Positions 1 to 64,000 of a stretch of 64,000 nucleotides of DNA are shown piece by piece. Below the pieces are notes generated by a model. The model ran no database searches. It saw nothing but the letters and a program-made list of their open reading frames with translations, and had not been told where the DNA came from. This DNA is from Phytoamicus setariae (GTDB lineage Bacteria; Pseudomonadota; Alphaproteobacteria; Rhizobiales; Rhizobiaceae), in assembly GCF_016722925.1 (NCBI RefSeq), contig NZ_JAEQNC010000011.1, forward strand, positions 1 to 64,000. Reading direction: 5' to 3'. Numbering within the stretch: position 1 is the stretch's first letter; the number at the start of each line of letters is the position of its first letter. The position numbers and the translations under genes are program-made.

Positions 1-60
1 AGGTCGACAAAGCTTCCGACTTTGCCGACCTCTTTAATCGTAGCTACTAATCTATAGCAA

Positions 61-115
61 AACCGCTTCTAGCGGTTCAAGCGCAGCGTTTCAAACCTCC
101 ACCTTTGGTGGAGGT
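61..115. other. Two tandem perfect hairpins upstream of the GNAT gene
   Basis: Two perfect inverted repeats lie in tandem: a 7-bp stem with a 3-nt loop at 61-77 (AACCGCT/AGCGGTT) and a 9-bp stem with a TTT loop at 95-115 (ACCTCCACC/GGTGGAGGT). Read on the minus strand, the first is followed by TTTT and resembles an intrinsic terminator. The second ends 22 nt before the preferred start of the acetyltransferase gene, so it would fall in its leader or promoter. Function unknown. Confidence 0.4.
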
Positions 116-137
116 CATGACTTATGCGGGGGATGAT

Positions 138-686
138 ATGAGGATACGTATTCGCAACGCGGCGATATCGGATGTGTCTGTTGTCACCGAGATCTATCGG
201 GAATCCGTCCTCAACGGCATCGGCACTTACGAACTGGAGCCACCATCCGAAATCGAGATGACCTCCCGCTTCAACGCCGTCACCGGCCAGAATTACCCCT
301 ACCTGATCGCCGAAGATGAAAACGGCTCGATCCTCGGCTATGCCTATGCTTCGCCGTTCCGCACGCGCCCGGCCTATCGCTATCTGGCTGAAAACTCCGT
401 CTACGTCTCTCCAGAGGCGCGCGGCATGGGCGTCGGCCTGACATTGCTGGAGGCGCTGCTCAGCCGCACCGCCGAGCTTGGCATAAGGCAGATGGTCGCG
501 GTGATCGGCGGGGCCAATCCGGCCTCGATTGCGCTGCACGAGAAGGCCGGCTTCAAGCATACGGGGCGCATGCCTTCCACCGGGTTCAAGTTCGGCAAAT
601 GGGTCGACACCGTTCTGATGCAGATTGAGCTCGGCGAAGGTGCCGACACAATCCCGACCGAGGAGCCAAAGCTCCGGCGTCGTTGA
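138..686 (+). CDS. GNAT-family N-acetyltransferase (phosphinothricin acetyltransferase-like)
   Basis: Cytoplasmic acetyl-CoA-dependent N-acetyltransferase of the GNAT fold, 182 residues from the ATG at 138. That start follows a purine-rich GGGGGATGAT stretch; an upstream in-frame start at 105 lies inside a hairpin and would add 11 unlikely residues. The acetyl-CoA-binding motif A is visible as VSPEARGMGVGLTLL around residues 90-105, with a typical NPASIALHEKAGF segment before the last strand. The length and the N-terminal RIRNA.SD pattern fit the Pat/YncA-like group that acetylates phosphinothricin or methionine analogues, but the true substrate cannot be read from sequence. It converges on the DUF1737 gene with a short gap. 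The C-terminal tail after residue 165 is charged and probably disordered. Confidence 0.85.
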   Translation: MRIRIRNAAISDVSVVTEIYRESVLNGIGTYELEPPSEIEMTSRFNAVTGQNYPYLIAEDENGSILGYAYASPFRTRPAYRYLAENSVYVSPEARGMGVGLTLLEALLSRTAELGIRQMVAVIGGANPASIALHEKAGFKHTGRMPSTGFKFGKWVDTVLMQIELGEGADTIPTEEPKLRRR

Positions 687-703
687 CCCAGCGCTCGACA
701 GGT

Positions 704-910
704 CTACTGCTCGCCGAGCTTCATGTCGGGATGGTAGTCCTTGCCCTCGACTTCCTTGAAGACGGCCTGACCGGCCATCATCTGCCCGGTTTGGGCATTG
801 AAGGAATAGGCCGGGTCGCCATGCAGCAACCACCCCTTGTTGAGCGCATCGGTGACGCGGTGGCAGAAGGCTGAATCATCCGGGCCGGTGAGGAAGCGAT
901 AGAGTTTCAT
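704..910 (-). CDS. DUF1737 family small protein
   Basis: A 68-residue protein starting at the ATG at 910 (MKLYRFLTGPDDSAFC...). The sequence matches my recollection of the DUF1737 family, short soluble proteins with a Trp/Leu/His core (GWLLHGDPAY) and no known activity. Its start codon overlaps the stop of the upstream CitE-like gene by 4 nt (ATGA), so the two are almost certainly cotranscribed and translationally coupled. No signal peptide or membrane segment is visible. Function is unknown; the coupling suggests a role linked to the lyase. Confidence 0.75.
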   Translation of the reverse strand: MKLYRFLTGPDDSAFCHRVTDALNKGWLLHGDPAYSFNAQTGQMMAGQAVFKEVEGKDYHPDMKLGEQ

Positions 911-1809
911 GCGGATCTCGCTCTTATAATATCGACCTTGGCAATCAGCGCCAGTGCCTGTTGAAAGTGAAGTCTTTCGACCATCCTGCCGCCAACGCTG
1001 AGCGCGTTGAGCGACGCAGCTCCTGCCGCGGAGAAGGCGTCGATGATCGCCCTTGCGTCGGCGATTTCGGACTCGGACGGCTGGAAATGCCGGTTGGCGG
1101 CATCGATCTGCGCAGGATGGATCAGCATCTTGCCATCGAATCCCATTGCGCGGCCCTGCGCGCATTCCGCTTCGAATGGCGCCAGATCGCGAAAGTCGTT
1201 GGATACGGAATCGATCACCGACAGGCCGAAGCCGCGGCCGGCAAGCACCACCTGCATCAGCCACGGAACGAGGTATGTGCGGGCGGGATCGGGCATGACC
1301 CCGGTATCCTTGCGCAGATCATTGAGGCCGACAACCAGACAATCGAGCCGACCACCCCGGGTACGCCCCGTCTCCGCTATCGAACCGGCATTGAGGATCG
1401 CAAGCGGCGTCTCCATCATCGCCCAGATTCTGAGCATGTCCGGCGCATCGTTTTCCGATAGAAACAGCGACAGGTCCAGCACATCGTCGCTGGTCCGCAC
1501 CTTGGGCAGCAGCACTGCATTCGGCTGGGTCTCCAGCACCAAAGCGAGATCGTCTTGATAGTGGGGCGAGGCAGCGTCATTGATCCGGATGATGATCTCT
1601 CGACCGCCGGCGAGCCCCGCGGCCATGAATTTACGGATATTGTCCCGAGCGGCCGCCTTCATCTCCTCGGCCACCGCATCCTCCAGATCGAGAATGACGG
1701 CATCCATGGCCAGACTGCCGAGCTTGGCGATAGCACGCTCGTTGGACGCCGGCAGGGAAAGCACGGAGCGGCGAAGCGCAAACGCGGTCGGATCGGAATT
1801 CATGGTCAT
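907..1809 (-). CDS. HpcH/HpaI aldolase/citrate lyase family protein (CitE-like CoA-ester lyase)
   Basis: A 300-residue protein of the CitE/HpcH-HpaI TIM-barrel family. Members cleave or form C-C bonds of CoA thioesters such as citryl-CoA, malyl-CoA or methylmalyl-CoA, using Mg2+. Visible signatures are RSVLSLPASNERAIAKL near the N-terminus, DAVILDLEDAV (the acidic pair used for metal and CoA binding), and MGFDGKMLIHPAQID near the C-terminus. I chose the ATG at 1809; one at 1803 is also possible, and the open frame runs further upstream without family similarity. It is the first gene of a two-gene unit with the DUF1737 gene. No citrate lyase alpha or gamma subunits are nearby, so it is a stand-alone CitE-like enzyme. 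The substrate is not determinable. Confidence 0.85.
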   Translation of the reverse strand: MTMNSDPTAFALRRSVLSLPASNERAIAKLGSLAMDAVILDLEDAVAEEMKAAARDNIRKFMAAGLAGGREIIIRINDAASPHYQDDLALVLETQPNAVLLPKVRTSDDVLDLSLFLSENDAPDMLRIWAMMETPLAILNAGSIAETGRTRGGRLDCLVVGLNDLRKDTGVMPDPARTYLVPWLMQVVLAGRGFGLSVIDSVSNDFRDLAPFEAECAQGRAMGFDGKMLIHPAQIDAANRHFQPSESEIADARAIIDAFSAAGAASLNALSVGGRMVERLHFQQALALIAKVDIIRARSA

Positions 1810-1923
1810 CGCCGATCTATGGCCCGAATTCCGCCGGAGTTCAAGAATATGTGACAAAGGGTCGGCGCCAGGACCCTTGCAAATGAGGCGGACTTGCCCC
1901 ACATTGTTGACAAAGGAATGGTG

Positions 1924-2181
1924 ATGACCATGAAAAGCTTGCGTTCATTCTTGCTCACTCTCGCTGGGTTGACCTTTGTCGCTGTGGCCGCGTTGTTTAC
2001 TGCGTCAATCGGTTTGGCGATCGCTGGAACATTCACAGTGTTGCTGTTCGGACAATGGCTCGCGACTTTCCTTGGCCGCCAGCCTCAGCCGGTACGCGCC
2101 TATGCAAAAGCTCGCACCCGTCGTGAGCAGGATCGCATGCGCGTCTGGAACGACGGCAAGGGCACGATTATCGACATGTGA
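1924..2181 (+). CDS. Small membrane protein, hypothetical
   Basis: An 85-residue protein with one long or two closely spaced hydrophobic segments at about residues 8-48 (FLLTLAGLTFVAVAALF, then IGLAIAGTFTVLLFGQW). A basic, soluble C-terminus follows (RAYAKARTRREQDRMRVWNDGKG). The start at 1924 is preferred because AGGA at 1914-1917 lies 6 nt upstream; ATGs at 1918 and 1930 are alternatives. A strong intrinsic terminator follows the gene. I do not recognise a family with a named function. It is probably an inner-membrane protein with a cytoplasmic C-terminal tail. Confidence 0.7.
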   Translation: MTMKSLRSFLLTLAGLTFVAVAALFTASIGLAIAGTFTVLLFGQWLATFLGRQPQPVRAYAKARTRREQDRMRVWNDGKGTIIDM

Positions 2182-2217
2182 TACAGCGGCCGGGCGTAAA
2201 GCCTTGGCCGGTTCGAA

Positions 2218-2244
2218 GGCGGACGTTTACGTGCCGCCTTTTTT
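2218..2244 (+). terminator. Intrinsic terminator after the small membrane protein gene
   Basis: GGCGG-ACGT is followed by a two-base loop and ACGT-(G)-CCGCC, giving a 9-bp stem with one bulged G, then six T residues (2239-2244). It ends about 60 nt before the MoxR start and separates the two transcription units. Confidence 0.8.
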
Positions 2245-2306
2245 GTTGCCTAGATTTTTCCAAGCAACTAGTTTCCCGCCGAAATCATGAGAATGGACTC
2301 CAGACT

Positions 2307-3149
2307 ATGCAATTCACCGGAACAGAGCACTACATCGCCGACAAGGATCTGATGGTAGCCGTCAATGCCGCCATCCGGCTGGAGCGACCGCTTCTGGTGA
2401 AGGGAGAACCCGGCACCGGCAAGACGGAACTGGCGCGCCAGGTGGCAGAAAGCCTGGGCCTGCGCCTGATCGAGTGGAACGTCAAGTCGACCACCAAGGC
2501 GCAGCAGGGGCTCTATGAATACGATGCCGTGTCGCGTCTGCGCGACAGCCAGCTCGGCGACGAACGCGTGCACGACATCAAGAACTATATCCGCAAGGGC
2601 AAGCTTTGGGAGGCTTTTGATTCCGGCGAGAAAGTCGTGCTGCTGATCGACGAGATCGACAAGGCTGATATCGAGTTTCCCAACGACCTGCTCCAGGAGC
2701 TCGACCGCATGGAGTTCCATGTCTACGAGACCAACGAGACGGTAAAGGCCAAGGTTCGGCCGATCGTCATCATCACGTCCAACAACGAGAAAGAACTGCC
2801 GGACGCCTTCCTGCGCCGCTGCTTCTTCCACTACATCCGCTTTCCCGATGCCGATACGCTCGCCCGCATCGTCGAGGTTCACTATCCCGGCATCAAGAAG
2901 CGACTGCTTTCGGAAGCGCTGAGCCGCTTTTTCGAGATCCGCGACATGTCGGGATTGAAGAAGAAACCTTCGACCTCTGAAGCGCTCGACTGGATCCGCC
3001 TGCTCGTGGCCGATGATGTCGAGCCAGAAACGCTTGCCGCAAGCGACAAGAATGCCTTGCCCAAGCTGCATGGTGCGCTGCTGAAGAACGAACAGGATGT
3101 CCATCTCTTCGAACGCCTGGCCTTCATGGCGCGTCGCGAGATGCGCTAG
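2307..3149 (+). CDS. MoxR-family AAA+ ATPase
   Basis: A 280-residue AAA+ ATPase of the MoxR class, chaperone-like enzymes that usually act with VWA-domain proteins to mature metalloenzymes or complexes. Walker A is GEPGTGKT (residues 33-40), Walker B LLIDEID (112-118), sensor 1 IVIITSN (about 153-159), and an arginine-finger region FLRRC follows. The ATG at 2307 begins the conserved MQFTGTEHYIA; the frame upstream has no family similarity. The CoxE-like VWA gene expected beside such an ATPase lies at 4309, separated by metA and its riboswitch. Cytoplasmic; client unknown. Confidence 0.9.
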   Translation: MQFTGTEHYIADKDLMVAVNAAIRLERPLLVKGEPGTGKTELARQVAESLGLRLIEWNVKSTTKAQQGLYEYDAVSRLRDSQLGDERVHDIKNYIRKGKLWEAFDSGEKVVLLIDEIDKADIEFPNDLLQELDRMEFHVYETNETVKAKVRPIVIITSNNEKELPDAFLRRCFFHYIRFPDADTLARIVEVHYPGIKKRLLSEALSRFFEIRDMSGLKKKPSTSEALDWIRLLVADDVEPETLAASDKNALPKLHGALLKNEQDVHLFERLAFMARREMR

Positions 3150-3203
3150 GGCGCGGAGCCCTGAGCAAGCCCTGCGTCCGTCAACCGCCTGCTTTCAACC
3201 CGA

Positions 3204-3230
3204 TTGATAAAATGCTTCGCCCGGTATATG
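3204..3230 (+). promoter_or_regulatory. Candidate promoter of metA
   Basis: TTGATA (3204-3209) and TATATG (3225-3230) are separated by 15 nt, a little short for sigma-70. They sit just upstream of the SAM-II aptamer, where transcription must begin if the aptamer is to be included. Confidence 0.35.
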
Positions 3231-3238
3231 AGACATAA

Positions 3239-3294
3239 CCGTGGTGATTTGCCGGCCGGCTTGCAGCCACGTTAAACAAATCGCTAAATAGGGC
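3239..3294 (+). promoter_or_regulatory. SAM-II riboswitch (metA element)
   Basis: The stretch matches the SAM-II consensus as I know it. P1 is formed by CGTGG (3240-3244) with CCACG (3267-3271), and the U-rich loop GATTTG contains ATTTG (3247-3251), which pairs with CAAAT (3277-3281) to make the pseudoknot. The central TTGCAG and the downstream GCTAAA followed by GGG are the conserved nucleotides. SAM-II elements in alphaproteobacteria repress translation of methionine genes when S-adenosylmethionine is bound, and here the gene downstream is metA. A 7-bp hairpin (3309-3315/3327-3333) follows. GGGGA at 3305-3309 can pair with TCCCC at 3346-3350, a helix that would enclose the GGAG ribosome-binding site (3341-3344). 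Confidence 0.92.
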
Positions 3295-3351
3295 CACCGC
3301 ATACGGGGACCGGCGATTTGTTTGAACGCCGGTGATTAATGGAGTTCCCCT

Positions 3352-4299
3352 ATGCCGATCAAGATTCCAGACCAGCTGCCTGCGTTTCAGACCCTCCTCA
3401 AAGAAGGTGTGTCTGTCATGACCGACTCGGTCGCTATCCGCCAGGATATCCGACCGCTGCAAATCGGCCTGCTGAATCTCATGCCCAACAAGATCAAGAC
3501 CGAGATCCAGATCGCACGGCTTGTCGGCGCTTCGCCGCTGCAGGTGGAACTGACGCTGGTGCGGATCGGCGGCCACAAGTCCAAGAACACGTCCGAGGAC
3601 CACATCCTGTCGTTCTACAAGACCTGGGACGAGATCAAGCACCGCAAGTTCGACGGCTTCATCATCACCGGCGCCCCCGTGGAAATGCTGGACTACGAGG
3701 ACGTCACCTATTGGGACGAACTCAAGCAGATCCTCGATTGGACGGAAACCAATGTCCATTCGACCCTCAACGTCTGCTGGGGGGCGATGGCAGCGATCTA
3801 TCACTTCCACAAGGTGCCGAAATACACCCTGGAAGAGAAGGCGTTCGGCGTCTACCGCCACCGCAATCTCAATCCGGCCTCGCCCTACCTGCTGGGTTTT
3901 TCGGATGATTTCGATGTGCCGGTGTCGCGGTGGACGGAAGTGCTGCGCAAGGACATAATCCCCGCCTCCGGCCTCGAAGTGCTGATGACGTCAGACCGCA
4001 CCGGCCTCTGCCTGGTCGCGGAAAAGAGGGGCAACAGGCTCTACATGTTCAACCACGTCGAGTATGACTCGACGTCGCTGGCCGACGAATATTTCCGCGA
4101 CCAGTCAGCCGGCATTCCGGTGCGACTGCCGGAGAACTATTTCCCGGATGACGACCCGTCGAAACTGCCGGCCAACCGCTGGCGCAGCCACGCGCACCTC
4201 TTGTTCGGCAACTGGATCAACCAAGTCTATCAGACCACCGAATTCGATCTGGAGAATGTCGGCATCGCAGATCGTACACCGCAGCTTCAACGGGTGTAA
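3352..4299 (+). CDS. metA: Homoserine O-acyltransferase MetA (predicted acetyl-specific)
   Basis: First step of methionine synthesis from homoserine; cytoplasmic, 315 residues. The catalytic cysteine is C142 in NVCWGAM, and the His/Glu pair is H235 and E237 in FNHVEYD, matching E. coli MetA numbering. Residue 111 is Glu (TGAPVE). In characterised MetA enzymes Glu at this position selects acetyl-CoA and Gly selects succinyl-CoA, so this is predicted to be a homoserine O-acetyltransferase. The ATG at 3352 follows GGAG at 3341-3344. Expression should be controlled by the SAM-II riboswitch upstream. The VWA gene follows after a 9-nt gap and may be read from the same transcript. Confidence 0.95.
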
Positions 4300-4308
4300 G
4301 GCAACATC

Positions 4309-5496
4309 ATGTTCTTGCCCTTCTTCCTTGAGCTCAAGGCAGCGAAAGTCCCGGTCACCCTTCGGGAGTTCCTGACGTTGCTTGAGGGAATGGAAAGCCA
4401 CATAGCCGACTATGATATCGAGGCGTTCTATTACCTGGCGCGCACGGCGCTGGTGAAGGACGAACGCTTCATCGATCGCTTCGATCGGGTGTTTGGCCAC
4501 TGCTTCAAGGGCGTGGCCGGCGTTTCCGGCAACGCTGCAGCCGTCGATATTGCCGAGATCCCCGACGAATGGCTGATGCGGCTTGCCGACAAGCACCTAA
4601 GCGACGAGGAAAAACGGCTGGTCGAAAGCCTCGGCGGCTTCGAAAAGCTGATGGAAACGCTCAAGCAGCGGCTCTCCGAGCAGAAAGAGCGTCACCAGGG
4701 CGGCAACAAATGGATCGGCACCAGTGGCACCTCGCCGTTCGGCGCCTTCGGCTACAATCCCGAGGGCGTGCGGATCGGCCAGCATGAATCCCGCCATCGC
4801 CGGGCGGTGAAGGTGTGGGACGAACGCGCATTCAAGAACCTCGACGATTCGGTCGAGCTTGGCACCCGCAACATCAAGGTGGCGCTGAAACGGCTTCGCC
4901 GCTGGGTACGCGATGGTGTCAACGAGGAGCTCGACCTCGACAACACGATCCGCTCGACCGCCGAGCACGGCTGGCTGGATGTCCAGACACGACCGGAACG
5001 CAAGAACCGCGTCAAGCTGCTGATGTTCTTCGATATCGGCGGTTCGATGGACGACCACCTGAAGATCGTCGAGGAGCTGTTTTCCGCGGCCAAGGCGGAG
5101 TTCAGGCAGCTCGAGTTCTTCTACTTTCACAATTGCCTCTATGAAGGCGTGTGGAAGGACAATCTGCGCCGTAAAGCCTCGATGATCGACACGACCGATA
5201 TCATCCGCACCTATGGGCCGGACTACAAGGTGATCTTCGCCGGCGACGCCTCGATGAGCCCATACGAGATTACCATGGCCGGCGGCTCGGTCGAGCACTG
5301 GAACAGGGAGGCGGGGGCCGTCTGGCTCAACCGCATGACCGGCCATTTTCGTAAATGGGCATGGCTGAACCCGGTTCCCGAGGCGCATTGGGGCTATACG
5401 CAATCGATCGGCATCATTCGCGAACTGTTTGCCGGCCGGATGTATCCGCTTACGCTCGGCGGGCTCGAAGCTGCGGCAAAAGAACTGTCGCGTTAG
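4309..5496 (+). CDS. VWA domain-containing protein (CoxE-like)
   Basis: A 395-residue soluble protein of the CoxE/VWA group that typically partners a MoxR AAA+ ATPase. The C-terminal von Willebrand A domain starts near residue 234. Its metal-ion-dependent adhesion site reads FDIGGSMD, that is D242-x-G244-x-S246, with Gly in place of the first Ser of DxSxS. The N-terminal part (FLPFFLELKAAKVPVTLREFL) is typical of the family, and a linker at 130-165 is rich in Gly/His/Arg. The ATG follows the metA stop by 9 nt, so translation or transcription may be tied to metA. Likely role: adaptor for the MoxR ATPase at 2307; target unknown. Confidence 0.88.
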   Translation: MFLPFFLELKAAKVPVTLREFLTLLEGMESHIADYDIEAFYYLARTALVKDERFIDRFDRVFGHCFKGVAGVSGNAAAVDIAEIPDEWLMRLADKHLSDEEKRLVESLGGFEKLMETLKQRLSEQKERHQGGNKWIGTSGTSPFGAFGYNPEGVRIGQHESRHRRAVKVWDERAFKNLDDSVELGTRNIKVALKRLRRWVRDGVNEELDLDNTIRSTAEHGWLDVQTRPERKNRVKLLMFFDIGGSMDDHLKIVEELFSAAKAEFRQLEFFYFHNCLYEGVWKDNLRRKASMIDTTDIIRTYGPDYKVIFAGDASMSPYEITMAGGSVEHWNREAGAVWLNRMTGHFRKWAWLNPVPEAHWGYTQSIGIIRELFAGRMYPLTLGGLEAAAKELSR

Positions 5497-5548
5497 CGCC
5501 TTTAGGCTTATATAGCACGCAAGTAGGACCAGAATCCGGAGTAGGATC

Positions 5549-6292
5549 ATGACAGAAGCGGCAAAGACCACCATCGACCAGGCGGAAGTCGACCGCTTTT
5601 CCGCGATGGCCGCCGAGTGGTGGGATCCGACCGGAAAATTCCGGCCGCTGCACAAGTTCAACCCGGTGCGCCTTGAATATATCCGCAACAAGGTTTCTGA
5701 TAAATTCGGCCGCGATCCGAAGTCGCATCGCCCGCTCGAGGGCCTCAGGGTTCTCGATATCGGCTGCGGTGGCGGGCTGTTGTCCGAGCCAATGGCGCGC
5801 ATGGGAGCCACAGTGCTGGGTGCGGATGCCTCAGAGAAGAATATCGGCATCGCGAAGATCCACGCCGAGCAAACCGGCGTCGTCGTCGATTATCGCGCGG
5901 TGACAGCCGAAGCGCTGGCTGCCGATGACGAAAAGTTCGATGTCGTGCTGAACATGGAAGTGGTTGAGCACGTTTCCGATGTGCCCTTCTTCATCGAGAC
6001 CTGCGCAACCATGGTCAAGCCGGGCGGACTGATGTTCGTCGCCACCATCAATCGCACCTTCAAGGCAGCGGCGCTTGCGATCGTGGCAGCCGAAAACATT
6101 CTTCGCTGGCTGCCGCGCGGCACCCATCAGTATGAGAAGCTTGTTCGTCCGGAAGAAATCGAGCGCCCGCTCAATGCTGCCGGCATGACAGTGGTCGATC
6201 GCACCGGCGTGTTTTTCAACCCGCTCTCCAACCAGTGGAACCTGTCGAAAGACATGGACGTCAACTACATGCTGCTGGCGGAGCGGGCATAA
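5549..6292 (+). CDS. ubiG: Ubiquinone biosynthesis O-methyltransferase UbiG
   Basis: SAM-dependent class I methyltransferase that carries out both O-methylations of ubiquinone synthesis, peripherally associated with the inner membrane. It has 247 residues, normal for the family. The SAM-binding motif I is [20 protein letters not shown] (about residues 69-88), preceded by the UbiG-typical [22 protein letters not shown]. The membrane-interacting loop region around [18 protein letters not shown] is present. It starts at an ATG about 50 nt after the VWA gene and converges on the glutamine amidotransferase gene. Confidence 0.95.
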
Positions 6293-6311
6293 GCAGCCCA
6301 CCGGCACTGCG

Positions 6312-7052
6312 TCAACCGAGATCGACCATCCTGTGGCCGAACACGGTGTCGATCATGTTTGACATCCACTGCCGGAGCGCCGCATCGTGTAGAAAGCGGC
6401 CATCCAGATGCCGGTCACCGGTCTGGGCGTTGGGCAACTCAAATCGATGCGCGCCATGAACCACCCACCTGTGCATCATGGCCCGTGTCAGTTCGCCATG
6501 GAACTGCACGGCCCAGGCATTTTCGCCGAAACGGAATGCCTGGTTCTCGTAGGTGTGCCCGCGCGCGAGTAGCTTGGCACCGGACGGCAGGTCAAACCCT
6601 TCGCGGTGGAAGTGATAGACCATCGACGGCCAGTCCATGATCTTGCGGCCTTCCTCCGTGCTCTCCAGCGGATACCAGCCGATCTCGGTCATCCCCTCCG
6701 TGTGGCTCTCCACCTTGCCGCCGAGATTCTTGACCAGCATCTGCGCACCCAGGCATATACCGAGGAACGGTCTGTTTTCACTCAATGGCACCGAGATCCA
6801 GTCGATCTCCCGCTTGACGTAATCATCCGGATCGTTGGCGCTCATCGGGCCGCCGAAGATCACCGCTCCCGAATGATTGCGCATCGTATCGGGAAGCTTC
6901 TGGCCGAGGAACGGACGGCGAATGTCGAGACGATAGCCGCGTGCCTCCAGCATCTGGCCCGCCCGGCCGGGCGTCGAATTTTCCTGATGAAGAACAATCA
7001 GAATGGGCCGGCTATCGACCTTTTTGGTTTTGAGGGCACTCCTCAGCATCAT
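6312..7052 (-). CDS. Class I glutamine amidotransferase family protein
   Basis: A 246-residue stand-alone GATase1-domain protein of the GMP-synthase-like or gamma-glutamyl-hydrolase-like group. The nucleophile is C100 in GICLGAQM, and the catalytic His/Glu pair is H185/E187 in VQFHGELT, where Gly replaces the usual Pro. It lacks a synthetase domain, so the acceptor of the released ammonia is unknown; related proteins act on polyamine or gamma-glutamyl substrates. It is the last gene of the minus-strand hem cluster, 18 nt after the TerB-like gene, and converges on ubiG. Cytoplasmic. Confidence 0.85.
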   Translation of the reverse strand: MMLRSALKTKKVDSRPILIVLHQENSTPGRAGQMLEARGYRLDIRRPFLGQKLPDTMRNHSGAVIFGGPMSANDPDDYVKREIDWISVPLSENRPFLGICLGAQMLVKNLGGKVESHTEGMTEIGWYPLESTEEGRKIMDWPSMVYHFHREGFDLPSGAKLLARGHTYENQAFRFGENAWAVQFHGELTRAMMHRWVVHGAHRFELPNAQTGDRHLDGRFLHDAALRQWMSNMIDTVFGHRMVDLG

Positions 7053-7070
7053 CAGTCTCTCGACCCTGCC

Positions 7071-7535
7071 CTATTGAGATTTTTCGTCGGACTGCCGACC
7101 TTCGGCGGCCTGTCGGCTGGCAATCCTATCGCGGCCGGAAACGCCGATCAACTCGGCGATCCGCCAGACCAGGTGATCCTCGAGTTCGTTGCGGTTGTCG
7201 TCGGCATGCACGACTTGCCAGAGCATGCCGATAAACTCCGCCTTCTGGGTCTCATCCAGGGCACGGTTGATCCGGGAGGTGAAGCGGAAGAGATCGACAG
7301 CGTCTTCCTCCTGCTTGCGCGCCACCGCCAGCATCTGTTCGAACTCCCCCTTCGAGAAGTTGAAATACGCCCGGATGACCTGTTCGAGCGTCTGGTTCTC
7401 ACTATCCTCGACAACACCATCGGCCTGGATGACATGCAGCGCCAGCGCGATAACGGCAACAGCGGTATCGTCCGGCACCACGCCCTGACTTTCACCACCC
7501 AGCGAATTCAAGAAAGCCATCACTTTTTCAAACAT
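7071..7535 (-). CDS. TerB-family (tellurite resistance-like) protein
   Basis: A 154-residue all-alpha protein whose core (DDTAVAVIALALHVIQADGVVEDSENQTLEQVIRAYF) fits the TerB fold, which binds metal through acidic residues. In rhizobia such single-domain TerB proteins commonly sit beside the hem/hemY block, and their role is not established. It contains DGVVEDSE and the conserved FxWxxxHADDNRNELEDHLVWRIAELIGV region. It begins at an ATG about 40 nt after the HemY stop, so it is probably in the same operon. Tellurite resistance itself should not be assumed. Confidence 0.78.
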   Translation of the reverse strand: MFEKVMAFLNSLGGESQGVVPDDTAVAVIALALHVIQADGVVEDSENQTLEQVIRAYFNFSKGEFEQMLAVARKQEEDAVDLFRFTSRINRALDETQKAEFIGMLWQVVHADDNRNELEDHLVWRIAELIGVSGRDRIASRQAAEGRQSDEKSQ

Positions 7536-7574
7536 TTCGATCTCGCCCTTGGAACTGCTTGCTAGCGACTGCGG

Positions 7575-9158
7575 CTAGAACAGCCGGAACCCGGTCCTTT
7601 CAAGTGGCCTTTCGCCCTTGACGCCGGGATCATCAGGCGGCCTTCCAAAAAACGGTTCGACATCAGCGCCGGCGGCCTTTTGCACCCTTGGCCTGTCTTC
7701 TGTGGGTGATTTCGCTGCTACCACAGGCTTGATTTCACCAGCTGCCGTGGTTTTTTCCACCGTCGTCACCGGCTGCCTGACAGGCGCGGGCTCAGCCGGC
7801 GAAACGTGCGGCGACGGCAACTGGCGAAACGCTGCATCGGCCTGGTTGGCTTGCCCGTCGATTGCCGCAGCGGCTGGCGCATACGGACGCTTCCACTCGA
7901 ATGCGTCGAGCCGACCGCTGATTGGAGAGATCGGCAGCCAGTGCTCCGATATCTGTCCATCGGCCACCCATTGGGGATCGCGCGGGGCTCGAAGCGCCTG
8001 CGTAAGCCAGTAGCGCACCCTGCCCTGATCGTTGGTCTCTGTCTCCTCGATATCGGCCAGCAGGAGGTAAATGCTTTCACGCTCTTCGATGCGCGCCGCC
8101 GCCTCCGCCTTGGCGCGGGCGAGCGCAAAGTCGCGCGCGTCATAGGCCGCAGATGCCACGGCATAAAGTGCTGCGTAAGTCTCCGGTTGCAGAGTTTCGA
8201 GCCGCTCGGCGCGCTTCAGCTTTTCCTGCGCCGAACCACCGCCCGCGGCCACGTAAGCCGAGGCGACTTCCGGATGTGCATCAAGCTTCCAGACCTGTTC
8301 CAGCACCGACAGAGCCTTGCGAGGATTGCTCTCGCGAATATAGGCCTTAGCAGCTATGGACGCCGCCGGCACCAGTTCCGGGGCCAGCTTCAGCGCATGG
8401 ATCGCATCCTCGCGAGCCCCTTTCGGATCGGCCTCCAGCTTCGACAGGGCGCGCCCGGTCAACAGCACGGCCTTCTTTCGGTCATGAACCTTGCGGTCCA
8501 TGCCGGCCAGCACCCGCTGGGCTTCAAGCAGGCGAATAGCGTCATCATAGCGACCGGCCTGAATGCGGTATTCCAGCGTCGCTTCCGCGGCCCAAGGCAA
8601 GTGCGGGGCTTTCTCGATCGCCTTTTCGGCATAGTGACGTGCCGCTTCATGGGCGCCAAGCCGCTGGGCTTCGAGATAGAGCCCCCGCAGGCCCAGTTCA
8701 CGCGTCTCGGGATCCTCGGCCATCGCCTCGAATTTCTTGCGCGCATCATCGGTGCGCCCGTCGATCAGGGCCGTCTGTGCTTCCAGCAGATGGATCAGCG
8801 GCTCGGAATCGCTGCTGATCAGCCCCTTTGTGCGGTCGAGCATCTTGCGCGCCAGCGGCGCGTCACCCGAACCCACAGCGATAAGGCCGGTCGACAGCGC
8901 CTGATAGCCGCGATCACGCTTGCGGGCCCTGAAAAAGCGGGTCACCGATTGCGGCGAGGTCCAGATCGTCCGCACCAGCCACCAGGCAAACATCACGAGC
9001 GCAACGAGAACGGCCACCATGGTTGCCGCAACCATCAGGCTCATCTCGATCCTCTGGCCTTGCCAGAGGATGCTGAGCTCGCCGGGACGCTCGGCCAGCC
9101 AGGAGAAGCCGAAACCGAGGGCAAGAACGATGGCAATGAAGGAAAGTATGCGGATCAT
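7575..9158 (-). CDS. hemY: HemY-like inner-membrane TPR protein
   Basis: A 527-residue membrane-anchored protein of the HemY N-terminal family. Two transmembrane segments occupy about residues 3-20 and 42-64, then come a basic patch (RFFRARKRDRGY) and a long tetratricopeptide-type helical region (about 80-400). The C-terminus (about 430-527) is Pro/Ala/Lys-rich and probably disordered. HemY of this type is linked to heme synthesis by gene context and is not the protoporphyrinogen oxidase of Gram-positive bacteria. It follows the Mic60-like gene by 13 nt, downstream of hemC and hemD, so all four are likely cotranscribed. Confidence 0.88.
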   Translation of the reverse strand: MIRILSFIAIVLALGFGFSWLAERPGELSILWQGQRIEMSLMVAATMVAVLVALVMFAWWLVRTIWTSPQSVTRFFRARKRDRGYQALSTGLIAVGSGDAPLARKMLDRTKGLISSDSEPLIHLLEAQTALIDGRTDDARKKFEAMAEDPETRELGLRGLYLEAQRLGAHEAARHYAEKAIEKAPHLPWAAEATLEYRIQAGRYDDAIRLLEAQRVLAGMDRKVHDRKKAVLLTGRALSKLEADPKGAREDAIHALKLAPELVPAASIAAKAYIRESNPRKALSVLEQVWKLDAHPEVASAYVAAGGGSAQEKLKRAERLETLQPETYAALYAVASAAYDARDFALARAKAEAAARIEERESIYLLLADIEETETNDQGRVRYWLTQALRAPRDPQWVADGQISEHWLPISPISGRLDAFEWKRPYAPAAAAIDGQANQADAAFRQLPSPHVSPAEPAPVRQPVTTVEKTTAAGEIKPVVAAKSPTEDRPRVQKAAGADVEPFFGRPPDDPGVKGERPLERTGFRLF

Positions 9159-9171
9159 CGAAATTCCTTCC

Positions 9172-10353
9172 TCAGCCCTTGGTCTGTGTGCCGGATACGG
9201 CTTTGGTCAGCGCCGAGCCGACAAGTTCCTCTACCCGGATTCGGGCATCGAGCGACGCCTTGAAGTCACCCGCCGCCTTCTGCGCAGCCTCCGGCAGAGC
9301 CTGCCACTCGACAGCGGCGGCCTTCAGATCTCCATCGGTCAGCTTGGCCTCGATCCGCGCCACGACGGCGTCTGGGCCATCGCCCTCGACATTGCCTACC
9401 GGTCGCACTTTGACGGAGGAAAATGCGCTTGCCCACAGCCGGTCCATGAGGCCCTGGTTGGGATCGTCGACATGCACGGCGGCGAGAATCCTGTCGGCGG
9501 CATTGGGAAAGCTGGCGATCAGCGTCGAACGCGACGGCACGCCGATGGCGGCAAACTTCTTCAGTTCCTGGACCGCAGGATCCTGCGCATCGATGCCTTC
9601 GAGCGTGTCGAGTTCGGTAATGAATGGCCCGCCGCGATCGATAGCCGCCTTCAGTCCTGCCGACGCAATGGCCACTGCCACATTGACGTCGTCGCGGGGT
9701 TCGGCAGCCTTCTTTTCCAAAGCCTCGAGCCGCATGACCAACTGGGCATTGGCGGCATCGAACGATTTCTTCGCCTCCTCGACGGAAGCCTTGATACCGC
9801 CGATCTCCATGCCGAGAACCGAGAGCCGGGCATCCGCATCGACCGAAAGGCCATTGGCGGCCGGCACATCGGCCATGCGCTTTTCCAGGGCCGCAATCTT
9901 CTCCGTTACCGGCGTCAGATCGACATCGGGCTTGGCGGCTTCGACGGTCTTGATCGACGTTTTCAGGCCTTCGATTTCAGCCGAAAGCAGATTGAGCGTC
10001 TGAGCGGTCTTGTCATCGGAATTGAGCGATGGAAAGACACCCCAATATTGCAGGCCGGCCGCGCCACCCAAGACCACTGCGCCGCCGATCAAACCTGCCG
10101 CGATCAGCGAAAGGCTGCCGCCACCGCTGGCGGGCCGGGTGGGTTCGGCAAATCGGCGATCATCGGAATTGGTCGTTGTCGCGGTTGCTTCGGAAGCGGC
10201 CGACGCATCACCTTCAGCAGCGGAAGAGGCGGAAACGTCTTCCTCGGTTCCTTCCGCTTCGCTGACTGCGATATCCTTCACCTCCCCGGCGGCGAGGTCG
10301 ATCGTTTTCGGATCGTCGTTCGGCCTGGAATGGCGGGTCGGGTCCGTTTTCAT
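9172..10353 (-). CDS. Mitofilin/Mic60-like inner-membrane protein
   Basis: A 393-residue protein with the architecture of alphaproteobacterial Mic60 homologues. There is an acidic, Ala/Ser/Thr-rich cytoplasmic N-terminus (1-75), one transmembrane helix at about 80-103 (LSLIAAGLIGGAVVLGGAAG), a predicted coiled coil (about 120-225), and a C-terminal helical domain corresponding to the mitofilin signature. Mic60 organises crista junctions in mitochondria; alphaproteobacterial homologues bend membranes and are typically encoded next to hem genes, as here. It lies between hemD and hemY in the same direction. Assignment rests on architecture and context, as sequence conservation in this family is low. 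Confidence 0.82.
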   Translation of the reverse strand: MKTDPTRHSRPNDDPKTIDLAAGEVKDIAVSEAEGTEEDVSASSAAEGDASAASEATATTTNSDDRRFAEPTRPASGGGSLSLIAAGLIGGAVVLGGAAGLQYWGVFPSLNSDDKTAQTLNLLSAEIEGLKTSIKTVEAAKPDVDLTPVTEKIAALEKRMADVPAANGLSVDADARLSVLGMEIGGIKASVEEAKKSFDAANAQLVMRLEALEKKAAEPRDDVNVAVAIASAGLKAAIDRGGPFITELDTLEGIDAQDPAVQELKKFAAIGVPSRSTLIASFPNAADRILAAVHVDDPNQGLMDRLWASAFSSVKVRPVGNVEGDGPDAVVARIEAKLTDGDLKAAAVEWQALPEAAQKAAGDFKASLDARIRVEELVGSALTKAVSGTQTKG

Positions 10354-10433
10354 GGGTGCTTCCCCTTTCGCGATATGTAGAACCTTAGCGCGACTATGGT
10401 GCCTCGCAAGGTGTTTTTGTCAGGCCAGGGGCC

Positions 10434-11159
10434 TCACAGCAGGTCGATCAGTTCGTCCTCATCGGGATTCTGGCTGATGACGGCGCTGTTCGAGAACTCC
10501 TCCGGCACCTCTTCGGCGATGTTGCGGCTCAGGCAAAAGAACAATGTCTTCCTTAAGGCTTCCTTACTCTGGCGGAAAACTTCCAGCTCAAAGAAGGCTT
10601 TCGCATTCTCACGGGAGAAGAAGAAGGCTGCATCGACCGGCCGATCAACGAGGAGTTTCTGCTGCTGCTCGATCGAATAGTAGATCGGCTCCATGGCATA
10701 GATTTCGGCCGTCACGCAATCGATGCCGTTTTCAGTGAGTGTACGCTCGAACAATCCCGATCGCCGCGCCCCGGCAAGATAGAGAAGCGGTCCAGCAGGG
10801 CCATTTTCGGCGGCGAACTGTCCGGCGATCAGCGAAGCGAGGTCCTTGCCATTGCCCGATGCGGCCTGCACTTTGGTGAAGCCAGCTTCCAGCAGCGCTC
10901 GTGCCGTCGCCCGACCGACGCTGAAGACCGTCGCTTCGCGAAAAGCGTCGAGCGTCGGCCCAAGCCCCTTCAGGCAGCGGACCGCCTCAGCCGACGTAAC
11001 CGCCAGCGCCCAGTATCGGGAATTCAAAGCATCGGCGGCCAGCGCCTGGTCATGCACCGGTTTCAGGAGCGGCAGGAGAACGGCCTCGTGGCCTAGCTCG
11101 TCGAGCTTTCGAGCAGTTCCCATCGCCTGGTGTTCCGGACGGATGATCAAGACGCGCAT
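10434..11159 (-). CDS. hemD: Uroporphyrinogen-III synthase HemD
   Basis: Cyclises hydroxymethylbilane to uroporphyrinogen III with inversion of ring D. It has 241 residues, normal for this poorly conserved family. The two-lobed fold is suggested by the N-terminal MRVLIIRPEHQAMGTARKL and the internal ALAVTSAEAVRCL and PLLYLAGARRSGLFERTL segments. The start lies 3 nt after the hemC stop, so it is translationally linked to the preceding enzyme of the pathway. Cytoplasmic. Confidence 0.92.
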   Translation of the reverse strand: MRVLIIRPEHQAMGTARKLDELGHEAVLLPLLKPVHDQALAADALNSRYWALAVTSAEAVRCLKGLGPTLDAFREATVFSVGRATARALLEAGFTKVQAASGNGKDLASLIAGQFAAENGPAGPLLYLAGARRSGLFERTLTENGIDCVTAEIYAMEPIYYSIEQQQKLLVDRPVDAAFFFSRENAKAFFELEVFRQSKEALRKTLFFCLSRNIAEEVPEEFSNSAVISQNPDEDELIDLL

Positions 11160-11162
11160 TGC

Positions 11163-12092
11163 TCAACCCCAGTTTTCGAAGAAGGCCGTTCCTGCTTTAT
11201 CCCTGATCGCGTGGCCGGCGGCGCGGCCGATTTCCGCAGCCTGATCGGCCGGGCCTTCAGACTTGATTTCATGAAAAGTCTGACCGTCCGGCGTCAGCAC
11301 CATGCCGGCGAAGCGGATCCGGTCCCCCTCGACCTCGGCATAGCCAGCGATCGGCGTCCGGCAGGACCCGTCAAGCACTTCGAGGAACGCCCGCTCGCAA
11401 CTGACCGCCGCAAACGTTGCTGGATCATTGACGGCCGACAGCAGGCTGTGAATTGCCGAATTATCCATGTGCGCCTCGAGACAGATCGCCCCTTGCGCGG
11501 GGGCGGGCGGAAATATCGAGGAATCCAGGATCTCGGTGGCAATCTCGGGCTTGCCGAGCCGCTTTAGCCCGGCATAGGCGAGCAGCGTCGCATCCGCCTC
11601 GCCGTCGGCGAGCTTGCGTAGTCGCGTGTCGACCTGTCCGCGGAAGATCTTTACCTTGAGGTCGGGACGCAGCTTGCGCACCAGCGCCTGCCGGCGCAAA
11701 GACGCCGTGCCGACCATGGCGCCCTGAGGCAATTCCAGCAGGCGCTCCGCCTTCTGGCTGACGAAAGCGTCGCGCACATCTTCACGCGGCAGATAGGCCA
11801 CGATGCCAAGCCCGTCCGGCAGACGGGTCGCCATGTCCTTCGACGAATGAACCGCGAAGTCCAGTTCGCCGGACAACAGGCGTTCCTCGATCTCGGCCGT
11901 AAACAAACCCTTGCCGCCAATTTCCGACAGAGGCCGGTCGGTGATCCGGTCCCCCTGGGTGGAGAGCACCACCACTTCGAACATATCCTCGGCAAGGCCA
12001 TGCGCCTGCATCAGCCGGCGCCGGGTCTCATGCGCCTGCGCCAGCGCCAGCGGGCTGCCTCTTGTGCCGATTCTGAAAGGTTTTGTTTGCAT
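11163..12092 (-). CDS. hemC: Hydroxymethylbilane synthase (porphobilinogen deaminase) HemC
   Basis: Polymerises four porphobilinogens into hydroxymethylbilane in heme synthesis. The ATG at 12092 ([19 protein letters not shown]) gives 309 residues; the longer frame opens with TTG and adds non-family residues. Visible are the N-terminal RGSPLALAQ, the [14 protein letters not shown] region with the catalytic Asp, and the dipyrromethane-cofactor cysteine C244 in DGSCRTPI. It is the first gene of the minus-strand heme block and is divergent from tsaD, with about 75 nt between the two starts. Confidence 0.95.
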
Positions 12093-12166
12093 TTGCGGCG
12101 ATCCGTTGTAATCGGCTTTCAAGTAACCATCTTTCGATACATCTGCAATCTTTCAAAAGGTCGATC

Positions 12167-13261
12167 ATGGCTGTTCTGCGTGTTCTCGGGATCGAGACAA
12201 GCTGCGACGAAACCGCCGCCGCGATCGTCGAACGAGAACCCGACGGCACGGGTCGCATTCTCTCCGATGTCGTTCTATCACAGTTGGAAGAGCATTCCGC
12301 CTATGGCGGCGTGGTGCCCGAGATTGCAGCCCGCGCGCATGTCGAGGCGCTGGATTCGCTGATCGAGCAGGCGCTTGCCCGCGCCGATATGTCGCTTGCC
12401 GATGTCGACGCGATCGCCGCCACCTCCGGCCCCGGCCTGATTGGCGGACTGATCGTCGGCCTGATGACCGGCAAGGCAATCGCCATGGCGACCGGCAAGC
12501 CGCTTTACGCCATCAATCATCTCGAAGGCCACGCGCTGACGGCACGGCTGACCGACGGACTTGCCTTCCCGTATCTCCTGCTGCTTGTCTCCGGCGGCCA
12601 TACGCAGCTTATCCTCGTCAAGGGGGTGGGCGAGTACGAGCGCTGGGGAACCACCATCGACGATGCGCTGGGCGAAGCTTTCGACAAGACCGCAAAGCTG
12701 CTCGGGCTGCCCTATCCGGGCGGACCGGCAGTCGAGGCGGCAGCCGTCTCAGGCAACCCCAAGCGCTTCACCTTTCCGCGCCCGCTGGTCGGCGAGGCAA
12801 GGCTGGACTTCTCCTTTTCCGGCCTGAAGACCGCCGTGCGGCAGGCAGCCGAAGCGATCGCCCCGGTGACCGATCAGGACATCGCCGACATCTGCGCTTC
12901 GTTCCAGGACGCCGTCAGCCGGACCATGCGCGACCGCATCGGCCGGGGCCTGCAGCGTTTCAACGAGCGTTTCGGGCCGATGGCGGAAAAGCCATCGCTC
13001 GTCGTCGCCGGCGGGGTGGCTGCCAACAAGGAACTTCGGCAGACGCTGCAGTCGATCTCTGACGGGCACGGCTTCCGGTTCATCGCTCCGCCGTTGTCGC
13101 TGTGCACCGACAATGCCGCGATGATCGCCTGGGCAGGACTGGAACGGATTGCCCAGAACCTTCCGGCCGATGACCTGACCGTTTCGCCACGCTCGCGCTG
13201 GCCACTCGACCAGAACGCCCAAACATTGCTCGGCACCGGCAAACGGGGAGCCAAGGCATGA
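12167..13261 (+). CDS. tsaD: tRNA N6-threonylcarbamoyladenosine synthase subunit TsaD
   Basis: Transfers threonylcarbamoyl to A37 of ANN-decoding tRNAs, with TsaB and TsaE. It has 364 residues from the ATG at 12167, preceded by AAAAGG. It carries the conserved start [16 protein letters not shown], the metal-binding HLEGHALTA (HxxxH), the GGHTQL motif and the C-terminal [12 protein letters not shown]. The stop overlaps the gpsA start by 4 nt (ATGA). It is divergent from hemC, an arrangement I recall as usual in Rhizobiales. Confidence 0.96.
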
Positions 13262-14247
13262 GTGCACGCGAACGGATCGTCGTCGTCGGTTCCGGTGCGT
13301 TCGGCACCGCCCTTGCGGCCGCTGCGGCGATTTCCGGCAATGCCGATGTCACCCTGCTTTGCCGAACCGTCGAGCAGCAACAGGCACTGGCCGCGACCAG
13401 GATCAACCAGCGAAACCTGCCCGGCATCGTTCTGCCCGACACACTGGCCTTCAGCACCGATCCGGACACATTGCGCCACGCTTCCGTGGTGCTGTTCGTG
13501 ATGCCCAGCCAGGCGCAGCGCGAGGCGGCGCAGAGCCTCCAAGCCTATCTCTCCGAACACCAGTCGATCGTGACTTGCGCCAAGGGCATCGAAAAATCCA
13601 CCGGCGCACTTTTGACGACGGTTCTGGAAAAGGAACTTCCGGGTCATCAGATTTCGGTCTTGTCCGGTCCGGGTTTTGCCGCCGACATCGCCAGGGGCCT
13701 GCCCACGGCAATGGTCGTCGCCTCCCCCGACATGGCGGAAGCAGAGCACATCGCCCGACTGGTCTCCGGACCGACATTTCGCCTCTACCCGTCCACGGAC
13801 CGCATCGGCGTACAGCTCGGCGGGGCGCTGAAGAACGTGCTCGCCATTGCCTGCGGCATCGTCGAGGGTGCCGGATTGGGCGATTCCGCCCGCGCAGCGC
13901 TGATCGCACGCGGTCTAGCGGAGATGTCGCGTTTTGCGGAGGCATTCGGCGGAAATCCGGAGACGCTGATGGGCCTTTCCGGCCTTGGCGATCTCGTGTT
14001 GACGGCCACCAGCCACCAGTCGCGCAACTTGCGTTTCGGCATCGAAACGGGACGCACCGGCCGCGCTGTCCTGCCTGCGGGTGAACTGGTGGAAGGCGCC
14101 CATGCTGCAGCCATCGCCGCCCGGCTTTCGGCCGAAAAGGCTATCGAAATGCCGGTGACAAACGCAGTAGCTTCGATCATAGAAGGGCGGATCAACGTGA
14201 AATCGGCGATTTCAGGCTTGATGAGCCGGCCCATCACCACCGAATGA
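13258..14247 (+). CDS. gpsA: NAD(P)H-dependent glycerol-3-phosphate dehydrogenase GpsA
   Basis: Reduces dihydroxyacetone phosphate to sn-glycerol 3-phosphate for phospholipid synthesis; cytoplasmic. It has 329 residues, normal length. The N-terminal Rossmann motif is [17 protein letters not shown], the substrate-binding [24 protein letters not shown] is present, and the family signature KNVLAIACG is at about residue 192. Translation is coupled to tsaD by an ATGA overlap, and the YciI-like gene follows after 11 nt. Confidence 0.96.
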
Positions 14248-14258
14248 AAGGAAGACCC

Positions 14259-14552
14259 ATGCTTTTCGCATTTATTTGCCAGGACAATCCGGGTTCGCTG
14301 CAGCTTCGCATGGATACGCGGCCGGAACATGTGGAGTGGCTGAATAGCATCAATGCGGACGGCACCGTAACCTTCGCCGGCCCCTTCCTGGATGCGGAAG
14401 GCAAGCCGAACGGCAGTCTGGTCGTGGTCAAGGCCGAGACAATTGAGCGCGCCAGGGCGATTGCCGCCGCCGACCCCTATGCCAAGGTGGGCCTCTTCGC
14501 CTCGGTGGATGTGCGCCCCTGGAACTGGGTCTTCAACAAGCCGGAGGCCTGA
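14259..14552 (+). CDS. YciI-like protein
   Basis: A 97-residue protein of the YciI family, dimeric alpha/beta (ferredoxin-like) proteins with a conserved His/Asp pair, here likely in DTRPEHVEWL. Some relatives are hydrolases or dehalogenases, but most have no known substrate. The ATG at 14259 follows AAAGGA (14248-14252). The gene sits in a tight operon between gpsA and the EVE gene. The conserved GPFLDAEGKPNGSLVVVKAE fits the family. A second YciI-like gene lies between sucA and sucB in this window. Confidence 0.85.
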   Translation: MLFAFICQDNPGSLQLRMDTRPEHVEWLNSINADGTVTFAGPFLDAEGKPNGSLVVVKAETIERARAIAAADPYAKVGLFASVDVRPWNWVFNKPEA

Positions 14553-14555
14553 TCG

Positions 14556-14990
14556 ATGGCATACTGGCTGTTCAAGTCCGAGCCTTTCAAATTCTCGTGG
14601 CAGATGCTGAAGGATCTCGGTGACAAGGGTCAGGAATGGGACGGCGTGCGCAATTACGCCGCCCGCAACAACATGCGGGCGATGAAGATCGGCGACAAGG
14701 GGTTCTTCTACCATTCCAACGAAGGACTTGCCGTCGTCGGCATTGTCGAGGTCGTGGCACTGGCGCATGTCGATTCCACCGCCGACAATCCCACCTGGGA
14801 ATGCGTTGACATCAAGGCCGTGCGCGATGTGCCGAGGCCGGTGACGCTCGAGATGGTCAAGACGACGCCGGAACTGGCTGATACGGCGCTGGTCAAACTT
14901 TCGCGCCTGTCGGTCCAACCGGTGACGGAGGCCGAATACGAGCTCATCTGCGCAATGGGCGGCGTGGAAAATCCTCCCCGCTCCCCATGA
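14556..14990 (+). CDS. EVE domain-containing protein
   Basis: A 144-residue EVE-domain protein of the PUA/YTH-like superfamily, related to eukaryotic thymocyte nuclear protein 1. These bind modified bases in RNA or DNA. Signatures are AYWLFKSEPFKFSW at the N-terminus, WDGVRNYAARNNMRAMKIGDKGFFYHSN, and WECVDIKAV. The ATG follows CCGGAGG, which lies within the end of the preceding gene. The stop overlaps the next start (ATGA). Near tsaD, a role in sensing or handling modified RNA is tempting, but that is only context. Confidence 0.9.
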   Translation: MAYWLFKSEPFKFSWQMLKDLGDKGQEWDGVRNYAARNNMRAMKIGDKGFFYHSNEGLAVVGIVEVVALAHVDSTADNPTWECVDIKAVRDVPRPVTLEMVKTTPELADTALVKLSRLSVQPVTEAEYELICAMGGVENPPRSP

Positions 14991-15631
14991 AGACCGATCC
15001 GGAGGCGTTCATTCTCGCCAACACGGCTGTCATGGCGCCGCCACATGTGCCGGAAATACGCCTGCATCTGGCTGATGAAGCCCATGAACTCTGGTTGAAA
15101 ACCGAGGAAGAGCTCGAGGAAATCGGCCTGCCGCCGCCCTTCTGGGCCTTTGCCTGGGCCGGCGGACAGGGACTGGCCCGCTACGTCCTAGATCATCCAC
15201 AGAGCGTCGCCGGCAAGCGCGTGGTCGATTTCGCCTCCGGTTCGGGACTGGTGGCAATCGCCGCAATGAAGGCGGGAGCGACCTCGGTTCTATCTATTGA
15301 TATTGACCCGTGGACCGAAAGCGCCATCAAGCTCAATGGGCAGTTGAACGCCGTTACGCTCGGGTATTCGAACGCGGATATCATCGGCAAGACCCTCGAT
15401 GCCGATATGCTGCTGGCCGGAGACGTGTTCTACGACAAGGGGTTTGCGGAGCAACTGATCCCCTGGTTCGAAGCCCTGACAAGGGCCGGTATTGCCGTCA
15501 TCGTCGGCGATCCAGGTCGCGCCTACTGCCCGCGCGAACGAATGCAGGCGCTCGCGACGTACCAAGTCCCAGTGACCCGCGCGCTGGAGGATGCCGAGGT
15601 CAAGAAGACCACGGTCTGGCAGTTAGCATAG
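14987..15631 (+). CDS. ETF-beta lysine methyltransferase-like protein (METTL20 family)
   Basis: A 214-residue class I SAM methyltransferase. PPFWAFAWAGGQGLARYVLDHP, motif I VVDFASGSGLVAIAAMKAGA and the GDVFYDKGF loop match the METTL20/ETFBKMT group, which trimethylates lysines of the electron transfer flavoprotein beta subunit. A bacterial member has been studied in Agrobacterium, as I recall. It overlaps the EVE gene by 4 nt. Many annotation pipelines call it nicotinamide N-methylase or ribosomal protein L11 methyltransferase-like, so the substrate remains an inference. Confidence 0.75.
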   Translation: MKTDPEAFILANTAVMAPPHVPEIRLHLADEAHELWLKTEEELEEIGLPPPFWAFAWAGGQGLARYVLDHPQSVAGKRVVDFASGSGLVAIAAMKAGATSVLSIDIDPWTESAIKLNGQLNAVTLGYSNADIIGKTLDADMLLAGDVFYDKGFAEQLIPWFEALTRAGIAVIVGDPGRAYCPRERMQALATYQVPVTRALEDAEVKKTTVWQLA

Positions 15632-15701
15632 GCAACCGCATACGATTTAACAAAGTCACAACCATTTCGCCGCAATGCTCGATCAAAATGTGGAGATGGA
15701 C

Positions 15702-16640
15702 GTGAACGAAATCCTCATCATGGCCGATGAAGCCCTGCTGGCCGAGCGCAAGCTTTGGCTCGACGGGCTTGCGCATGAGCGCCGGCTCGCCGACTTGACG
15801 GTCGAGGCCTACGAACGTGACACGCGCCAATTCCTGTTCTTTCTCTCTGGGCATGCCGGCGGGCCGGCGCGGCTCTCCGATATCGAGGCGCTGCGACCCG
15901 CCGATCTGCGTGCCTTTCTCGCCAGCCGGCGCAGGGATGGCGTGGGTGCACGCACCATGGGCCGCTCGCTCGCCGGGTTGCGCTCCTTCCTGCGCTATCT
16001 CGAGAAGAAGGGGATCGCCAATGCCGCAGGGGCACGCGCCGTACGCTCCCCGAAACAGCCGAAGAGCCTGCCCAAGCCGCTCTCCGCCGAACAAGCGATC
16101 CTGGTTTCGTCCGAAACCGGGCAGCTGGCCGATGAACCTTGGATCTCGGCGCGCAACGCGGCAGTCCTGACCCTGCTTTACGGATCGGGGTTGCGCATCT
16201 CCGAGGCGCTTTCGCTGACCCGAAACGATATCCCCGCAGCCGCTGCATCGCTTCGAATCACCGGCAAGGGCGGAAAGACCCGGATCGTGCCTATGCTCGA
16301 CGCGGCAAAGGAAGCCATTGACGCCTATCTCAAATCCTGTCCGTTTGTGGTTGCCGCGGATGTCCCCTTGTTCCGGGGCGCGCGCGGCGGCCCCCTGCAG
16401 CCGGCGATCATCCAGCGCGAAATGCAGAAGATGCGCTCGGCGCTCAACCTGCCGGAGACCGCGACACCGCATGCGCTGAGACATTCCTTCGCCACCCATC
16501 TGCTCTCGGCCGGCGGCGACCTCCGCTCCATTCAGGAGCTGCTGGGACACGCCAGCCTTTCCACCACACAGGTCTATACCGGTGTCGATGCTGCCCGGCT
16601 CCTCGATATCTTCGACAGGGCTCACCCTCGCGCCGGTTAA
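15702..16640 (+). CDS. xerC: Tyrosine recombinase XerC
   Basis: Site-specific recombinase that resolves chromosome dimers at dif with XerD. Counted from the alternative ATG at 15675, catalytic residues are R174 (GLRISEAL), K201 (GKGGKTR), H266 and R269 (HALRHSF), H292 (LGHASLSTTQ) and Y301. The N-terminal SAM-like core-binding domain precedes them. The GTG at 15702 is preferred because GGAG at 15692-15695 sits 6 nt upstream; the ATG at 15675 has no ribosome-binding site. It is a chromosomal XerC by length and motif, and no phage or island genes adjoin it. Confidence 0.9.
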   Translation: MNEILIMADEALLAERKLWLDGLAHERRLADLTVEAYERDTRQFLFFLSGHAGGPARLSDIEALRPADLRAFLASRRRDGVGARTMGRSLAGLRSFLRYLEKKGIANAAGARAVRSPKQPKSLPKPLSAEQAILVSSETGQLADEPWISARNAAVLTLLYGSGLRISEALSLTRNDIPAAAASLRITGKGGKTRIVPMLDAAKEAIDAYLKSCPFVVAADVPLFRGARGGPLQPAIIQREMQKMRSALNLPETATPHALRHSFATHLLSAGGDLRSIQELLGHASLSTTQVYTGVDAARLLDIFDRAHPRAG

Positions 16641-16659
16641 CCATAGACATTAAGGAAAT

Positions 16660-17817
16660 ATGAGCCGCGCACATCTATTCTCGCGCCAATTGATTGAAGA
16701 TGGGGTTTCCATGTCCTTTGCCGCGCCGAACACCAAATCCCCCACCCGCTGGCTCACGTCGGCAATTGCCGACCGGCTGGCGAACGGCGCGCTGTTTTCA
16801 CTGATCGCGATCCACCTTCTCGCCGCACTGTCGCTGGTTTTTATCCTCGCCTTTGTACGACCGGCACAGGCCGCCGAAGATATCGCCTGCGGTGCCAAGG
16901 ATCTGGTCGCCGAACTCCGCAAGACCGATCCAACCGCCTATGCAAAGCTGAAGGCGGAGGGCGACGCGGTCAAGAATTCCGGCAGTCGCTTCTGGAAGCT
17001 GGAAAAGCCGGGCCAGGAGCCGGACTGGTTGCTCGGCACCATGCACCTTTCCGATCCGCGCGTGACCGACATGCCGACGGAAGCGAAAGCGGCATTTGAC
17101 AAAGCCAGCACGGTGCTGCTCGAATCCGACGAAATACTTGATCAGGCGCGCGCGTCGGCCAAGCTGATGGCCAAGCCGGATCTGTTGATGTTCTCCGGCA
17201 ATGCGACAATCCGCGACTATCTCAACCCTGCTGACCAGATCGTGCTGGAACAGGGATTGAAGAAGCGGGGTATTCCGCTGGCCACCGTCATCAAGATGAA
17301 GCCCTATATTCTGTCCTCGATGGTGGCCCTGTCATCATGCGAACTCTCCCGCAAAGCGAGCGGCGCGCCGTTTCTCGACATGAAGCTCGCAAAGGACGGG
17401 CAGGCTTCCGGCAAGGCGGTCAAAGGCGTGGAAACGCTGGCCGAGCAGATCGAGGCCATGGCAAGCCTGCCGATGGATTTCCACGTCCGTTCGCTGGTCA
17501 GCATCGTTCGCTATCCGCAGTTCACCGCCGACATGATGGAGACGACACTCGGTCTTTATCTCGAAGGCAATATCGGCATGGTCTTCCCGGCCAGTACCTT
17601 TTTTGCGCCTGAAAAGTCGGACAGCGACTTCAAGGATATGGCCGTCTTCGAACGTCGCCTGATCACCGACCGCAACCATCACATGGCCGATCGAGGCGCG
17701 CCGATCCTGGCAGAGGGCAACGTCTTCATGGCAGTGGGCGCGCTACACCTGATCGGCGACGAGGGGCTGATCGAGCTTCTGAAAAAGAAGGGCTACAAAG
17801 CCACCCCGGTCATGTGA
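16660..17817 (+). CDS. TraB/GumN family protein
   Basis: A 385-residue protein of the TraB/GumN family, in the same superfamily as the TIKI proteases. A hydrophobic segment at about residues 45-68 ending FVRPAQAAE looks like a signal peptide or N-terminal anchor, so most of it should be periplasmic. The family's metal-binding-type motifs appear as LGTMHLSDPRV (about 127) and the C-terminal FMAVGALHLIGDEGLIELLKKKGY, each with a conserved His. An ATG at 16711 (MSFAAPNTKSP) after GGGG is an alternative start. Substrate unknown. It is downstream of xerC by about 20 nt. Confidence 0.85.
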   Translation: MSRAHLFSRQLIEDGVSMSFAAPNTKSPTRWLTSAIADRLANGALFSLIAIHLLAALSLVFILAFVRPAQAAEDIACGAKDLVAELRKTDPTAYAKLKAEGDAVKNSGSRFWKLEKPGQEPDWLLGTMHLSDPRVTDMPTEAKAAFDKASTVLLESDEILDQARASAKLMAKPDLLMFSGNATIRDYLNPADQIVLEQGLKKRGIPLATVIKMKPYILSSMVALSSCELSRKASGAPFLDMKLAKDGQASGKAVKGVETLAEQIEAMASLPMDFHVRSLVSIVRYPQFTADMMETTLGLYLEGNIGMVFPASTFFAPEKSDSDFKDMAVFERRLITDRNHHMADRGAPILAEGNVFMAVGALHLIGDEGLIELLKKKGYKATPVM

Positions 17818-18271
17818 GTGCTGCTCGTTTGCCGAGATTGGCCAGCATCGCTGCCACGATCAACTTGTGGAACGGCGTTATGAGCGCAATGTAGAGCCGG
17901 CCGAGCAGGATCTTGCGGTCAACCAATGTCGTGGCGCTGATGATCTGGCGCCCATCAGTCAGGCGCCGCAGTCGGATGACGATCCGGAAATCCAGATGCC
18001 GATCATCGAAGCCCAGAACGACCTCATCGTGGTCAGAGCTGATGACCGGAAACATCCCGATCATATCCAGCTTGCCGGACGTGTGATAACTTGACGTTTT
18101 CAGTCCCAGCACCGCAACAATGGCGTCACGCAAGTGCATCAGCCACTTAACCCACGGCGGGAAATGGCCAAGGGCCATATGGGCGGCTTGCACCGCCGTC
18201 AGGGTTGGCGCGCGAACATCGATCTCGTAACAATCGGCCCAGTTCGCCGTTGGCAAGGCTGGATGCGGCAA
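17810..18271 (-). CDS. DUF2867 family protein
   Basis: A protein of about 153 residues, DUF2867 family (SRPBCC/START-like fold by similarity), with conserved TSSYHTSGKLDMIGMFPVISSDHDEVVLGFDDRHLDFRI and a C-terminal RLYIALITPFHKLIV segment. I place the start at TTG 18271 because a strong AGGAGG (18277-18282) lies 5 nt upstream; a further TTG at 18295 is possible. No ATG is available near the N-terminus. It lies downstream of lpdA in the same direction and converges by 8 nt on the TraB-like gene. Function unknown. Confidence 0.8.
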   Translation of the reverse strand: MPHPALPTANWADCYEIDVRAPTLTAVQAAHMALGHFPPWVKWLMHLRDAIVAVLGLKTSSYHTSGKLDMIGMFPVISSDHDEVVLGFDDRHLDFRIVIRLRRLTDGRQIISATTLVDRKILLGRLYIALITPFHKLIVAAMLANLGKRAALT

Positions 18272-18330
18272 GCGTACCTCCTCGGCAAGGCGCAATCCGA
18301 AACCTTACGACGAAGTAAACTTCAAGCCGC

Positions 18331-19737
18331 TCACATATGGATCGGCTTGAAGAAGGTGGCCAGCGCGGCCTCCTTGACCGCTTCCGACATGGTCGGATGC
18401 GCATGGCAGGTGCGGGCGAGGTCTTCCGAAGAGCCCCCAAACTCCATCAATACGGCCGCTTCGTGGATCATTTCGCCGGCGCCGAAGCCGACGATGTGCA
18501 CGCCGAGAACCCGATCGGTCTTGGCATCGGCCAGAACCTTGACGAAGCCCTCGGTCGCTTCCATGGCGCGCGCACGGCCATTGGCGGTGAAGGGAAACTT
18601 GCCTGCCTTGTAGGCGACGCCAGCGGTCTTCAGCTCTTCTTCCGTCTTGCCGACCGAAGCGACTTCCGGCTGGGTATAGACCACGCCCGGAATGACGTCG
18701 TAATTTACGTGCCCATGCTGGCCGGCCAGGATTTCGGCAACTGCCACACCCTCGTCTTCCGCCTTGTGGGCAAGCATCGGCCCCTTGATGACGTCGCCGA
18801 TGGCGTAGATGCCGGTCACCGATGTCTGGTAGGAGCCATCGACTTCGACGCGGCCGCGATTGTCCATGACCACACCGGCTTCGGCCAGACCGAGCTTGTC
18901 GGTGAAGGGCTTGCGGCCCGTGGCAATGAGCACCACATCCGCTTCGATCGATACCGCTTCGCCGCCCTTGACCGGCTCGTAGGTGACCTTGGCGCCCTTG
19001 GCACTCTTCTCCACACCGGTGACCTTGGCGCCCAGCTTGAATTCAAAACCCTGCTTGGCGAGCATGCGCTGGAACTGCTTGGAGACTTCCCCGTCCATGC
19101 CGCCGAGAATGGTGTCGAGATACTCGACAACCGTGACCTTCGCACCGAGCCGGCCCCAGACCGAGCCAAGCTCAAGCCCGATGACGCCGCCGCCGACCAC
19201 GACCAAGGTCTCCGGCACCTTTTCCAGCGTCAGTGCACCGGTGGAGGAAATGATAACCTTCTCGTCGATATCGACCTGCACGCCCGGAATGCCGGCGACA
19301 TCCGACCCCGTAGCGATCACGATGTTCTTGGCTTCCAGGACCTGGGCATCGCCGTTGTCGGCGGTGACCTGCACCTTGCCCTGGCTCAGAACCTTGCCGG
19401 TGCCCTGGAAAGCATCGATCTTGTTCTTCTTGAACAGGTAGGCGACGCCATCGACATTCGACTTGACGACGCCATCCTTGAACGAAAGCATCTTTTCCAG
19501 ATTGAGCTTGGGCTTGGCCAGCTCGATGCCGAGGCTGTCCATGCCGTGCGATGCATGCGCGTAGAGTTCCGAGGCATGCAACAGGGCCTTGGAGGGAATG
19601 CAGCCAATGTTGAGGCAGGTGCCGCCATAAGTCGCTCGCTTTTCGACCACGGCCACCTTGAGACCAAGCTGCGCCGCCTTGACCGCGCAGACATAACCGC
19701 CGGGACCGCTACCGATAACAATGACATCATATGACAT
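18331..19737 (-). CDS. lpdA: Dihydrolipoyl dehydrogenase (E3) LpdA
   Basis: FAD-dependent E3 component that reoxidises the lipoyl group of the 2-oxoglutarate dehydrogenase complex, yielding NADH. It has 468 residues from the ATG at 19737 ([11 protein letters not shown]), with AAGGA about 7 nt upstream. The FAD-binding [10 protein letters not shown], the redox disulfide C41/C46 in [11 protein letters not shown], the NAD-binding [19 protein letters not shown] and the C-terminal catalytic HAHPTMSEA are all visible. It lies at the end of the minus-strand suc region, separated from sucB by four accessory genes. Confidence 0.96.
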
Positions 19738-19761
19738 AGGCATTTCCTTCTTTTCCGGCGA

Positions 19762-20517
19762 CTACCTGCCGCCGCTGATATTCAGAATGGCTCCCGTTAC
19801 ATAGGAAGCCTGGCTTGAAAGCAAAAAGACCACCGCATCGGCGACTTCGTCGCTCGAGCCAGGTCTCTGCATTGGAATCTGGGCCGCCATCGCCCAGGCA
19901 CGGTCGGGCGCCCCGCCCGAAGCGTGGATGTCGGTTTCGATGATGCCAGGGCGCACCGCATTGACGCGGATGCCCTCGCCGGCGACCTCGCGGGCCAGAC
20001 CGACGGTGAATGTGTCGATTGCCCCTTTCGAGGCGGCATAGTCGACATATTGGCCCGAACCGCCGATCACTGCCGCCATCGAGGAAAGGTTGACGATTGC
20101 ACCACCCGTGCCGCCATGGGCGGTCGACATTCGCTTCACCGCCTCGGACGCGCAGCGGATCTTGCCGATGACATTGATGGAGAACATCCGCTCCAGCCGT
20201 TCGCGCCCATAGGCATCGACGCGGGCGCCGAGGTCTACGACACCGGCATTGTTGCACAGCCCGTCGAGCCGGCCGAAGCGTTCGTCGACGGCCCTGAAAA
20301 TGGCCTCGATGCCGAATTCATTACCGGTGTCGCCCTGGACGATCTCGGCGACGCCGCCCGCCTGATTGATCTCGTCCTTCAGAGCGGTTGCCGCTGCCTC
20401 GTTGGAAAGATAGTTGATCAGCACCCGCCAGCCGGATTTGGCTGCCTTTCGACACACGCTGGCGCCGATGCCGCGACTGCCGCCGGTGACAAGCAGAACT
20501 GGAGCGTCGTTGGTCAT
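19762..20517 (-). CDS. Short-chain dehydrogenase/reductase
   Basis: A 251-residue classical SDR. The nucleotide-binding motif is LLVTGGSRGIGASV, with CNNAGV following. The catalytic triad is Ser in NLSSMAAV with Tyr and Lys in YVDYAASKGA. The C-terminus (YVTGAILNISGGR) is typical of 3-oxoacyl-ACP reductase or glucose-dehydrogenase-like SDRs. Its start overlaps the stop of the upstream secreted-protein gene by 4 nt (ATGA). It lies between sucB and lpdA without an obvious link to the TCA cycle, and the substrate is unknown. Confidence 0.88.
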   Translation of the reverse strand: MTNDAPVLLVTGGSRGIGASVCRKAAKSGWRVLINYLSNEAAATALKDEINQAGGVAEIVQGDTGNEFGIEAIFRAVDERFGRLDGLCNNAGVVDLGARVDAYGRERLERMFSINVIGKIRCASEAVKRMSTAHGGTGGAIVNLSSMAAVIGGSGQYVDYAASKGAIDTFTVGLAREVAGEGIRVNAVRPGIIETDIHASGGAPDRAWAMAAQIPMQRPGSSDEVADAVVFLLSSQASYVTGAILNISGGR

Positions 20518-21014
20518 TTACCGCATCCTTTCAGCGAAAAGACATCCCAGGGAACAACGGTGGCTTTCTTCTCGCCCCAGGCGCTCGAAGCCTGAAGCGA
20601 AGGGCCAAGGCCTGCCAGCAGGATTTCCGGCGCAGCCTCGGCACCCTGCCCTGGCAACAGATCGATCTTGCCATTGCGGTGCCCATAGATGACGCCTTCC
20701 CAGACGGTGCAGGCGGCGATATCCTCTCCCGTGACATCGCCCTCAGGGCAATTGTTGAACAGGATACCATTGGTGCGGTTGACCGGCTCCGACGCCATGA
20801 CGTGGCCGTCAAGCGCCAGATTTGTCTTCAATACCTTGACAGTAAAGCGATGGCTCGATGCCGAGGAATCGGGATCGACAGCGGAAAATGCCAACTCGTA
20901 GGCAGCGGCGGCATCGCCATAGACGGCATTCTCCTGACGGCACTCGGTGGCCGCTGCTACAGCCGGCGACAGCAGCGCCAACCATGCCATCAATGCAGTC
21001 CGTATGCCCACCAT
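20514..21014 (-). CDS. Hypothetical secreted protein
   Basis: A 166-residue protein with a likely Sec signal peptide (MVGIRTALMAWLALLSPAVAAA, cleavage after AVAA or AAA near residue 22). The mature part has four cysteines (ECRQEN, NNCPEG, AACTVW, KGCGK), suggesting disulfides in the periplasm. I do not recognise a named family. It is translationally coupled to the SDR gene downstream and starts just after the LysE-type exporter gene, so three genes form one unit. Function unknown. Confidence 0.75.
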   Translation of the reverse strand: MVGIRTALMAWLALLSPAVAAATECRQENAVYGDAAAAYELAFSAVDPDSSASSHRFTVKVLKTNLALDGHVMASEPVNRTNGILFNNCPEGDVTGEDIAACTVWEGVIYGHRNGKIDLLPGQGAEAAPEILLAGLGPSLQASSAWGEKKATVVPWDVFSLKGCGK

Positions 21015-21015
21015 C

Positions 21016-21654
21016 TCAACCTGCCTTCTCGGTTGCCAGCTTGAGGCCGAAGGCGATGAACACCAGGCCGCTTGCCCGGTCGATCCACTTGGAGGCCCGG
21101 CTGAACGCAGCCCGCATGCGTGCCGTCGTCATGAAGAACGAAACGCCCACGAACCAGCCGATCAGGGCGCTCGCCATCACCATGCCGTAGACGAACTTGA
21201 CCCCGTCAGGCGTATGAAGGCTGACCACGCTGGAAAACACCGACAGGAAGAAAAACACCGGCTTCGGATTGAGGGCATTGGCTAGGAATCCGAGGCCGAA
21301 GGCCTTCAGCGACGACTGCTGCTTTCTGTCCGCAGTTACCGCCGCCATGGCGTCGATATCCGTACGGCCGGCCCTGAGCGCGCTGACGCCGATATAGATG
21401 AGATAGGCGACACCGAGCCACTTGACGATGTTGAACAGCAGGATCGACTGGGAAATGATCAGCCCCAGACCGAGAATCGTATAGGTCATGTGGAAGACCA
21501 GCGAGACCCCGATGCCGAATGAGGTGAAGATCGCGGCGCGGCGCCCATGCACGATGGACTGGCGGATGACCATTGCCAGATCGGCCCCCGGCGATACGAT
21601 CACGAAGGCGAAGATCGCCATCAACGACGCTATTTCGAGAACATACTGGTGCAA
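21016..21654 (-). CDS. LysE/RhtB family amino-acid exporter
   Basis: A 212-residue inner-membrane protein with about six transmembrane segments. The family motif appears near the N-terminus (FVIVSPGADLAMVIRQSIVHGRRAAIFTSFGIGVSLVFH). LysE/RhtB proteins export amino acids or their analogues by proton antiport, and the substrate is not predictable here. It precedes the secreted-protein gene with a 1-nt gap and follows the MAPEG gene by about 27 nt, in the group of accessory genes between sucB and lpdA. Confidence 0.88.
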   Translation of the reverse strand: MHQYVLEIASLMAIFAFVIVSPGADLAMVIRQSIVHGRRAAIFTSFGIGVSLVFHMTYTILGLGLIISQSILLFNIVKWLGVAYLIYIGVSALRAGRTDIDAMAAVTADRKQQSSLKAFGLGFLANALNPKPVFFFLSVFSSVVSLHTPDGVKFVYGMVMASALIGWFVGVSFFMTTARMRAAFSRASKWIDRASGLVFIAFGLKLATEKAG

Positions 21655-21681
21655 GTCAGCCTCCAGACAGGTTGATCGCGC

Positions 21682-22071
21682 TCAGAAAAGCACGCCGAAG
21701 AACATGATGGCAAGGCCGGCCATCGCAATCGCCCAGGCGATCGATCTGAGCGGCCCAAGTCCACCGATATAGAACGGCAGATAGATCACGCGCGCCACAA
21801 GGTACACGATCGCGCCCAGCGTCGTATATACATCGCCGCTGGAGGACATCTCCGTCGCCAGCACCAGCGCCACGAAGAATGGGTAGGTCTCGAGAAAGTT
21901 CCTAACCGCCCGTTCACCCCTGCCCGTGTAAAGGCCGCTGGCATGCTGTTTGTCCCGATTGGGATCATAATTGCGGACACCGCGCTCGGCATAGAGCGTC
22001 GCTACCTGTGTGCAGATATAGATACCGCCGAGAACCGTACTCCAGACCAGGCATAACAATTCGGTCGACAT
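21682..22071 (-). CDS. MAPEG family membrane protein
   Basis: A 129-residue protein with four predicted transmembrane helices and the MAPEG-typical pattern RAVRNFLETYPFFVALVLA followed by ARVIYLPFYIGGL. MAPEG proteins include microsomal glutathione transferases and leukotriene synthases; bacterial members have poorly known roles. The start is an ATG at 22071 directly after the likely terminator of the sucAB transcript, so it may belong to a new transcription unit with lysE, the secreted protein and the SDR. Confidence 0.85.
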   Translation of the reverse strand: MSTELLCLVWSTVLGGIYICTQVATLYAERGVRNYDPNRDKQHASGLYTGRGERAVRNFLETYPFFVALVLATEMSSSGDVYTTLGAIVYLVARVIYLPFYIGGLGPLRSIAWAIAMAGLAIMFFGVLF

Positions 22072-22091
22072 CGACGACTTTCTCTCGTGCG

Positions 22092-22117
22092 AAGAAAGGG
22101 CCGCCCGAGAGCGGCCC
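22092..22117 (-). terminator. Terminator-like hairpin after sucB
   Basis: GGGCCGC (22098-22104) and GCGGCCC (22111-22117) form a perfect 7-bp stem with a 6-nt loop. On the minus strand it is followed by CTTTCTTC. It lies between sucB and the MAPEG gene. Confidence 0.65.
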
Positions 22118-22128
22118 GAAAGCTGGGA

Positions 22129-23340
22129 TCAGAGGTCGAGAACCAGACGTTCCGGATCCTCGAGGCTTTCCTTGACCCGAACGAGGAAGGTCACCGCTTC
22201 CTTGCCGTCGACGATGCGGTGGTCGTAGGAGAGCGCCAGATACATCATCGGACGAATGACGACCTGTCCGCCGATGGCCACCGGCCGCTCCTGGATCTTG
22301 TGCATGCCGAGAATGCCCGACTGTGGCGCATTCAGGATCGGCGAGGACATCAGCGAACCGTAGACGCCACCGTTGGAGATGGTGAAGGTGCCGCCCTGCA
22401 TGTCGGCCATGGAGAGCGCGCCATCGCGGGCCGCCTTGCCCAGACGGCCGATATCCTTCTCGATCTCGGCGATCGACATCTGGTCGGCGTCACGGACGAT
22501 CGGAACCACGAGGCCCTTGTCGGTGCCGACGGCGACGCCGATATGGGCGTAGTTCTTGTAGATGATGTCGGTGCCGTCGATTTCGGCGTTGACGGCCGGG
22601 ATTTCCTTCAGCGCATGCGTCACTGCCTTGGTAAAGAAGCCCATGAAGCCGAGCTTGACGCCATGCTTCTTCTCGAAAATGTCCTTGTACTTGTTGCGCA
22701 GGCTCATGACGGCCGACATGTCCACCTCGTTATAGGTGGTGAGCATGGCGGCGGCATTCTGCGCGTCCTTGAGGCGCTTGGCGATCGTCTGGCGCAGGCG
22801 GGTCATCTTGACGCGTTCTTCACGAACCTGATCGCCAGCCGAGGACGGCGCACGGGCAACAACGGGCTGGGCGGCGGGTGCGGCTGCCGAAGTGCCCTTG
22901 GCGATTGCCGCAAGAACATCTTCCTTCAGCACCTGGCCGCGCTTGCCCGAACCGTCGATGGAGGCAACGGCGATGTTGCTGTCGGCTGCGACCTTGGCGG
23001 CAGCCGGTGCTGCAGGCATGGCCGCGGCCGGTGCTGCAACGGGAGCGGTAGCAACCGGAGCCGGTTCAGCCTTGGCAGCAGGTACTGCTGCAGCGGCGCC
23101 AGCACCCGCGGCGATCTGGCCTAGCAGGCCGCCCGGGGCGACAGTGTCGCCAGCATTGGCGACGATTTCGCTCAGCACGCCGGAGGCCGGAGCGGGCACT
23201 TCGACCGTTACCTTGTCGGTTTCGAGTTCACAGAGGATTTCGTCGGTCTTGACCGCGTCGCCCACTTTCTTGAACCAGGTTCCGATAGTGGCCTCGCTGA
23301 CGGATTCGCCAAGGGTTGGGACGCGGATTTCGGTGGACAT
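22129..23340 (-). CDS. sucB: Dihydrolipoyllysine-residue succinyltransferase (2-oxoglutarate dehydrogenase E2) SucB
   Basis: Core E2 of the 2-oxoglutarate dehydrogenase complex, transferring succinyl groups from the lipoyl arm to CoA. It has 403 residues: a lipoyl domain (1-78) with lipoylated K43 in LETDKVTVE, an Ala/Pro-rich linker (about 85-115), a peripheral-subunit-binding region ([22 protein letters not shown]) and the catalytic domain with YDHRIVDG near the C-terminus. It is preceded by a YciI-like gene rather than directly by sucA. Confidence 0.96.
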
Positions 23341-23381
23341 CTTTAAGTTCCTGAATTGTTTGACGTTACGTCGATCTGGTT

Positions 23382-23684
23382 TCAGTTCTGCCGGAGAATG
23401 AGAGAGGGTATCGGAGCCAATTCATAACGGAAGCCCAGTGATACCGAGATCACCGGGTCGGCCGCGCACAATGCCTCGGCCTCCGCCTCGTTTTCAGTTT
23501 CAACGATCGCCATGCCCCAGGGGCCCTTGGGATCGAAAACCGGTCCGACAGCAACGGCCAGCTTCTCCTCTGCCAGCCGCTGCCAGTATTGTGCATGGTC
23601 AGTCATCGCCGCCTTTTCCGCCTCGTTCATGTCGAAGGGAAAAGTCGAGCGGGGTCCGATGAGCTTCAGATGATAGTAGCCCAT
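23382..23684 (-). CDS. YciI-like protein between sucA and sucB
   Basis: A 100-residue YciI-family protein ([19 protein letters not shown]...). It has the dimeric alpha/beta-barrel pattern with a likely active-site His/Asp pair (DHAQYW), [17 protein letters not shown] and an EALCAADPV segment. It starts 9 nt after the sucA stop and precedes sucB by about 40 nt, so it should be cotranscribed with both. Such genes are also called YciI-like or DGPF-like. The catalytic role is unknown. The position suggests detoxification or editing linked to 2-oxoglutarate metabolism, which is inference only. Confidence 0.8.
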
Positions 23685-23693
23685 CGGTCCACC

Positions 23694-26678
23694 TCAGCTT
23701 CCGAGCGCGTCTTCGAGGAAGGCCGCAAGCTGTGCGAGATGCTTGGACATCAGACCCGTCGCCGGCGAGGCCGCAGCCGGACGGCCGGTATAGCGGACGC
23801 GCTGGTACTTCGCATCGATATGCGCAAGCACCCATTCGAGATACGGATCGATGAACGACCAAGCGCCCATGTTCTTCGGCTCTTCCTGGCACCAGACCAT
23901 TTCGGCATGGCGGAAGCGGCTGAGTTCGTTGATCAGCGCCTTGGCCGGGAACGGATAGAGTTGCTCGACGCGCAGCAGGTAGACATCGTCGATGCCGCGC
24001 TTTTCACGCTCTTCCAGAAGGTCGTAATAAACCTTGCCGGTGCAGAGCACCACGCGGCGGATCTTCGCGTCCTTCTGCAGCTTGATCGGACCATCCTTGA
24101 TCACTTCGGCATCGTCCCACAGCAGACGGTGGAAGGAGGATTCGCCCGCCATTTCCGACAGCGAAGACACGGCGCGCTTGTGGCGCAGCAGCGACTTCGG
24201 CGTCATCAGGACAAGCGGCTTGCGGAAGTCGCGCTTCATCTGCCGGCGCAGGATATGGAAATAGTTCGCCGGCGTGGTCACATTGGCGACCTGCATGTTG
24301 TCTTCGGCGCAGAGCTGAAGGAAACGTTCCAGGCGCGCCGACGAATGCTCGGGGCCCTGACCTTCATAGCCATGCGGCAGCAGGCAGACGAGGCCCGACA
24401 TGCGCAGCCACTTGCGTTCGCCCGACGAGATGAACTGGTCGAACACCACCTGGGCGCCGTTGGCGAAATCGCCGAACTGGGCTTCCCAAAGGGTCAGCGC
24501 ATTCGGACGGGCCAGCGAGTAGCCGTATTCGAAACCGAGCACAGCCTCTTCGGAAAGCATCGAGTTGATGACTTCGTACCTCGCCTGGGTGGGCGACAGG
24601 TTGGCGAGCGGAATGTAGCGTTCCTCGGTCTCCTGATCGTAGAGCACCGAATGGCGCTGCGAGAAGGTGCCGCGTTCGCAATCCTGGCCGGAAAGGCGGA
24701 TCTTGTGGCCATCGAGGCAGAGCGCGCCAAAAGCCAGCGCTTCGCCCATTGCCCAGTCGATGCCCTCGCCCGTCTGGATCATCTGGGCGCGGTTGTCCAT
24801 GAAGCGCTGGATGGTCTTGTGCGCCTTGAAGCCTTCAGGAATTTCGCTCAGCTTGCGGCCGATTTCCTTAAGCTGCTTCATCGGCACAGCCGTCTTGCCG
24901 CGACGCTGCTCATCCGCGTTGTCGGCCGTGCGCAGGCCCGACCAGAGACCGTCCAGCCAGTCGGCCTTGTTGGGCTTGTAGGCCTGGCCGGCTTCGAATT
25001 CCTGCTCGAGATGGGCGCGCCAGTCGGCCTTCATCTTTTCCAGTTCGCCCTGGGTGATCAGGCCCTCGGCGATCAGACGTTCGCCATAGAGCTGGACGAC
25101 CGTCTTGTGCGAACGGATGACCTTGTACATCTTCGGCTGGGTGAAGGAGGGTTCGTCGCCTTCATTGTGGCCGAAGCGGCGGTAGCAGAACATGTCGATG
25201 ACGACAGGCTTGTGGAACTTCATCCGGAATTCGGTCGCGACCTTGGCGGCAAAGACCACCGCTTCCGGATCGTCGCCGTTGACGTGGAAGATCGGTGCTT
25301 CGATCGTCTTGGCCACATCGGACGGATAGGGCGAAGAACGGGAGAAAGCCGGATTGGTGGTGAAGCCGATCTGGTTGTTGATGATGAAATGCATCGTGCC
25401 GGCAACGCGATGACCGCGCAGGCCGGAAAGACCGAGGATTTCGGAAATCACGCCCTGGCCGGCAAAAGCCGCGTCACCATGCAGAAGCAGCGGCAGCACG
25501 CGGGCGCGTTCGCTGAGCGGGATGATGTCGCCGTCCCAGACCTTGGCCATCTGGTCCTGCTTGGCGCGTGCCTTGCCCATGACGACCGGGTCAACGATTT
25601 CCAGATGCGACGGATTGGCCGTCAGCGACAGGTGAACCTTGTTGCCATCGAATTCGCGGTCGGAGGAAGCGCCGAGATGGTACTTCACGTCGCCGGAGCC
25701 TTCGACGTCGTCGGGCGCGTAGGAACCGCCCTTGAACTCATGGAAAACGGCGCGGTGCGGCTTACCCATCACGTTCGTCAGCACGTTCAAGCGACCGCGA
25801 TGGGCCATTCCGAGAATGACTTCCTCGAGGCCTTCGGAGCCGCCGCGCTTGATGATCTGTTCGAGCGCGGGAATCAGCGATTCGCCGCCATCGAGGCCGA
25901 AGCGCTTGGTGCCCTTGTACTTGACGTCGATGAACTGCTCGAAGCCTTCCGCCTCGATCAGCTTGGAAAGGATCGCCTTCTTGCCTTCCGGCGTGAAATC
26001 GACGCCCTTGTCCGGACCTTCGATACGCTCCTGGATCCACTGCTTGATCTCGGGATCGGAGATATGCATGAATTCGACGCCCAGCGTCGAGCAATAGGTC
26101 CGCTCGAGGATATCGATCATCTCGCGCGCCGAGGCGTATTCCAGCCCCAGCACGTTGTCGATGAAGATCTTGCGGTCCATGTCCTCCGGGCCGAAGCCGT
26201 AGTTGGAAGGCGACAATTCATTGAAATCCTCGACCGGCGCAGCAATGGCGAGCGGGTCGAGCTTGGCATGCAGGTGGCCGCGCATGCGATAGGCGCGGAT
26301 CATCATGATGGCGCGAACGGAATCGCGCGCTGCCTGCTGGATTTCTTCCGGGCTGGCGGGCTTGCCCGCGACTTCGGCCTTGGCTTCGATCTTCTTGGTA
26401 ACGGCCTTCTCAACCGTCGGCCAATCGCCATCCAGCGCGCTGACCAGTTCGCCGTTCAGCGGCACCGGCCAGTTCTTCTTCTGCCAGGAAGCACCCTTGG
26501 CGGCCTTGGAAATGTCGGCCGGGCTGTCCTCCAGCCCCCGGAAAAACGCCTGCCATTCGGCGGTTACCGAAGAGGGATTTTCCTGGAAGCGCGCATAGAG
26601 CTGCTCGATGTAAAGGGCATTGGCGCCATCAAGGAACGACGTCGCCGAAAACTGCTGATTGGCCTCTTGCCTTGCCAT
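23694..26678 (-). CDS. sucA: 2-oxoglutarate dehydrogenase E1 component SucA
   Basis: Thiamine-diphosphate-dependent decarboxylase of the 2-oxoglutarate dehydrogenase complex. It has 994 residues from the ATG at 26678 (MARQEANQQFSATSFLDGANALYIEQLY). Upstream codons in frame show no similarity. Visible features are the N-terminal E2-binding segment, AHRGRLNVLTNVMGKP, the HLGASSDREF region, the ThDP/Mg motif region GDAAFAGQGVISEILGLSGL, and HGYEGQGPEHSSARLERFLQLCAEDN. A strong hairpin lies between sucD and this gene, so expression may be partly uncoupled from sucCD. Confidence 0.97.
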   Translation of the reverse strand: MARQEANQQFSATSFLDGANALYIEQLYARFQENPSSVTAEWQAFFRGLEDSPADISKAAKGASWQKKNWPVPLNGELVSALDGDWPTVEKAVTKKIEAKAEVAGKPASPEEIQQAARDSVRAIMMIRAYRMRGHLHAKLDPLAIAAPVEDFNELSPSNYGFGPEDMDRKIFIDNVLGLEYASAREMIDILERTYCSTLGVEFMHISDPEIKQWIQERIEGPDKGVDFTPEGKKAILSKLIEAEGFEQFIDVKYKGTKRFGLDGGESLIPALEQIIKRGGSEGLEEVILGMAHRGRLNVLTNVMGKPHRAVFHEFKGGSYAPDDVEGSGDVKYHLGASSDREFDGNKVHLSLTANPSHLEIVDPVVMGKARAKQDQMAKVWDGDIIPLSERARVLPLLLHGDAAFAGQGVISEILGLSGLRGHRVAGTMHFIINNQIGFTTNPAFSRSSPYPSDVAKTIEAPIFHVNGDDPEAVVFAAKVATEFRMKFHKPVVIDMFCYRRFGHNEGDEPSFTQPKMYKVIRSHKTVVQLYGERLIAEGLITQGELEKMKADWRAHLEQEFEAGQAYKPNKADWLDGLWSGLRTADNADEQRRGKTAVPMKQLKEIGRKLSEIPEGFKAHKTIQRFMDNRAQMIQTGEGIDWAMGEALAFGALCLDGHKIRLSGQDCERGTFSQRHSVLYDQETEERYIPLANLSPTQARYEVINSMLSEEAVLGFEYGYSLARPNALTLWEAQFGDFANGAQVVFDQFISSGERKWLRMSGLVCLLPHGYEGQGPEHSSARLERFLQLCAEDNMQVANVTTPANYFHILRRQMKRDFRKPLVLMTPKSLLRHKRAVSSLSEMAGESSFHRLLWDDAEVIKDGPIKLQKDAKIRRVVLCTGKVYYDLLEEREKRGIDDVYLLRVEQLYPFPAKALINELSRFRHAEMVWCQEEPKNMGAWSFIDPYLEWVLAHIDAKYQRVRYTGRPAAASPATGLMSKHLAQLAAFLEDALGS

Positions 26679-26746
26679 TTTTCCAATGCGGAGCTCGCTC
26701 CGCCTCCTGTAGCTTTTCATCACCGGCATCCGCCGGCAGAGTGGTA

Positions 26747-26772
26747 AAGGCGGGAATCGATATTCCCGCCTT
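26747..26772 (-). terminator. Strong hairpin between sucD and sucA
   Basis: AAGGCGGGAAT (26747-26757) and ATTCCCGCCTT (26762-26772) form a perfect 11-bp stem with a 4-nt loop. On the minus strand it is followed by TTTACC, a weak U-tract. It could be a partial terminator or an mRNA-stabilising structure between the sucCD and sucA-sucB parts of the transcript. Confidence 0.65.
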
Positions 26773-26778
26773 ATGTCT

Positions 26779-27681
26779 TCAACCCTTGAGCACTTCGACC
26801 AAGGTTTTTCCAAGGCGCGCCGGAGACGGCGAGACGCGGATGCCTGCGGCTTCCATCGCTGCGATCTTGTCTTCCGCACCGCCCTTGCCGCCCGAAATCA
26901 CGGCGCCGGCATGGCCCATGGTGCGGCCCGGAGGGGCCGTACGACCGGCGATGAAGCCAACCATAGGCTTCTTGCGGCCGCGCTTGGCTTCGTCCTTGAG
27001 GAACTGCGCCGCGTCTTCTTCGGCAGAGCCGCCGATTTCGCCGATCATGATGATCGACTTGGTCTCGTCGTCAGCCAGGAACATCTCGAGGATATCGATG
27101 AACTCAGTGCCCTTGACCGGGTCTCCACCGATGCCGACAGCGGTGGTCTGGCCGAGGCCTTCGTTGGTGGTCTGGAACACCGCTTCGTAGGTCAGCGTAC
27201 CGGAGCGGGACAGAACCCCGACCGAACCCTTCTTGAAGATGTTGCCCGGCATGATGCCGATCTTGCATTCGTTCGGCGTCAGCACGCCCGGGCAGTTCGG
27301 TCCGATCAGGCGCGACTTGGACTTGTCGAGGCGAGCCTTGACCTTGACCATGTCGGCAACCGGAATGCCTTCGGTGATGCAGACGATCAACGGGATCTCG
27401 GCGTCGATCGCCTCGATGATCGCAGCGGCAGCACCCGCCGGCGGCACGTAGATGACCGAAGCATCGGCGCCGGTGGCGTCACGGCCTTCGGCAACCGACT
27501 TGAAGATCGGCAGCTTTTCGCCCATGGCGCCGTTCCAGGTTTCGCCGCCCTTGGAAGGGTGGATACCGCCGACCATCTTGGTGCCGTGATAGGCGAGCGC
27601 CTGCTCGGTGTGGAAGGTGCCGGTCTTGCCGGTCAGACCCTGAACCAGGATCTTGGTGTCTTTGTTGATCAGAATGGACAT
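26779..27681 (-). CDS. sucD: Succinyl-CoA synthetase subunit alpha SucD
   Basis: Alpha subunit of succinate-CoA ligase, carrying the phosphorylated histidine. It has 300 residues. The CoA-binding Rossmann region starts [21 protein letters not shown]-like near residue 13, and [10 protein letters not shown] is conserved. The phosphohistidine site is in the [27 protein letters not shown] segment. It starts 2 nt after the sucC stop, so it is translationally coupled. Confidence 0.97.
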
Positions 27682-27683
27682 AC

Positions 27684-28880
<1,197 letters not shown>

Positions 28881-28914
28881 GATCTTTTCCTGTCAATCTG
28901 ACGTTGCGCTTGGC

Positions 28915-29946
<1,032 letters not shown>

Positions 29947-30006
29947 TTAAACAGAAAAGGTTAAAAATACAACACGTAATTTTGCGTGCAGTAATTTCAA
30001 TCGGTT

Positions 30007-30035
30007 AGATATATATTTTCTTACGTAAACGTCAA
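30007..30035 (-). promoter_or_regulatory. Candidate promoter of the mdh-suc operon
   Basis: On the minus strand TTGACG (30030-30035) is followed after 17 nt by ATATCT (30007-30012), inside an AT-rich stretch; a 16-nt spacing would give TATATC. It lies just downstream of zapE and about 130 nt upstream of the mdh start. Confidence 0.55.
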
Positions 30036-30052
30036 TTGAATGTCTGACAGAA

Positions 30053-31213
30053 TTATCCACGCGTGTTATTTGCGCTAGCAGCAAGATACTCTTCGCTGCG
30101 CATTTCAAACAACCTCGAAACCGTTCGGTCGAACTCAAAGCCGACTGTTCCCTTGCGCACCGGCAACAGTGCTTCCGGCATCGCTGCAGCTGATGCTATC
30201 AGGCGAATCTGACGATCGTATAACGCGTCGACCAGATTTATGAAGCGTTTGGTTTCATTGCGCTTTTCCACGGCCAGCACCGGAACATGCTCGACGAACA
30301 CGGTATGATAGCGCTCGGCGATTGCCAGGTAATCCGTTGCGGCGAGCGGTTGCTCGCACAGATCGGCAAAGGTGAACCGGGCAGCGCCATGCGCGGCAAG
30401 GGGAACGTGGATAGTGCGACCCTTCATGGCAATCCCATCGGGTACGGACTTTGCGCCCTGCGTCACCTCATGCCAGGCAGCTTCGATTCTCGTATCATTG
30501 ACGCCGTTGATCGGCACGAGCCACACCGGCAGGCTCTTTGTCTTTTCCATGCGGTAATCTGTTTCAGTATCGAGCGAGACGACGTCGACATTGTCCTTCA
30601 GCAGCGAAACGAACGGCAGGAACAGTTGCCGGTTCAGCCCGTCCAAATAGAGGTTGTCGGGCTCGACGTTCGACGTCGCCACCAGAATCGATCCAAGACG
30701 GAAGAGTTCGGTGAACAGCCGCGACAGGATCATCGCATCGGCAATGTCGGTGACAGTGAATTCGTCGAAACAAAGCAGGACGGCCTCGGCGTGCAGGCTG
30801 GCGGCGACAGGCGGCACGGGATCGGCCTGTTTCGTCTCGCCCTTCTTCAGCTTCTGCCGGTGCGCGTGGATGCGACTATGCACGTCAGCCATGAATTCGT
30901 GGAAATGCGCCCGGCGCTTGCGCTCGATCGGCGCAAGCTCGTGGAGAATATCCATCAGCATCGTCTTGCCGCGGCCGACGCTACCATGGATGTAGAGCCC
31001 GCGCACGGGCTGCTCGACCTTGCGGCGAGAAGCAAACAGCCAACCCAGCGCCGATGTCTTCGACGCGGGCTTGCGCGAGTGCAATGCCTCAAGGATCATA
31101 TCCAGGCGGCGGGCAACGGCGATCTGCTGCGCGTCATACTGTATATGGCCGTCGCCGGTCATCGTCTGCAACCGCTCGACGACGCTTGCGGAGTAGTCGG
31201 GGGGTGGCTGCAT
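30053..31213 (-). CDS. zapE: Cell division protein ZapE (AFG1-like ATPase)
   Basis: A 386-residue AFG1/ZapE P-loop ATPase, which in E. coli destabilises Z-rings and whose eukaryotic relative acts at mitochondrial membranes. Walker A is GSVGRGKTMLMD, with Walker B LLCFDEFTVTDIADAM. It starts at ATG 31213 and carries the family-typical LYIHG before the P-loop and ATSNVEPDNLY after. It lies upstream of mdh, a neighbourhood I recall as common in rhizobia. Cytoplasmic or peripheral membrane. Confidence 0.93.
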   Translation of the reverse strand: MQPPPDYSASVVERLQTMTGDGHIQYDAQQIAVARRLDMILEALHSRKPASKTSALGWLFASRRKVEQPVRGLYIHGSVGRGKTMLMDILHELAPIERKRRAHFHEFMADVHSRIHAHRQKLKKGETKQADPVPPVAASLHAEAVLLCFDEFTVTDIADAMILSRLFTELFRLGSILVATSNVEPDNLYLDGLNRQLFLPFVSLLKDNVDVVSLDTETDYRMEKTKSLPVWLVPINGVNDTRIEAAWHEVTQGAKSVPDGIAMKGRTIHVPLAAHGAARFTFADLCEQPLAATDYLAIAERYHTVFVEHVPVLAVEKRNETKRFINLVDALYDRQIRLIASAAAMPEALLPVRKGTVGFEFDRTVSRLFEMRSEEYLAASANNTRG

Positions 31214-31237
31214 GTGATGGAAATCCGGCTGCTGGGC

Positions 31238-31774
31238 TTAGCGGGAAAGGCTTACCGGTTGACCGGAGTTGGCCAGCGAACCATCGAAGCGGTTTTCGGC
31301 GGTTTTGTAGAGACGTGCCAGCTGGTTGCCGGCGCGGTCCTTGAGCACCACCTGCTTGCCGGAGACCTCCCAAGAACCCATGGCCATCAACTCGCCGGAG
31401 CAACCACGCGTGCCGCCACGCGAGCCGGAGCCGAGATTGGTCAGTGTCAGGAACATATCGCAATTGGCGCCGCCCGCATTGACCTTCCAGCCGCCGACCA
31501 TCGCTTCCTTCTTGATGTCGAGTGCTGCTGCGGCCGCCGCCGCATCGGCCTGGGTGTTCTGCCCAAGAGCCGGGTCGACAACGGGCTTCTGCGGGAACTG
31601 CGCCGTATCCGTGGTCGGATCGGGAAGCTGACCGGCCTCGACCGGCGCAACCGGCTGCGCTTCCAGCGGTTGCGGCTTCACGCTCGAATTGTCATAGGTA
31701 TCCATGCGATCGCTGGCGCAACCGGAAAGCATGATCGCCGCAACAAGCGACCCGACAGATAGCGATTTCCGCAT
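31238..31774 (-). CDS. omp19: Omp19-like lipoprotein (AprI/Inh protease-inhibitor family)
   Basis: A 178-residue outer-membrane lipoprotein. The signal peptide ends in the lipobox LSGC with the lipidated cysteine at residue 19, a Pro/Gln-rich linker follows (35-75), and the C-terminal beta-barrel domain (about 90-178) matches the Inh fold. It aligns closely to Brucella Omp19 over CSGEL..MGSWEVSGKQVVL and ENRFDGSLANSGQPVSLSR. Omp19 protects against proteases and is immunogenic in Brucella. The ATG at 31774 is chosen because the signal peptide begins there. It lies between sdhB and zapE. Confidence 0.85.
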   Translation of the reverse strand: MRKSLSVGSLVAAIMLSGCASDRMDTYDNSSVKPQPLEAQPVAPVEAGQLPDPTTDTAQFPQKPVVDPALGQNTQADAAAAAAALDIKKEAMVGGWKVNAGGANCDMFLTLTNLGSGSRGGTRGCSGELMAMGSWEVSGKQVVLKDRAGNQLARLYKTAENRFDGSLANSGQPVSLSR

Positions 31775-31969
31775 CCCCAACTCCTTCAGTCCCGACCCGG
31801 CTGCCACTCACAACCGGAAAATTATGGCGGAATTAGCGTAGGCGCATATGGTTAATCAAGCGATAACTCCGAGATTATCTCGCTGTTGAAGCTCTTGGCT
31901 GCAACAAGCTCGAAAATCGCCCCTTGCGGCAATCGTCCGCCTTAAGTGTCTTTTGGGTGAAAAGCTTGA

Positions 31970-31997
31970 CCATCCGCGCAAACCGAAGCGCGGATGG
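31970..31997 (-). terminator. Hairpin downstream of sdhB
   Basis: CCATCCGCGC (31970-31979) and GCGCGGATGG (31988-31997) form a perfect 10-bp stem with an 8-nt loop, about 50 nt after the sdhB stop. No immediate U-tract follows on the minus strand (TTTT comes 9 nt later), so it is a probable but atypical terminator or 3'-end stabiliser of the sdh transcript. Confidence 0.55.
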
Positions 31998-32045
31998 ATG
32001 TTTTGCAATGTATCTGATCGAAAATTTCCTTCGGCAGTGCCGCGG

Positions 32046-32825
32046 TCAGACCCGACGCTCCACCATCATCTTCTTGATCTCGGCAATCGCCTTGGCCGGG
32101 TTAAGGCCCTTCGGGCAGGCTTGGGCGCAGTTCATGATCGTGTGGCAGCGATAGAGCCGGAACGGATCCTCGAGATTGTCGAGGCGCTCGCCGGTGGCCT
32201 CGTCTCTGGAGTCGATCAGCCAGCGATAGGCCTGCAGCAGAACGGCCGGACCGAGGTAGCGGTCGCCGTTCCACCAGTAGCTCGGACAGGAGGTCGAGCA
32301 GCAGGCGCACAGAATGCACTCGTAGAGACCATCGAGTTTCTGACGGTCCTCATGGCTCTGGCGCCATTCCTTGGCCGGCGTCGGCGACACCGTCTTCAGC
32401 CATGGCTCGATCGAACGATGCTGGGCGTAGAAGTTGTTGAGGTCCGGCACCAGATCCTTGACGACGGGCAGATGCGGCAGCGGATAGACCTTGACCGTGC
32501 CCTTCACCTCTTCCATGCCCTTGGTGCAGGCAAGCGTGTTGGTGCCGTCGATGTTCATCGCGCACGAACCGCAGATGCCTTCGCGGCACGAACGACGAAA
32601 GGTCAGCGTCGGGTCGATCTTGTTCTTGATGTAGATCAGCGCGTCGAGCACCATCGGGCCGCAATCGTCGACATCGATGTAATAGGTGTCGATGACCGGG
32701 TTCTTGTCGTCATCCGGCGACCAGCGATAGATCCGGTATTCGCGGACGTTCTTGGCGCCTTCCGGCTTCGGCCAGACCTTGCCTTCCGACATCGTCGAAT
32801 TCTTGGGGAGAGCGAGTTCAACCAT
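32046..32825 (-). CDS. sdhB: Succinate dehydrogenase iron-sulfur subunit SdhB
   Basis: Iron-sulfur subunit of complex II, passing electrons from SdhA to ubiquinone at the cytoplasmic face. It has 259 residues. The [2Fe-2S] ligands are in [15 protein letters not shown], and the [4Fe-4S] and [3Fe-4S] ligands in [16 protein letters not shown] and [17 protein letters not shown]. It is the last gene of sdhCDAB, 17 nt after sdhA. Confidence 0.97.
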
Positions 32826-32842
32826 TTCCTGTTCTCCTCAGA

Positions 32843-34684
32843 TCAATACACACGCGCCTTGGGCGCGATCTTGTAGGGATCGATGCCCTCAGCGATGAGG
32901 TCGGTATGCACCGGACGATAGTCGAGCTTGACGTCGCCCGCGTCATTGACCCAGGCCAGCGTGTGCTTGCGCCAGTTGACGTCGTCGCGACCGGCGAACG
33001 GACCATCGACATAGTCCTCGCGGGCATGCGAGCCGCGGCTTTCCTTGCGAGCTTCGGCGCCGTAGACCGTGGTGATGGCGTTGGCCATCAGGTTTTCAAG
33101 CTCGAGCGTCTCGACCAGGTCCGAGTTCCAGATCATCGAATGATCGGTAACCTTGATGTCGGGCAGTTCCTTCCAGATCGCGCTCATGCGCTTGCAGCCG
33201 CTTTCGAGCGATTCCTGGGTGCGGAACACGGCCGCGTCTTCCTGCATGGCACGCTGCATCTTCTCGCGCAGCACGGCCGTGGGCGTCGAGCCCTTGGCGA
33301 AGCGCAGCCGGTCGAAGCGTTCCATGATCCGGTCGCAGGCGGCAACGTCGAGTGCCGGGATCGGCTCGGCGCGGTTGATGACCTCACCGGCGCGGATTGC
33401 AGCCGCGCGGCCGAACACCACGAGGTCGATCAACGAGTTGGAGCCGAGGCGATTGGCCCCGTGCACCGAGGCGCAACCGGCCTCGCCGACGGCCATCAGG
33501 CCTGGCGAGATGCGTTCTGGGTTGTTGGCGTCGGCATTCAGCACTTCACCCCAGTAATTGGTCGGGATGCCGCCCATGTTGTAATGAACGGTCGGCAGAA
33601 CCGGGATCGGCTCGCGGGTCACATCGACGCCGGCAAAGATCTTGGCGCTTTCCGAGATGCCGGGCAGGCGCTCGTGCAGCACGGCCGGATCGAGATGGTC
33701 GAGATGCAGGAAGATGTGATCCTTGTTCTTGCCGACGCCACGGCCTTCGCGGATTTCCATCGTCATGCAGCGCGAAACCACGTCGCGCGAGGCGAGATCC
33801 TTGGCATTGGGCGCATAGCGCTCCATGAAGCGCTCACCCTCGGAATTGACGAGGTAGCCGCCTTCGCCGCGTGCACCCTCGGTGATCAGGCAGCCGGCGC
33901 CGTAGATGCCGGTCGGGTGGAACTGCACGAATTCCATGTCCTGCAGCGGCAGGCCGGCGCGTGCGACCATGCCGCCACCGTCGCCGGTGCAGGTATGGGC
34001 CGAGGTGGCCGAGAAGTAGGCGCGGCCATAGCCGCCGGTCGCCAGCACCACCATCTTGGCGGTGAAGCGGTGGATCGTGCCGTCATCGAGGTTCCAGGCC
34101 ACGACACCGGTGCAGCGGCCATCGGCCGACATGATCAGGTCGAGCGCGAAATACTCGATGAAGAATTCGGCATTGTTCTTCAGCGACTGGCCATAGAGCG
34201 TGTGCAGGATGGCGTGGCCGGTGCGGTCGGCTGCCGCACAGGTGCGCTGCACCGGCGGGCCTTCGCCGTAGTTCTGCATGTGGCCGCCGAACGGGCGCTG
34301 GTAGATGCGGCCGTCTTCGGTGCGCGAGAAGGGCACGCCGTAATGCTCGAGCTCATAGACCGCTTTCGGCGCTTCCATGGCGAGATACTGCATGGCATCG
34401 ACGTCGCCGAGCCAGTCGGAGCCCTTGACGGTGTCGTAGAGGTGCCATTGCCAGCTGTCCGGCGTCATGTTCGTCAGCGAGGCGGCAATGCCGCCCTGTG
34501 CCGCGACCGTGTGCGAGCGGGTCGGAAAAACCTTGCTGATGCAGGCGGTCTTGAACCCCTGCTCGGCCATGCCGAGCGTGGCGCGAAGCCCCGCGCCGCC
34601 AGCGCCGACAACGACCACGTCATAGGCGTGATCGACATACTCGTAGGCCTTGCCGCCCTGAGCGGCGTTTGAGACTGCAGCCAT
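32843..34684 (-). CDS. sdhA: Succinate dehydrogenase flavoprotein subunit SdhA
   Basis: Catalytic flavoprotein of complex II that oxidises succinate to fumarate. It has 613 residues. It carries the FAD-binding [19 protein letters not shown], the covalent-FAD histidine in [19 protein letters not shown] with the ENRGEGG-like TEGARGEGG, and the C-terminal [16 protein letters not shown]. It starts 5 nt after sdhD. Confidence 0.97.
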
Positions 34685-34689
34685 GTTGA

Positions 34690-35070
34690 TTATCCTGCAA
34701 ATCCGGTCTTGAGCACGGCGAAAAGACAGAGCCCGGCAACAAGAACCGTAAAGAATGTGTTGAGCATCAGGAGCACGACCTTCTGCCCTTCATGGTGAAT
34801 GTAATCCTCGATGATCACCTGCATGCCGAGCCGCATATGCGCCAGGCCCGAAATCACGACCAGACCCATGATGACAGCGACGAACGGGTTTGCGAGCGCT
34901 GCACGCACTTCCGCGTAAGACGAATTGCTGTGGGTGATGATGAAGCCGATGAAGAACAGGATCAGCGGCACATTGGCAGCGGCCGTCAGCCGCTGGCGCC
35001 AGAAATGATCCGTGCCTTCCTTGGCCGAACCGAGCCCGCGAACCTTGCCGAGAGGCGTACGCATATCCAT
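34690..35070 (-). CDS. sdhD: Succinate dehydrogenase membrane anchor SdhD
   Basis: A 126-residue membrane anchor with three transmembrane helices that helps bind heme b and ubiquinone. The ATG at 35070 starts [27 protein letters not shown], the conserved SdhD N-terminus. [18 protein letters not shown] carries the conserved His and quinone-site residues. It follows sdhC by about 11 nt. Confidence 0.94.
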
Positions 35071-35081
35071 CGAATGACCTC

Positions 35082-35474
35082 CTAGCGGACCATATAGCCG
35101 ACGACCCAAAGAAGGATCGTGATGACAGGTGCGGCGACGAACGTGGCCTTGGCCATCCTCGTGGTGAAATGCTTCTCGAACCCGTAGCCCAGATCCCACA
35201 TGAAATGGCGCAGGCCGCCGAGAAGGTGCTGGACGAGCGCCCAGGTGAATCCGAAAAGGATGATCTGGCCGATGATCGAACCAAAGATCGTGCTGACGAA
35301 GTCGTAATAGCCTTCACCCGACGCGATCGCGATCAGCCACCACGCCACCAGCAACGTGCCGAAATAGAGGGCAGCGCCCGTAATGCGATGGATTATGGAA
35401 CTCGCCATCGTCGGAATCAGCTTGTAGACTTGAAGATGGGGAGACAAAGGACGGTTTTTTGCCGCGTTCGCCAT
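35082..35474 (-). CDS. sdhC: Succinate dehydrogenase cytochrome b556 subunit SdhC
   Basis: A 130-residue membrane subunit with three transmembrane helices; heme b ligand and quinone-site region. Signatures are [12 protein letters not shown] and [14 protein letters not shown] at the N-terminus and [12 protein letters not shown] (the heme-ligand His). The ATG at 35474 is preceded by GGGAGG. First gene of sdhCDAB. Confidence 0.95.
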
Positions 35475-35911
35475 GTAAGGAACCTCCCGGGAGGGCAATC
35501 AATAAGCGCCTGGAAACCGGCGCACTCGTTCAGGCATACACATCAAAATTATGTGCATTGCATCAAAACGGTGTTTAGTCGCGTGTTTGCGCCGCCGCAA
35601 GCCCTGCCAAAGGCGTATTTCCGATTTAATCGATTATTTCGAAACCAGTATTTTGAATTCGGCTCGCGCCCGCAGCCAAGCCACCAGATATGCAATCCTC
35701 GCGCAAGTCCCATAGCCCATTGATTGTAGAGGGGACGAAGTGTTAACGTGTGATTAACAATGCGTCGTAACCGCTACAGCGACACGCCTCAGCCGTGACG
35801 CGCAATGACTCTGTAGGATTTTGAATCTGCTGCGTAATTATGTCCTTGGACCGACTCCGGCTCTTGGGATTTCAGCAGTCGGCCACTTCATGCAGTCAAA
35901 GGGAGATTGCC
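35475..35911. other. Divergent intergenic region sdhC / secreted His-rich protein
   Basis: About 437 nt without a gene. It contains a CtrA-type site at 35743-35757 and a GTGCATTGCATC stretch at 35552-35563 resembling the repeat found between phaR and phbA. No clear sigma-70 promoter for sdhC was identified by eye. Confidence 0.5.
35743..35757. promoter_or_regulatory. CtrA-type binding site
   Basis: TTAA (35743-35746), seven bases, TTAA (35754-35757): an exact match to the alphaproteobacterial CtrA full-site consensus TTAA-N7-TTAA. It lies about 155 nt upstream of the secreted-protein start and 270 nt upstream of sdhC. Confidence 0.6.
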
Positions 35912-36328
35912 ATGTTCATGCGTACCGGAATTCTCCTCGCACTTGCCACGCTTGTTATGTTCCCGGTCGGCATCGATACCGCCGACGCTGGTCAACGGCA
36001 TAATCGATATCATCATCACGTCAGGCACAACCACAAGCTTTTCCGGCAGAGGGTGGCGCACCACCGCGGGCCACGCAACGTCATCAAGTCCAAGGTTGTG
36101 GTCAATGTCATCAATGGCAGCGGGTACGGCTATGTCACCCAGTCAAGCGGCACATATTCCGGCGACGTTTCTGTCTCGTACCAACCAGGCGTCGGCACCT
36201 GGTCTTATGGCACGACCTCTCGAATCTCGAATCCGAGGATCAGGGCCGGCGGAGCGAAAATCATCAATGTCGGCCACCGGAACAACGATTGCCGCATGGA
36301 AATGGGCGTCTGCGTTATCCGCCCGTAA
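35912..36328 (+). CDS. Hypothetical secreted His-rich protein
   Basis: A 138-residue protein with a Sec signal peptide (MFMRTGILLALATLVMFPVGIDTADA). The start of the mature part is rich in His and Arg (GQRHNRYHHHVRHNHKLFRQ), a possible metal-binding or polyanion-binding segment. The central part is Gly/Ser/Tyr-rich with Val repeats (GSGYGYVTQSSGTYSGDV), and two Cys lie near the end (NDCRMEMGVCVIRP). The ATG at 35912 follows GGGAGA. I do not recognise the family. It stands alone, divergent from the sdh operon and convergent with hisC. Confidence 0.7.
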   Translation: MFMRTGILLALATLVMFPVGIDTADAGQRHNRYHHHVRHNHKLFRQRVAHHRGPRNVIKSKVVVNVINGSGYGYVTQSSGTYSGDVSVSYQPGVGTWSYGTTSRISNPRIRAGGAKIINVGHRNNDCRMEMGVCVIRP

Positions 36329-36342
36329 CAGCTATTCGACCG

Positions 36343-37407
36343 CTAGCGGACACCGATGACGACATCGATCGCTTCGATCAGCCTGTCACACTCTTCCCGG
36401 GTGCCAATCGAAATGCGCAGGAAATCGGAAATGCGCGGCTTGTCGAAGTGCCGCACGAGCACCGATACAGCCCTTAAACCCGCTGCGAGTGAGGCACCTG
36501 AATGACCGGGATGGCGGGCAAAGATGAAGTTTGCCAATGACGGCAGCACCTCGAACCCACGCTGCCGCAGCGCACCGGTGACCCGATCGCGCGATTCCAT
36601 CACCTTGTGGCGCGTCTCGTCGAACCAGGCGACATCCTCGATTGCGGCGGTTGCCCCGGCTTCGGCCAGCCGGTCGATCGGGTAGGAATTGAAGGAATCC
36701 TTGACCCGCTCCAGCGCCTCGATGAGGTGGCGCTGACCGATCGCGAAACCGACGCGCAGCCCTGCCATCGAACGTGATTTCGACAGCGTGTGGATCACCA
36801 GCAGGTTGTCGTATTTCCGCGTCAACGGAATTGCGGTTTCGCCGCCGAAATCAATATACGCCTCGTCGATCACCACTGGCTTGCCCGGATTGGCTGCGAC
36901 CAGCGCCTCGATCCCGGAAAGCGGCAAACCGATTCCGGTGGGCGCATTGGGATTGGGCAGAATGATTGCGCCGCAATCGCGCTGATAGTCTTCCAGACGG
37001 ATCTCGAATTTGTCGTCGAGCGGGATCGTCTGCGCAGCGATCCCGTAGAGCAGGCAGTAGACCGGATAAAAGCTATAGGTGATATCCGGGTAGACCAGCG
37101 GCTTGTCATGCTTGAGCAGCGCCTGGAAGGCATGCGCCAGCACCTCGTCCGATCCGTTGCCGACAAATACTTCGCTTGCATCGACACCATGCAGCCCAGC
37201 GATGGCCTGTCTCAGCTTCAACGATAACGGGTCGGGATAGAGCCTCAGCCCGTCACCCGCTTCCGCCTGAATGGCTGCGACTGCCTTCGGCGAAGGCCCA
37301 TACGGATTCTCGTTGGTGTTGAGTTTGACGAGATTCTGCATCCGCGGCTGCTCGCCGGCGACATATGGCTTGAGAGTTGAAACGATCGGCGACCAGAATT
37401 TGCTCAT
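36343..37407 (-). CDS. hisC: Histidinol-phosphate aminotransferase HisC
   Basis: PLP-dependent class I/II aminotransferase of histidine synthesis, possibly also acting on aromatic amino acids. It has 354 residues from the ATG at 37407 ([21 protein letters not shown]). [31 protein letters not shown] and the PLP-lysine motif [14 protein letters not shown] are all present. It is not next to other his genes; many rhizobia carry several hisC copies. It starts 1 nt after the ispA stop, so the two are coupled. Confidence 0.88.
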
Positions 37408-37408
37408 C

Positions 37409-38317
37409 TCAGTGATTCCGTTGTGCGATATAGGCTGCAATCTTGACCAGCATGTCCGCCTTTTCGCCGTATGGCGCTAGCAGGGTCTGCGCTTCGGCAA
37501 CGAGGGCCTCAAGCTTTTCCTCGGTCCAGGCGATGCCGTGCAGCGAGGGCAGGGTGCCCTTGCCGCGCGCCGCGTCCTTGCCCGCCGCCTTGCCCAATGT
37601 GGCGCTATCGGCAACCAGGTCGAGCAGGTCGTCGCGCAACTGGAAGGCAAGGCCGATGATCTCGCCGAAGCGTACGAGGCGAGCCCGTTCCCCCGCCTCC
37701 GCATTGCCGATGATTGCTCCTGCCTCGCAGGCAAACCGGATCAGTGCGCCAGTCTTCATCGCCTGCATGACGGTGATCTCGCCCTCGGAAAGCGTGCGGC
37801 TTTCCGCTTCCAGATCCAGCGCTTGGCCACCCGCCATGCCGCCGAGCCCTGCCGCACGTGCAAGCGCCAGCGTCAGCTGCATCTTGCGAGCGGCATCGAG
37901 TTCGGTTTCATCGGACGCCACGATTTCAAAAGCATAGGTCAGCAGGCTGTCGCCAGCGAGAATGGCCGCAGCTTCGTCAAAAGCCTTGTGCACGGTCGGC
38001 TGGCCACGCCTAATGTCATCATCATCCATTGCCGGAAGATCGTCATGCACCAGCGAATAGCAATGGATGCATTCGAGCGCCGCCGCGATGCGCAGCGCCG
38101 TCGATTCGATGCCGCCAAACATCCTGGCGCTTTCGATCACCAGCGCCGGTCGCATGCGCTTGCCACCGTTGAGCACCCCATGCCGCATGGCGGCAAGTAG
38201 CCTTTCGGGCCGCGCGATCTCGCCCTTCTGGGGCGCCGATGACAACATCTCGCCAAGCAGCCGTTCGACTGCCGTTGCATGCGCCTTGAGCGTTTTGGAA
38301 AAATCCCTGTCTTGCAT
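37409..38317 (-). CDS. ispA: Polyprenyl synthetase (farnesyl diphosphate synthase type)
   Basis: Trans-prenyltransferase that condenses isopentenyl and allylic diphosphates. It has 302 residues from the ATG at 38317 ([21 protein letters not shown]). The first Asp-rich motif is [14 protein letters not shown] and the second is [28 protein letters not shown] and the GQALDLEAE motif fit the IspA/GGPS clade. The chain length of the product cannot be assigned firmly. Cotranscribed with hisC and divergent from mtgA. Confidence 0.9.
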
Positions 38318-38464
38318 GGCACGCTCTTTCGCATGGGCCGTAAAGCCTTGCAACAGGCCTGATGCGCCTGCCGATGACAAAACATGCCGCCGATAGCTGG
38401 CAATGTGGCTGCGCTCGGGTTATGAAAACGTGGCATACAGCAGGGAAAACCGGGGCTTTGAAGT

Positions 38465-39226
38465 TTGGAAGTTGCTTCCGAGACAGGATTGATCGCGCCA
38501 TCTCCGGCTTCGGAGACACAGGCGTCGTCGTCCGCGCGAGTTGATGTGCCGGTGCGTGCGCGTTTGCGGAAAGTCCTGAAATGGGCGATCGGCCTTGTTC
38601 TGCTGCCCTATCTGCTGATCCTGATCTATGCGGTGGGCTTCGTCCACCCGGTGTCCACCTTGATGCTGTGGGATCTCGTCACTCTGAAGGGCTATGACCG
38701 GCGCTGGGTGGATTTCGAAGAGATTTCCCCCAATCTGGTTCGGTCAGTGATGATGTCCGAGGATGGCCAGTTCTGCAATCATGACGGCGTGGACTGGGTG
38801 CAGATGAATGGCGTTATTCAGGACGCATTGGATGGCGAAGCCACGCGTGGCGCCTCCACCATACCCATGCAGACGGCAAAGAACCTGTTCCTGTGGAACG
38901 GCCGCTCGTTCGTTCGCAAGGGCCTGGAGCTGCCGCTCGCGCTAGGGGCAGACCTAGTCTGGTCCAAGAAGCGGCTGATGGAGATCTACCTCAACATCGC
39001 CGAATGGGGGCCGGGCATTTACGGCATCGAGGCGGCAGCGCGCTACCATTTCAAGGTTCCGGCCTCAAAACTCAATCGCCGCCAGGCCGCATTGCTTGCA
39101 GTGTCGCTGCCCAATCCGATCACGCGCAATGCCTCCAAGCCGGGAAAAGGCATGAAGCGTCTCGCCGGGTTGATCGAGCGCCGGGCAAAAGCTTCCGGCG
39201 ACTACATCAAGTGTCTCTACGACTAA
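38465..39226 (+). CDS. mtgA: Monofunctional peptidoglycan transglycosylase MtgA
   Basis: GT51 glycosyltransferase that polymerises lipid II into glycan strands, anchored by one N-terminal transmembrane helix (about residues 38-60). It has 253 residues. The catalytic Glu is in [14 protein letters not shown], and [17 protein letters not shown] and [25 protein letters not shown] are the other GT51 motifs. The frame begins with TTG at 38465, and no ATG or clear ribosome-binding site is found before the membrane helix, so the start is uncertain. In S. meliloti I recall mtgA next to rpmF; here 16.6 kb separates them. Confidence 0.93.
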
Positions 39227-39581
39227 GCCCAGTTAATGGGCAGGGAATGAACGGCAAACAAGCAATGCGCCGTCGATTTGAGCAACCTTCCCACAAAATA
39301 CCTTGCCAATGAAGGAAAATGTAGTTTCCAGCGAATTCGTCGCGCCGGATGCTTTGCAATTATTTTTGGCAGTGTATTAATATTTCCCGGACGAAAGAAT
39401 ACGGCCTGCCCCGTTGTCGGCGGAGCCGATGCGATTGCATCTCGACGCAGTGCATTCCCTACCAGTGAATTCTCCATTTCCCATTTCTTCCAGACCTATC
39501 GGACAAGACGCAATTGCATTCGTCCTGAAAATACATTGGGGAACAACCTCGCAATCGCAAAGTCAAACGGGAGATTCCAGC
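39227..39581. other. AT-rich intergenic region mtgA / tmoX
   Basis: About 355 nt with no gene. An AT-rich patch at about 39340-39390 is the likely promoter zone of the transporter operon, but no convincing -35/-10 pair or sigma-54 site is visible. It marks the left edge of the methylated-amine cluster. I found no tRNA, integrase or direct repeat in it. Confidence 0.5.
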
Positions 39582-40556
39582 ATGCTGCTATCCGGACTGA
39601 TTTCGAATTTGCGTTACGGCGTTTTAGCATTGGCCACAATCGGCTGCCTTTCCTCGACCGCGCTCGCGCAGGAGGTGGAATCGTCCGATCCGATCAAGGT
39701 GGCGCTGTTCGATTGGACCAGCGTCAATCTCAACGCCAGGATCTATGGCGGCATTCTCGAAAAGCTTGGCTATACCGTCGAGTATCCAACGGCGGACTAC
39801 CTTTCCAGCCTGACCACGGGACTGACCAACGGCGACCTGTCCATCGGCATGGAATACTGGGCGACGACTGCCGGAGAGGCAATGGCCGCCTCAGACGCGA
39901 CTGGCCAGACTGAAAATCTCGGCACGCTCGGCCCAAAGGCCAAGGAGGAGTGGTGGTTTCCTGAATATATGAAGGCGAAATGCCCGGGTCTGCCGAATTG
40001 GGAAGCACTGAAGGATCCGAAATGTGCGGAGGCCTTCTCCACTCCTGAGACGGCACCCAAGGGTCGTTATGTCGGGGGGCCGGTGACCTGGGAAGGCTTT
40101 GACGACGAACGGGTGGCGGCACTTGGATTGCCTTTCACCGTCATCCATGCCGGCACTGATGCCGCGATGTTTGCGGAACTGGAATCGGCCTACCAGCGCC
40201 AGGCGCCGATCATGCTCTGGATCTACTCGCCGCATTGGGCGCCGGCGAAATACAAGGGCGAATGGCTGCAATTTCCGGAATACACCAAGGAGTGCTATAC
40301 CGACCCGAAATGGGGTTCCAACCCGGATGCTAAATACGATTGCGGCAAGCCGCATGGCGAGATCTTCAAATATGTCTGGTCAGGCATGAAGGACAAATGG
40401 CCGGGCGCCTATAAGCTTGCCAGGAATTACAAGATCGACACCGACGTGCTCAACAAGATGAGTGGCGAGATCGACCTTGACGGCAAGACCCCGGAAGATG
40501 TCGCGGCTGCATGGATCGATGCCAACGAAGCGACCTGGAAGGAATGGGCCAAGTAA
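39582..40556 (+). CDS. tmoX: Quaternary amine/TMAO ABC transporter substrate-binding protein (TmoX-like)
   Basis: A 324-residue periplasmic binding protein of the OpuAC/ProX family. The signal peptide runs to about ALAQ (residue 32). Aromatic residues expected to form the cation cage for a trimethylammonium or N-oxide group are seen in FDWTS, GMEYWATT, EEWWFPEYM and LWIYSPHWAP. The ATG at 39582 follows CGGGAGA. The following two genes encode the ATPase and permease. Glycine betaine or choline is the generic substrate of this family. The presence of tdm and tmm in the same cluster makes trimethylamine N-oxide, as for Ruegeria TmoX, the better guess. Confidence 0.78.
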   Translation: MLLSGLISNLRYGVLALATIGCLSSTALAQEVESSDPIKVALFDWTSVNLNARIYGGILEKLGYTVEYPTADYLSSLTTGLTNGDLSIGMEYWATTAGEAMAASDATGQTENLGTLGPKAKEEWWFPEYMKAKCPGLPNWEALKDPKCAEAFSTPETAPKGRYVGGPVTWEGFDDERVAALGLPFTVIHAGTDAAMFAELESAYQRQAPIMLWIYSPHWAPAKYKGEWLQFPEYTKECYTDPKWGSNPDAKYDCGKPHGEIFKYVWSGMKDKWPGAYKLARNYKIDTDVLNKMSGEIDLDGKTPEDVAAAWIDANEATWKEWAK

Positions 40557-40638
40557 CGATCGCCCGATAGCACCGCAGCGGCCGCCGCCGAGCCCTGCCG
40601 GCGGCCGCACAACATGCTCCAGTACCGAGGTATCCCGC

Positions 40639-41742
40639 ATGAATGGCGTTGCCGATATCAGCGCGACAGCACTTCACCGTGAAACGACCGAGCTGCGACC
40701 AATCAAGCTTGCATGCCGCAATCTCTGGAAGCTTTTCGGTGCGACGGCTGCCCAGTTCATCGCGACCCAGGATGGCCGGGCCAGCGCCGAGGACATAGCC
40801 TCCGCCGGCCTTGTCGGAGCTGTGCGCGGCATAGATCTCGAAGTACGCCAAGGCGAGATCTTCATCATCATGGGCCTTTCAGGCTCCGGAAAATCGACGC
40901 TCGTTCGCTGCATGTCACGACTGATCGAGCCGACCTTCGGCAAAATGGAATTCGAGGGCAGGGACCTGCTGAAAATATCCGAAGCCGAGCTGATCGAGCT
41001 TCGACGCCACCGCATGGGCATGGTTTTTCAGAATTTCGCGCTGTTGCCGCATCTCAACGTCATCGAAAATATCGCCTTTCCCCTGAGCATTCAGGGCATG
41101 GCAAAAGCTGAGCGCGACAGCAGGGCGCGCGAAATGATCGAGCTGGTCAGCCTAAAGGGCCGCGAGCATTTCTACCCGCGCGAATTGTCGGGCGGCCAGC
41201 AACAGAGGGTGGGCATCGCACGCAGCCTTGCCACAAATCCGGACATCTGGTTTCTCGATGAACCGTTCTCCGCACTCGATCCGCTGATCCGCCGGGAAAT
41301 GCAGGATGAGTTGATGCGATTGCAGGCAGTTCTGAAAAAGACGATCGTCTTCATCACCCATGATTTCGACGAAGCAATCCGGCTGGCCGACAAGGTTGCG
41401 ATCATGAAGGATGGCGAGATCATCCAGATCGGCACGCCGGAAGAACTCGTTGTCCACCCGGCTACAGACTATGTGGCGGAATTCACCCGCGATGTGCAGC
41501 GGGCGAAGGTGGTATCCGCCCGTCGCCTGATGCAGCCGCCGGATGGCCATGAATATGGCGGCTCAGTCTCGCCTGATGCCAGGATTTCGACCTTCTCGTC
41601 AGCCATCGTCTCCGCGGGCAAGCCGTTTGCCGTGGTCGATGGTTCGGGGCAGATACTCGGCGAAGTGACCCCGCAGGCGGTCGTCGCGCTGCTGGCAGAT
41701 GTCGGCGAAAGGAACAGGTCAGATGGCAGCCATCGCCTCTGA
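40639..41742 (+). CDS. tmoW: Quaternary amine/TMAO ABC transporter ATP-binding protein (TmoW-like)
   Basis: A 367-residue ABC ATPase of the ProV/OpuAA type. Walker A is GLSGSGKSTL, the signature is LSGGQQQRVGIARSL, Walker B is IWFLDEPFSALD, and the H-loop is VFITHD. The N-terminal extension (RNLWKLFGATAAQFIA) is typical of ProV. The C-terminal about 85 residues (ISTFSSAIVSAGKPFAVVDGSGQILGEVTPQAVV) look like one degenerate CBS-like repeat. The ATG at 40639 follows CCGAGG. The 3' end overlaps the permease gene by 20 nt, so the two are translationally coupled. Confidence 0.82.
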   Translation: MNGVADISATALHRETTELRPIKLACRNLWKLFGATAAQFIATQDGRASAEDIASAGLVGAVRGIDLEVRQGEIFIIMGLSGSGKSTLVRCMSRLIEPTFGKMEFEGRDLLKISEAELIELRRHRMGMVFQNFALLPHLNVIENIAFPLSIQGMAKAERDSRAREMIELVSLKGREHFYPRELSGGQQQRVGIARSLATNPDIWFLDEPFSALDPLIRREMQDELMRLQAVLKKTIVFITHDFDEAIRLADKVAIMKDGEIIQIGTPEELVVHPATDYVAEFTRDVQRAKVVSARRLMQPPDGHEYGGSVSPDARISTFSSAIVSAGKPFAVVDGSGQILGEVTPQAVVALLADVGERNRSDGSHRL

Positions 41743-43711
41743 AACAGAAGCCGTTGGCAGGCGCGCGATCAATAGATGGCATGCGATCTGGCCGCTGGCA
41801 TTGTTGGCCGTCGCCGCGCTTTTCCTGATGCGCGACATGTTTCCCAACGCGGTAACCTACCCGAGTGATGCGGTGGTACCGTTGGCAGACTGGATTTCAG
41901 CGATCATGGTGTGGCTGAAGAGCAATATCAGCTGGCTGACGCGAACGATAACGGCGGTGCTCGATGTGCCGCTGGATCTTGCCATGGACCTGTTGGCCAA
42001 GGGCTTCAAGATTGGCCGGGGGCTTGATGCGATTGCACTGCCGCGGCTCTCCTGGGTGGGGATCTGCGCTGCCGCCTTTGTCGCGGGACGTGCCTATGGC
42101 GGCAACCGCCTTGGTTTTCTGGTCGGCGGCTGCTTCCTCTACATCGCGCTGTTCGGCAAGTGGACGAGCGCAATGCTGACACTGGCCTTGATCGTCATCG
42201 CCGTCCCGTTCTGCGTGATGACCGGATTGCTCGTCGGAATCTGGGCGTGGCGGCAACCGTGGGCAAACCGGGTACTGGTTTCGCCCGCGCTGGACTTGAT
42301 GCAGACCATTCCCACGTTTGCCTACCTGATCCCGATGCTGCTGCTGTTCGGAAACAGCCCCGTTTCGGCGATGATCGCCACCGCCATCTTCGCCACCCCG
42401 CCCATGGTGCGCGCCACGATGCTGGGCTTGAGCCGCGTGCCCTCGGAGATTGTCGATTTCAGCGACATGGCCGGCTGTACTCGCTCCCAGAAGCTCTGGC
42501 GCGTATTGGTCCCGGCGGCGCAACCGACGCTGATGGTCGGTGTCAACCAGGTTATCATGCTGGCGCTGAACATGGTGATCATCGCCTCGATGATCGGCGC
42601 AGGCGGCCTGGGCTATGACGTCCTGCTGGCGTTGCGCGCGCTCAAGGTTGGCGAAGCGATGGAGGCGGGTCTGGCGATTGTGGCGCTTGCCATTGCGCTC
42701 GACCGGCTGAGCCAGGCAATCGCGGTGCGACAGTCCGGGTCGAAACCCGGCAGCAATGACGCCGAACCGATCTGGAAGCGTTACCCGAACCTCACGCTCG
42801 CCGTCGCACTTGTCGTGGCCGCTACACTGGCAAGCCTGGTCATCCCTGCCTTTGCGCAACTGCCGAAATCGCTGACGCTGAGTACTGCTCCCTTCTGGAA
42901 AGCGGCGTTGAACTGGGTCACCATCAACTTGTTTGACGCCATCGAGGTTTTCCGCGTGAGCCTGATCCTCTATGTGCTCAACCCGCTGCGTGCCTTCTGC
43001 GAGGGTTTTCCATGGCTCGGGGCGGTTTTTCTGCTGGGACTTGCCGGCTTTCAACTCGGTGGAATTCGCCTCGCATTGACTGTAGCACTGCTGACGGCGT
43101 TTTGTGCGGTGACCGGCCTGTGGGAAAAGACGATGGCGACCGTCTATCTCTGCGGCATTTCCGCCTTTGTCGCCTGCCTGTTCGGCATTCCGCTCGGGCT
43201 TGTTGCAGCCCGCAGCGACCGCTTTGAGCGGTTCATCACGCCAATGATCGACACGCTGCAGGTACTGCCGTCTTTCTGTTTTATCATTCCGGTGGTGATG
43301 CTGTTCCGTGTCGGCGATGTAACCGCGATGATCGCCACGGTGGCCTTCGCGATCGTGCCGGCCATCCGTTACACCAACCACGGCATCCGGCAGGTGCCGC
43401 CATCGCTGGTGGAAGCTGCCCTCGTTTCGGGCTGCACCAGGCGACAACTGTTCTGGAGGGTACAGTTGCCCGTCGCGCTGCCGGAAATCATGCTCGGCAT
43501 CAACCAGACCATCCTGATGGCACTGGCGATGATCATCATCTGCGCGATGATCGGCACCCGGGACCTCGGCCAGGAAGTGTTCATAGCCCTGTCCAAGGCG
43601 GATTCCGGACGCGGCATTGTTGCGGGCCTGGCAATCGCTTTTATCGGCATTGTGGCCGACCGGCTTTTCAATGCGTTGAGCGCCAAGCGCCGCAGCGCGA
43701 TCGCGGGTTAG
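41723..43711 (+). CDS. tmoV: Fused two-domain ABC permease (TmoV-like)
   Basis: A 662-residue inner-membrane permease with two BPD_transp_1 halves in one chain. Each half has its EAA loop: FSDMAGCTRSQKLWRVLVPAAQPTLM in the first and EAALVSGCTRRQLFWRVQLPVALPEIM in the second. Each half is flanked by several transmembrane helices, and a soluble linker lies near residues 335-360. ProW/OpuAB proteins normally have a single such domain, whereas fused permeases of this size are found with TMAO transporters. The ATG at 41723 follows AAAGGA. It ends 4 nt into the stop of the convergent cupin gene. Confidence 0.82.
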   Translation: MAAIASETEAVGRRAINRWHAIWPLALLAVAALFLMRDMFPNAVTYPSDAVVPLADWISAIMVWLKSNISWLTRTITAVLDVPLDLAMDLLAKGFKIGRGLDAIALPRLSWVGICAAAFVAGRAYGGNRLGFLVGGCFLYIALFGKWTSAMLTLALIVIAVPFCVMTGLLVGIWAWRQPWANRVLVSPALDLMQTIPTFAYLIPMLLLFGNSPVSAMIATAIFATPPMVRATMLGLSRVPSEIVDFSDMAGCTRSQKLWRVLVPAAQPTLMVGVNQVIMLALNMVIIASMIGAGGLGYDVLLALRALKVGEAMEAGLAIVALAIALDRLSQAIAVRQSGSKPGSNDAEPIWKRYPNLTLAVALVVAATLASLVIPAFAQLPKSLTLSTAPFWKAALNWVTINLFDAIEVFRVSLILYVLNPLRAFCEGFPWLGAVFLLGLAGFQLGGIRLALTVALLTAFCAVTGLWEKTMATVYLCGISAFVACLFGIPLGLVAARSDRFERFITPMIDTLQVLPSFCFIIPVVMLFRVGDVTAMIATVAFAIVPAIRYTNHGIRQVPPSLVEAALVSGCTRRQLFWRVQLPVALPEIMLGINQTILMALAMIIICAMIGTRDLGQEVFIALSKADSGRGIVAGLAIAFIGIVADRLFNALSAKRRSAIAG

Positions 43712-44070
43712 TCAACCGCAATTTCCGGACCAGCGATATGCACCGCCAGCAGGCAACCTTCGGGACTGTGGGAGCAATGCTCTGTCCCATCCTTGAACCA
43801 GACCAGATCACCCTTCCTGAAAACGGTTCCATCGTTCTCGATCAACTCGCCTTCAAGGATCAGGAACTGCTCGTGGCCATTATGGCGATGCGGCCGCGTC
43901 GTCATGCCGGCCGGCATCCGATAGACGTGAAAGCCGGTGCCAAGCGGCAGGCTTTTGTCGAGCTGCAGAACGCTGTCGCCAAGTGCCGTGCCATCGTCAT
44001 AGACAAACGGCTCGAATTCGGTGTCGTAGATGTTGGCGACCTTTCGTTCGGCGGGTTCAACATTGCGCAT
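43708..44070 (-). CDS. Small cupin domain protein
   Basis: A 120-residue single-domain cupin. Motif 1 is HRHNGHEQFLILEGEL, giving three His and one Glu as likely metal ligands, and motif 2 is FRKGDLVWFKDGTEHCSHSPEG. There is no DNA-binding domain. A strong AGGAGG precedes the ATG at 44070. Its stop codon overlaps that of tmoV, leaving no room for a terminator between the convergent genes. It lies within the methylated-amine cluster. A role as a metal-dependent enzyme or a formaldehyde or amine binding protein is possible, but nothing in the sequence settles it. Confidence 0.82.
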   Translation of the reverse strand: MRNVEPAERKVANIYDTEFEPFVYDDGTALGDSVLQLDKSLPLGTGFHVYRMPAGMTTRPHRHNGHEQFLILEGELIENDGTVFRKGDLVWFKDGTEHCSHSPEGCLLAVHIAGPEIAVD

Positions 44071-44127
44071 GGTTCGTTCCTCCTGAAGTGAATGTTAGCC
44101 GGACAAACATCCTTGCCAAGTAGAATC

Positions 44128-44162
44128 GGCGCGTCCCTGCCAATATATGGCAGGGACGCGCC
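44128..44162. repeat. Perfect 15-bp palindrome with 5-nt loop
   Basis: GGCGCGTCCCTGCCA (44128-44142), loop ATATA, then TGGCAGGGACGCGCC (44148-44162). It lies between the cupin and APC permease genes. The outer GGCGCGTCCC arm is also found in the hairpin after tmm at 49446-49477. Confidence 0.75.
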
Positions 44163-44181
44163 GGCATTCCGACGGATGAAA

Positions 44182-44199
44182 GCGCGGCTGTCGCCGCGC
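44182..44199 (-). terminator. Terminator of the APC permease gene
   Basis: GCGCGGC (44182-44188), loop TGTC, GCCGCGC (44193-44199). On the minus strand it is followed by TTTC, about 15 nt past the permease stop codon. Confidence 0.6.
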
Positions 44200-44214
44200 C
44201 TTATGCAAGCCCCA

Positions 44215-46005
44215 TCAAGATGGCAGCTGGAAGAACCAGTTGGCCCAGAGCACGATCACCAGCCCGACCGTCAATGCGAGGTACGGCAGGATGCCCGCAC
44301 GCCGGACGCCGAGATCCTGGCCCGTGAGGCCCAGATCCTCCATCGCGGCGGCCGGGAACTTGCCGCCGTCACGCACATAGTGCCGCCAGGCAAAGACCGG
44401 CAGGATCATGGCGGCGAAGATGAAGCCCACCCACAACGCGTTGGAGTAGCCCCAGACCTTGGCACCCGCACCAAGGAACAGCACGTTGACGAAGGCCAGC
44501 AACGTGTTGAGTCCGATCAGCCAGGTCGGCGCCTTCCACGGACGCTCGATGTGGGGGGAATCCATCCGATGGATCCAGCCTGCATTGAGGTTGAGGAAGT
44601 TGAAGATGATGTAGCCGACATTGGAAACCGCGAGCACGAAGAAATAGCCGCCGGCATCCGAGGCGATTGCCAGCAGGAACAAATTGAAGCCGAAATCGGT
44701 CCACATCGCCCGCGTCGGCGCGCCGTGCTCGTTGGTGTGGTCGAGATATTTCGGCAGCCAACCGTCCTTCGAGCCTTGGTAGAGCGTCCGCGACGATCCG
44801 GCCATTGCCGTCATGATTGCCAGGAACAGCGCCATGATCATCAGGATGACGAGGATCTGCGTGACGATGCGGCCGCCATGCACCATGTTCGCCAGCGCTT
44901 CGCCGACACCCGTTCCATCAACGATACCTGGCGCCAGCATGCCGGCATGACCAAGAACGCCCTGGAAGGTGAACGGAACGAGGAAGAAGAACAGGCAACA
45001 AAGCAGACCCGAATAGAAGATCGCCTTGAAGGTATCCCGCTTCGGATCCTTCAGTTCGCGCGTATAGCAGACGGCGGTCTCGAACCCGTAGGTCGACCAG
45101 GCGGCAATATAGAGACCACCGAGAAACAGCGTCCATCCGCCGACCGTCCAGGCACCGTCAATGCCGGAATAGCCGGCAGTCGGGGGTACCAGCCCTGTGA
45201 CATTGCCCCACTCGATCGCACCGGTGAAGATCGGATACAGGCCGATCAGCAGCAATGGCACGAGGACGATGATCGCCAGCCATTTCTGCACGTTGGCGGT
45301 GCCTTCGATGCCGCGATGCTGGATCGCAAAAATGATCAGCATCAGAATGCCGCCGATCACGAAAGTGGCATTGATATTTGCAGTCGCCAGGAACGGAATG
45401 TTGAAGCTGGCCAGCGACCAGCCGCGAATCATCGGCGTCAGGGCCGCGATTGCATCGCTGGTCAGCAGTGCCTTGACCGCCACGTCCGGCGTCGCGCCCG
45501 CATTGGCCGCGATGTATTCCGCCACACGCGGACTATCGGCCGCGAGGCTCGCTGCGTTGGCCGCAATCCAGTCGAGTACCGGTTGGGAGTCAGCCAGCGG
45601 GATCGGGAACAGCGCGTTGAGGATATAACCGGCGGCGATCGCACAGCCGAGCGAAAGGACCGGCGACCACGCAAACCAGTTGCACCATACCGAGAGCGGC
45701 GCGATGAACTTCGAATACCGTAGCCAGGCCGTCGCGCCGTAGATTGAGGCGCCGCCCGACTTGTTGCCGAACATGCCCGCAATTTCCGCATACGTGAAGG
45801 ATTGCAGGAAGCCCATGACCATCGAAATGATCCAGACCAGAAAGGCAAGTTTGCCGGTGGTGCCGGCAATGCCGCCAATGGAAAAGAGAACGAGGGGCGG
45901 TACGCCCGCGGCGACCCAGAAGGCGCCTTTCCAATCGAGTGCGCGGTGGAGATTGCTGCTGCTGGTAGCCGCAGGCACTCCTCCCGCTTCCAATACTTGT
46001 GTCAT
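44215..46005 (-). CDS. APC-superfamily amino acid/amine permease
   Basis: A 596-residue inner-membrane transporter with about 12-14 transmembrane helices. The first helices carry the APC pattern (FWVAAGVPPLVLFSIGGIAGTTGKLAFLVWIISM, then FTYAEIAGMFGNKSGGASIYG). YGFETAVCYTRELKDPKRDTFKAIFYSG and RTLYQGSKDGWLP are typical amino-acid-permease loops. A large periplasmic insert (about 150-210) contains DAIAALTP and ADSPRVAEYIAANAG. The ATG at 46005 has GAGGAG about 10 nt upstream, sitting in a small hairpin. It is divergent from tdm inside the methylated-amine cluster, so an amine such as trimethylamine or dimethylamine, or an amino acid made from methylamine, is a plausible substrate. Confidence 0.8.
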   Translation of the reverse strand: MTQVLEAGGVPAATSSSNLHRALDWKGAFWVAAGVPPLVLFSIGGIAGTTGKLAFLVWIISMVMGFLQSFTYAEIAGMFGNKSGGASIYGATAWLRYSKFIAPLSVWCNWFAWSPVLSLGCAIAAGYILNALFPIPLADSQPVLDWIAANAASLAADSPRVAEYIAANAGATPDVAVKALLTSDAIAALTPMIRGWSLASFNIPFLATANINATFVIGGILMLIIFAIQHRGIEGTANVQKWLAIIVLVPLLLIGLYPIFTGAIEWGNVTGLVPPTAGYSGIDGAWTVGGWTLFLGGLYIAAWSTYGFETAVCYTRELKDPKRDTFKAIFYSGLLCCLFFFLVPFTFQGVLGHAGMLAPGIVDGTGVGEALANMVHGGRIVTQILVILMIMALFLAIMTAMAGSSRTLYQGSKDGWLPKYLDHTNEHGAPTRAMWTDFGFNLFLLAIASDAGGYFFVLAVSNVGYIIFNFLNLNAGWIHRMDSPHIERPWKAPTWLIGLNTLLAFVNVLFLGAGAKVWGYSNALWVGFIFAAMILPVFAWRHYVRDGGKFPAAAMEDLGLTGQDLGVRRAGILPYLALTVGLVIVLWANWFFQLPS

Positions 46006-46011
46006 TGATAT

Positions 46012-46130
46012 TAGGCTCCTCAGCCAGTTTTTCGTTGCGCCGTAAGCGCAGTCCCCTTTTTTGCGCCGCATCCGAGAGATGGCTCGACAGTCCGGGTTTT
46101 CCCGATATTTTTCACTGTCGATCGACGGGC
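46012..46130 (-). other. Candidate structured leader of the APC permease gene
   Basis: On the minus strand the leader can form a long stem-loop at about 46086-46121 (outer CGACAGT/ACTGTCG, inner CGGG-AAAA-CCCG). A GC-rich region with TGCGC/GCGCA pairing (about 46034-46051) follows, then GGCT-GAGG-AGCC at 46015-46026, which places the ribosome-binding GAGGAG in its loop and 3' arm. It does not match the glycine, SAM, guanidine or other riboswitch consensus that I know. It may be an unclassified cis-regulatory RNA or simply a structured 5' UTR. Confidence 0.35.
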
Positions 46131-46266
46131 CGCATCCCGCCAACGCGTTACCAAGAGTGAATAATTTTTCATACAGGTCAAGAGGGCTTTACATGCGGAC
46201 CGGGTTTGAGAAATAATATTTTTGCGCTTTGCAGGGTAGAAGTGCAGCGCGGAGACGGGAGGCGAC

Positions 46267-48636
46267 ATGCAGGAAACCGATTTACAAGCACCCAGGCTCA
46301 CGCCGCCGAGGCCGAGCATCGTGCTGCAGCCGGGGATATCCTCACTGCCTGCGGGAACCGAGCGATATCGCGTGCGCGGTGCTGGCTCGTTGGTCGTGCG
46401 CGTTGCCGCCGGCGACCGGGTACTGCTGACAGACATCGAGGGCTGTCAGCCCTGCGAAGTGACGTTCGTCGATGCCACGGGCGCGTTCGACGCCAGTGGA
46501 CTGGGCTCGAAATTCACCAACTCCGCCGAGGGGCTGAAATCCATCCTCGCATCGAGCGATCCGAGCGCAGCCCGAACATTGGCTGCCTTGCGTCGCCGCG
46601 GAGTCGATCTTGCCCAGGCCGGGGCCTTACGGCTTTTTGGCGCTTTCAGCGCACCTGGCAGCAACGCCGATCTGATCGTAAGCCGGGAAGGGCTGCTGAT
46701 CGTGGCGGCGCCTGGAAGCGCCATGTTGCCAGATGGACAGGACACCAGCACGCCTATCGAAGTCCGCATCGCGCACAGCCACTTCGAGCGTTCCTACGAA
46801 TCGCTGTTGCCCGAACCGATCGCCGATCCCATTCAGGATCTGCGCGTCCGCGCCGCCACCGCATCCGCCTATTTCGTGCGGGCCGGCGAGTTCATCCAGA
46901 TCATCGACGTGTCGGGCCGGCAATGTACAGATTTTCAGGCATTTGCCGCCCGCAAGGTCGACAAGGGGCTGGATCTCGCACTCGATTCCACCATTACCCG
47001 CACGCTGCTCGGTCGCTCCTATCCGATGCCCGGGCTGCCGTCGAAGGCGTTCGACCGGGAGTTCGAACCGCTTGTGGAGATCGTGCAGGATACCGTCGGC
47101 CGCCACGACGCCTTCGCCACGGCCTGCAACTCGCGCTACTATGACGACATGGGCTATCCCGGCCATGTCAACTGCACCGACAATTTCAATGCGGTGCTGG
47201 CGCCTTACGGTGTTGCTCCGCGCAAGGGCTGGGAAGCGATCAACTATTTCTACAACACCAATATCGACCACAACAACCAGCTCTATCTCGACGAGCCGTG
47301 GTCGCGCCCCGGCGACTATGTGTTGATGCGGGCGCTGACGGATCTTGTCTGCGTCTCCTCTTCCTGCCCCGACGACATCGATGCCGCCAATGGCTGGAAC
47401 CCGACCGACATCCACGTCCGGACATTCTCGGACAAACAGAAATTCTCCAGAGCGGTAGCTTATCGAATGACCCCAGATGCCGACGCCGAACTGACGCGGG
47501 AAACCGCATTCCATCCACGTTTTTCTGAAATGACCCGCGATTTCGCCGAATATCGCGGTTACTGGCTTGCCAACCGCTTCACGTCGACAGGACCGATCGA
47601 GGAATATTGGGCTTGTCGCGAGGCGGCGGTGATTACCGACCTGTCGCCGCTGCGCAAATTCGAGGTGACTGGCCCGGATGCCGAAGCACTGCTGCAATAT
47701 TGCCTGACGCGCGACGTGCGCAAGCTTTCGACCGGTCAGGTCGTCTATTCGGCCATGTGCTACGAACATGGCGGCATGATCGACGACGGCACCTTGTTCC
47801 GGCTCGGTGACAACAATTTCCGCTGGATTGGTGGTGACGACCAGAGCGGCATCTGGCTACGCCAGCAAGCCGAAAAAATGGGCTATCGTGCCTGGGTGCG
47901 CTCCTCGACAGACCAGATGCACAACATCGCCGTCCAGGGCCCCAAGAGCCGCGAAATCCTGAAAGATATCGTCTGGACCGCGCCGAAACAGCCGACCATT
48001 TCGGAACTGGAATGGTTCCGCTTCGCCGTCGGCCGCATCGGCGGCTTCGAGGGCGTGCCCATCGTCGTCTCCCGCACCGGCTATACCGGTGAACTCGGTT
48101 ATGAAATCTTCTGCCATCCGAAAGACGCCGTCGCTGTGTTCGATGCGGTATGGCAGGCTGGCGAACCGCATGGACTGAAGCCGCTGGGTCTTGAGGCACT
48201 TGACATGGTTCGCATCGAGGCGGGGCTGATTTTTGCCCATCACGAGTTTACCGACCAGACCGATCCCTTCGAAGCCGGCATCGGCTTCACGGTTCCGCTT
48301 AAATCAAAGGGAGACGATTTCATCGGCCGCGATGCGCTGATCAAACGCAAGGAAAATCCGCGCCACATCCTTGTTGGACTCGATATCGATTCAACGGAAG
48401 GCGCGGGCCACGGGGATTGCATCCATATCGGCCGGGCGCAGGTCGGCGTCGTGACCTCGGCAATGCGCTCGCCGATCCTGAAGAAGTCCATCGCACTGGC
48501 ACGCGTTGAAGCGATCCATGCCGCAGTGGGCACGGAAGTCGAGATCGGCAAATTGGATGGCCACCAGAAGCGGCTGCCAGCCGTGATCGTTCCGTTGTCG
48601 CACTATGATCCGCAGAAGACACGGCCGCGCAGCTGA
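46267..48636 (+). CDS. tdm: Trimethylamine N-oxide demethylase Tdm (DUF1989 + GcvT domains)
   Basis: A 789-residue cytoplasmic enzyme converting TMAO to dimethylamine plus formaldehyde, with the formaldehyde captured on tetrahydrofolate. The N-terminal half contains DUF1989 (about 190-385). Its Zn site is predicted at C287, C303 and C367 (ATACNS, VNCTDN, SSSCPDD). These spacings of 16 and 64 match those I recall for the Methylocella silvestris enzyme (C263, C279, C343). The C-terminal half (about 420-780) is GcvT N- and C-domain, with SRTGYTGELGYEIF and GLEALDMVRIEAGLIFA. The ATG follows GGGAGG. It is divergent from the APC permease gene and convergent with the PAS/MCP gene. Confidence 0.88.
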   Translation: MQETDLQAPRLTPPRPSIVLQPGISSLPAGTERYRVRGAGSLVVRVAAGDRVLLTDIEGCQPCEVTFVDATGAFDASGLGSKFTNSAEGLKSILASSDPSAARTLAALRRRGVDLAQAGALRLFGAFSAPGSNADLIVSREGLLIVAAPGSAMLPDGQDTSTPIEVRIAHSHFERSYESLLPEPIADPIQDLRVRAATASAYFVRAGEFIQIIDVSGRQCTDFQAFAARKVDKGLDLALDSTITRTLLGRSYPMPGLPSKAFDREFEPLVEIVQDTVGRHDAFATACNSRYYDDMGYPGHVNCTDNFNAVLAPYGVAPRKGWEAINYFYNTNIDHNNQLYLDEPWSRPGDYVLMRALTDLVCVSSSCPDDIDAANGWNPTDIHVRTFSDKQKFSRAVAYRMTPDADAELTRETAFHPRFSEMTRDFAEYRGYWLANRFTSTGPIEEYWACREAAVITDLSPLRKFEVTGPDAEALLQYCLTRDVRKLSTGQVVYSAMCYEHGGMIDDGTLFRLGDNNFRWIGGDDQSGIWLRQQAEKMGYRAWVRSSTDQMHNIAVQGPKSREILKDIVWTAPKQPTISELEWFRFAVGRIGGFEGVPIVVSRTGYTGELGYEIFCHPKDAVAVFDAVWQAGEPHGLKPLGLEALDMVRIEAGLIFAHHEFTDQTDPFEAGIGFTVPLKSKGDDFIGRDALIKRKENPRHILVGLDIDSTEGAGHGDCIHIGRAQVGVVTSAMRSPILKKSIALARVEAIHAAVGTEVEIGKLDGHQKRLPAVIVPLSHYDPQKTRPRS

Positions 48637-48695
48637 CGCCGGAAATGCCCTTTGCAGATAGCTGCAGAGGGCTCCGGATTGATCAGGGATGAAAA

Positions 48696-49295
48696 TCAGG
48701 CCGACCTGCGCTGCGCCGAAGCGATCGCGCGTGCGGTGGTTTCCGAGTCGTTGGCGAGATTGCGCATTTCAGTCGCCAGCACGGCAAAGCCTTGCCCGGC
48801 AGCCCCAGCGCGCGCCGCCTCGATGCCGGCATTGACGGCAAGCAGCTTCAGATAGCGCAGCGAATGCAGAATCTCGCCGGTCCGCGACGCGGTAATCCGC
48901 ATGTCGGCTGTCTGCTCGTCCAGGCGCTGATAAAGCGATTCGATATTGATGATGCTGCCTTCGAGATACAGCAGTTGGCCGTCATCGCCCCAGACGCCGC
49001 CGCCGGTTTCGGTAACCCAGATGTAGTGCCCCTTCTGATGACGGATGCGATACTCCATCGTCCAGTCGGTCTTGGTATCGAGTGCCTTGCCCACGGCCTC
49101 GTCCATGCGCGGCACATCTTCCTCGCACATGATTGACGTAAATGTCCTGATGGTGTTGCCGACGATCTCGGCGGCTGGGTAGCCGAAAATTCGGGAAATC
49201 CCGTCCGTCATCTCGAGCATTGTATAGTTTTCATCCGCACGGCACCTGTAAAGGAATCCGTTCATGCGACCAAGAACGCTGTTTTGAAAATCCAT
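48696..49295 (-). CDS. Short soluble PAS-MCP protein (truncated chemoreceptor-like)
   Basis: A 199-residue cytoplasmic protein. A PAS domain (about residues 10-120, with MTDGISRIFGYPAAEIVG, GHYIWVTETGGGVW and a PAC-like LYLEGSIINI) is followed by a short helical segment. That segment resembles the tip of the MCP signalling hairpin (LLAVNAGIEAARAGAAGQGFAVLATEMRNLA). It lacks transmembrane helices, a HAMP domain and most of both signalling-domain arms. The canonical IAxQTNLLALNA is replaced by LRYLKLLAVNA. The preferred start is the ATG at 49295; a GTG at 49304 is alternative. It lies between tdm and tmm, so a sensory role tied to methylated amines is plausible but unproven. Confidence 0.75.
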   Translation of the reverse strand: MDFQNSVLGRMNGFLYRCRADENYTMLEMTDGISRIFGYPAAEIVGNTIRTFTSIMCEEDVPRMDEAVGKALDTKTDWTMEYRIRHQKGHYIWVTETGGGVWGDDGQLLYLEGSIINIESLYQRLDEQTADMRITASRTGEILHSLRYLKLLAVNAGIEAARAGAAGQGFAVLATEMRNLANDSETTARAIASAQRRSA

Positions 49296-49441
49296 GGGTA
49301 CCACGTGAAATTAGATCAAGGATATAATCATCAGGAAGTATTGTCGAATGTGGATAATAATTTCTTACTATGCGTATGCTTTGCTTCGACAAAATGATGA
49401 ATTTCAGTCTTTCATGAGGCGCATATATCGCCTCGCAATAC

Positions 49442-49477
49442 GAAAAGGCGCGCCCCTCGTGCGATGGGGACGCGCCT
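49442..49477 (-). terminator. Terminator of the dmm-tmm operon
   Basis: AGGCGCGCCCC (49446-49456) pairs with GGGGACGCGCCT (49466-49477), an 11-bp stem with one bulged A and a loop of 9 nt. On the minus strand it is followed by TTTTCG. It lies about 50 nt after the tmm stop. Confidence 0.75.
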
Positions 49478-49527
49478 GATTCTTCTCTAGCTCGAAAGAT
49501 TTAACTCCGGGCGGGTAGAAACTCGCC

Positions 49528-50865
49528 CTAGTTCTTCAGATAGGCCTCCATGGAATCATCAAGTTCCTCCAGCCAAGGGGTATGATGCTTGGGCGACATC
49601 GTGCCGGTCATCAGAGATCTATAGGAATTGTTGCGGAAGCCCATGATGTCTTCCGCCTTGTGGTGTTCCCACTGCATGAACGTCTTGTTGGTGCCCTGGA
49701 TATCGAAGCTCGGATAATCCGTCGCATCGATCAGTTCCTGCACATAGTCGCCCTGGAACCAGATCATCTGTTCGGCATCTTCCAGCGTCTCCTCGCGGGC
49801 ACGCCACTTGTCGAAATCCGCCTTGAGTTCGGCTTCCGCCGGCAGTTCGATACGACCGAGGATGAGGTCGCGGACATACCAGGCCTGGGCATCGAACATG
49901 TTGAATGTATAGAACTGGTCCTGCATGCCGAGATAGAAAAGCTTCGGGTTGTTCTCGAACACCACCCCCTTGTGCAGCATGTCCGACCACAGGCGGTTTG
50001 CCGTCTTCAAACGCAGTGAATCCGGCAGGAACGGGAAGTGATGCAGGTATCCCGTGCACAGGATCAGCGCGTCGATTTCCTTGCTTGACCCGTCCTTGAA
50101 ATAGGCCGTCTTGCCCTTCAGATGGGTGATCAGCGGCCGCTCCTCGAAGCGTTCTGGCCAATTGAAACCCATAGGCTTGGAGCGATAGGTGGTCGTCACC
50201 GACCTGGCGCCATATTTCCAGCACTGCGAACCGATGTCTTCAGCCGAATAGGACCGGCCGACAAGAAGCACGTCCTTATCCTTGAATTCGCGGGCATCGC
50301 GGAAATCATGGGCATGCAGCACGCGGCCATTGAAGCTCTCGACACCCTCGAAATAAGGTACGTGCGGCGTCGAAAAGTGACCGGATGCCACGACGACATG
50401 GTCGAATTCCTCATCATACATCACGTCTTTGACACGGTCGTGCGCCGTGACCGTGAACTTCTGCGTCTCTTCGTCGAAATTGACCATGCGGACCGGCGTA
50501 TTGAAGCGCACCCAGTCCTTGACGTTGGCCTTCTCGACCCGACCCTTGATGTAATCCCAGAGCACGGCGCGCGGCGGGTAGGAGGCGATCGGCTGGCCGA
50601 AATGCTCCTCAAAGGAATAGTCTGCGAATTCGAGGCATTCCTTCGGACCGTTCGACCAGAGATAGCGATACATCGAACCGTGTACCGGCTCGCCATATTG
50701 ATCGAGACCGGTGCGCCAGGTGTAGTTCCACAGACCGCCCCAATCCGCCTGCTTTTCGAAACAGACTATCTCCGGGATTTTTGCACCCTTTTGGGCGGCC
50801 GATTGAAATGCTCGCAATTGCGCCGTGCCGGAAGGGCCGGCTCCGATAACTGCTACTCTGGTCAT
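49528..50865 (-). CDS. tmm: Trimethylamine monooxygenase Tmm (flavin-containing monooxygenase)
   Basis: A 445-residue bacterial class B flavin monooxygenase oxidising trimethylamine to TMAO with NADPH and O2. The FAD-binding site is GAGPSG (8-13). The FMO identity motif is [11 protein letters not shown] (178-188), the NADPH site is GRSYSAED (203-210), and [11 protein letters not shown] is the conserved distal motif. Long stretches ([48 protein letters not shown]) match the Methylophaga and Methylocella enzymes as I know them, making this more specific than a generic FMO. It is the last gene of the dmmD-dmmA-dmmC-dmmB-tmm operon and is preceded by AAAGGGA. Confidence 0.93.
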
Positions 50866-50915
50866 GAAACGTTCCCTTTATTGATTATGCGTATTCCAAT
50901 TGGCGCTTGCGGCAA

Positions 50916-51956
50916 TCAATCCGGCGAAAACCCGGGGCTCGTCGGTGCGCCGTCATCGTATTTCGAAAGCCAGTCGATCGTCGCTTCGCGATAGCGTGTC
51001 AGTCCCTTGTAATCGATGAGCTCGGGCGGCAATGTGCGCAGTACACGCGGCAGCCGCCGAGCCCATTTCGGCACCGTAACGATCTCGTTCATGTTCATCA
51101 GGTAGCAGCGGATGACGAACAGCATGGCGTTGGAGCGCGGCAGGCGCCACAGCGTCTGCAGTTCCACGCGCAGATGCACCTTTTCGCCGACATTTTCCGG
51201 CGTCACCGTCGCCCGGTCCGTTCCCCATTTCGGATAGTTTTCCGGGCTGGTGTCGAGGCGCGGGTTGATCGTCATCGTCCAGTTGAAGCGGCGAACCGGC
51301 TTGCCCTGCTGCAGGTTCAACAGGAACTTCAGCGCGCGCTCGAACACGCCGATCTGGTGGGCGAGCGGCACCGGCCCGTGCCATTCCATGAAATTCATGC
51401 CGATATCGAAATCGAGCGACCAGTCCGCCTGCGTGGTCACCATGCCGGCATCCATCCACAGATTGCCGTCGCGCTGGTCGACGATGCAGAAGTCGCCTTG
51501 CGCCTGCCGGGTGATGTATTCCATCGGCTCATAGGGCAGGGTGGAACGATCGCCGAAGGTGAATGTATCGTCGATCCCGAGCGGTCGGTTGATCCACCGC
51601 CATTGATCACCGTTCCGGATCAGGGTGAAGTGCTCCGGATAGCCCGCGGCTTGCTGCTCCATCAGCAGCTCCAGCGTATCCCATTGCGCCGCCATCATGT
51701 GTGGCAGAGCCTGACAGCGCAGCGGGTCTTCCTTCAGCACCAGTGCCCGGTCGCGCATCTCGGAAATGTAGTGCTCATCGACGTCGATCAGGCTTTCGTA
51801 CACCGTATTCTTGGCGCCCAGCACATGCGGTTCCATATTGACGGCGTACATGTAGTCGTCGCGGTCGAAAGGAAAGGGAAAACGCCTGATGTTTTCCGGA
51901 CTGTTGCGATAGGTGAAGTCATCGCGAAAAGTCTCTTGCTTGAACATGATTGCCAT
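50916..51956 (-). CDS. dmmB: DUF3445 heme-dependent oxidative N-demethylase, dimethylamine monooxygenase subunit
   Basis: A 346-residue protein of the DUF3445 (heme-dependent oxidative N-demethylase) family. Typical family segments are RFPFPFDRDDYMYAVNMEP near the N-terminus, the Trp-rich GDQWRWINRPLGIDD, and RFNWTMTINPRLDTSP. It is predicted to be the oxygenase component that N-demethylates dimethylamine to monomethylamine. The ATG at 51956 follows GGGGA; a TTG at 51962 and an ATG at 51947 are alternatives. It lies between the ferredoxin reductase gene and tmm. The family is clear, but which Dmm letter this subunit has in published systems is from memory and may be swapped. Confidence 0.8.
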   Translation of the reverse strand: MAIMFKQETFRDDFTYRNSPENIRRFPFPFDRDDYMYAVNMEPHVLGAKNTVYESLIDVDEHYISEMRDRALVLKEDPLRCQALPHMMAAQWDTLELLMEQQAAGYPEHFTLIRNGDQWRWINRPLGIDDTFTFGDRSTLPYEPMEYITRQAQGDFCIVDQRDGNLWMDAGMVTTQADWSLDFDIGMNFMEWHGPVPLAHQIGVFERALKFLLNLQQGKPVRRFNWTMTINPRLDTSPENYPKWGTDRATVTPENVGEKVHLRVELQTLWRLPRSNAMLFVIRCYLMNMNEIVTVPKWARRLPRVLRTLPPELIDYKGLTRYREATIDWLSKYDDGAPTSPGFSPD

Positions 51957-51986
51957 TCGCAAATTCCCCTATTTTTATTTTGCCGG

Positions 51987-52952
51987 CTAAAGGTCCAGTG
52001 CCAGCGACTTTCCCTGGAAGCGCGACACGCAGACCATGATCTTGCGCCCAGCCGCCTTTTCCTCTTGCGTAAGATAAATATCGTTGTGCTGAAGCGTGCC
52101 GTCGCAGCGAACCACGGCAGTCTCGCACTGGCCGCAGGCGCCGCCGCGGCACATGTAGGGCGCGTCCACACCTGCCTCCTCGACCGCTTCGAGAATGCTC
52201 TGGTGATCGCCAACGGTGACGGTCTTGCCCGACCGCGTCAGTTCGACTGCGAACTTCTCGCCCGGCGGCGGCGCAAGAAAGCGCTCCGAATGCAGGTTCT
52301 CCTTCGGCCAGCCCGCGTCACGGGCGGTGCGAAGACAGAAATCGCTCATGCCGGCGGGGCCGCAGACATAAAAGTGTGTGCCGAGCGGCTGGTTGTCGAG
52401 AATGTCAGCAAGGGGAATCCGGCCCCCTTCCTCGTCGACATAGACCTTGATCCGCTCGGGTCCGTATTCGTCGATCAGTTCCCGCCAATAAGCGCCATGA
52501 CTGCGAGAGCGGATGGCATAATGCAGTTCAAAAGCCGTGTTGCTGCGATGAAACTGCGACATCATCGCCAAAAATGGCGTTATCCCGATGCCACCCGCGA
52601 CCAGGATATGTTTACGGCCGCGCGCGTCAGCGGGAAAAAGATTGACCGGCTGGCTGATCGTCAGATGGTCGCCTTCCCGCACCTGTTCGTGCATGAAGGC
52701 CGAGCCGCCTCGTGATTCCTCGACCCGTAGCACGCTGATCTCGTAAGCCGAAGGATCATGCGGTGCCGACATTAGCGAGTAGGGATTGCGCCGCATGTGT
52801 CCGTCGCCGCGCATGGTGACGACGACATGCGCGCCCGCCGAAAAGATCGGCAAGGCCTGTCCATCCGTCCGCTCAAAACGGAAGCGCTTGATCTTGTCGG
52901 TGACCGGCGTGACCCGAGCCACGCGCACCGGGATATCCGCATTGATACTCAC
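51987..52952 (-). CDS. dmmC: Ferredoxin-NAD(P)H oxidoreductase component of dimethylamine monooxygenase
   Basis: A 321-residue phthalate-dioxygenase-reductase/VanB-type electron transfer protein. The FMN/FAD-binding barrel (about 1-100, with RRNPYSLMSAP) is followed by an NAD(P)-binding domain (HILVAGGIGITPFLAMM). The C-terminal [2Fe-2S] ferredoxin domain has cysteines in MCRGGACGQCET and, about 30 residues later, in MVCVSR. It would deliver electrons from NAD(P)H to the DUF3445 oxygenase. It starts with GTG at 52952, overlapping the dmmA stop (GTGA). Confidence 0.87.
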   Translation of the reverse strand: MSINADIPVRVARVTPVTDKIKRFRFERTDGQALPIFSAGAHVVVTMRGDGHMRRNPYSLMSAPHDPSAYEISVLRVEESRGGSAFMHEQVREGDHLTISQPVNLFPADARGRKHILVAGGIGITPFLAMMSQFHRSNTAFELHYAIRSRSHGAYWRELIDEYGPERIKVYVDEEGGRIPLADILDNQPLGTHFYVCGPAGMSDFCLRTARDAGWPKENLHSERFLAPPPGEKFAVELTRSGKTVTVGDHQSILEAVEEAGVDAPYMCRGGACGQCETAVVRCDGTLQHNDIYLTQEEKAAGRKIMVCVSRFQGKSLALDL

Positions 52953-53548
52953 GTAAACAATTCCTCCGGTTCCGGCGCGGTGCCGGGCTCTTCCGCATCG
53001 ATGTTGACCCCCTGGAAGGCGGCGAGCCTGCGGGAATAATGGTCACGCACCAGCAGGGAGAGGCCGCAATGGCTGCAGTTGAACGGGCTGACTGTGACGT
53101 TCTCCGTCGTACCCTTGCAATGTACGCACTGAACACGCCGCGCCAGCGATCCCCGATGTTCCGATACAATCGATCGGTAATCCATGCCGAAATCGATGCC
53201 GAGGCCCATCGCCTGACCAATGAAGCCCTCCGTTCCGGCCACATAGAGACGTGTGCCCATGGTCGCGTTGGTGAGCGAGCCTCTGAGGCGGAATAGCAGC
53301 GTCGCAATGGTCGGCGCCTGCCAACACTGATCGGCGCCTAGTGCGACGAGCGAACCGAAAGGATCCGTTTCACGTGAAGCACCCGCCGTGTAGAGGATCT
53401 CGCTGCGGGCGAGAACCTCCTTGTCTACCGTTTGCTCGAGAAGGGCGCGAGCACCTTCGCCTTCCAGTGCAAATATGTGCCGCTTGGCGTAGGGATCGAT
53501 CGTCAACCCCTCATAGACCGGGCGGCTTTTGATACCTTGAACGAGCAT
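52949..53548 (-). CDS. dmmA: DmmA-family small subunit with zinc-ribbon-like cysteines
   Basis: A 199-residue protein matching my recollection of the dimethylamine monooxygenase subunit DmmA family. The N-terminal about 135 residues are alpha/beta (HIFALEGEGARALLEQ, MGTRLYVAGTEGFIGQA). A C-terminal four-cysteine knuckle follows: C141 and C144 (CVHC), then C158 and C161 (CSHC), a zinc-ribbon or rubredoxin-like metal site, and an acidic tail. It is coupled to the reductase gene by a 4-nt overlap and starts about 12 nt after dmmD. Whether the metal site is structural or takes part in electron transfer cannot be told. Confidence 0.75.
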   Translation of the reverse strand: MLVQGIKSRPVYEGLTIDPYAKRHIFALEGEGARALLEQTVDKEVLARSEILYTAGASRETDPFGSLVALGADQCWQAPTIATLLFRLRGSLTNATMGTRLYVAGTEGFIGQAMGLGIDFGMDYRSIVSEHRGSLARRVQCVHCKGTTENVTVSPFNCSHCGLSLLVRDHYSRRLAAFQGVNIDAEEPGTAPEPEELFT

Positions 53549-53559
53549 GGCGCGCGCTC

Positions 53560-54693
53560 CTAGCCCTTGGCCGTCCGCTTCTTCTTTTCCGGATCGTCGA
53601 ACGTGATGGTGTGGGCAATCGCCTTGGCCTTGACGTTCTTGCCGCGCACTTCGAGCGGCACGCCCTGCTTGGCGACATCGACGTCCAGCCGCGCAATTGC
53701 CATCGATCGCTTCGTCAGCTTGGAGTAGCTCGGGCAGGTGATCACGCCGACCTTCTTGTCGCCGGCATAAACTTCGTCACCCAGATCGGTCGGACCATCG
53801 GCCTCGACCAGCAGGCCGAAGATCTTGAAGCGTTCCTTGCCCTTGAGCCGTGCATGCTCCTCTGCACCACGGAAGCCGGTCTTGCCCGGGCTGACGGTGA
53901 AGTCGAGACCAAGTTCCCAGAGGCTGTCGCCCGGAGGCTGGTCAGCAAACGGATACATCTGAGAATTGTCATAGGGATAAAACAGCAGGTAGCTTTCGAC
54001 CCGCAGCATATCCAGCACCGAGAAGCAGCAGGGCAGGATGCCCATGTCCTTGCCTTCGTCGAGGATGCGGTCCCAGACCATACCCGCATCCTGACCGCGA
54101 ACGAAGATCTCGTAGCCACGTTCGCCGGTATAGCCCGTGCGCGAAATCATCACCGGTGCGCCGAACAGCGTCGTCTGCATGTGATGGAAGTAATTGAGGT
54201 CGCGAATACCGGGCACGTGCTTGGCCAGGAAATCCACCGCGACCGGCCCCTGCAGCGACAGGTCGTGAAGATCGTCGTCAAACAGCACGGCGCAGTTGCG
54301 GCCGGCTGCCTGGCGGATGATTTCCTCATGCCCGGAACCGGAGCCATGCACCAGCATCCAGGAGTTCGGCCCTGTGCGATAAACGATGCAGTCGTCAGTG
54401 AACATGCCGCGATCGTTGAGCATGCAGGCATAGACAGAGCGACCAGGATAGATCTTGTTCATGTCCCGGGTGGTGATATAGTCGAGGACGGCGATGGCAT
54501 GCGGGCCGACCAGATGCACCTTCTTCAGTCCCGACACATCCATGAGGCCGGCCTTGGTGCGGACCGCGATATGTTCGGCATAGATGTCCTTGTCGTAGGT
54601 CCAGGCGGTACCCATACCGCTCCAGTCCTCGAGCTTGGAGCCCATTGCGCGGTGACGATCCGCGAGTGCCGAAAAACGCCAGCTGAGAGTCAT
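53560..54693 (-). CDS. dmmD: GcvT-like tetrahydrofolate-dependent aminomethyltransferase DmmD
   Basis: A 377-residue GcvT-family protein from the ATG at 54693 (MTLSWRFSALADRHRAMGSKL), with GGGGGA 7 nt upstream. Glycine-cleavage T motifs are visible (GLMDVSGLKKVHLVGP, SRTGYTGERGYEIFVRG, VLDMLRVESYLLFY, GFRGAEEHARLKGKERF). No gcvH or gcvP is nearby. First in the dmm-tmm operon, it is predicted to transfer the one-carbon unit released from dimethylamine to tetrahydrofolate, sparing the cell free formaldehyde. Confidence 0.85.
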   Translation of the reverse strand: MTLSWRFSALADRHRAMGSKLEDWSGMGTAWTYDKDIYAEHIAVRTKAGLMDVSGLKKVHLVGPHAIAVLDYITTRDMNKIYPGRSVYACMLNDRGMFTDDCIVYRTGPNSWMLVHGSGSGHEEIIRQAAGRNCAVLFDDDLHDLSLQGPVAVDFLAKHVPGIRDLNYFHHMQTTLFGAPVMISRTGYTGERGYEIFVRGQDAGMVWDRILDEGKDMGILPCCFSVLDMLRVESYLLFYPYDNSQMYPFADQPPGDSLWELGLDFTVSPGKTGFRGAEEHARLKGKERFKIFGLLVEADGPTDLGDEVYAGDKKVGVITCPSYSKLTKRSMAIARLDVDVAKQGVPLEVRGKNVKAKAIAHTITFDDPEKKKRTAKG

Positions 54694-55025
54694 TATCGTT
54701 CCCCCGATTATTTTACTCTGTGGAATATTTCTTTCCTGAGTATATTTAATTCTGGCCCGATGACAAGCGTGGCGGCCCCCAGAACAGGCAAAAAGCACAT
54801 GATGGAAAAACGCACCGCAAACACCTGAAATCAACGGCGTTGCGGATATATTAGGATGGCGATTCCCGCTTTTTTCTCGTGTTTTCTTGTCGTCCGAACC
54901 AAACTTTCGGCAACGCACGAATCATCGCGCCGGTTGCGGCATTGCCCGAGTCTCGTAATGTGCTAATTCAGAGCTTCGGCAATCGAGCTGCATCGTTGCC
55001 GACGCGAAAACAGGAGCCGAAAACC
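54694..55025. other. Divergent intergenic region dmmD / GST gene
   Basis: About 330 nt with no gene. It holds the dmmD promoter candidate and an upstream stretch of mixed composition. It is the only visible control region for the five-gene dmm-tmm operon, and no clear inverted-repeat operator was found by eye. Confidence 0.5.
54739..54766 (-). promoter_or_regulatory. Candidate promoter of the dmmD-tmm operon
   Basis: On the minus strand TTGTCA (54761-54766), 16 nt, TATACT (54739-54744): a near-consensus sigma-70 promoter, about 45 nt upstream of the dmmD start. Confidence 0.6.
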
Positions 55026-55673
55026 GTGGACCAGTTGAAACTTTACGTTGCCAACAAGAACTATTCATCCTGGTCGATGCGGCCTTGGCTGGCTATGAAA
55101 GCCGCCGGCATCCCTTTCACCGATGAATTGATCCCGTTCGACTACGAACACGGCAATCCGACAATCAAGGCGATCTCCGAAACAGGCATGGTCCCCCTGC
55201 TCGTGCATGGCGACTTCAAACTGTGGGAGTCGCTGGCGATCATTGAATATGTTGCCGAACTGTTTCCGGATGCTCCGGTCTGGCCATCTGCCCGGCAGGA
55301 TCGAGCCCTGGCCCGCGCTTATAGCCTGGAAATGATCAGCGGGTTTCGCGGTATTCGCAACGCCTGCCCGATGAACTTGAGGCGCCCACGCAAGGCCATG
55401 CCGATCACCGACAGCATGCGCGCGGACATCGTTCGCATCGAAAAGATCTGGCACGAAAGCGTGGCAAGAAGCGGCGGCCCCTTCCTGTTCGGCGCGTTTT
55501 CGGCCGTCGATGCGATGTTTGCTCCCGTCGTCAACCGGTTTGATGCCTACATGCTGACGGAACATCCAGAATCGCTGAAATACATGGCGGCAATGAAGGC
55601 TCATCCAGCCTGGATTGCCTGGGCCGGAGATGCCGCGAAGGAGACCTGGATCGTCGCGGAGGACGAGGCATAA
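55026..55673 (+). CDS. Glutathione S-transferase family protein
   Basis: A 215-residue GST. The thioredoxin-like N-terminal domain starts QLKLYVANKNYSSWSMRPWLAMKAAGIPF, where Ser residues in NYSSWS occupy the usual catalytic position, and ETGMVPLLVHGDFKLWESLAIIEYVAE is the glutathione-binding motif. An all-helical C-terminal domain with a GPFLFGAFSAVDAMFAPVV N-capping motif follows. The GTG at 55026 is chosen because AGGAG lies 9 nt upstream; the frame upstream is not family-like. It is divergent from dmmD, at the right end of the methylated-amine cluster. Whether it belongs to the cluster or to the conserved backbone is not clear. Confidence 0.88.
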   Translation: MDQLKLYVANKNYSSWSMRPWLAMKAAGIPFTDELIPFDYEHGNPTIKAISETGMVPLLVHGDFKLWESLAIIEYVAELFPDAPVWPSARQDRALARAYSLEMISGFRGIRNACPMNLRRPRKAMPITDSMRADIVRIEKIWHESVARSGGPFLFGAFSAVDAMFAPVVNRFDAYMLTEHPESLKYMAAMKAHPAWIAWAGDAAKETWIVAEDEA

Positions 55674-55712
55674 GGCTGCCGATCATCCAGCAAGAAAATT
55701 TCTTGTGGGGAC

Positions 55713-55741
55713 TGGTCAAAGGGGCTTTGCACATGTATAAG
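55713..55741 (+). promoter_or_regulatory. Candidate promoter of rpmF
   Basis: TTGTGG (55713-55718), 17 nt, TATAAG (55736-55741), about 90 nt upstream of the rpmF start. Sigma-70-like. Confidence 0.55.
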
Positions 55742-55830
55742 CCCGACAAATTTTCCGGAAAAGATCACTGACTGGTACAGCCCGTCTGGCTGATCGCAAG
55801 AGTGTCCGGGTGAGATTGGAGTTTGAAAAA

Positions 55831-56016
55831 ATGGCAGTTCCTAAAAGAAAAACAAGCCCGTCACGCCGTGGCATGCGCCGTTCCGCTGATGGTTTGAAGG
55901 CTTCGACCTACGTTGAAGACAAGAATTCCGGCGAGCTTCGTCGTCCGCACCATGTCGATCTGAAGACCGGCATGTATCGCGGCCGTCAGGTTCTGACGCC
56001 GAAGGAAAGCAGCTGA
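55831..56016 (+). CDS. rpmF: 50S ribosomal protein L32
   Basis: A 61-residue ribosomal protein starting [23 protein letters not shown], with [19 protein letters not shown], the alphaproteobacterial L32 form without the zinc cysteines. The ATG at 55831 is chosen by family length and follows the purine-rich TGGAG...AAAA. It has its own promoter and terminator. It normally follows mtgA in relatives as I recall, but here the methylated-amine cluster and the GST gene intervene. Confidence 0.97.
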
Positions 56017-56042
56017 TACTTTCAGCAGCTTTACTGTATTAG

Positions 56043-56070
56043 AGCCGGCCTTTGGGCCGGCTTTTCTTTT
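56043..56070 (+). terminator. Terminator of rpmF
   Basis: AGCCGGCC (56043-56050), loop TTTG, GGCCGGCT (56055-56062), then TTTCTTTT. An 8-bp GC-rich stem with a U-tract. Confidence 0.88.
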
Positions 56071-56197
56071 TGTGCTGAAGTAATTCGAATCCGCAATTGC
56101 CGTTTCACCATTATTGATCCGGCGCCTTGGTCGGGCTATGGAACGTAAACTTCGAGTTCAGGCAGCAATGCCTTGGCCTACCCAAAGAGGACTGGAA

Positions 56198-56602
56198 ATG
56201 TTTGCTGTTCCACTGATGCTCATCCCCTTCATACTGTACAATCTGACGATGTTCGGCTTGCTTGGCGATGGCGGCGTCGGCGCCTTGGAGAATCAGGTCT
56301 TCAGCCTCAGCATGATGTCCGGCGCAACATGGACAATGAGTCTGGGCGATCTGCTGCTCGTCGTCGGACTGATCGTCTTGTTCCTGGAAATTCTCAAGTC
56401 CACCCGCAGGAGTGCGGCATCCATCACCGACCATCTCCTGTCGATGGTGATGTTCATCGTCTTTCTCGTGGAGTTCCTGCTCGTTCCGAGCGCGGCCAAC
56501 CACGTCTTCTTCATTCTGATGATTGTTTGCCTGATCGATGTGCTTGCTGGCTTCGTGATATCGATCCGGTCAGCCGGACGGGATGTCTCGATCGGCCTTT
56601 GA
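56198..56602 (+). CDS. Small four-helix membrane protein, hypothetical
   Basis: A 134-residue inner-membrane protein with four predicted transmembrane helices (about residues 3-19, 43-63, 80-97 and 102-121). The first two are joined by a Gly-rich loop (GDGGVGALENQVF). The ATG at 56198 follows AAAGAGG by 7 nt. I recognise it only as a conserved rhizobial hypothetical membrane protein. It lies between rpmF and phaR and converges on phaR. Confidence 0.75.
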   Translation: MFAVPLMLIPFILYNLTMFGLLGDGGVGALENQVFSLSMMSGATWTMSLGDLLLVVGLIVLFLEILKSTRRSAASITDHLLSMVMFIVFLVEFLLVPSAANHVFFILMIVCLIDVLAGFVISIRSAGRDVSIGL

Positions 56603-56667
56603 AGACACTGGAGCCGACTCCAATGCCTGCCGCGAGGTGACGCGGCAGGCCAGTGCGCCACGGAAAA

Positions 56668-57252
56668 TTACATCTTCTCGATCTTGGCCTGCAGCGCGCG
56701 CAGCTGTTCCTTCAGGTCCTCGACATCCTTGGCGTCGGCCTTGCGGCCATCCTGGGGCTCTGGCTTGGCGGTTGCGGGACTGAAGGGCGTAAACACTTCC
56801 ATCGCCTGGCGGAAAATCTCGGTGTTGCGCTTGATCTGCTCTTCCATCATCTGCATCGGAATCTGCAGGTTCTTGGCAAGTGGCGTTTCACCCAGAGACT
56901 TGGAAAGGTGCTCGCGAATCTGCGACTGCTGGTCGCCGAAAGCCTGCATCGACTGTTCGAGATAGGACGGCACGAACATCTGCATCTGGTCGCCGTAATA
57001 GGAGATCAACTTCCTCAGGAAAGATATCGGCAGCAACGTATTTCCGTTCTTGGATTCCTGCTCAAAGATGATCTGCGTCAGCACGGAATGGGTGATGTCA
57101 TCGCCGCTCTTGGCATCCTGAACGGTAAAGTCTTCGCCGCGCTTGACCATGTGGGCCAGGTCATCGAGCGTCACATACGTGCTGGTTCCGGTGTTGTAGA
57201 GGCGCCGGTTCGCATATTTCTTGATGACGATCTGCCCATCGTTCTTGGCCAT
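56668..57252 (-). CDS. phaR: Polyhydroxyalkanoate synthesis repressor PhaR
   Basis: A 194-residue regulator of poly-3-hydroxybutyrate metabolism (also known as AniA in rhizobia). The N-terminal DNA-binding domain is IVIKKYANRRLYNTGTSTYVTLDDLAHMV, followed by the PHB-binding region (ILTQIIFEQESKNGNTLLPISFLRKLI-like) and a C-terminal coiled coil (about 165-194, DLKEQLRALQAKIEKM). The ATG at 57252 follows AGGAGG by 5 nt. PhaR represses phasin genes and in rhizobia broadly affects carbon flow. It is divergent from phbA, with candidate operators in between. Confidence 0.93.
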   Translation of the reverse strand: MAKNDGQIVIKKYANRRLYNTGTSTYVTLDDLAHMVKRGEDFTVQDAKSGDDITHSVLTQIIFEQESKNGNTLLPISFLRKLISYYGDQMQMFVPSYLEQSMQAFGDQQSQIREHLSKSLGETPLAKNLQIPMQMMEEQIKRNTEIFRQAMEVFTPFSPATAKPEPQDGRKADAKDVEDLKEQLRALQAKIEKM

Positions 57253-57331
57253 GAGTTCCTCCTGCAAACGCCGGCTCTCCCGATACTTTTTGATTGGCGT
57301 TTCAGTCAGTTTAAGCGAAAAACCCGCGTCA

Positions 57332-57357
57332 GCACAATCATTTTGTGCAATGCAGTG
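57332..57357. promoter_or_regulatory. Candidate PhaR operator 1
   Basis: A perfect inverted repeat GCACAA-N5-TTGTGC (57332-57348) overlaps GTGCAATGCAGTG (57345-57357), closely repeated 44 nt downstream. PhaR proteins of alphaproteobacteria are known to bind TGC-rich sites near phaR and phasin genes. Confidence 0.5.
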
Positions 57358-57388
57358 AAGGGCTCCAAACTTTTTTGTTGCGCATTAA

Positions 57389-57401
57389 GTGCACTGCAGT
57401 A
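57389..57401. promoter_or_regulatory. Candidate PhaR operator 2
   Basis: GTGCACTGCAGTA, matching operator 1 (GTGCAATGCAGTG) at 11 of 13 positions, preceded by a T-rich stretch (57371-57380). Confidence 0.45.
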
Positions 57402-57535
57402 TCAGCGGTTCCCGGGAGAAACGCGGCCTGCTGCAACAGCCGCCCGCCAGGTGCCAGAATTCAGTCTACCAGATGACATTGACAGGCCGAACCCGGTTTG
57501 CCAGTGTCATCCCAACCTTGCCAAGGAGAGATATC

Positions 57536-58717
57536 ATGAGCAATCCGTCGATCGTCATCGCCAGCGCGGCCCGTACCGCGGTCGGATCCTTCAACGGCAG
57601 TTTTGCCAATGTCCCGGCACACGAACTCGGTATCGCCGCCGTCAAGGCCGTGCTCGAGCGCGCCGGCGTCGAGGCGGGCGAAGTCAATGAAGTCATTCTC
57701 GGCCAGGTCCTTCCCGCAGGCGAAGGCCAGAACCCGGCCCGGCAGGCGGCGATCAAGGCTGGCATCCCGGTCGAAGCGACAGCCATGGGCATCAACCAGC
57801 TCTGCGGTTCTGGCTTGCGCGCCGTGGCACTCGGCATGCAGCAGATCGCCAGCGGCGATGCTTCCATCATCGTGGCCGGCGGCATGGAATCGATGTCGAT
57901 GGCGCCCCACTGCCAGCACCTGCGCGGCGGCGTGAAGATGGGCGATTTCAAGATGATCGACACGATGATGAAGGACGGCCTGACGGATGCCTTCCACGGC
58001 TACCCGATGGGCATCACCGCAGAAAATGTCGCTCGTCAGTGGCAACTGACCCGCGAGGAGCAGGATGTTTTTGCGCTCGCCTCGCAGAACAAGGCCGAAG
58101 CCGCGCAGGTCGCCGGCCGCTTCAAGGACGAGATCGTGCCGTTCACGATCAAGGGCCGCAAGGGTGACGTGATCGTCGACAGCGACGAATATATCCGCCT
58201 CGGCGCCACCATGGACGCCCTGGCCAAGCTGCGCCCGGCCTTCGACAAGGAAGGCACGGTCACCGCCGGCAATGCCTCCGGGATTAACGACGGCGCGGCT
58301 GCCACCCTGCTGATGACCGAGGCCGAGGCGTCGCGCCGGGGCATTGCGCCACTCGGACGCATTGTTTCGTGGGCCACCGCCGGTGTTGATCCGAAGATCA
58401 TGGGTACAGGCCCGATCCCGGCATCGCGCAAGGCGCTTGCCAAGGCCGGCTGGTCGATCAACGACCTTGATCTGGTCGAAGCCAACGAAGCCTTTGCCGC
58501 CCAGGCCTGCGCCGTCGGCAAGGAACTTGGCATCAACCCGGATATCCTCAACGTCAACGGTGGCGCCATCGCCATCGGCCATCCGATCGGCGCTTCGGGC
58601 GCGCGCATCCTCAACACGTTGTTGTTCGAGATGAAGCGACGCTCCGCCAGGAAGGGTCTGGCGACCCTCTGCATCGGCGGCGGCATGGGCATCGCCATGT
58701 GCATCGAAGCAATGTAA
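57536..58717 (+). CDS. phbA: Acetyl-CoA acetyltransferase (beta-ketothiolase) PhbA
   Basis: Condenses two acetyl-CoA to acetoacetyl-CoA, the first step of polyhydroxybutyrate synthesis. It has 393 residues from the ATG at 57536, preceded by AAGGAG. The acylated Cys is C90 in [28 protein letters not shown] and the C-terminal [15 protein letters not shown] carry the catalytic His and Cys. It is divergent from phaR. A strong terminator separates it from phbB. Confidence 0.96.
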
Positions 58718-58726
58718 CGCAAACTT

Positions 58727-58755
58727 AGGCCGGTTCTCACGAACCGGCCTTTTTT
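58727..58755 (+). terminator. Strong terminator between phbA and phbB
   Basis: AGGCCGGTTC (58727-58736), loop TCAC, GAACCGGCCT (58741-58750), then TTTTT. A perfect 10-bp stem with a U-tract located between two genes of one pathway, 30 nt before the phbB start. Confidence 0.88.
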
Positions 58756-58784
58756 AATTCGGATACAGCAAATGGGAGGCATTC

Positions 58785-59510
58785 ATGGGTAGAACTGCTG
58801 TCGTAACCGGTGGAACGAGGGGAATCGGCGCTGCCATCTGCGTGGCGTTGAAAAATGCAGGCTACACTGTCGCTGCCAATTATGCCGGCAATGATGAGGC
58901 TGCGGATACCTTCTCGAAACAGACAGGCATCCCCACCTACAAATGGGATGTTTCCAGCTATGAAGCCTGCGTCGCAGGTCTCGCAAAAATCGAAGCCGAT
59001 CTTGGCCCGGTGGAGGTTCTGGTCAACAATGCCGGCATCACGCGCGACGGCATGTTCCACAAGATGACCCCGGACCAATGGAGCGCCGTCATCAACACCA
59101 ACCTTACCGGTCTGTTCAACATGACCCATCCGGTGTGGACTGGGATGCGCGACCGTTCTTTTGGGAGGATCATCAACATTTCCTCCATTAACGGCCAAAA
59201 AGGCCAGATGGGCCAGGTCAATTACTCCGCGGCAAAGGCCGGCGATATCGGCTTCACCAAGGCGCTCGCACAGGAAGGCGCCGCCAAGGGCATCACCGTC
59301 AATGCTATTTGCCCCGGCTATATCGGCACGGAGATGGTCCGGGCAGTGCCGGAAAAGGTCCTGAACGAGCGCATCATTCCGCAAATTCCCGTGGGACGGC
59401 TCGGCGAACCCGAGGAAATCGCCCGTTGCGTGGTGTTCCTTGCCGCCGACGATGCAGGATTCATCACGGGCGCGACGCTTTCGGCGAATGGCGGTCAATA
59501 CCTGACCTGA
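58785..59510 (+). CDS. phbB: Acetoacetyl-CoA reductase PhbB
   Basis: NADPH-dependent SDR reducing acetoacetyl-CoA to (R)-3-hydroxybutyryl-CoA for polyhydroxybutyrate. It has 241 residues. The cofactor motif is VVTGGTRGIGAAI; catalytic Ser is in NISSINGQKGQ, with Tyr and Lys in VNYSAAKAG. VLVNNAGITRDGMFHKM is typical of PhbB. GGGAGG lies just upstream. No PHB synthase gene is in the window. Confidence 0.95.
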   Translation: MGRTAVVTGGTRGIGAAICVALKNAGYTVAANYAGNDEAADTFSKQTGIPTYKWDVSSYEACVAGLAKIEADLGPVEVLVNNAGITRDGMFHKMTPDQWSAVINTNLTGLFNMTHPVWTGMRDRSFGRIINISSINGQKGQMGQVNYSAAKAGDIGFTKALAQEGAAKGITVNAICPGYIGTEMVRAVPEKVLNERIIPQIPVGRLGEPEEIARCVVFLAADDAGFITGATLSANGGQYLT

Positions 59511-59520
59511 TATCAACAGC

Positions 59521-59560
59521 ACGCCTCCGCCGCACCAGCCTGCAGTGGGGGCGTTTCTAT
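59521..59560 (+). terminator. Terminator-like hairpin after phbB
   Basis: ACGCCTCC (59521-59528) pairs with GGGGGCGT (59547-59554) with one wobble pair, followed by TTCTATTTT. The loop is 18 nt. It lies between phbB and the convergent reductase gene, whose stop overlaps its 3' end. Confidence 0.55.
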
Positions 59561-60090
59561 TTTACCCGGTACTGAGACTGAACCAGGCCAGACTCGAATG
59601 CTTCGGTTCGGATGTGCGCCAGGGCAAGATCGTTGTCGAGCGGCCCGAACAGAGGCAGGCCGTCTCCCAACAGCACTGGTAGGCGCGACAGAACCAGATC
59701 GGCTATCAGGCCAGCCCGCAGGAATGACTGGATGAGGCGGCCACCATCGACATAGGCCCGCCGCCACCCCTCCGACGTCAGCGTGTCGGCTACGGTCAGT
59801 GGAGTCCCATCGAAGACTCGGACCTTGCCGGCCAGCTCCGCGGGAAGATCCCCAGCCTTCAGCCTGCCGCTGAGCACGACCACGGGCTTTGAAAACGGCC
59901 ATGCGCCAAAAGTCAGAACTTTCTCGAACGTCGCGCGCCCCATGATCACCCCGTCCATGGTTTCCAGGAATGCCGAGTAGCCGTAGTCGCCACCGTCGGG
60001 AGGCAGCGCTGTCAGCCAATCAATGTCACCATTTCGACGGGCGATGAAGCCATCGAGGCTTGTGGCGATGAACACATGGCAAGTCAGCAT
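59557..60090 (-). CDS. Dihydrofolate reductase family protein (RibD C-terminal-like)
   Basis: A 177-residue stand-alone RibD-C/DHFR-fold protein (CHVFIATSLDGFIARRNGDIDWL, VIMGRATFEKVLTFGAWPFSKPVVVLS, YVDGGRLIQSFLRAGLIADLVLSRLPVLLGDGLPLF). These are NAD(P)H-dependent reductases of unknown substrate, related to YwjB and YyaP. The ATG at 60090 follows GGAG; the upstream TTG is unlikely. It is convergent with phbB. There is no evidence that it acts on folate, despite the family name. Confidence 0.85.
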   Translation of the reverse strand: MLTCHVFIATSLDGFIARRNGDIDWLTALPPDGGDYGYSAFLETMDGVIMGRATFEKVLTFGAWPFSKPVVVLSGRLKAGDLPAELAGKVRVFDGTPLTVADTLTSEGWRRAYVDGGRLIQSFLRAGLIADLVLSRLPVLLGDGLPLFGPLDNDLALAHIRTEAFESGLVQSQYRVK

Positions 60091-60227
60091 TTCCAACTCC
60101 GCAATTCACCCCGAGGCGGACGCCGGTTGCAGTCAAACGCGGCAGCGCCATTCTTGAGGATATGGTTAAAATTCCGTTATTATACAACATCTCGCGGGGA
60201 ACAAACCAACAACAGGTTCGAAAGCCC

Positions 60228-60260
60228 GATTCGTCAGCGATTCGTTCCATATTGGTTCAC
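60228..60260 (+). repeat. Dyad-linked repeat, copy 1
   Basis: GATTCGTCAGCGATTCGTTCC followed by a TTGGTTCA tail. Copies 2 and 3 lie downstream. An extra 10-bp inverted repeat encloses this copy. GGAACAAA occurs 30 nt upstream of the core. Confidence 0.6.
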
Positions 60261-60424
60261 CGGGCTTTCGGAAGCGCAAGGCGAGCTCCGGCCTGCGTAT
60301 TTCGATTGTACTTTTCAAACATTGACCAGGGCTTTCGCACGGTCCGAGACCAGAATCCGGCTGCATCGACACTGACTATGGTTAACGAAAACATAATCCG
60401 CAATATCTGGTGGCGAACATGTCA

Positions 60425-60476
60425 GGAACAAAAGATCTGGCTCGATTCGTCAGCGATTTGTTCCAGTTTGGTTCAG
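60425..60476 (+). repeat. Dyad-linked repeat, copy 2
   Basis: GGAACAAA (60425-60432), 11 nt, then GATTCGTCAGCGATTTGTTCC and a TTTGGTTCAG tail. GGAACAAA and TTTGTTCC are perfect 8-bp inverted complements, so this copy can fold into a stem-loop. Confidence 0.6.
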
Positions 60477-60683
60477 GCACCATCAAAGACCCATGCAGGC
60501 AGGATGCAGGAGTTCGAAAAAATGCAATCTTTATATTTTGTTAACCATAATTCTCATTCGGATTTGACGCCATTTTTCATTGCAACTGGCAGGCTTTATC
60601 AGTGGCAGTGAGAGAATCCGCAAAGATTCAGCCTATCGTGAGTTTCCCGTCTTGAGACACTATATATAGCAGTGAACAATACG

Positions 60684-60735
60684 GGAACGACATCGAGTCA
60701 TCGATTCGTCGCCGATTCGTTCGCAAGCTGTTCCG
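60684..60735 (+). repeat. Dyad-linked repeat, copy 3
   Basis: GGAACGA (60684-60690), then after the same 19-nt register as copy 2, GATTCGTCGCCGATTCGTTCG and a GTTCCG tail. It lies just upstream of the helicase reading frame. Confidence 0.5.
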
Positions 60736-60750
60736 AATCTTACCGGAAAG

Positions 60751-63700
60751 TTGATTTCTTGGGCTTTGCCGACACCCGGGGTCAGGCCGCGAGCAATCCC
60801 GGCTTGCAATTGCCGCCAAGGAGATGCAAGGAAAGCGCGCCCGCCTCCTTTGGCTGGGCAGGAAATTGAACTGGACTGGACTGACTTGATATCCGATCCC
60901 ATTGCATTGAGCGGCCGCGGTGTTACCGCGGTTCTCGGACCGACCAATACCGGCAAGACCCACTACGCCATTGAACGGATGGTGGCCCACTCTTCGGGTG
61001 TGATCGGTTTGCCGCTCAGGTTGCTTGCGCGGGAAGTTTACGGACGGGTCGCAGAGAAGGTTGGCGCCGCCAACGTTGCGCTGATCACCGGCGAGGAAAA
61101 GATTGCTCCGCCCGGTGCGCGGTTTTCTGTCTGCACGGTCGAGGCAATGCCCGACCAGACGCGTGCGGCCTTCGTGGCCATCGACGAGGTGCAGCTCGCC
61201 AGCGATTTCGAGCGCGGTCACGTTTTCACCGATCGTATCCTCAATCTGCGCGGCCGCGAAGAGACGCTGCTTCTCGGCGCGGCGACCATGAAGCCGATCC
61301 TTTCCCAGATTCTGCCCGGCATCCACATCACCGAGCGGCCGAGGCTGTCGCAGCTGTTCTATGCCGGCCAGAAAAAAATCACCCGCCTGCCGCGTCGCAG
61401 CGTCATCGTCGCGTTCTCCGCTGACGAGGTTTACGCGATCGCCGAGCTGGTCAAACGCCAGCGGGGAGGGGCCGCCGTCGTCTTGGGCGCGCTCAGCCCA
61501 CGGACCCGCAACGCCCAGGTAGCGCTCTACCAGGCAGGCGACGTCGAGTATCTGGTCGCAACTGATGCCATAGGCATGGGTCTCAACCTTGATGTGGACC
61601 ACGTCGCCTTCGCCCAGGACCGGAAGTTCGACGGCTTCCAGTATCGCAACCTGAATGCCGGCGAACTGGGCCAGGTCGCCGGACGCGCCGGACGCTACAT
61701 GCGAGACGGCACCTTCGGCGTGACCGGCCAGACACCCCCGTTCGATGACGAACTGGTACGCCGGATCGAGTCGCATCAATTCGATCCCGTCAAGGTCCTG
61801 CAATGGCGTACCAAGCAGCTCGATTTCTCGACGCTTGCCAATCTCAGAAAAAGCCTCGAGGCCGGACCGCGCATGCAGGGGCTGACCAGGGCGCTCCCGG
61901 CCGACGATTTGCAGGCTCTGGAACATTTGGCGCGCTATCCGGACATTTTGGAGCTTGCCACAACGCGGGAAAGAGTGGAAAAGCTCTGGGAGATTTGCGC
62001 GCTCCCGGATTATCGGCGGATCACGTCGCTTCAGCATTCCGATCTGGTTGCTGCGATATACAAGGACGTTGTCCGGCGTGGCGCTGTCGATGAGGCGTTC
62101 GTTGCCGAGCAGGTTCGCAGGGCGGATCGCACCGATGGTGAAATTGACACGCTTTCGGCACGTATTGCGCAAATCAGGACTTGGACCTATGTGTCAAACC
62201 GGCCGGGCTGGCTTGCAGACCCGGTGCACTGGCAGGAAAAAACGCGCGCCATCGAGGATCGTCTCTCAGATGCGTTGCATGAAAGATTGACCAAACGCTT
62301 CGTCGACCGCAGGACATCTGTGCTCATGAAGCGGCTAAGAGAGAATGCTATGCTGGAAGCTGAAATCAGTGTGAATGGCGATGTCTTTGTCGAAGGACAT
62401 CATGTGGGACAACTGTCGGGCTTCCGGTTTGCGCTGGCAGGCGGTGCCGACGGCCAGGATCTCAAGGCGGTGGAAAATGCCGCCGGCAAGGCGCTGGCGC
62501 TGGAGTTCGAAGCACGTGCAGCGCGTCTGCATGCGGCGGGCAACAACGATCTGGCCTTGTCCAGCGATGGGCTGGTCCGCTGGCTCGGCGAACCAGTCGC
62601 CAAGCTGACCGCGTCTGACCACATTATGCGGCCGCGCGTGGTTCTGCTGGCTGACGAGTTGCTCTCCGGTCATGCCCGTGAGCATGTCCAGGCGCGCATC
62701 GAGCGCTACCTCAACCATCATATCGCCACCGTTCTCAAGCCGCTGGACGACCTTATCCGCGCCGAGGATTTGCAGGGCATCGCCAAGGGTCTTGCCTACC
62801 AGATCGCTGAAAATCTCGGCGTGCTGTTTCGTCGCGATGTTGCCGAAGACGTCAAGACGCTGGATCAGGAAGGCCGTGCATCCATGCGCAAATACGGCAT
62901 CCGTTTCGGTGCCTACCACGTTTTCATGCCGGCACTGCTGAAGCCCGCGCAAGCGGAACTGATCACCCTTCTCTGGGCTCTCAAAAACGACGCACTGACG
63001 AAGCCCGGTTATGGTGACCTGATTCCGGCGCTGGCCGCTGGCCGCACGTCGATCGTCACCGACAATTCCTTCGAGCGCAATTTCTACCGTCTCGCCGGCT
63101 TCCGCTTCCTCGGCAAGCGCGCTGTGCGCATCGATATTCTCGAGCGGTTGGCTGATCTCATCCGTCCGCTGCTGCAATGGAAGCCGGGCGCACCGGCACG
63201 TCCTGAAGGCGCCTATGACGGCCGCCGGTTCATGGCAACACCGTCCATGCTGTCGATTCTCGGCGCCACCGCCGACGACATGGAAGAAATCCTCAAGGGA
63301 CTGGGCTATCGGGCCGACAGTGTTACGGCTGACGAAGCGACCGTGCATCTGGCCGCAACTGCTCCCGCCGCAGCCCAGCCCGCTGCTCCTGCGGAGGAAA
63401 CCGCGGCCGGCTCGGAAGATCCGGCAACCGGCGAAGCCGAAGCCACGGAAAGTGTTACAGAGCCCGCCGCTGCCGCCGAAAACGCAGACGAAGCACCCGC
63501 GGCAACCGAATCGGCCGAGCCTGCTGTGGCCGAAGAGCCCAAGAGCGACGCTGCTGAAGCCGTCGCCGTGGCAGAAGGCGAAGCTGTCCCGCAGGAAGAA
63601 AAGCGCGTATTGTTGTGGCGGCCGGGCGGCGGAAAGCCGGACAGCCAGAACCGCGACAATCAAGGCGCAAACCGCCGCGACAATGCAAATCGCGACAACC

Positions 63701-63993
63701 GCCGCAACGATCGGCAGGGCGAACATCGTGGCCAGCCGCGCGAGCGGGCAGAAGGCCGCAAGGATGGCCGGCCTTCGGACAATCGCGAGCCTCGCGGTGA
63801 CCGTCAGCCACGTGGAGATCGCCCGGGCAACGAGCATCGCGGCGAAAACCGGCATTCCGGACCAAAGCGCGACAAGCAGGATCGCAACCAGCCGCAACGC
63901 TTCGACGCGAAGCCGGCCCGCAAGGACAAGCCGGTCGACCCGGATTCGCCCTTCGCAAAGCTCGCGATCCTCAAGGAGCAGATGAAGAAGTAA
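60751..63993 (+). CDS. SUV3/MgpS-type ATP-dependent RNA helicase
   Basis: A protein of about 1,080 residues, superfamily 2, related to mitochondrial SUV3. Motif I is GPTNTGKTHYAIERM (about residue 63), motif II appears as AIDEVQLA, and motif VI is GQVAGRAGRYMRDG. Helical C-terminal domains of the SUV3 type follow to about residue 880. The last about 190 residues are low-complexity: an acidic Ala/Glu/Pro-rich part, then an Arg/Asp/Asn/Gly-rich tail (NRDNRRNDRQ) and a Lys-rich end, probably an RNA-binding disordered region. No ATG precedes the helicase core; the frame opens with TTG at 60751 and a later TTG near 60850 or 60886 is possible, so the N-terminus is uncertain. It probably acts in RNA unwinding or decay. 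Confidence 0.9.
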   Translation: MISWALPTPGVRPRAIPACNCRQGDARKARPPPLAGQEIELDWTDLISDPIALSGRGVTAVLGPTNTGKTHYAIERMVAHSSGVIGLPLRLLAREVYGRVAEKVGAANVALITGEEKIAPPGARFSVCTVEAMPDQTRAAFVAIDEVQLASDFERGHVFTDRILNLRGREETLLLGAATMKPILSQILPGIHITERPRLSQLFYAGQKKITRLPRRSVIVAFSADEVYAIAELVKRQRGGAAVVLGALSPRTRNAQVALYQAGDVEYLVATDAIGMGLNLDVDHVAFAQDRKFDGFQYRNLNAGELGQVAGRAGRYMRDGTFGVTGQTPPFDDELVRRIESHQFDPVKVLQWRTKQLDFSTLANLRKSLEAGPRMQGLTRALPADDLQALEHLARYPDILELATTRERVEKLWEICALPDYRRITSLQHSDLVAAIYKDVVRRGAVDEAFVAEQVRRADRTDGEIDTLSARIAQIRTWTYVSNRPGWLADPVHWQEKTRAIEDRLSDALHERLTKRFVDRRTSVLMKRLRENAMLEAEISVNGDVFVEGHHVGQLSGFRFALAGGADGQDLKAVENAAGKALALEFEARAARLHAAGNNDLALSSDGLVRWLGEPVAKLTASDHIMRPRVVLLADELLSGHAREHVQARIERYLNHHIATVLKPLDDLIRAEDLQGIAKGLAYQIAENLGVLFRRDVAEDVKTLDQEGRASMRKYGIRFGAYHVFMPALLKPAQAELITLLWALKNDALTKPGYGDLIPALAAGRTSIVTDNSFERNFYRLAGFRFLGKRAVRIDILERLADLIRPLLQWKPGAPARPEGAYDGRRFMATPSMLSILGATADDMEEILKGLGYRADSVTADEATVHLAATAPAAAQPAAPAEETAAGSEDPATGEAEATESVTEPAAAAENADEAPAATESAEPAVAEEPKSDAAEAVAVAEGEAVPQEEKRVLLWRPGGGKPDSQNRDNQGANRRDNANRDNRRNDRQGEHRGQPRERAEGRKDGRPSDNREPRGDRQPRGDRPGNEHRGENRHSGPKRDKQDRNQPQRFDAKPARKDKPVDPDSPFAKLAILKEQMKK

Positions 63994-64000
63994 TCGACGA

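Follow-up and report, generated by a model that had tools for sequence, protein, structure and literature searches.

A TMA/TMAO/DMA catabolic gene set (tmoXWV, a cupin gene, an APC permease gene, tdm, the gene for a short PAS-MCP protein, tmm and dmmDABC) lies between mtgA and rpmF in the window, the 64,000-nt stretch of Phytoamicus setariae DNA analyzed here. Our preferred reading, to which we assign a probability of about 0.8, is that the set represents a rhizobial version of a known pathway for TMA, TMAO and DMA, drawn from a Rhizobiaceae pool and, in this one genome, located in the mtgA-gst spacer. Much of the literature consulted on the pathway concerns marine bacteria, with a small number of methylotrophs from soil. 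In the present comparison the cassette turns up often in rhizobia, and it shifts position from one genome to another with no evident mobile element.

Gene content and proposed pathway

A previous sequence-only reading had placed a methylated-amine set between mtgA and rpmF. Family profiles recovered each gene that it named, and the set is real, with the corrections given below (Table 1). Along the minus strand the dmm genes run dmmD, dmmA, dmmB (reductase) and dmmC (HODM-like). Among their products only DmmA passed a curated family model, the others being placed by Pfam domains and coordinates. Plus-strand open reading frames overlapping the cupin and APC permease genes are without a Pfam match and were discarded in favor of the minus-strand frames, which do match Pfam. 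The start codon of the tmoW-like gene is uncertain, with the frame open from 40462.

Table 1 Features of the insert and its flanks, in window positions.
Feature	Positions	Strand	Basis
mtgA, left flank, outside insert	38465..39226	+	TIGR02070 199.7 bits, cut-off 182.65
Left boundary zone of insert	39227..39581	.	Alignment with 8 empty junctions, in which similarity tapers off near the mtgA stop codon
tmoX-like periplasmic binding protein	39582..40556	+	PF04069; best PDB chain 4xz6
tmoW-like ATPase	40582..41742	+	PF00005; TIGR01186 343.3 bits, cut-off 326.6
tmoV-like fused permease	41699..43711	+	PF00528, two BPD_transp_1 stretches
Small cupin	43708..44070	-	PF12973, PF07883
APC-family permease, possible second importer	44215..46002	-	PF13520
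tdm, TMAO demethylase, DUF1989 and GcvT domains	46267..48636	+	NF053776 1259.1 bits, cut-off 1100; PDB 9q59
PAS and MCP-hairpin-tip mini-receptor, 202 aa	48696..49304	-	PF08447, partial PF00015
tmm, trimethylamine monooxygenase	49528..50865	-	NF058570 849.6 bits, cut-off 675; PDB FMO chains
dmmC, HODM-like subunit	50916..51962	-	PF11927
dmmB, reductase subunit	51987..52952	-	PF00111, PF00175, PF00970
dmmA	52949..53548	-	NF041259 112.6 bits, cut-off 60; PF22290, PF22289
dmmD, GcvT-like	53560..54693	-	PF01571, PF08669
Right boundary zone of insert	54694..55025	.	Alignment with 8 empty junctions
gst, native junction gene, outside insert	55026..55673	+	GST_N/GST_C families
rpmF, right flank, outside insert	55831..56016	+	Homologue in 149/151 family genomes

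The working order of the enzymes, and with it the flow of substrates, is inferred from their families. Uptake of TMAO, or of another trimethylammonium compound akin to it, would fall to a TmoXWV-like ABC importer, possibly aided by the APC permease. TMA would be oxidized to TMAO by Tmm; Tdm would cleave TMAO to DMA, passing a C1 unit to tetrahydrofolate; and DmmABC would turn DMA into MMA and formaldehyde, with DmmD helping to load the formaldehyde onto tetrahydrofolate. A locus of the GmaS/MgsABC type at another place in the genome would probably complete the breakdown of MMA; contig C9 carries a type III glutamine-synthetase-family gene (TIGR03105, 657.4 bits; cut-off, 469.6) adjoining genes with MgsABC-type Pfam domains. 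We take TIGR03105 to include GmaS. Judged from sequence, the likely role of the set is to make methylated amines available as a nitrogen source; the gene content does not establish a methylotrophic lifestyle.

According to PMC5520151, the methylated-amine genes of Ruegeria pomeroyi DSS-3 comprise tmm, tdm, tmoXWV, dmmDABC, mgsABC and gmaS, and the window has the same enzymes and the same dmmDABC order. Unlike in DSS-3, the genes that probably handle MMA lie here on a separate contig, and the set includes the APC permease and mini-MCP genes. The TmoX proteins differ as well. When the pocket residues of R. pomeroyi TmoX (PMC8918994) were placed by hand on an alignment with 4xz6, W55, W102, E131 and W177 were found to be kept in the TmoX-like protein and three of the seven to be changed (F106A, F220W and W222Y), giving A/W/Y where DSS-3 has F106/F220/W222, a difference that weighs against our preferred reading. 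Of 39 TmoX matches, the best 12 were read for the pocket.

An insert in the mtgA-gst spacer

All eight congeners (8/8) have the order mtgA-gst-rpmF without the set, at an mtgA-rpmF distance of 871-917 bp. The gap is no longer than 1,851 bp in 135 of the 137 family genomes that have both genes on one contig and strand, so that the interval is generally short and, in congeners, empty, as the sequence-only reading had expected. Because gst belongs to the ancestral junction, as these eight congeners indicate, the insert lies in the mtgA-gst spacer, at about 39227-55025, and gst is native to the site, not the island member it had been taken for. The placement at mtgA-gst was seen in one genome only. 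In the sister genome (G007) the junction is empty and a full set lies elsewhere, with the tmo block and cupin gene arranged otherwise. None of the 80 named Tdm loci shows mtgA, rpmF or gst, and 58 of the 80 have both flanks long enough to show them.

An arrangement seen once, in a draft assembly of 37 contigs, might also be an assembly chimera. We regard this as very improbable, as a single contig spans both joins, no relative that was compared has identical island proteins, completeness of the genome is 99.91% and contamination 0.7%, and the same interval carries other genes in other genera.

The ends of the insert carry no recognizable marks of a mobile element, in agreement with the earlier remark that integrase, tRNA and insertion sequence are missing there. 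Transposase and integrase families gave no match among the scanned island and flank proteins, and no tRNA was found in the 64,000-nt window. The longest direct word common to both boundary zones is 9 bp, and words of at least 9 bp were obtained in 106 of 300 shuffles. Promoter and terminator scans were at chance level (7 against a mean of 6.7, and 16 against a mean of 14.6, respectively). Gene content, empty junctions, conserved gene order and conflicting trees are observations, whereas we infer the mechanism of insertion, as well as the direction and time of any transfer; illegitimate recombination, with no recognizable mobile element involved, would be the simplest mechanism.

Source of the set

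The distribution of the set does not bear out its description as a marine-type cassette in an odd host. Tdm occurs in 29 of 151 family genomes, and the core order apc< tdm> mcp< tmm< dmmC< dmmB< dmmA< dmmD< is conserved in 40 of the 80 named loci, with the APC permease in 65 of the 80. The nearest Tdm loci are mostly labelled Rhizobiaceae. Non-rhizobial labels among the 80 nearest include Inquilinus (L032), Mycobacterium sp. KBS0706 (L058) and MAGs (L077, L092). Tdm was also found on 139 of 72,556 plasmid records, 95 of the 139 being Rhizobium; none of 119 matching plasmid records covers 80% of the insert. Codon-usage distances are 0.091-0.197 in the island against 0.093-0.196 for 21 neighbours, and composition was accordingly dropped as a sign of foreign origin.

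Plasmid-borne relatives are close in organization. R. johnstonii 3841 pRL11 (L023) has the same order as the window, apc-tdm-mcp-tmm-dmmC-dmmB-dmmA-dmmD, and differs in being a plasmid and in having no tmoXWV of the window's kind in the fetched stretch. In PMC4543880, Paracoccus aminophilus pAMI6 is described as an extrachromosomal replicon with tdm and dmmDABC near tmm1. The window likewise has tdm and dmmDABC near tmm, and the Tdm on NC_022044.1 is 58% identical to its own. On Paracoccus plasmids, nothing matched the mini-MCP at E values up to 1e-40. A literature search judged on titles and abstract openings, with most subscription journals outside its reach, returned no paper on the cluster in Rhizobium and none on this mini-MCP.

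That the set was gained recently from a donor among marine bacteria or methylotrophs is very improbable. Studies in Ruegeria and Methylocella established the pathway (PMC5520151), and the junction lacks the set in congeners, both of which would suit such a donor. It is opposed by the Rhizobiaceae labels of the nearest loci, by the ordinary codon usage, and by the plasmid copies, which in the 60 of 139 rows listed are 48-61% identical to the window's Tdm in Paracoccus and Thioclava versus 78-83% in Rhizobium.

AU tests reject genus monophyly for Tmm (p = 0.00028), Dmm (p = 0.00056) and Tdm (p = 7.5e-5), which implies relocation or exchange, mostly within Rhizobiaceae; the conflict between island trees and genus had been anticipated for Tmm and Tdm. 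These trees and tests were run after removal of 14 loci (L001-L012, L015 and L080, which either are own-genome paralogues or duplicate the window or L119-L122) and of matches under coverage and identity thresholds, and they contain no Roseobacter rows. The window and G007, a sister species of the same genus, fall together in the trees, with G002, G003 and G008 apart. Identity to G007 is 81-93% for eight core island proteins, 74-86% for the tmo block and cupin, and 81% for the junction proteins. Since the island is about as similar to the sister genome as core genes are, a fresh gain is not supported. The suggestion of horizontal gain thus survives in part: empty junctions and conflicting trees speak for it, but not for a fresh event or a marine-type source.

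Under our preferred reading, the block would derive from the Rhizobiaceae pool, in which plasmids carry it too; it would have reached this site either from a different replicon within its own lineage or by exchange between lineages. The first course has a stricter form, in which the set may have been present in the ancestor of the window and G007 and only moved from another replicon, with no recent gain; we put this at somewhat under even odds. Island and core identities are alike, and the two genomes are sisters in the junction-protein tree (support 97/99) and in the Dmm tree (100). On the other hand, Rhizobium sp. CG5 groups with the pair for both Tmm and Tdm, and for Tdm it stands closer to G007 than the window does. 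Nor was a vacated site recognized: tracing was attempted through the right flank of G007's copy and failed, the genes there being scattered in G000 over contigs C35, C37, C1 and C9.

A mini-receptor linked to the set

The PF00015 match of the mini-receptor (49.6 bits; cut-off, 34.6) covers positions 51-93 of the 172-position model. The putative kinase-contact hairpin tip is present, with invariant columns in 34 members; the segment was recognized in 34 of 34 scanned members, and the tip aligns with 4jpb. This segment is shared with methyl-accepting chemotaxis proteins, as in tip structures such as 4jpb. Unlike these, the mini-receptor is a tip only, with one PAS and no hydrophobic stretch. The full signalling domain with methylation helices is absent, and there is no room for such helices, only 39 residues separating the start of the ARAG tip motif from the end of the protein. 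Length is near-constant in 46 of 47 loci, a set from which seven loci (the window's own and duplicates) had been removed beforehand, and the protein is under purifying selection. The folded alignment comprises 33 of the 47 loci and the window. A fold search with the mini-receptor model returned PAS- or LOV-containing proteins among the 50 matches listed; no weight was placed on the model's hairpin, where block pLDDT is about 48-65.

These features suggest a speculative role, which we consider rather unlikely as it stands. The module would encode its own minimal soluble receptor, one PAS and little beyond the MCP hairpin tip, that plugs into chemosensory arrays or competes for CheA/CheW without adaptation helices. 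Such a receptor might report the metabolic state arising from TMA/TMAO oxidation, and a moving cassette would then bring its own taxis or signalling switch. The linked mini-receptor lends itself to testing whether a catabolic cassette brings its own chemosensory part, and offers a natural experiment on how small a fragment of an MCP can still act on the array. Of 151 genomes, 8 encode the mini-receptor, and these 8 are precisely the ones whose Tdm is at least 75% identical to that of the window. Its gene starts with GTG in the window, where an ATG start is possible at 49295.

Insertion between mtgA and gst

In all eight other genomes of the genus set (n = 9), mtgA and rpmF are only 871–917 bp apart with gst between them, as the sequence-only reading had predicted for close relatives. 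The gene order hisC, fpps, mtgA, gst, rpmF in these congeners (8/8) is that of the window minus the island. That reading had also counted the GST gene as an island member; because gst occupies the gap in the same order in all eight congeners (63–80% identity to the window's gst), it is instead a native junction gene. By alignment with these empty junctions, the insert lies in the short mtgA–gst spacer.

The family set comprised 151 genomes, two from the window's genus. Both mtgA and rpmF were detected in 144, on the same contig and strand in 137; the other seven, with the genes on different contigs or strands, fall outside the gap count. The gap is at most 1,851 bp in 135 of the 137, the exceptions being G099, a genome of another genus (6,820 bp), and the window's genome (16,607 bp). 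Judged from the assemblies, the insertion is real, and among the sets examined it is private to the window's genome. No tRNA gene was found in the 64-kb window. The longest word shared by the two boundary zones, scanned for a direct repeat, is 9 bp and within the range of shuffled zones (n = 300; longest word 8 in 158 and at least 9 in 106). Codon usage is not odd in the island's twelve genes plus gst, whose distances (0.091–0.197) overlap those of 21 neighbours (0.093–0.196).

The G099 gap has no gst match and holds genes for LysR, 2-oxoadipate dioxygenase, FAD oxidase, aldehyde dehydrogenase and aminotransferase, so the junction takes other inserts too. In two further family genomes (G079 and G135), about 0.85 kb separates mtgA from gst and contains a minus-strand ORF of about 240–254 aa; a third (G037) has a gap of similar size. 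One contig (C24) of genome G004 carries mtgA and rpmF twice each, in opposite orientation, about 13–15 kb apart and with equal scores, a pattern that would fit an inverted duplication or could have arisen in assembly.

Gene content and a candidate pathway

Each gene named in the sequence-only reading was recovered by translation and by Pfam and NCBIfam scans. Tmm and Tdm score 849.6 and 1259.1 bits in the NCBIfam scan, against curated equivalog cut-offs of 675 and 1100. The cupin and APC permease genes are on the minus strand, and the tmoV-like gene contains two stretches of permease type. Between cupin and permease lies a strong 16-pair hairpin, terminator-like on the minus strand, in a scan whose total is at chance level. 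By sequence, the nearest solved structures are flavin monooxygenases for Tmm, TMAO demethylase 9q59 for Tdm, and for the TmoX-like protein the periplasmic binding protein 4xz6, which we take to be R. pomeroyi TmoX. The Dmm subunit letters were given from domain content, and the order is that reported for Ruegeria pomeroyi (PMC5520151).

Coordinates of features in the window and in compared loci
Feature	Location	Strand	Basis
dmmD, dmmA, dmmB, dmmC (that order)	window 54693 down to 50916	minus	domain content
Mini-receptor: PAS domain, then MCP hairpin tip	window 48696–49304	minus	
gst	window 55026–55673		
Hairpin	window 44127–44163		
SAM_alpha riboswitch	window 3231–3308		
MgsABC- and GmaS-like block, then formyl-transferase-domain gene	window genome (G000) contig C9, L152 6934–12400		domains
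Genes in the mtgA–rpmF gap of G099	L123 3726–10399		
mtgA–gst stretch of G079	L140 4479–5339		
mtgA–gst stretch of G135	L141 4250–5088		

On the family roles described in PMC5520151 and PMC4543880, Tmm would convert trimethylamine (TMA) to its oxide (TMAO), Tdm would split TMAO, DmmABC would demethylate dimethylamine (DMA), and DmmD would handle formaldehyde on tetrahydrofolate. Elsewhere in the window's genome, contig C9 carries a type III glutamine-synthetase-family gene (657.4 bits against a cut-off of 469.6). Genes carrying glutamine amidotransferase, GXGXG and glutamate-synthase domains come before it, and a gene with a formyl-transferase domain comes after. The glutamine-synthetase family presumably includes GmaS, and the block is probably a GmaS/MgsABC-type branch for monomethylamine (MMA).

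Seven pocket residues are given for TmoX of strain DSS-3 in PMC8918994: W55, W102, F106, E131, W177, F220 and W222. On an alignment with positions set by hand, the window's TmoX-like protein keeps W55, W102, E131 and W177, whereas F106, F220 and W222 are replaced by A, W and Y. Among the best 12 of 39 family TmoX matches, four besides the window's share the A-W-Y pocket; every one of the four comes from a genome with Tdm, and in two the gene lies about 0.3 kb from tdm. A G-W-Y pocket occurs in seven, of which a single one is from a Tdm-carrying genome. The A-W-Y pocket recurs at two further loci (L013 and L121), although these were chosen for their Tdm, and more distant Tdm-linked homologues (L083, L085 and L090) retain F/M, F and W. 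These occurrences link the window's pocket type to the pathway; the importer and its ligand are less certain.

Lineages and distribution of the cassette

In a junction-protein tree (hisC, fpps, mtgA, gst and phaA; 16 rows), the window pairs with its sister genome G007 (97/99), and congeners G002, G003 and G008 form a separate clade. The island trees, quick searches with one support value, group the window with G007 for Dmm, Tmm and Tdm, joined by Rhizobium sp. CG5 for Tmm and Tdm, and place those three congeners beside Allorhizobium borbori and Ectorhizobium quercum. The tree conflict predicted earlier is borne out by AU tests, which reject forcing the five genus rows together for Tmm (p-AU 0.00028), Dmm (0.00056) and Tdm (7.5e-5). 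As reconstructed, the trees show at least two module lineages in the genus and are silent on the recency of the window's lineage.

Between the window and G007, identity is 81–93% for eight core island proteins, 74–86% for tmoXWV and cupin, and 81% for the junction proteins. The mtgA–gst–rpmF junction of G007 is empty and its full set lies at another place, with the tmo block and cupin arranged differently. Because the genes to the right of that copy are spread over several contigs in the window's genome, they did not reveal a vacated site.

A named-genome scan returned at least 594 stretches, at least 582 of them encoding a Tdm relative; locus counts rest on the best 80. Their labels are mostly Rhizobium and kin, with Inquilinus (L032), Mycobacterium sp. 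KBS0706 (L058) and two MAGs (L077 and L092) among the others. Of these 80, 66 carry Tmm, 65 the APC permease and 45 the mini-receptor; tdm, tmm and dmmDABC are complete in 56, and 40 have the window's exact core order and orientation. Genes like tmoXWV lie close to Tdm in only five. None of the 80 shows mtgA, rpmF or gst, and both flanks are long enough to reveal them in 58.

Tdm (E up to 1e-200) occurs in 29 of the 151 family genomes and in 139 of 72,556 plasmid records, 95 of the 139 being Rhizobium. In content, the island is a standard cassette of rhizobia, common in Rhizobiaceae, and not an exotic one. By PLSDB mobility, 16 of the 139 records are conjugative and 51 mobilizable. At the DNA level, none of the plasmid records spans 80% of the insert; the plasmid matches listed (20 rows) cover 59–60% at about 80% identity. 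In G003, repC shares a contig with the cluster, so at least one congener holds it on a repABC-type replicon. Tdm homologues also occur in 20 Acinetobacter plasmid records, the eight listed having 52–57% identity over 77–80% of the protein.

The conserved mini-receptor

The mini-receptor, a protein of 202 aa, shows no hydrophobic stretch (top 19-residue mean 0.87), and its AlphaFold model is confident for the PAS domain and of low confidence for the helical hairpin. Its length, from homologous start to stop, is 198–203 residues in 46 of 47 distinct loci (233 in the other), the median dN/dS is 0.12 (562 pairs sharing ancestry, dS between 0.2 and 1), and many hairpin-tip columns are invariant among 34 aligned members; it is therefore not a broken gene.

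In the family set, the mini-receptor (E up to 1e-35) occurs in eight genomes, exactly those whose Tdm has at least 75% identity to the window's. Treating the genomes as independent, which they are not, all eight would fall among the 29 Tdm carriers with a probability of 7.7e-7. It lies on the same contig as tdm about 18 kb away in one genome (G077) and 44 kb in another (G104). All 95 plasmid records with a mini-receptor (E up to 1e-40) are Rhizobium, Sinorhizobium or Shinella. Of the 60 listed, at least 40 recur in the list of 64 Tdm records, with the genes 0.6–8.3 kb apart, an overlap that is a lower bound because both lists are partial. A required role is disfavoured, since the gene is missing from 14 of the 56 complete loci among the best 80 and from 21 of the 29 Tdm carriers. 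This conserved mini-receptor is the component that merits further study.

Elsewhere in the window, a SAM_alpha riboswitch (71.5 bits against a gathering threshold of 36) lies upstream of an ORF at 3352.
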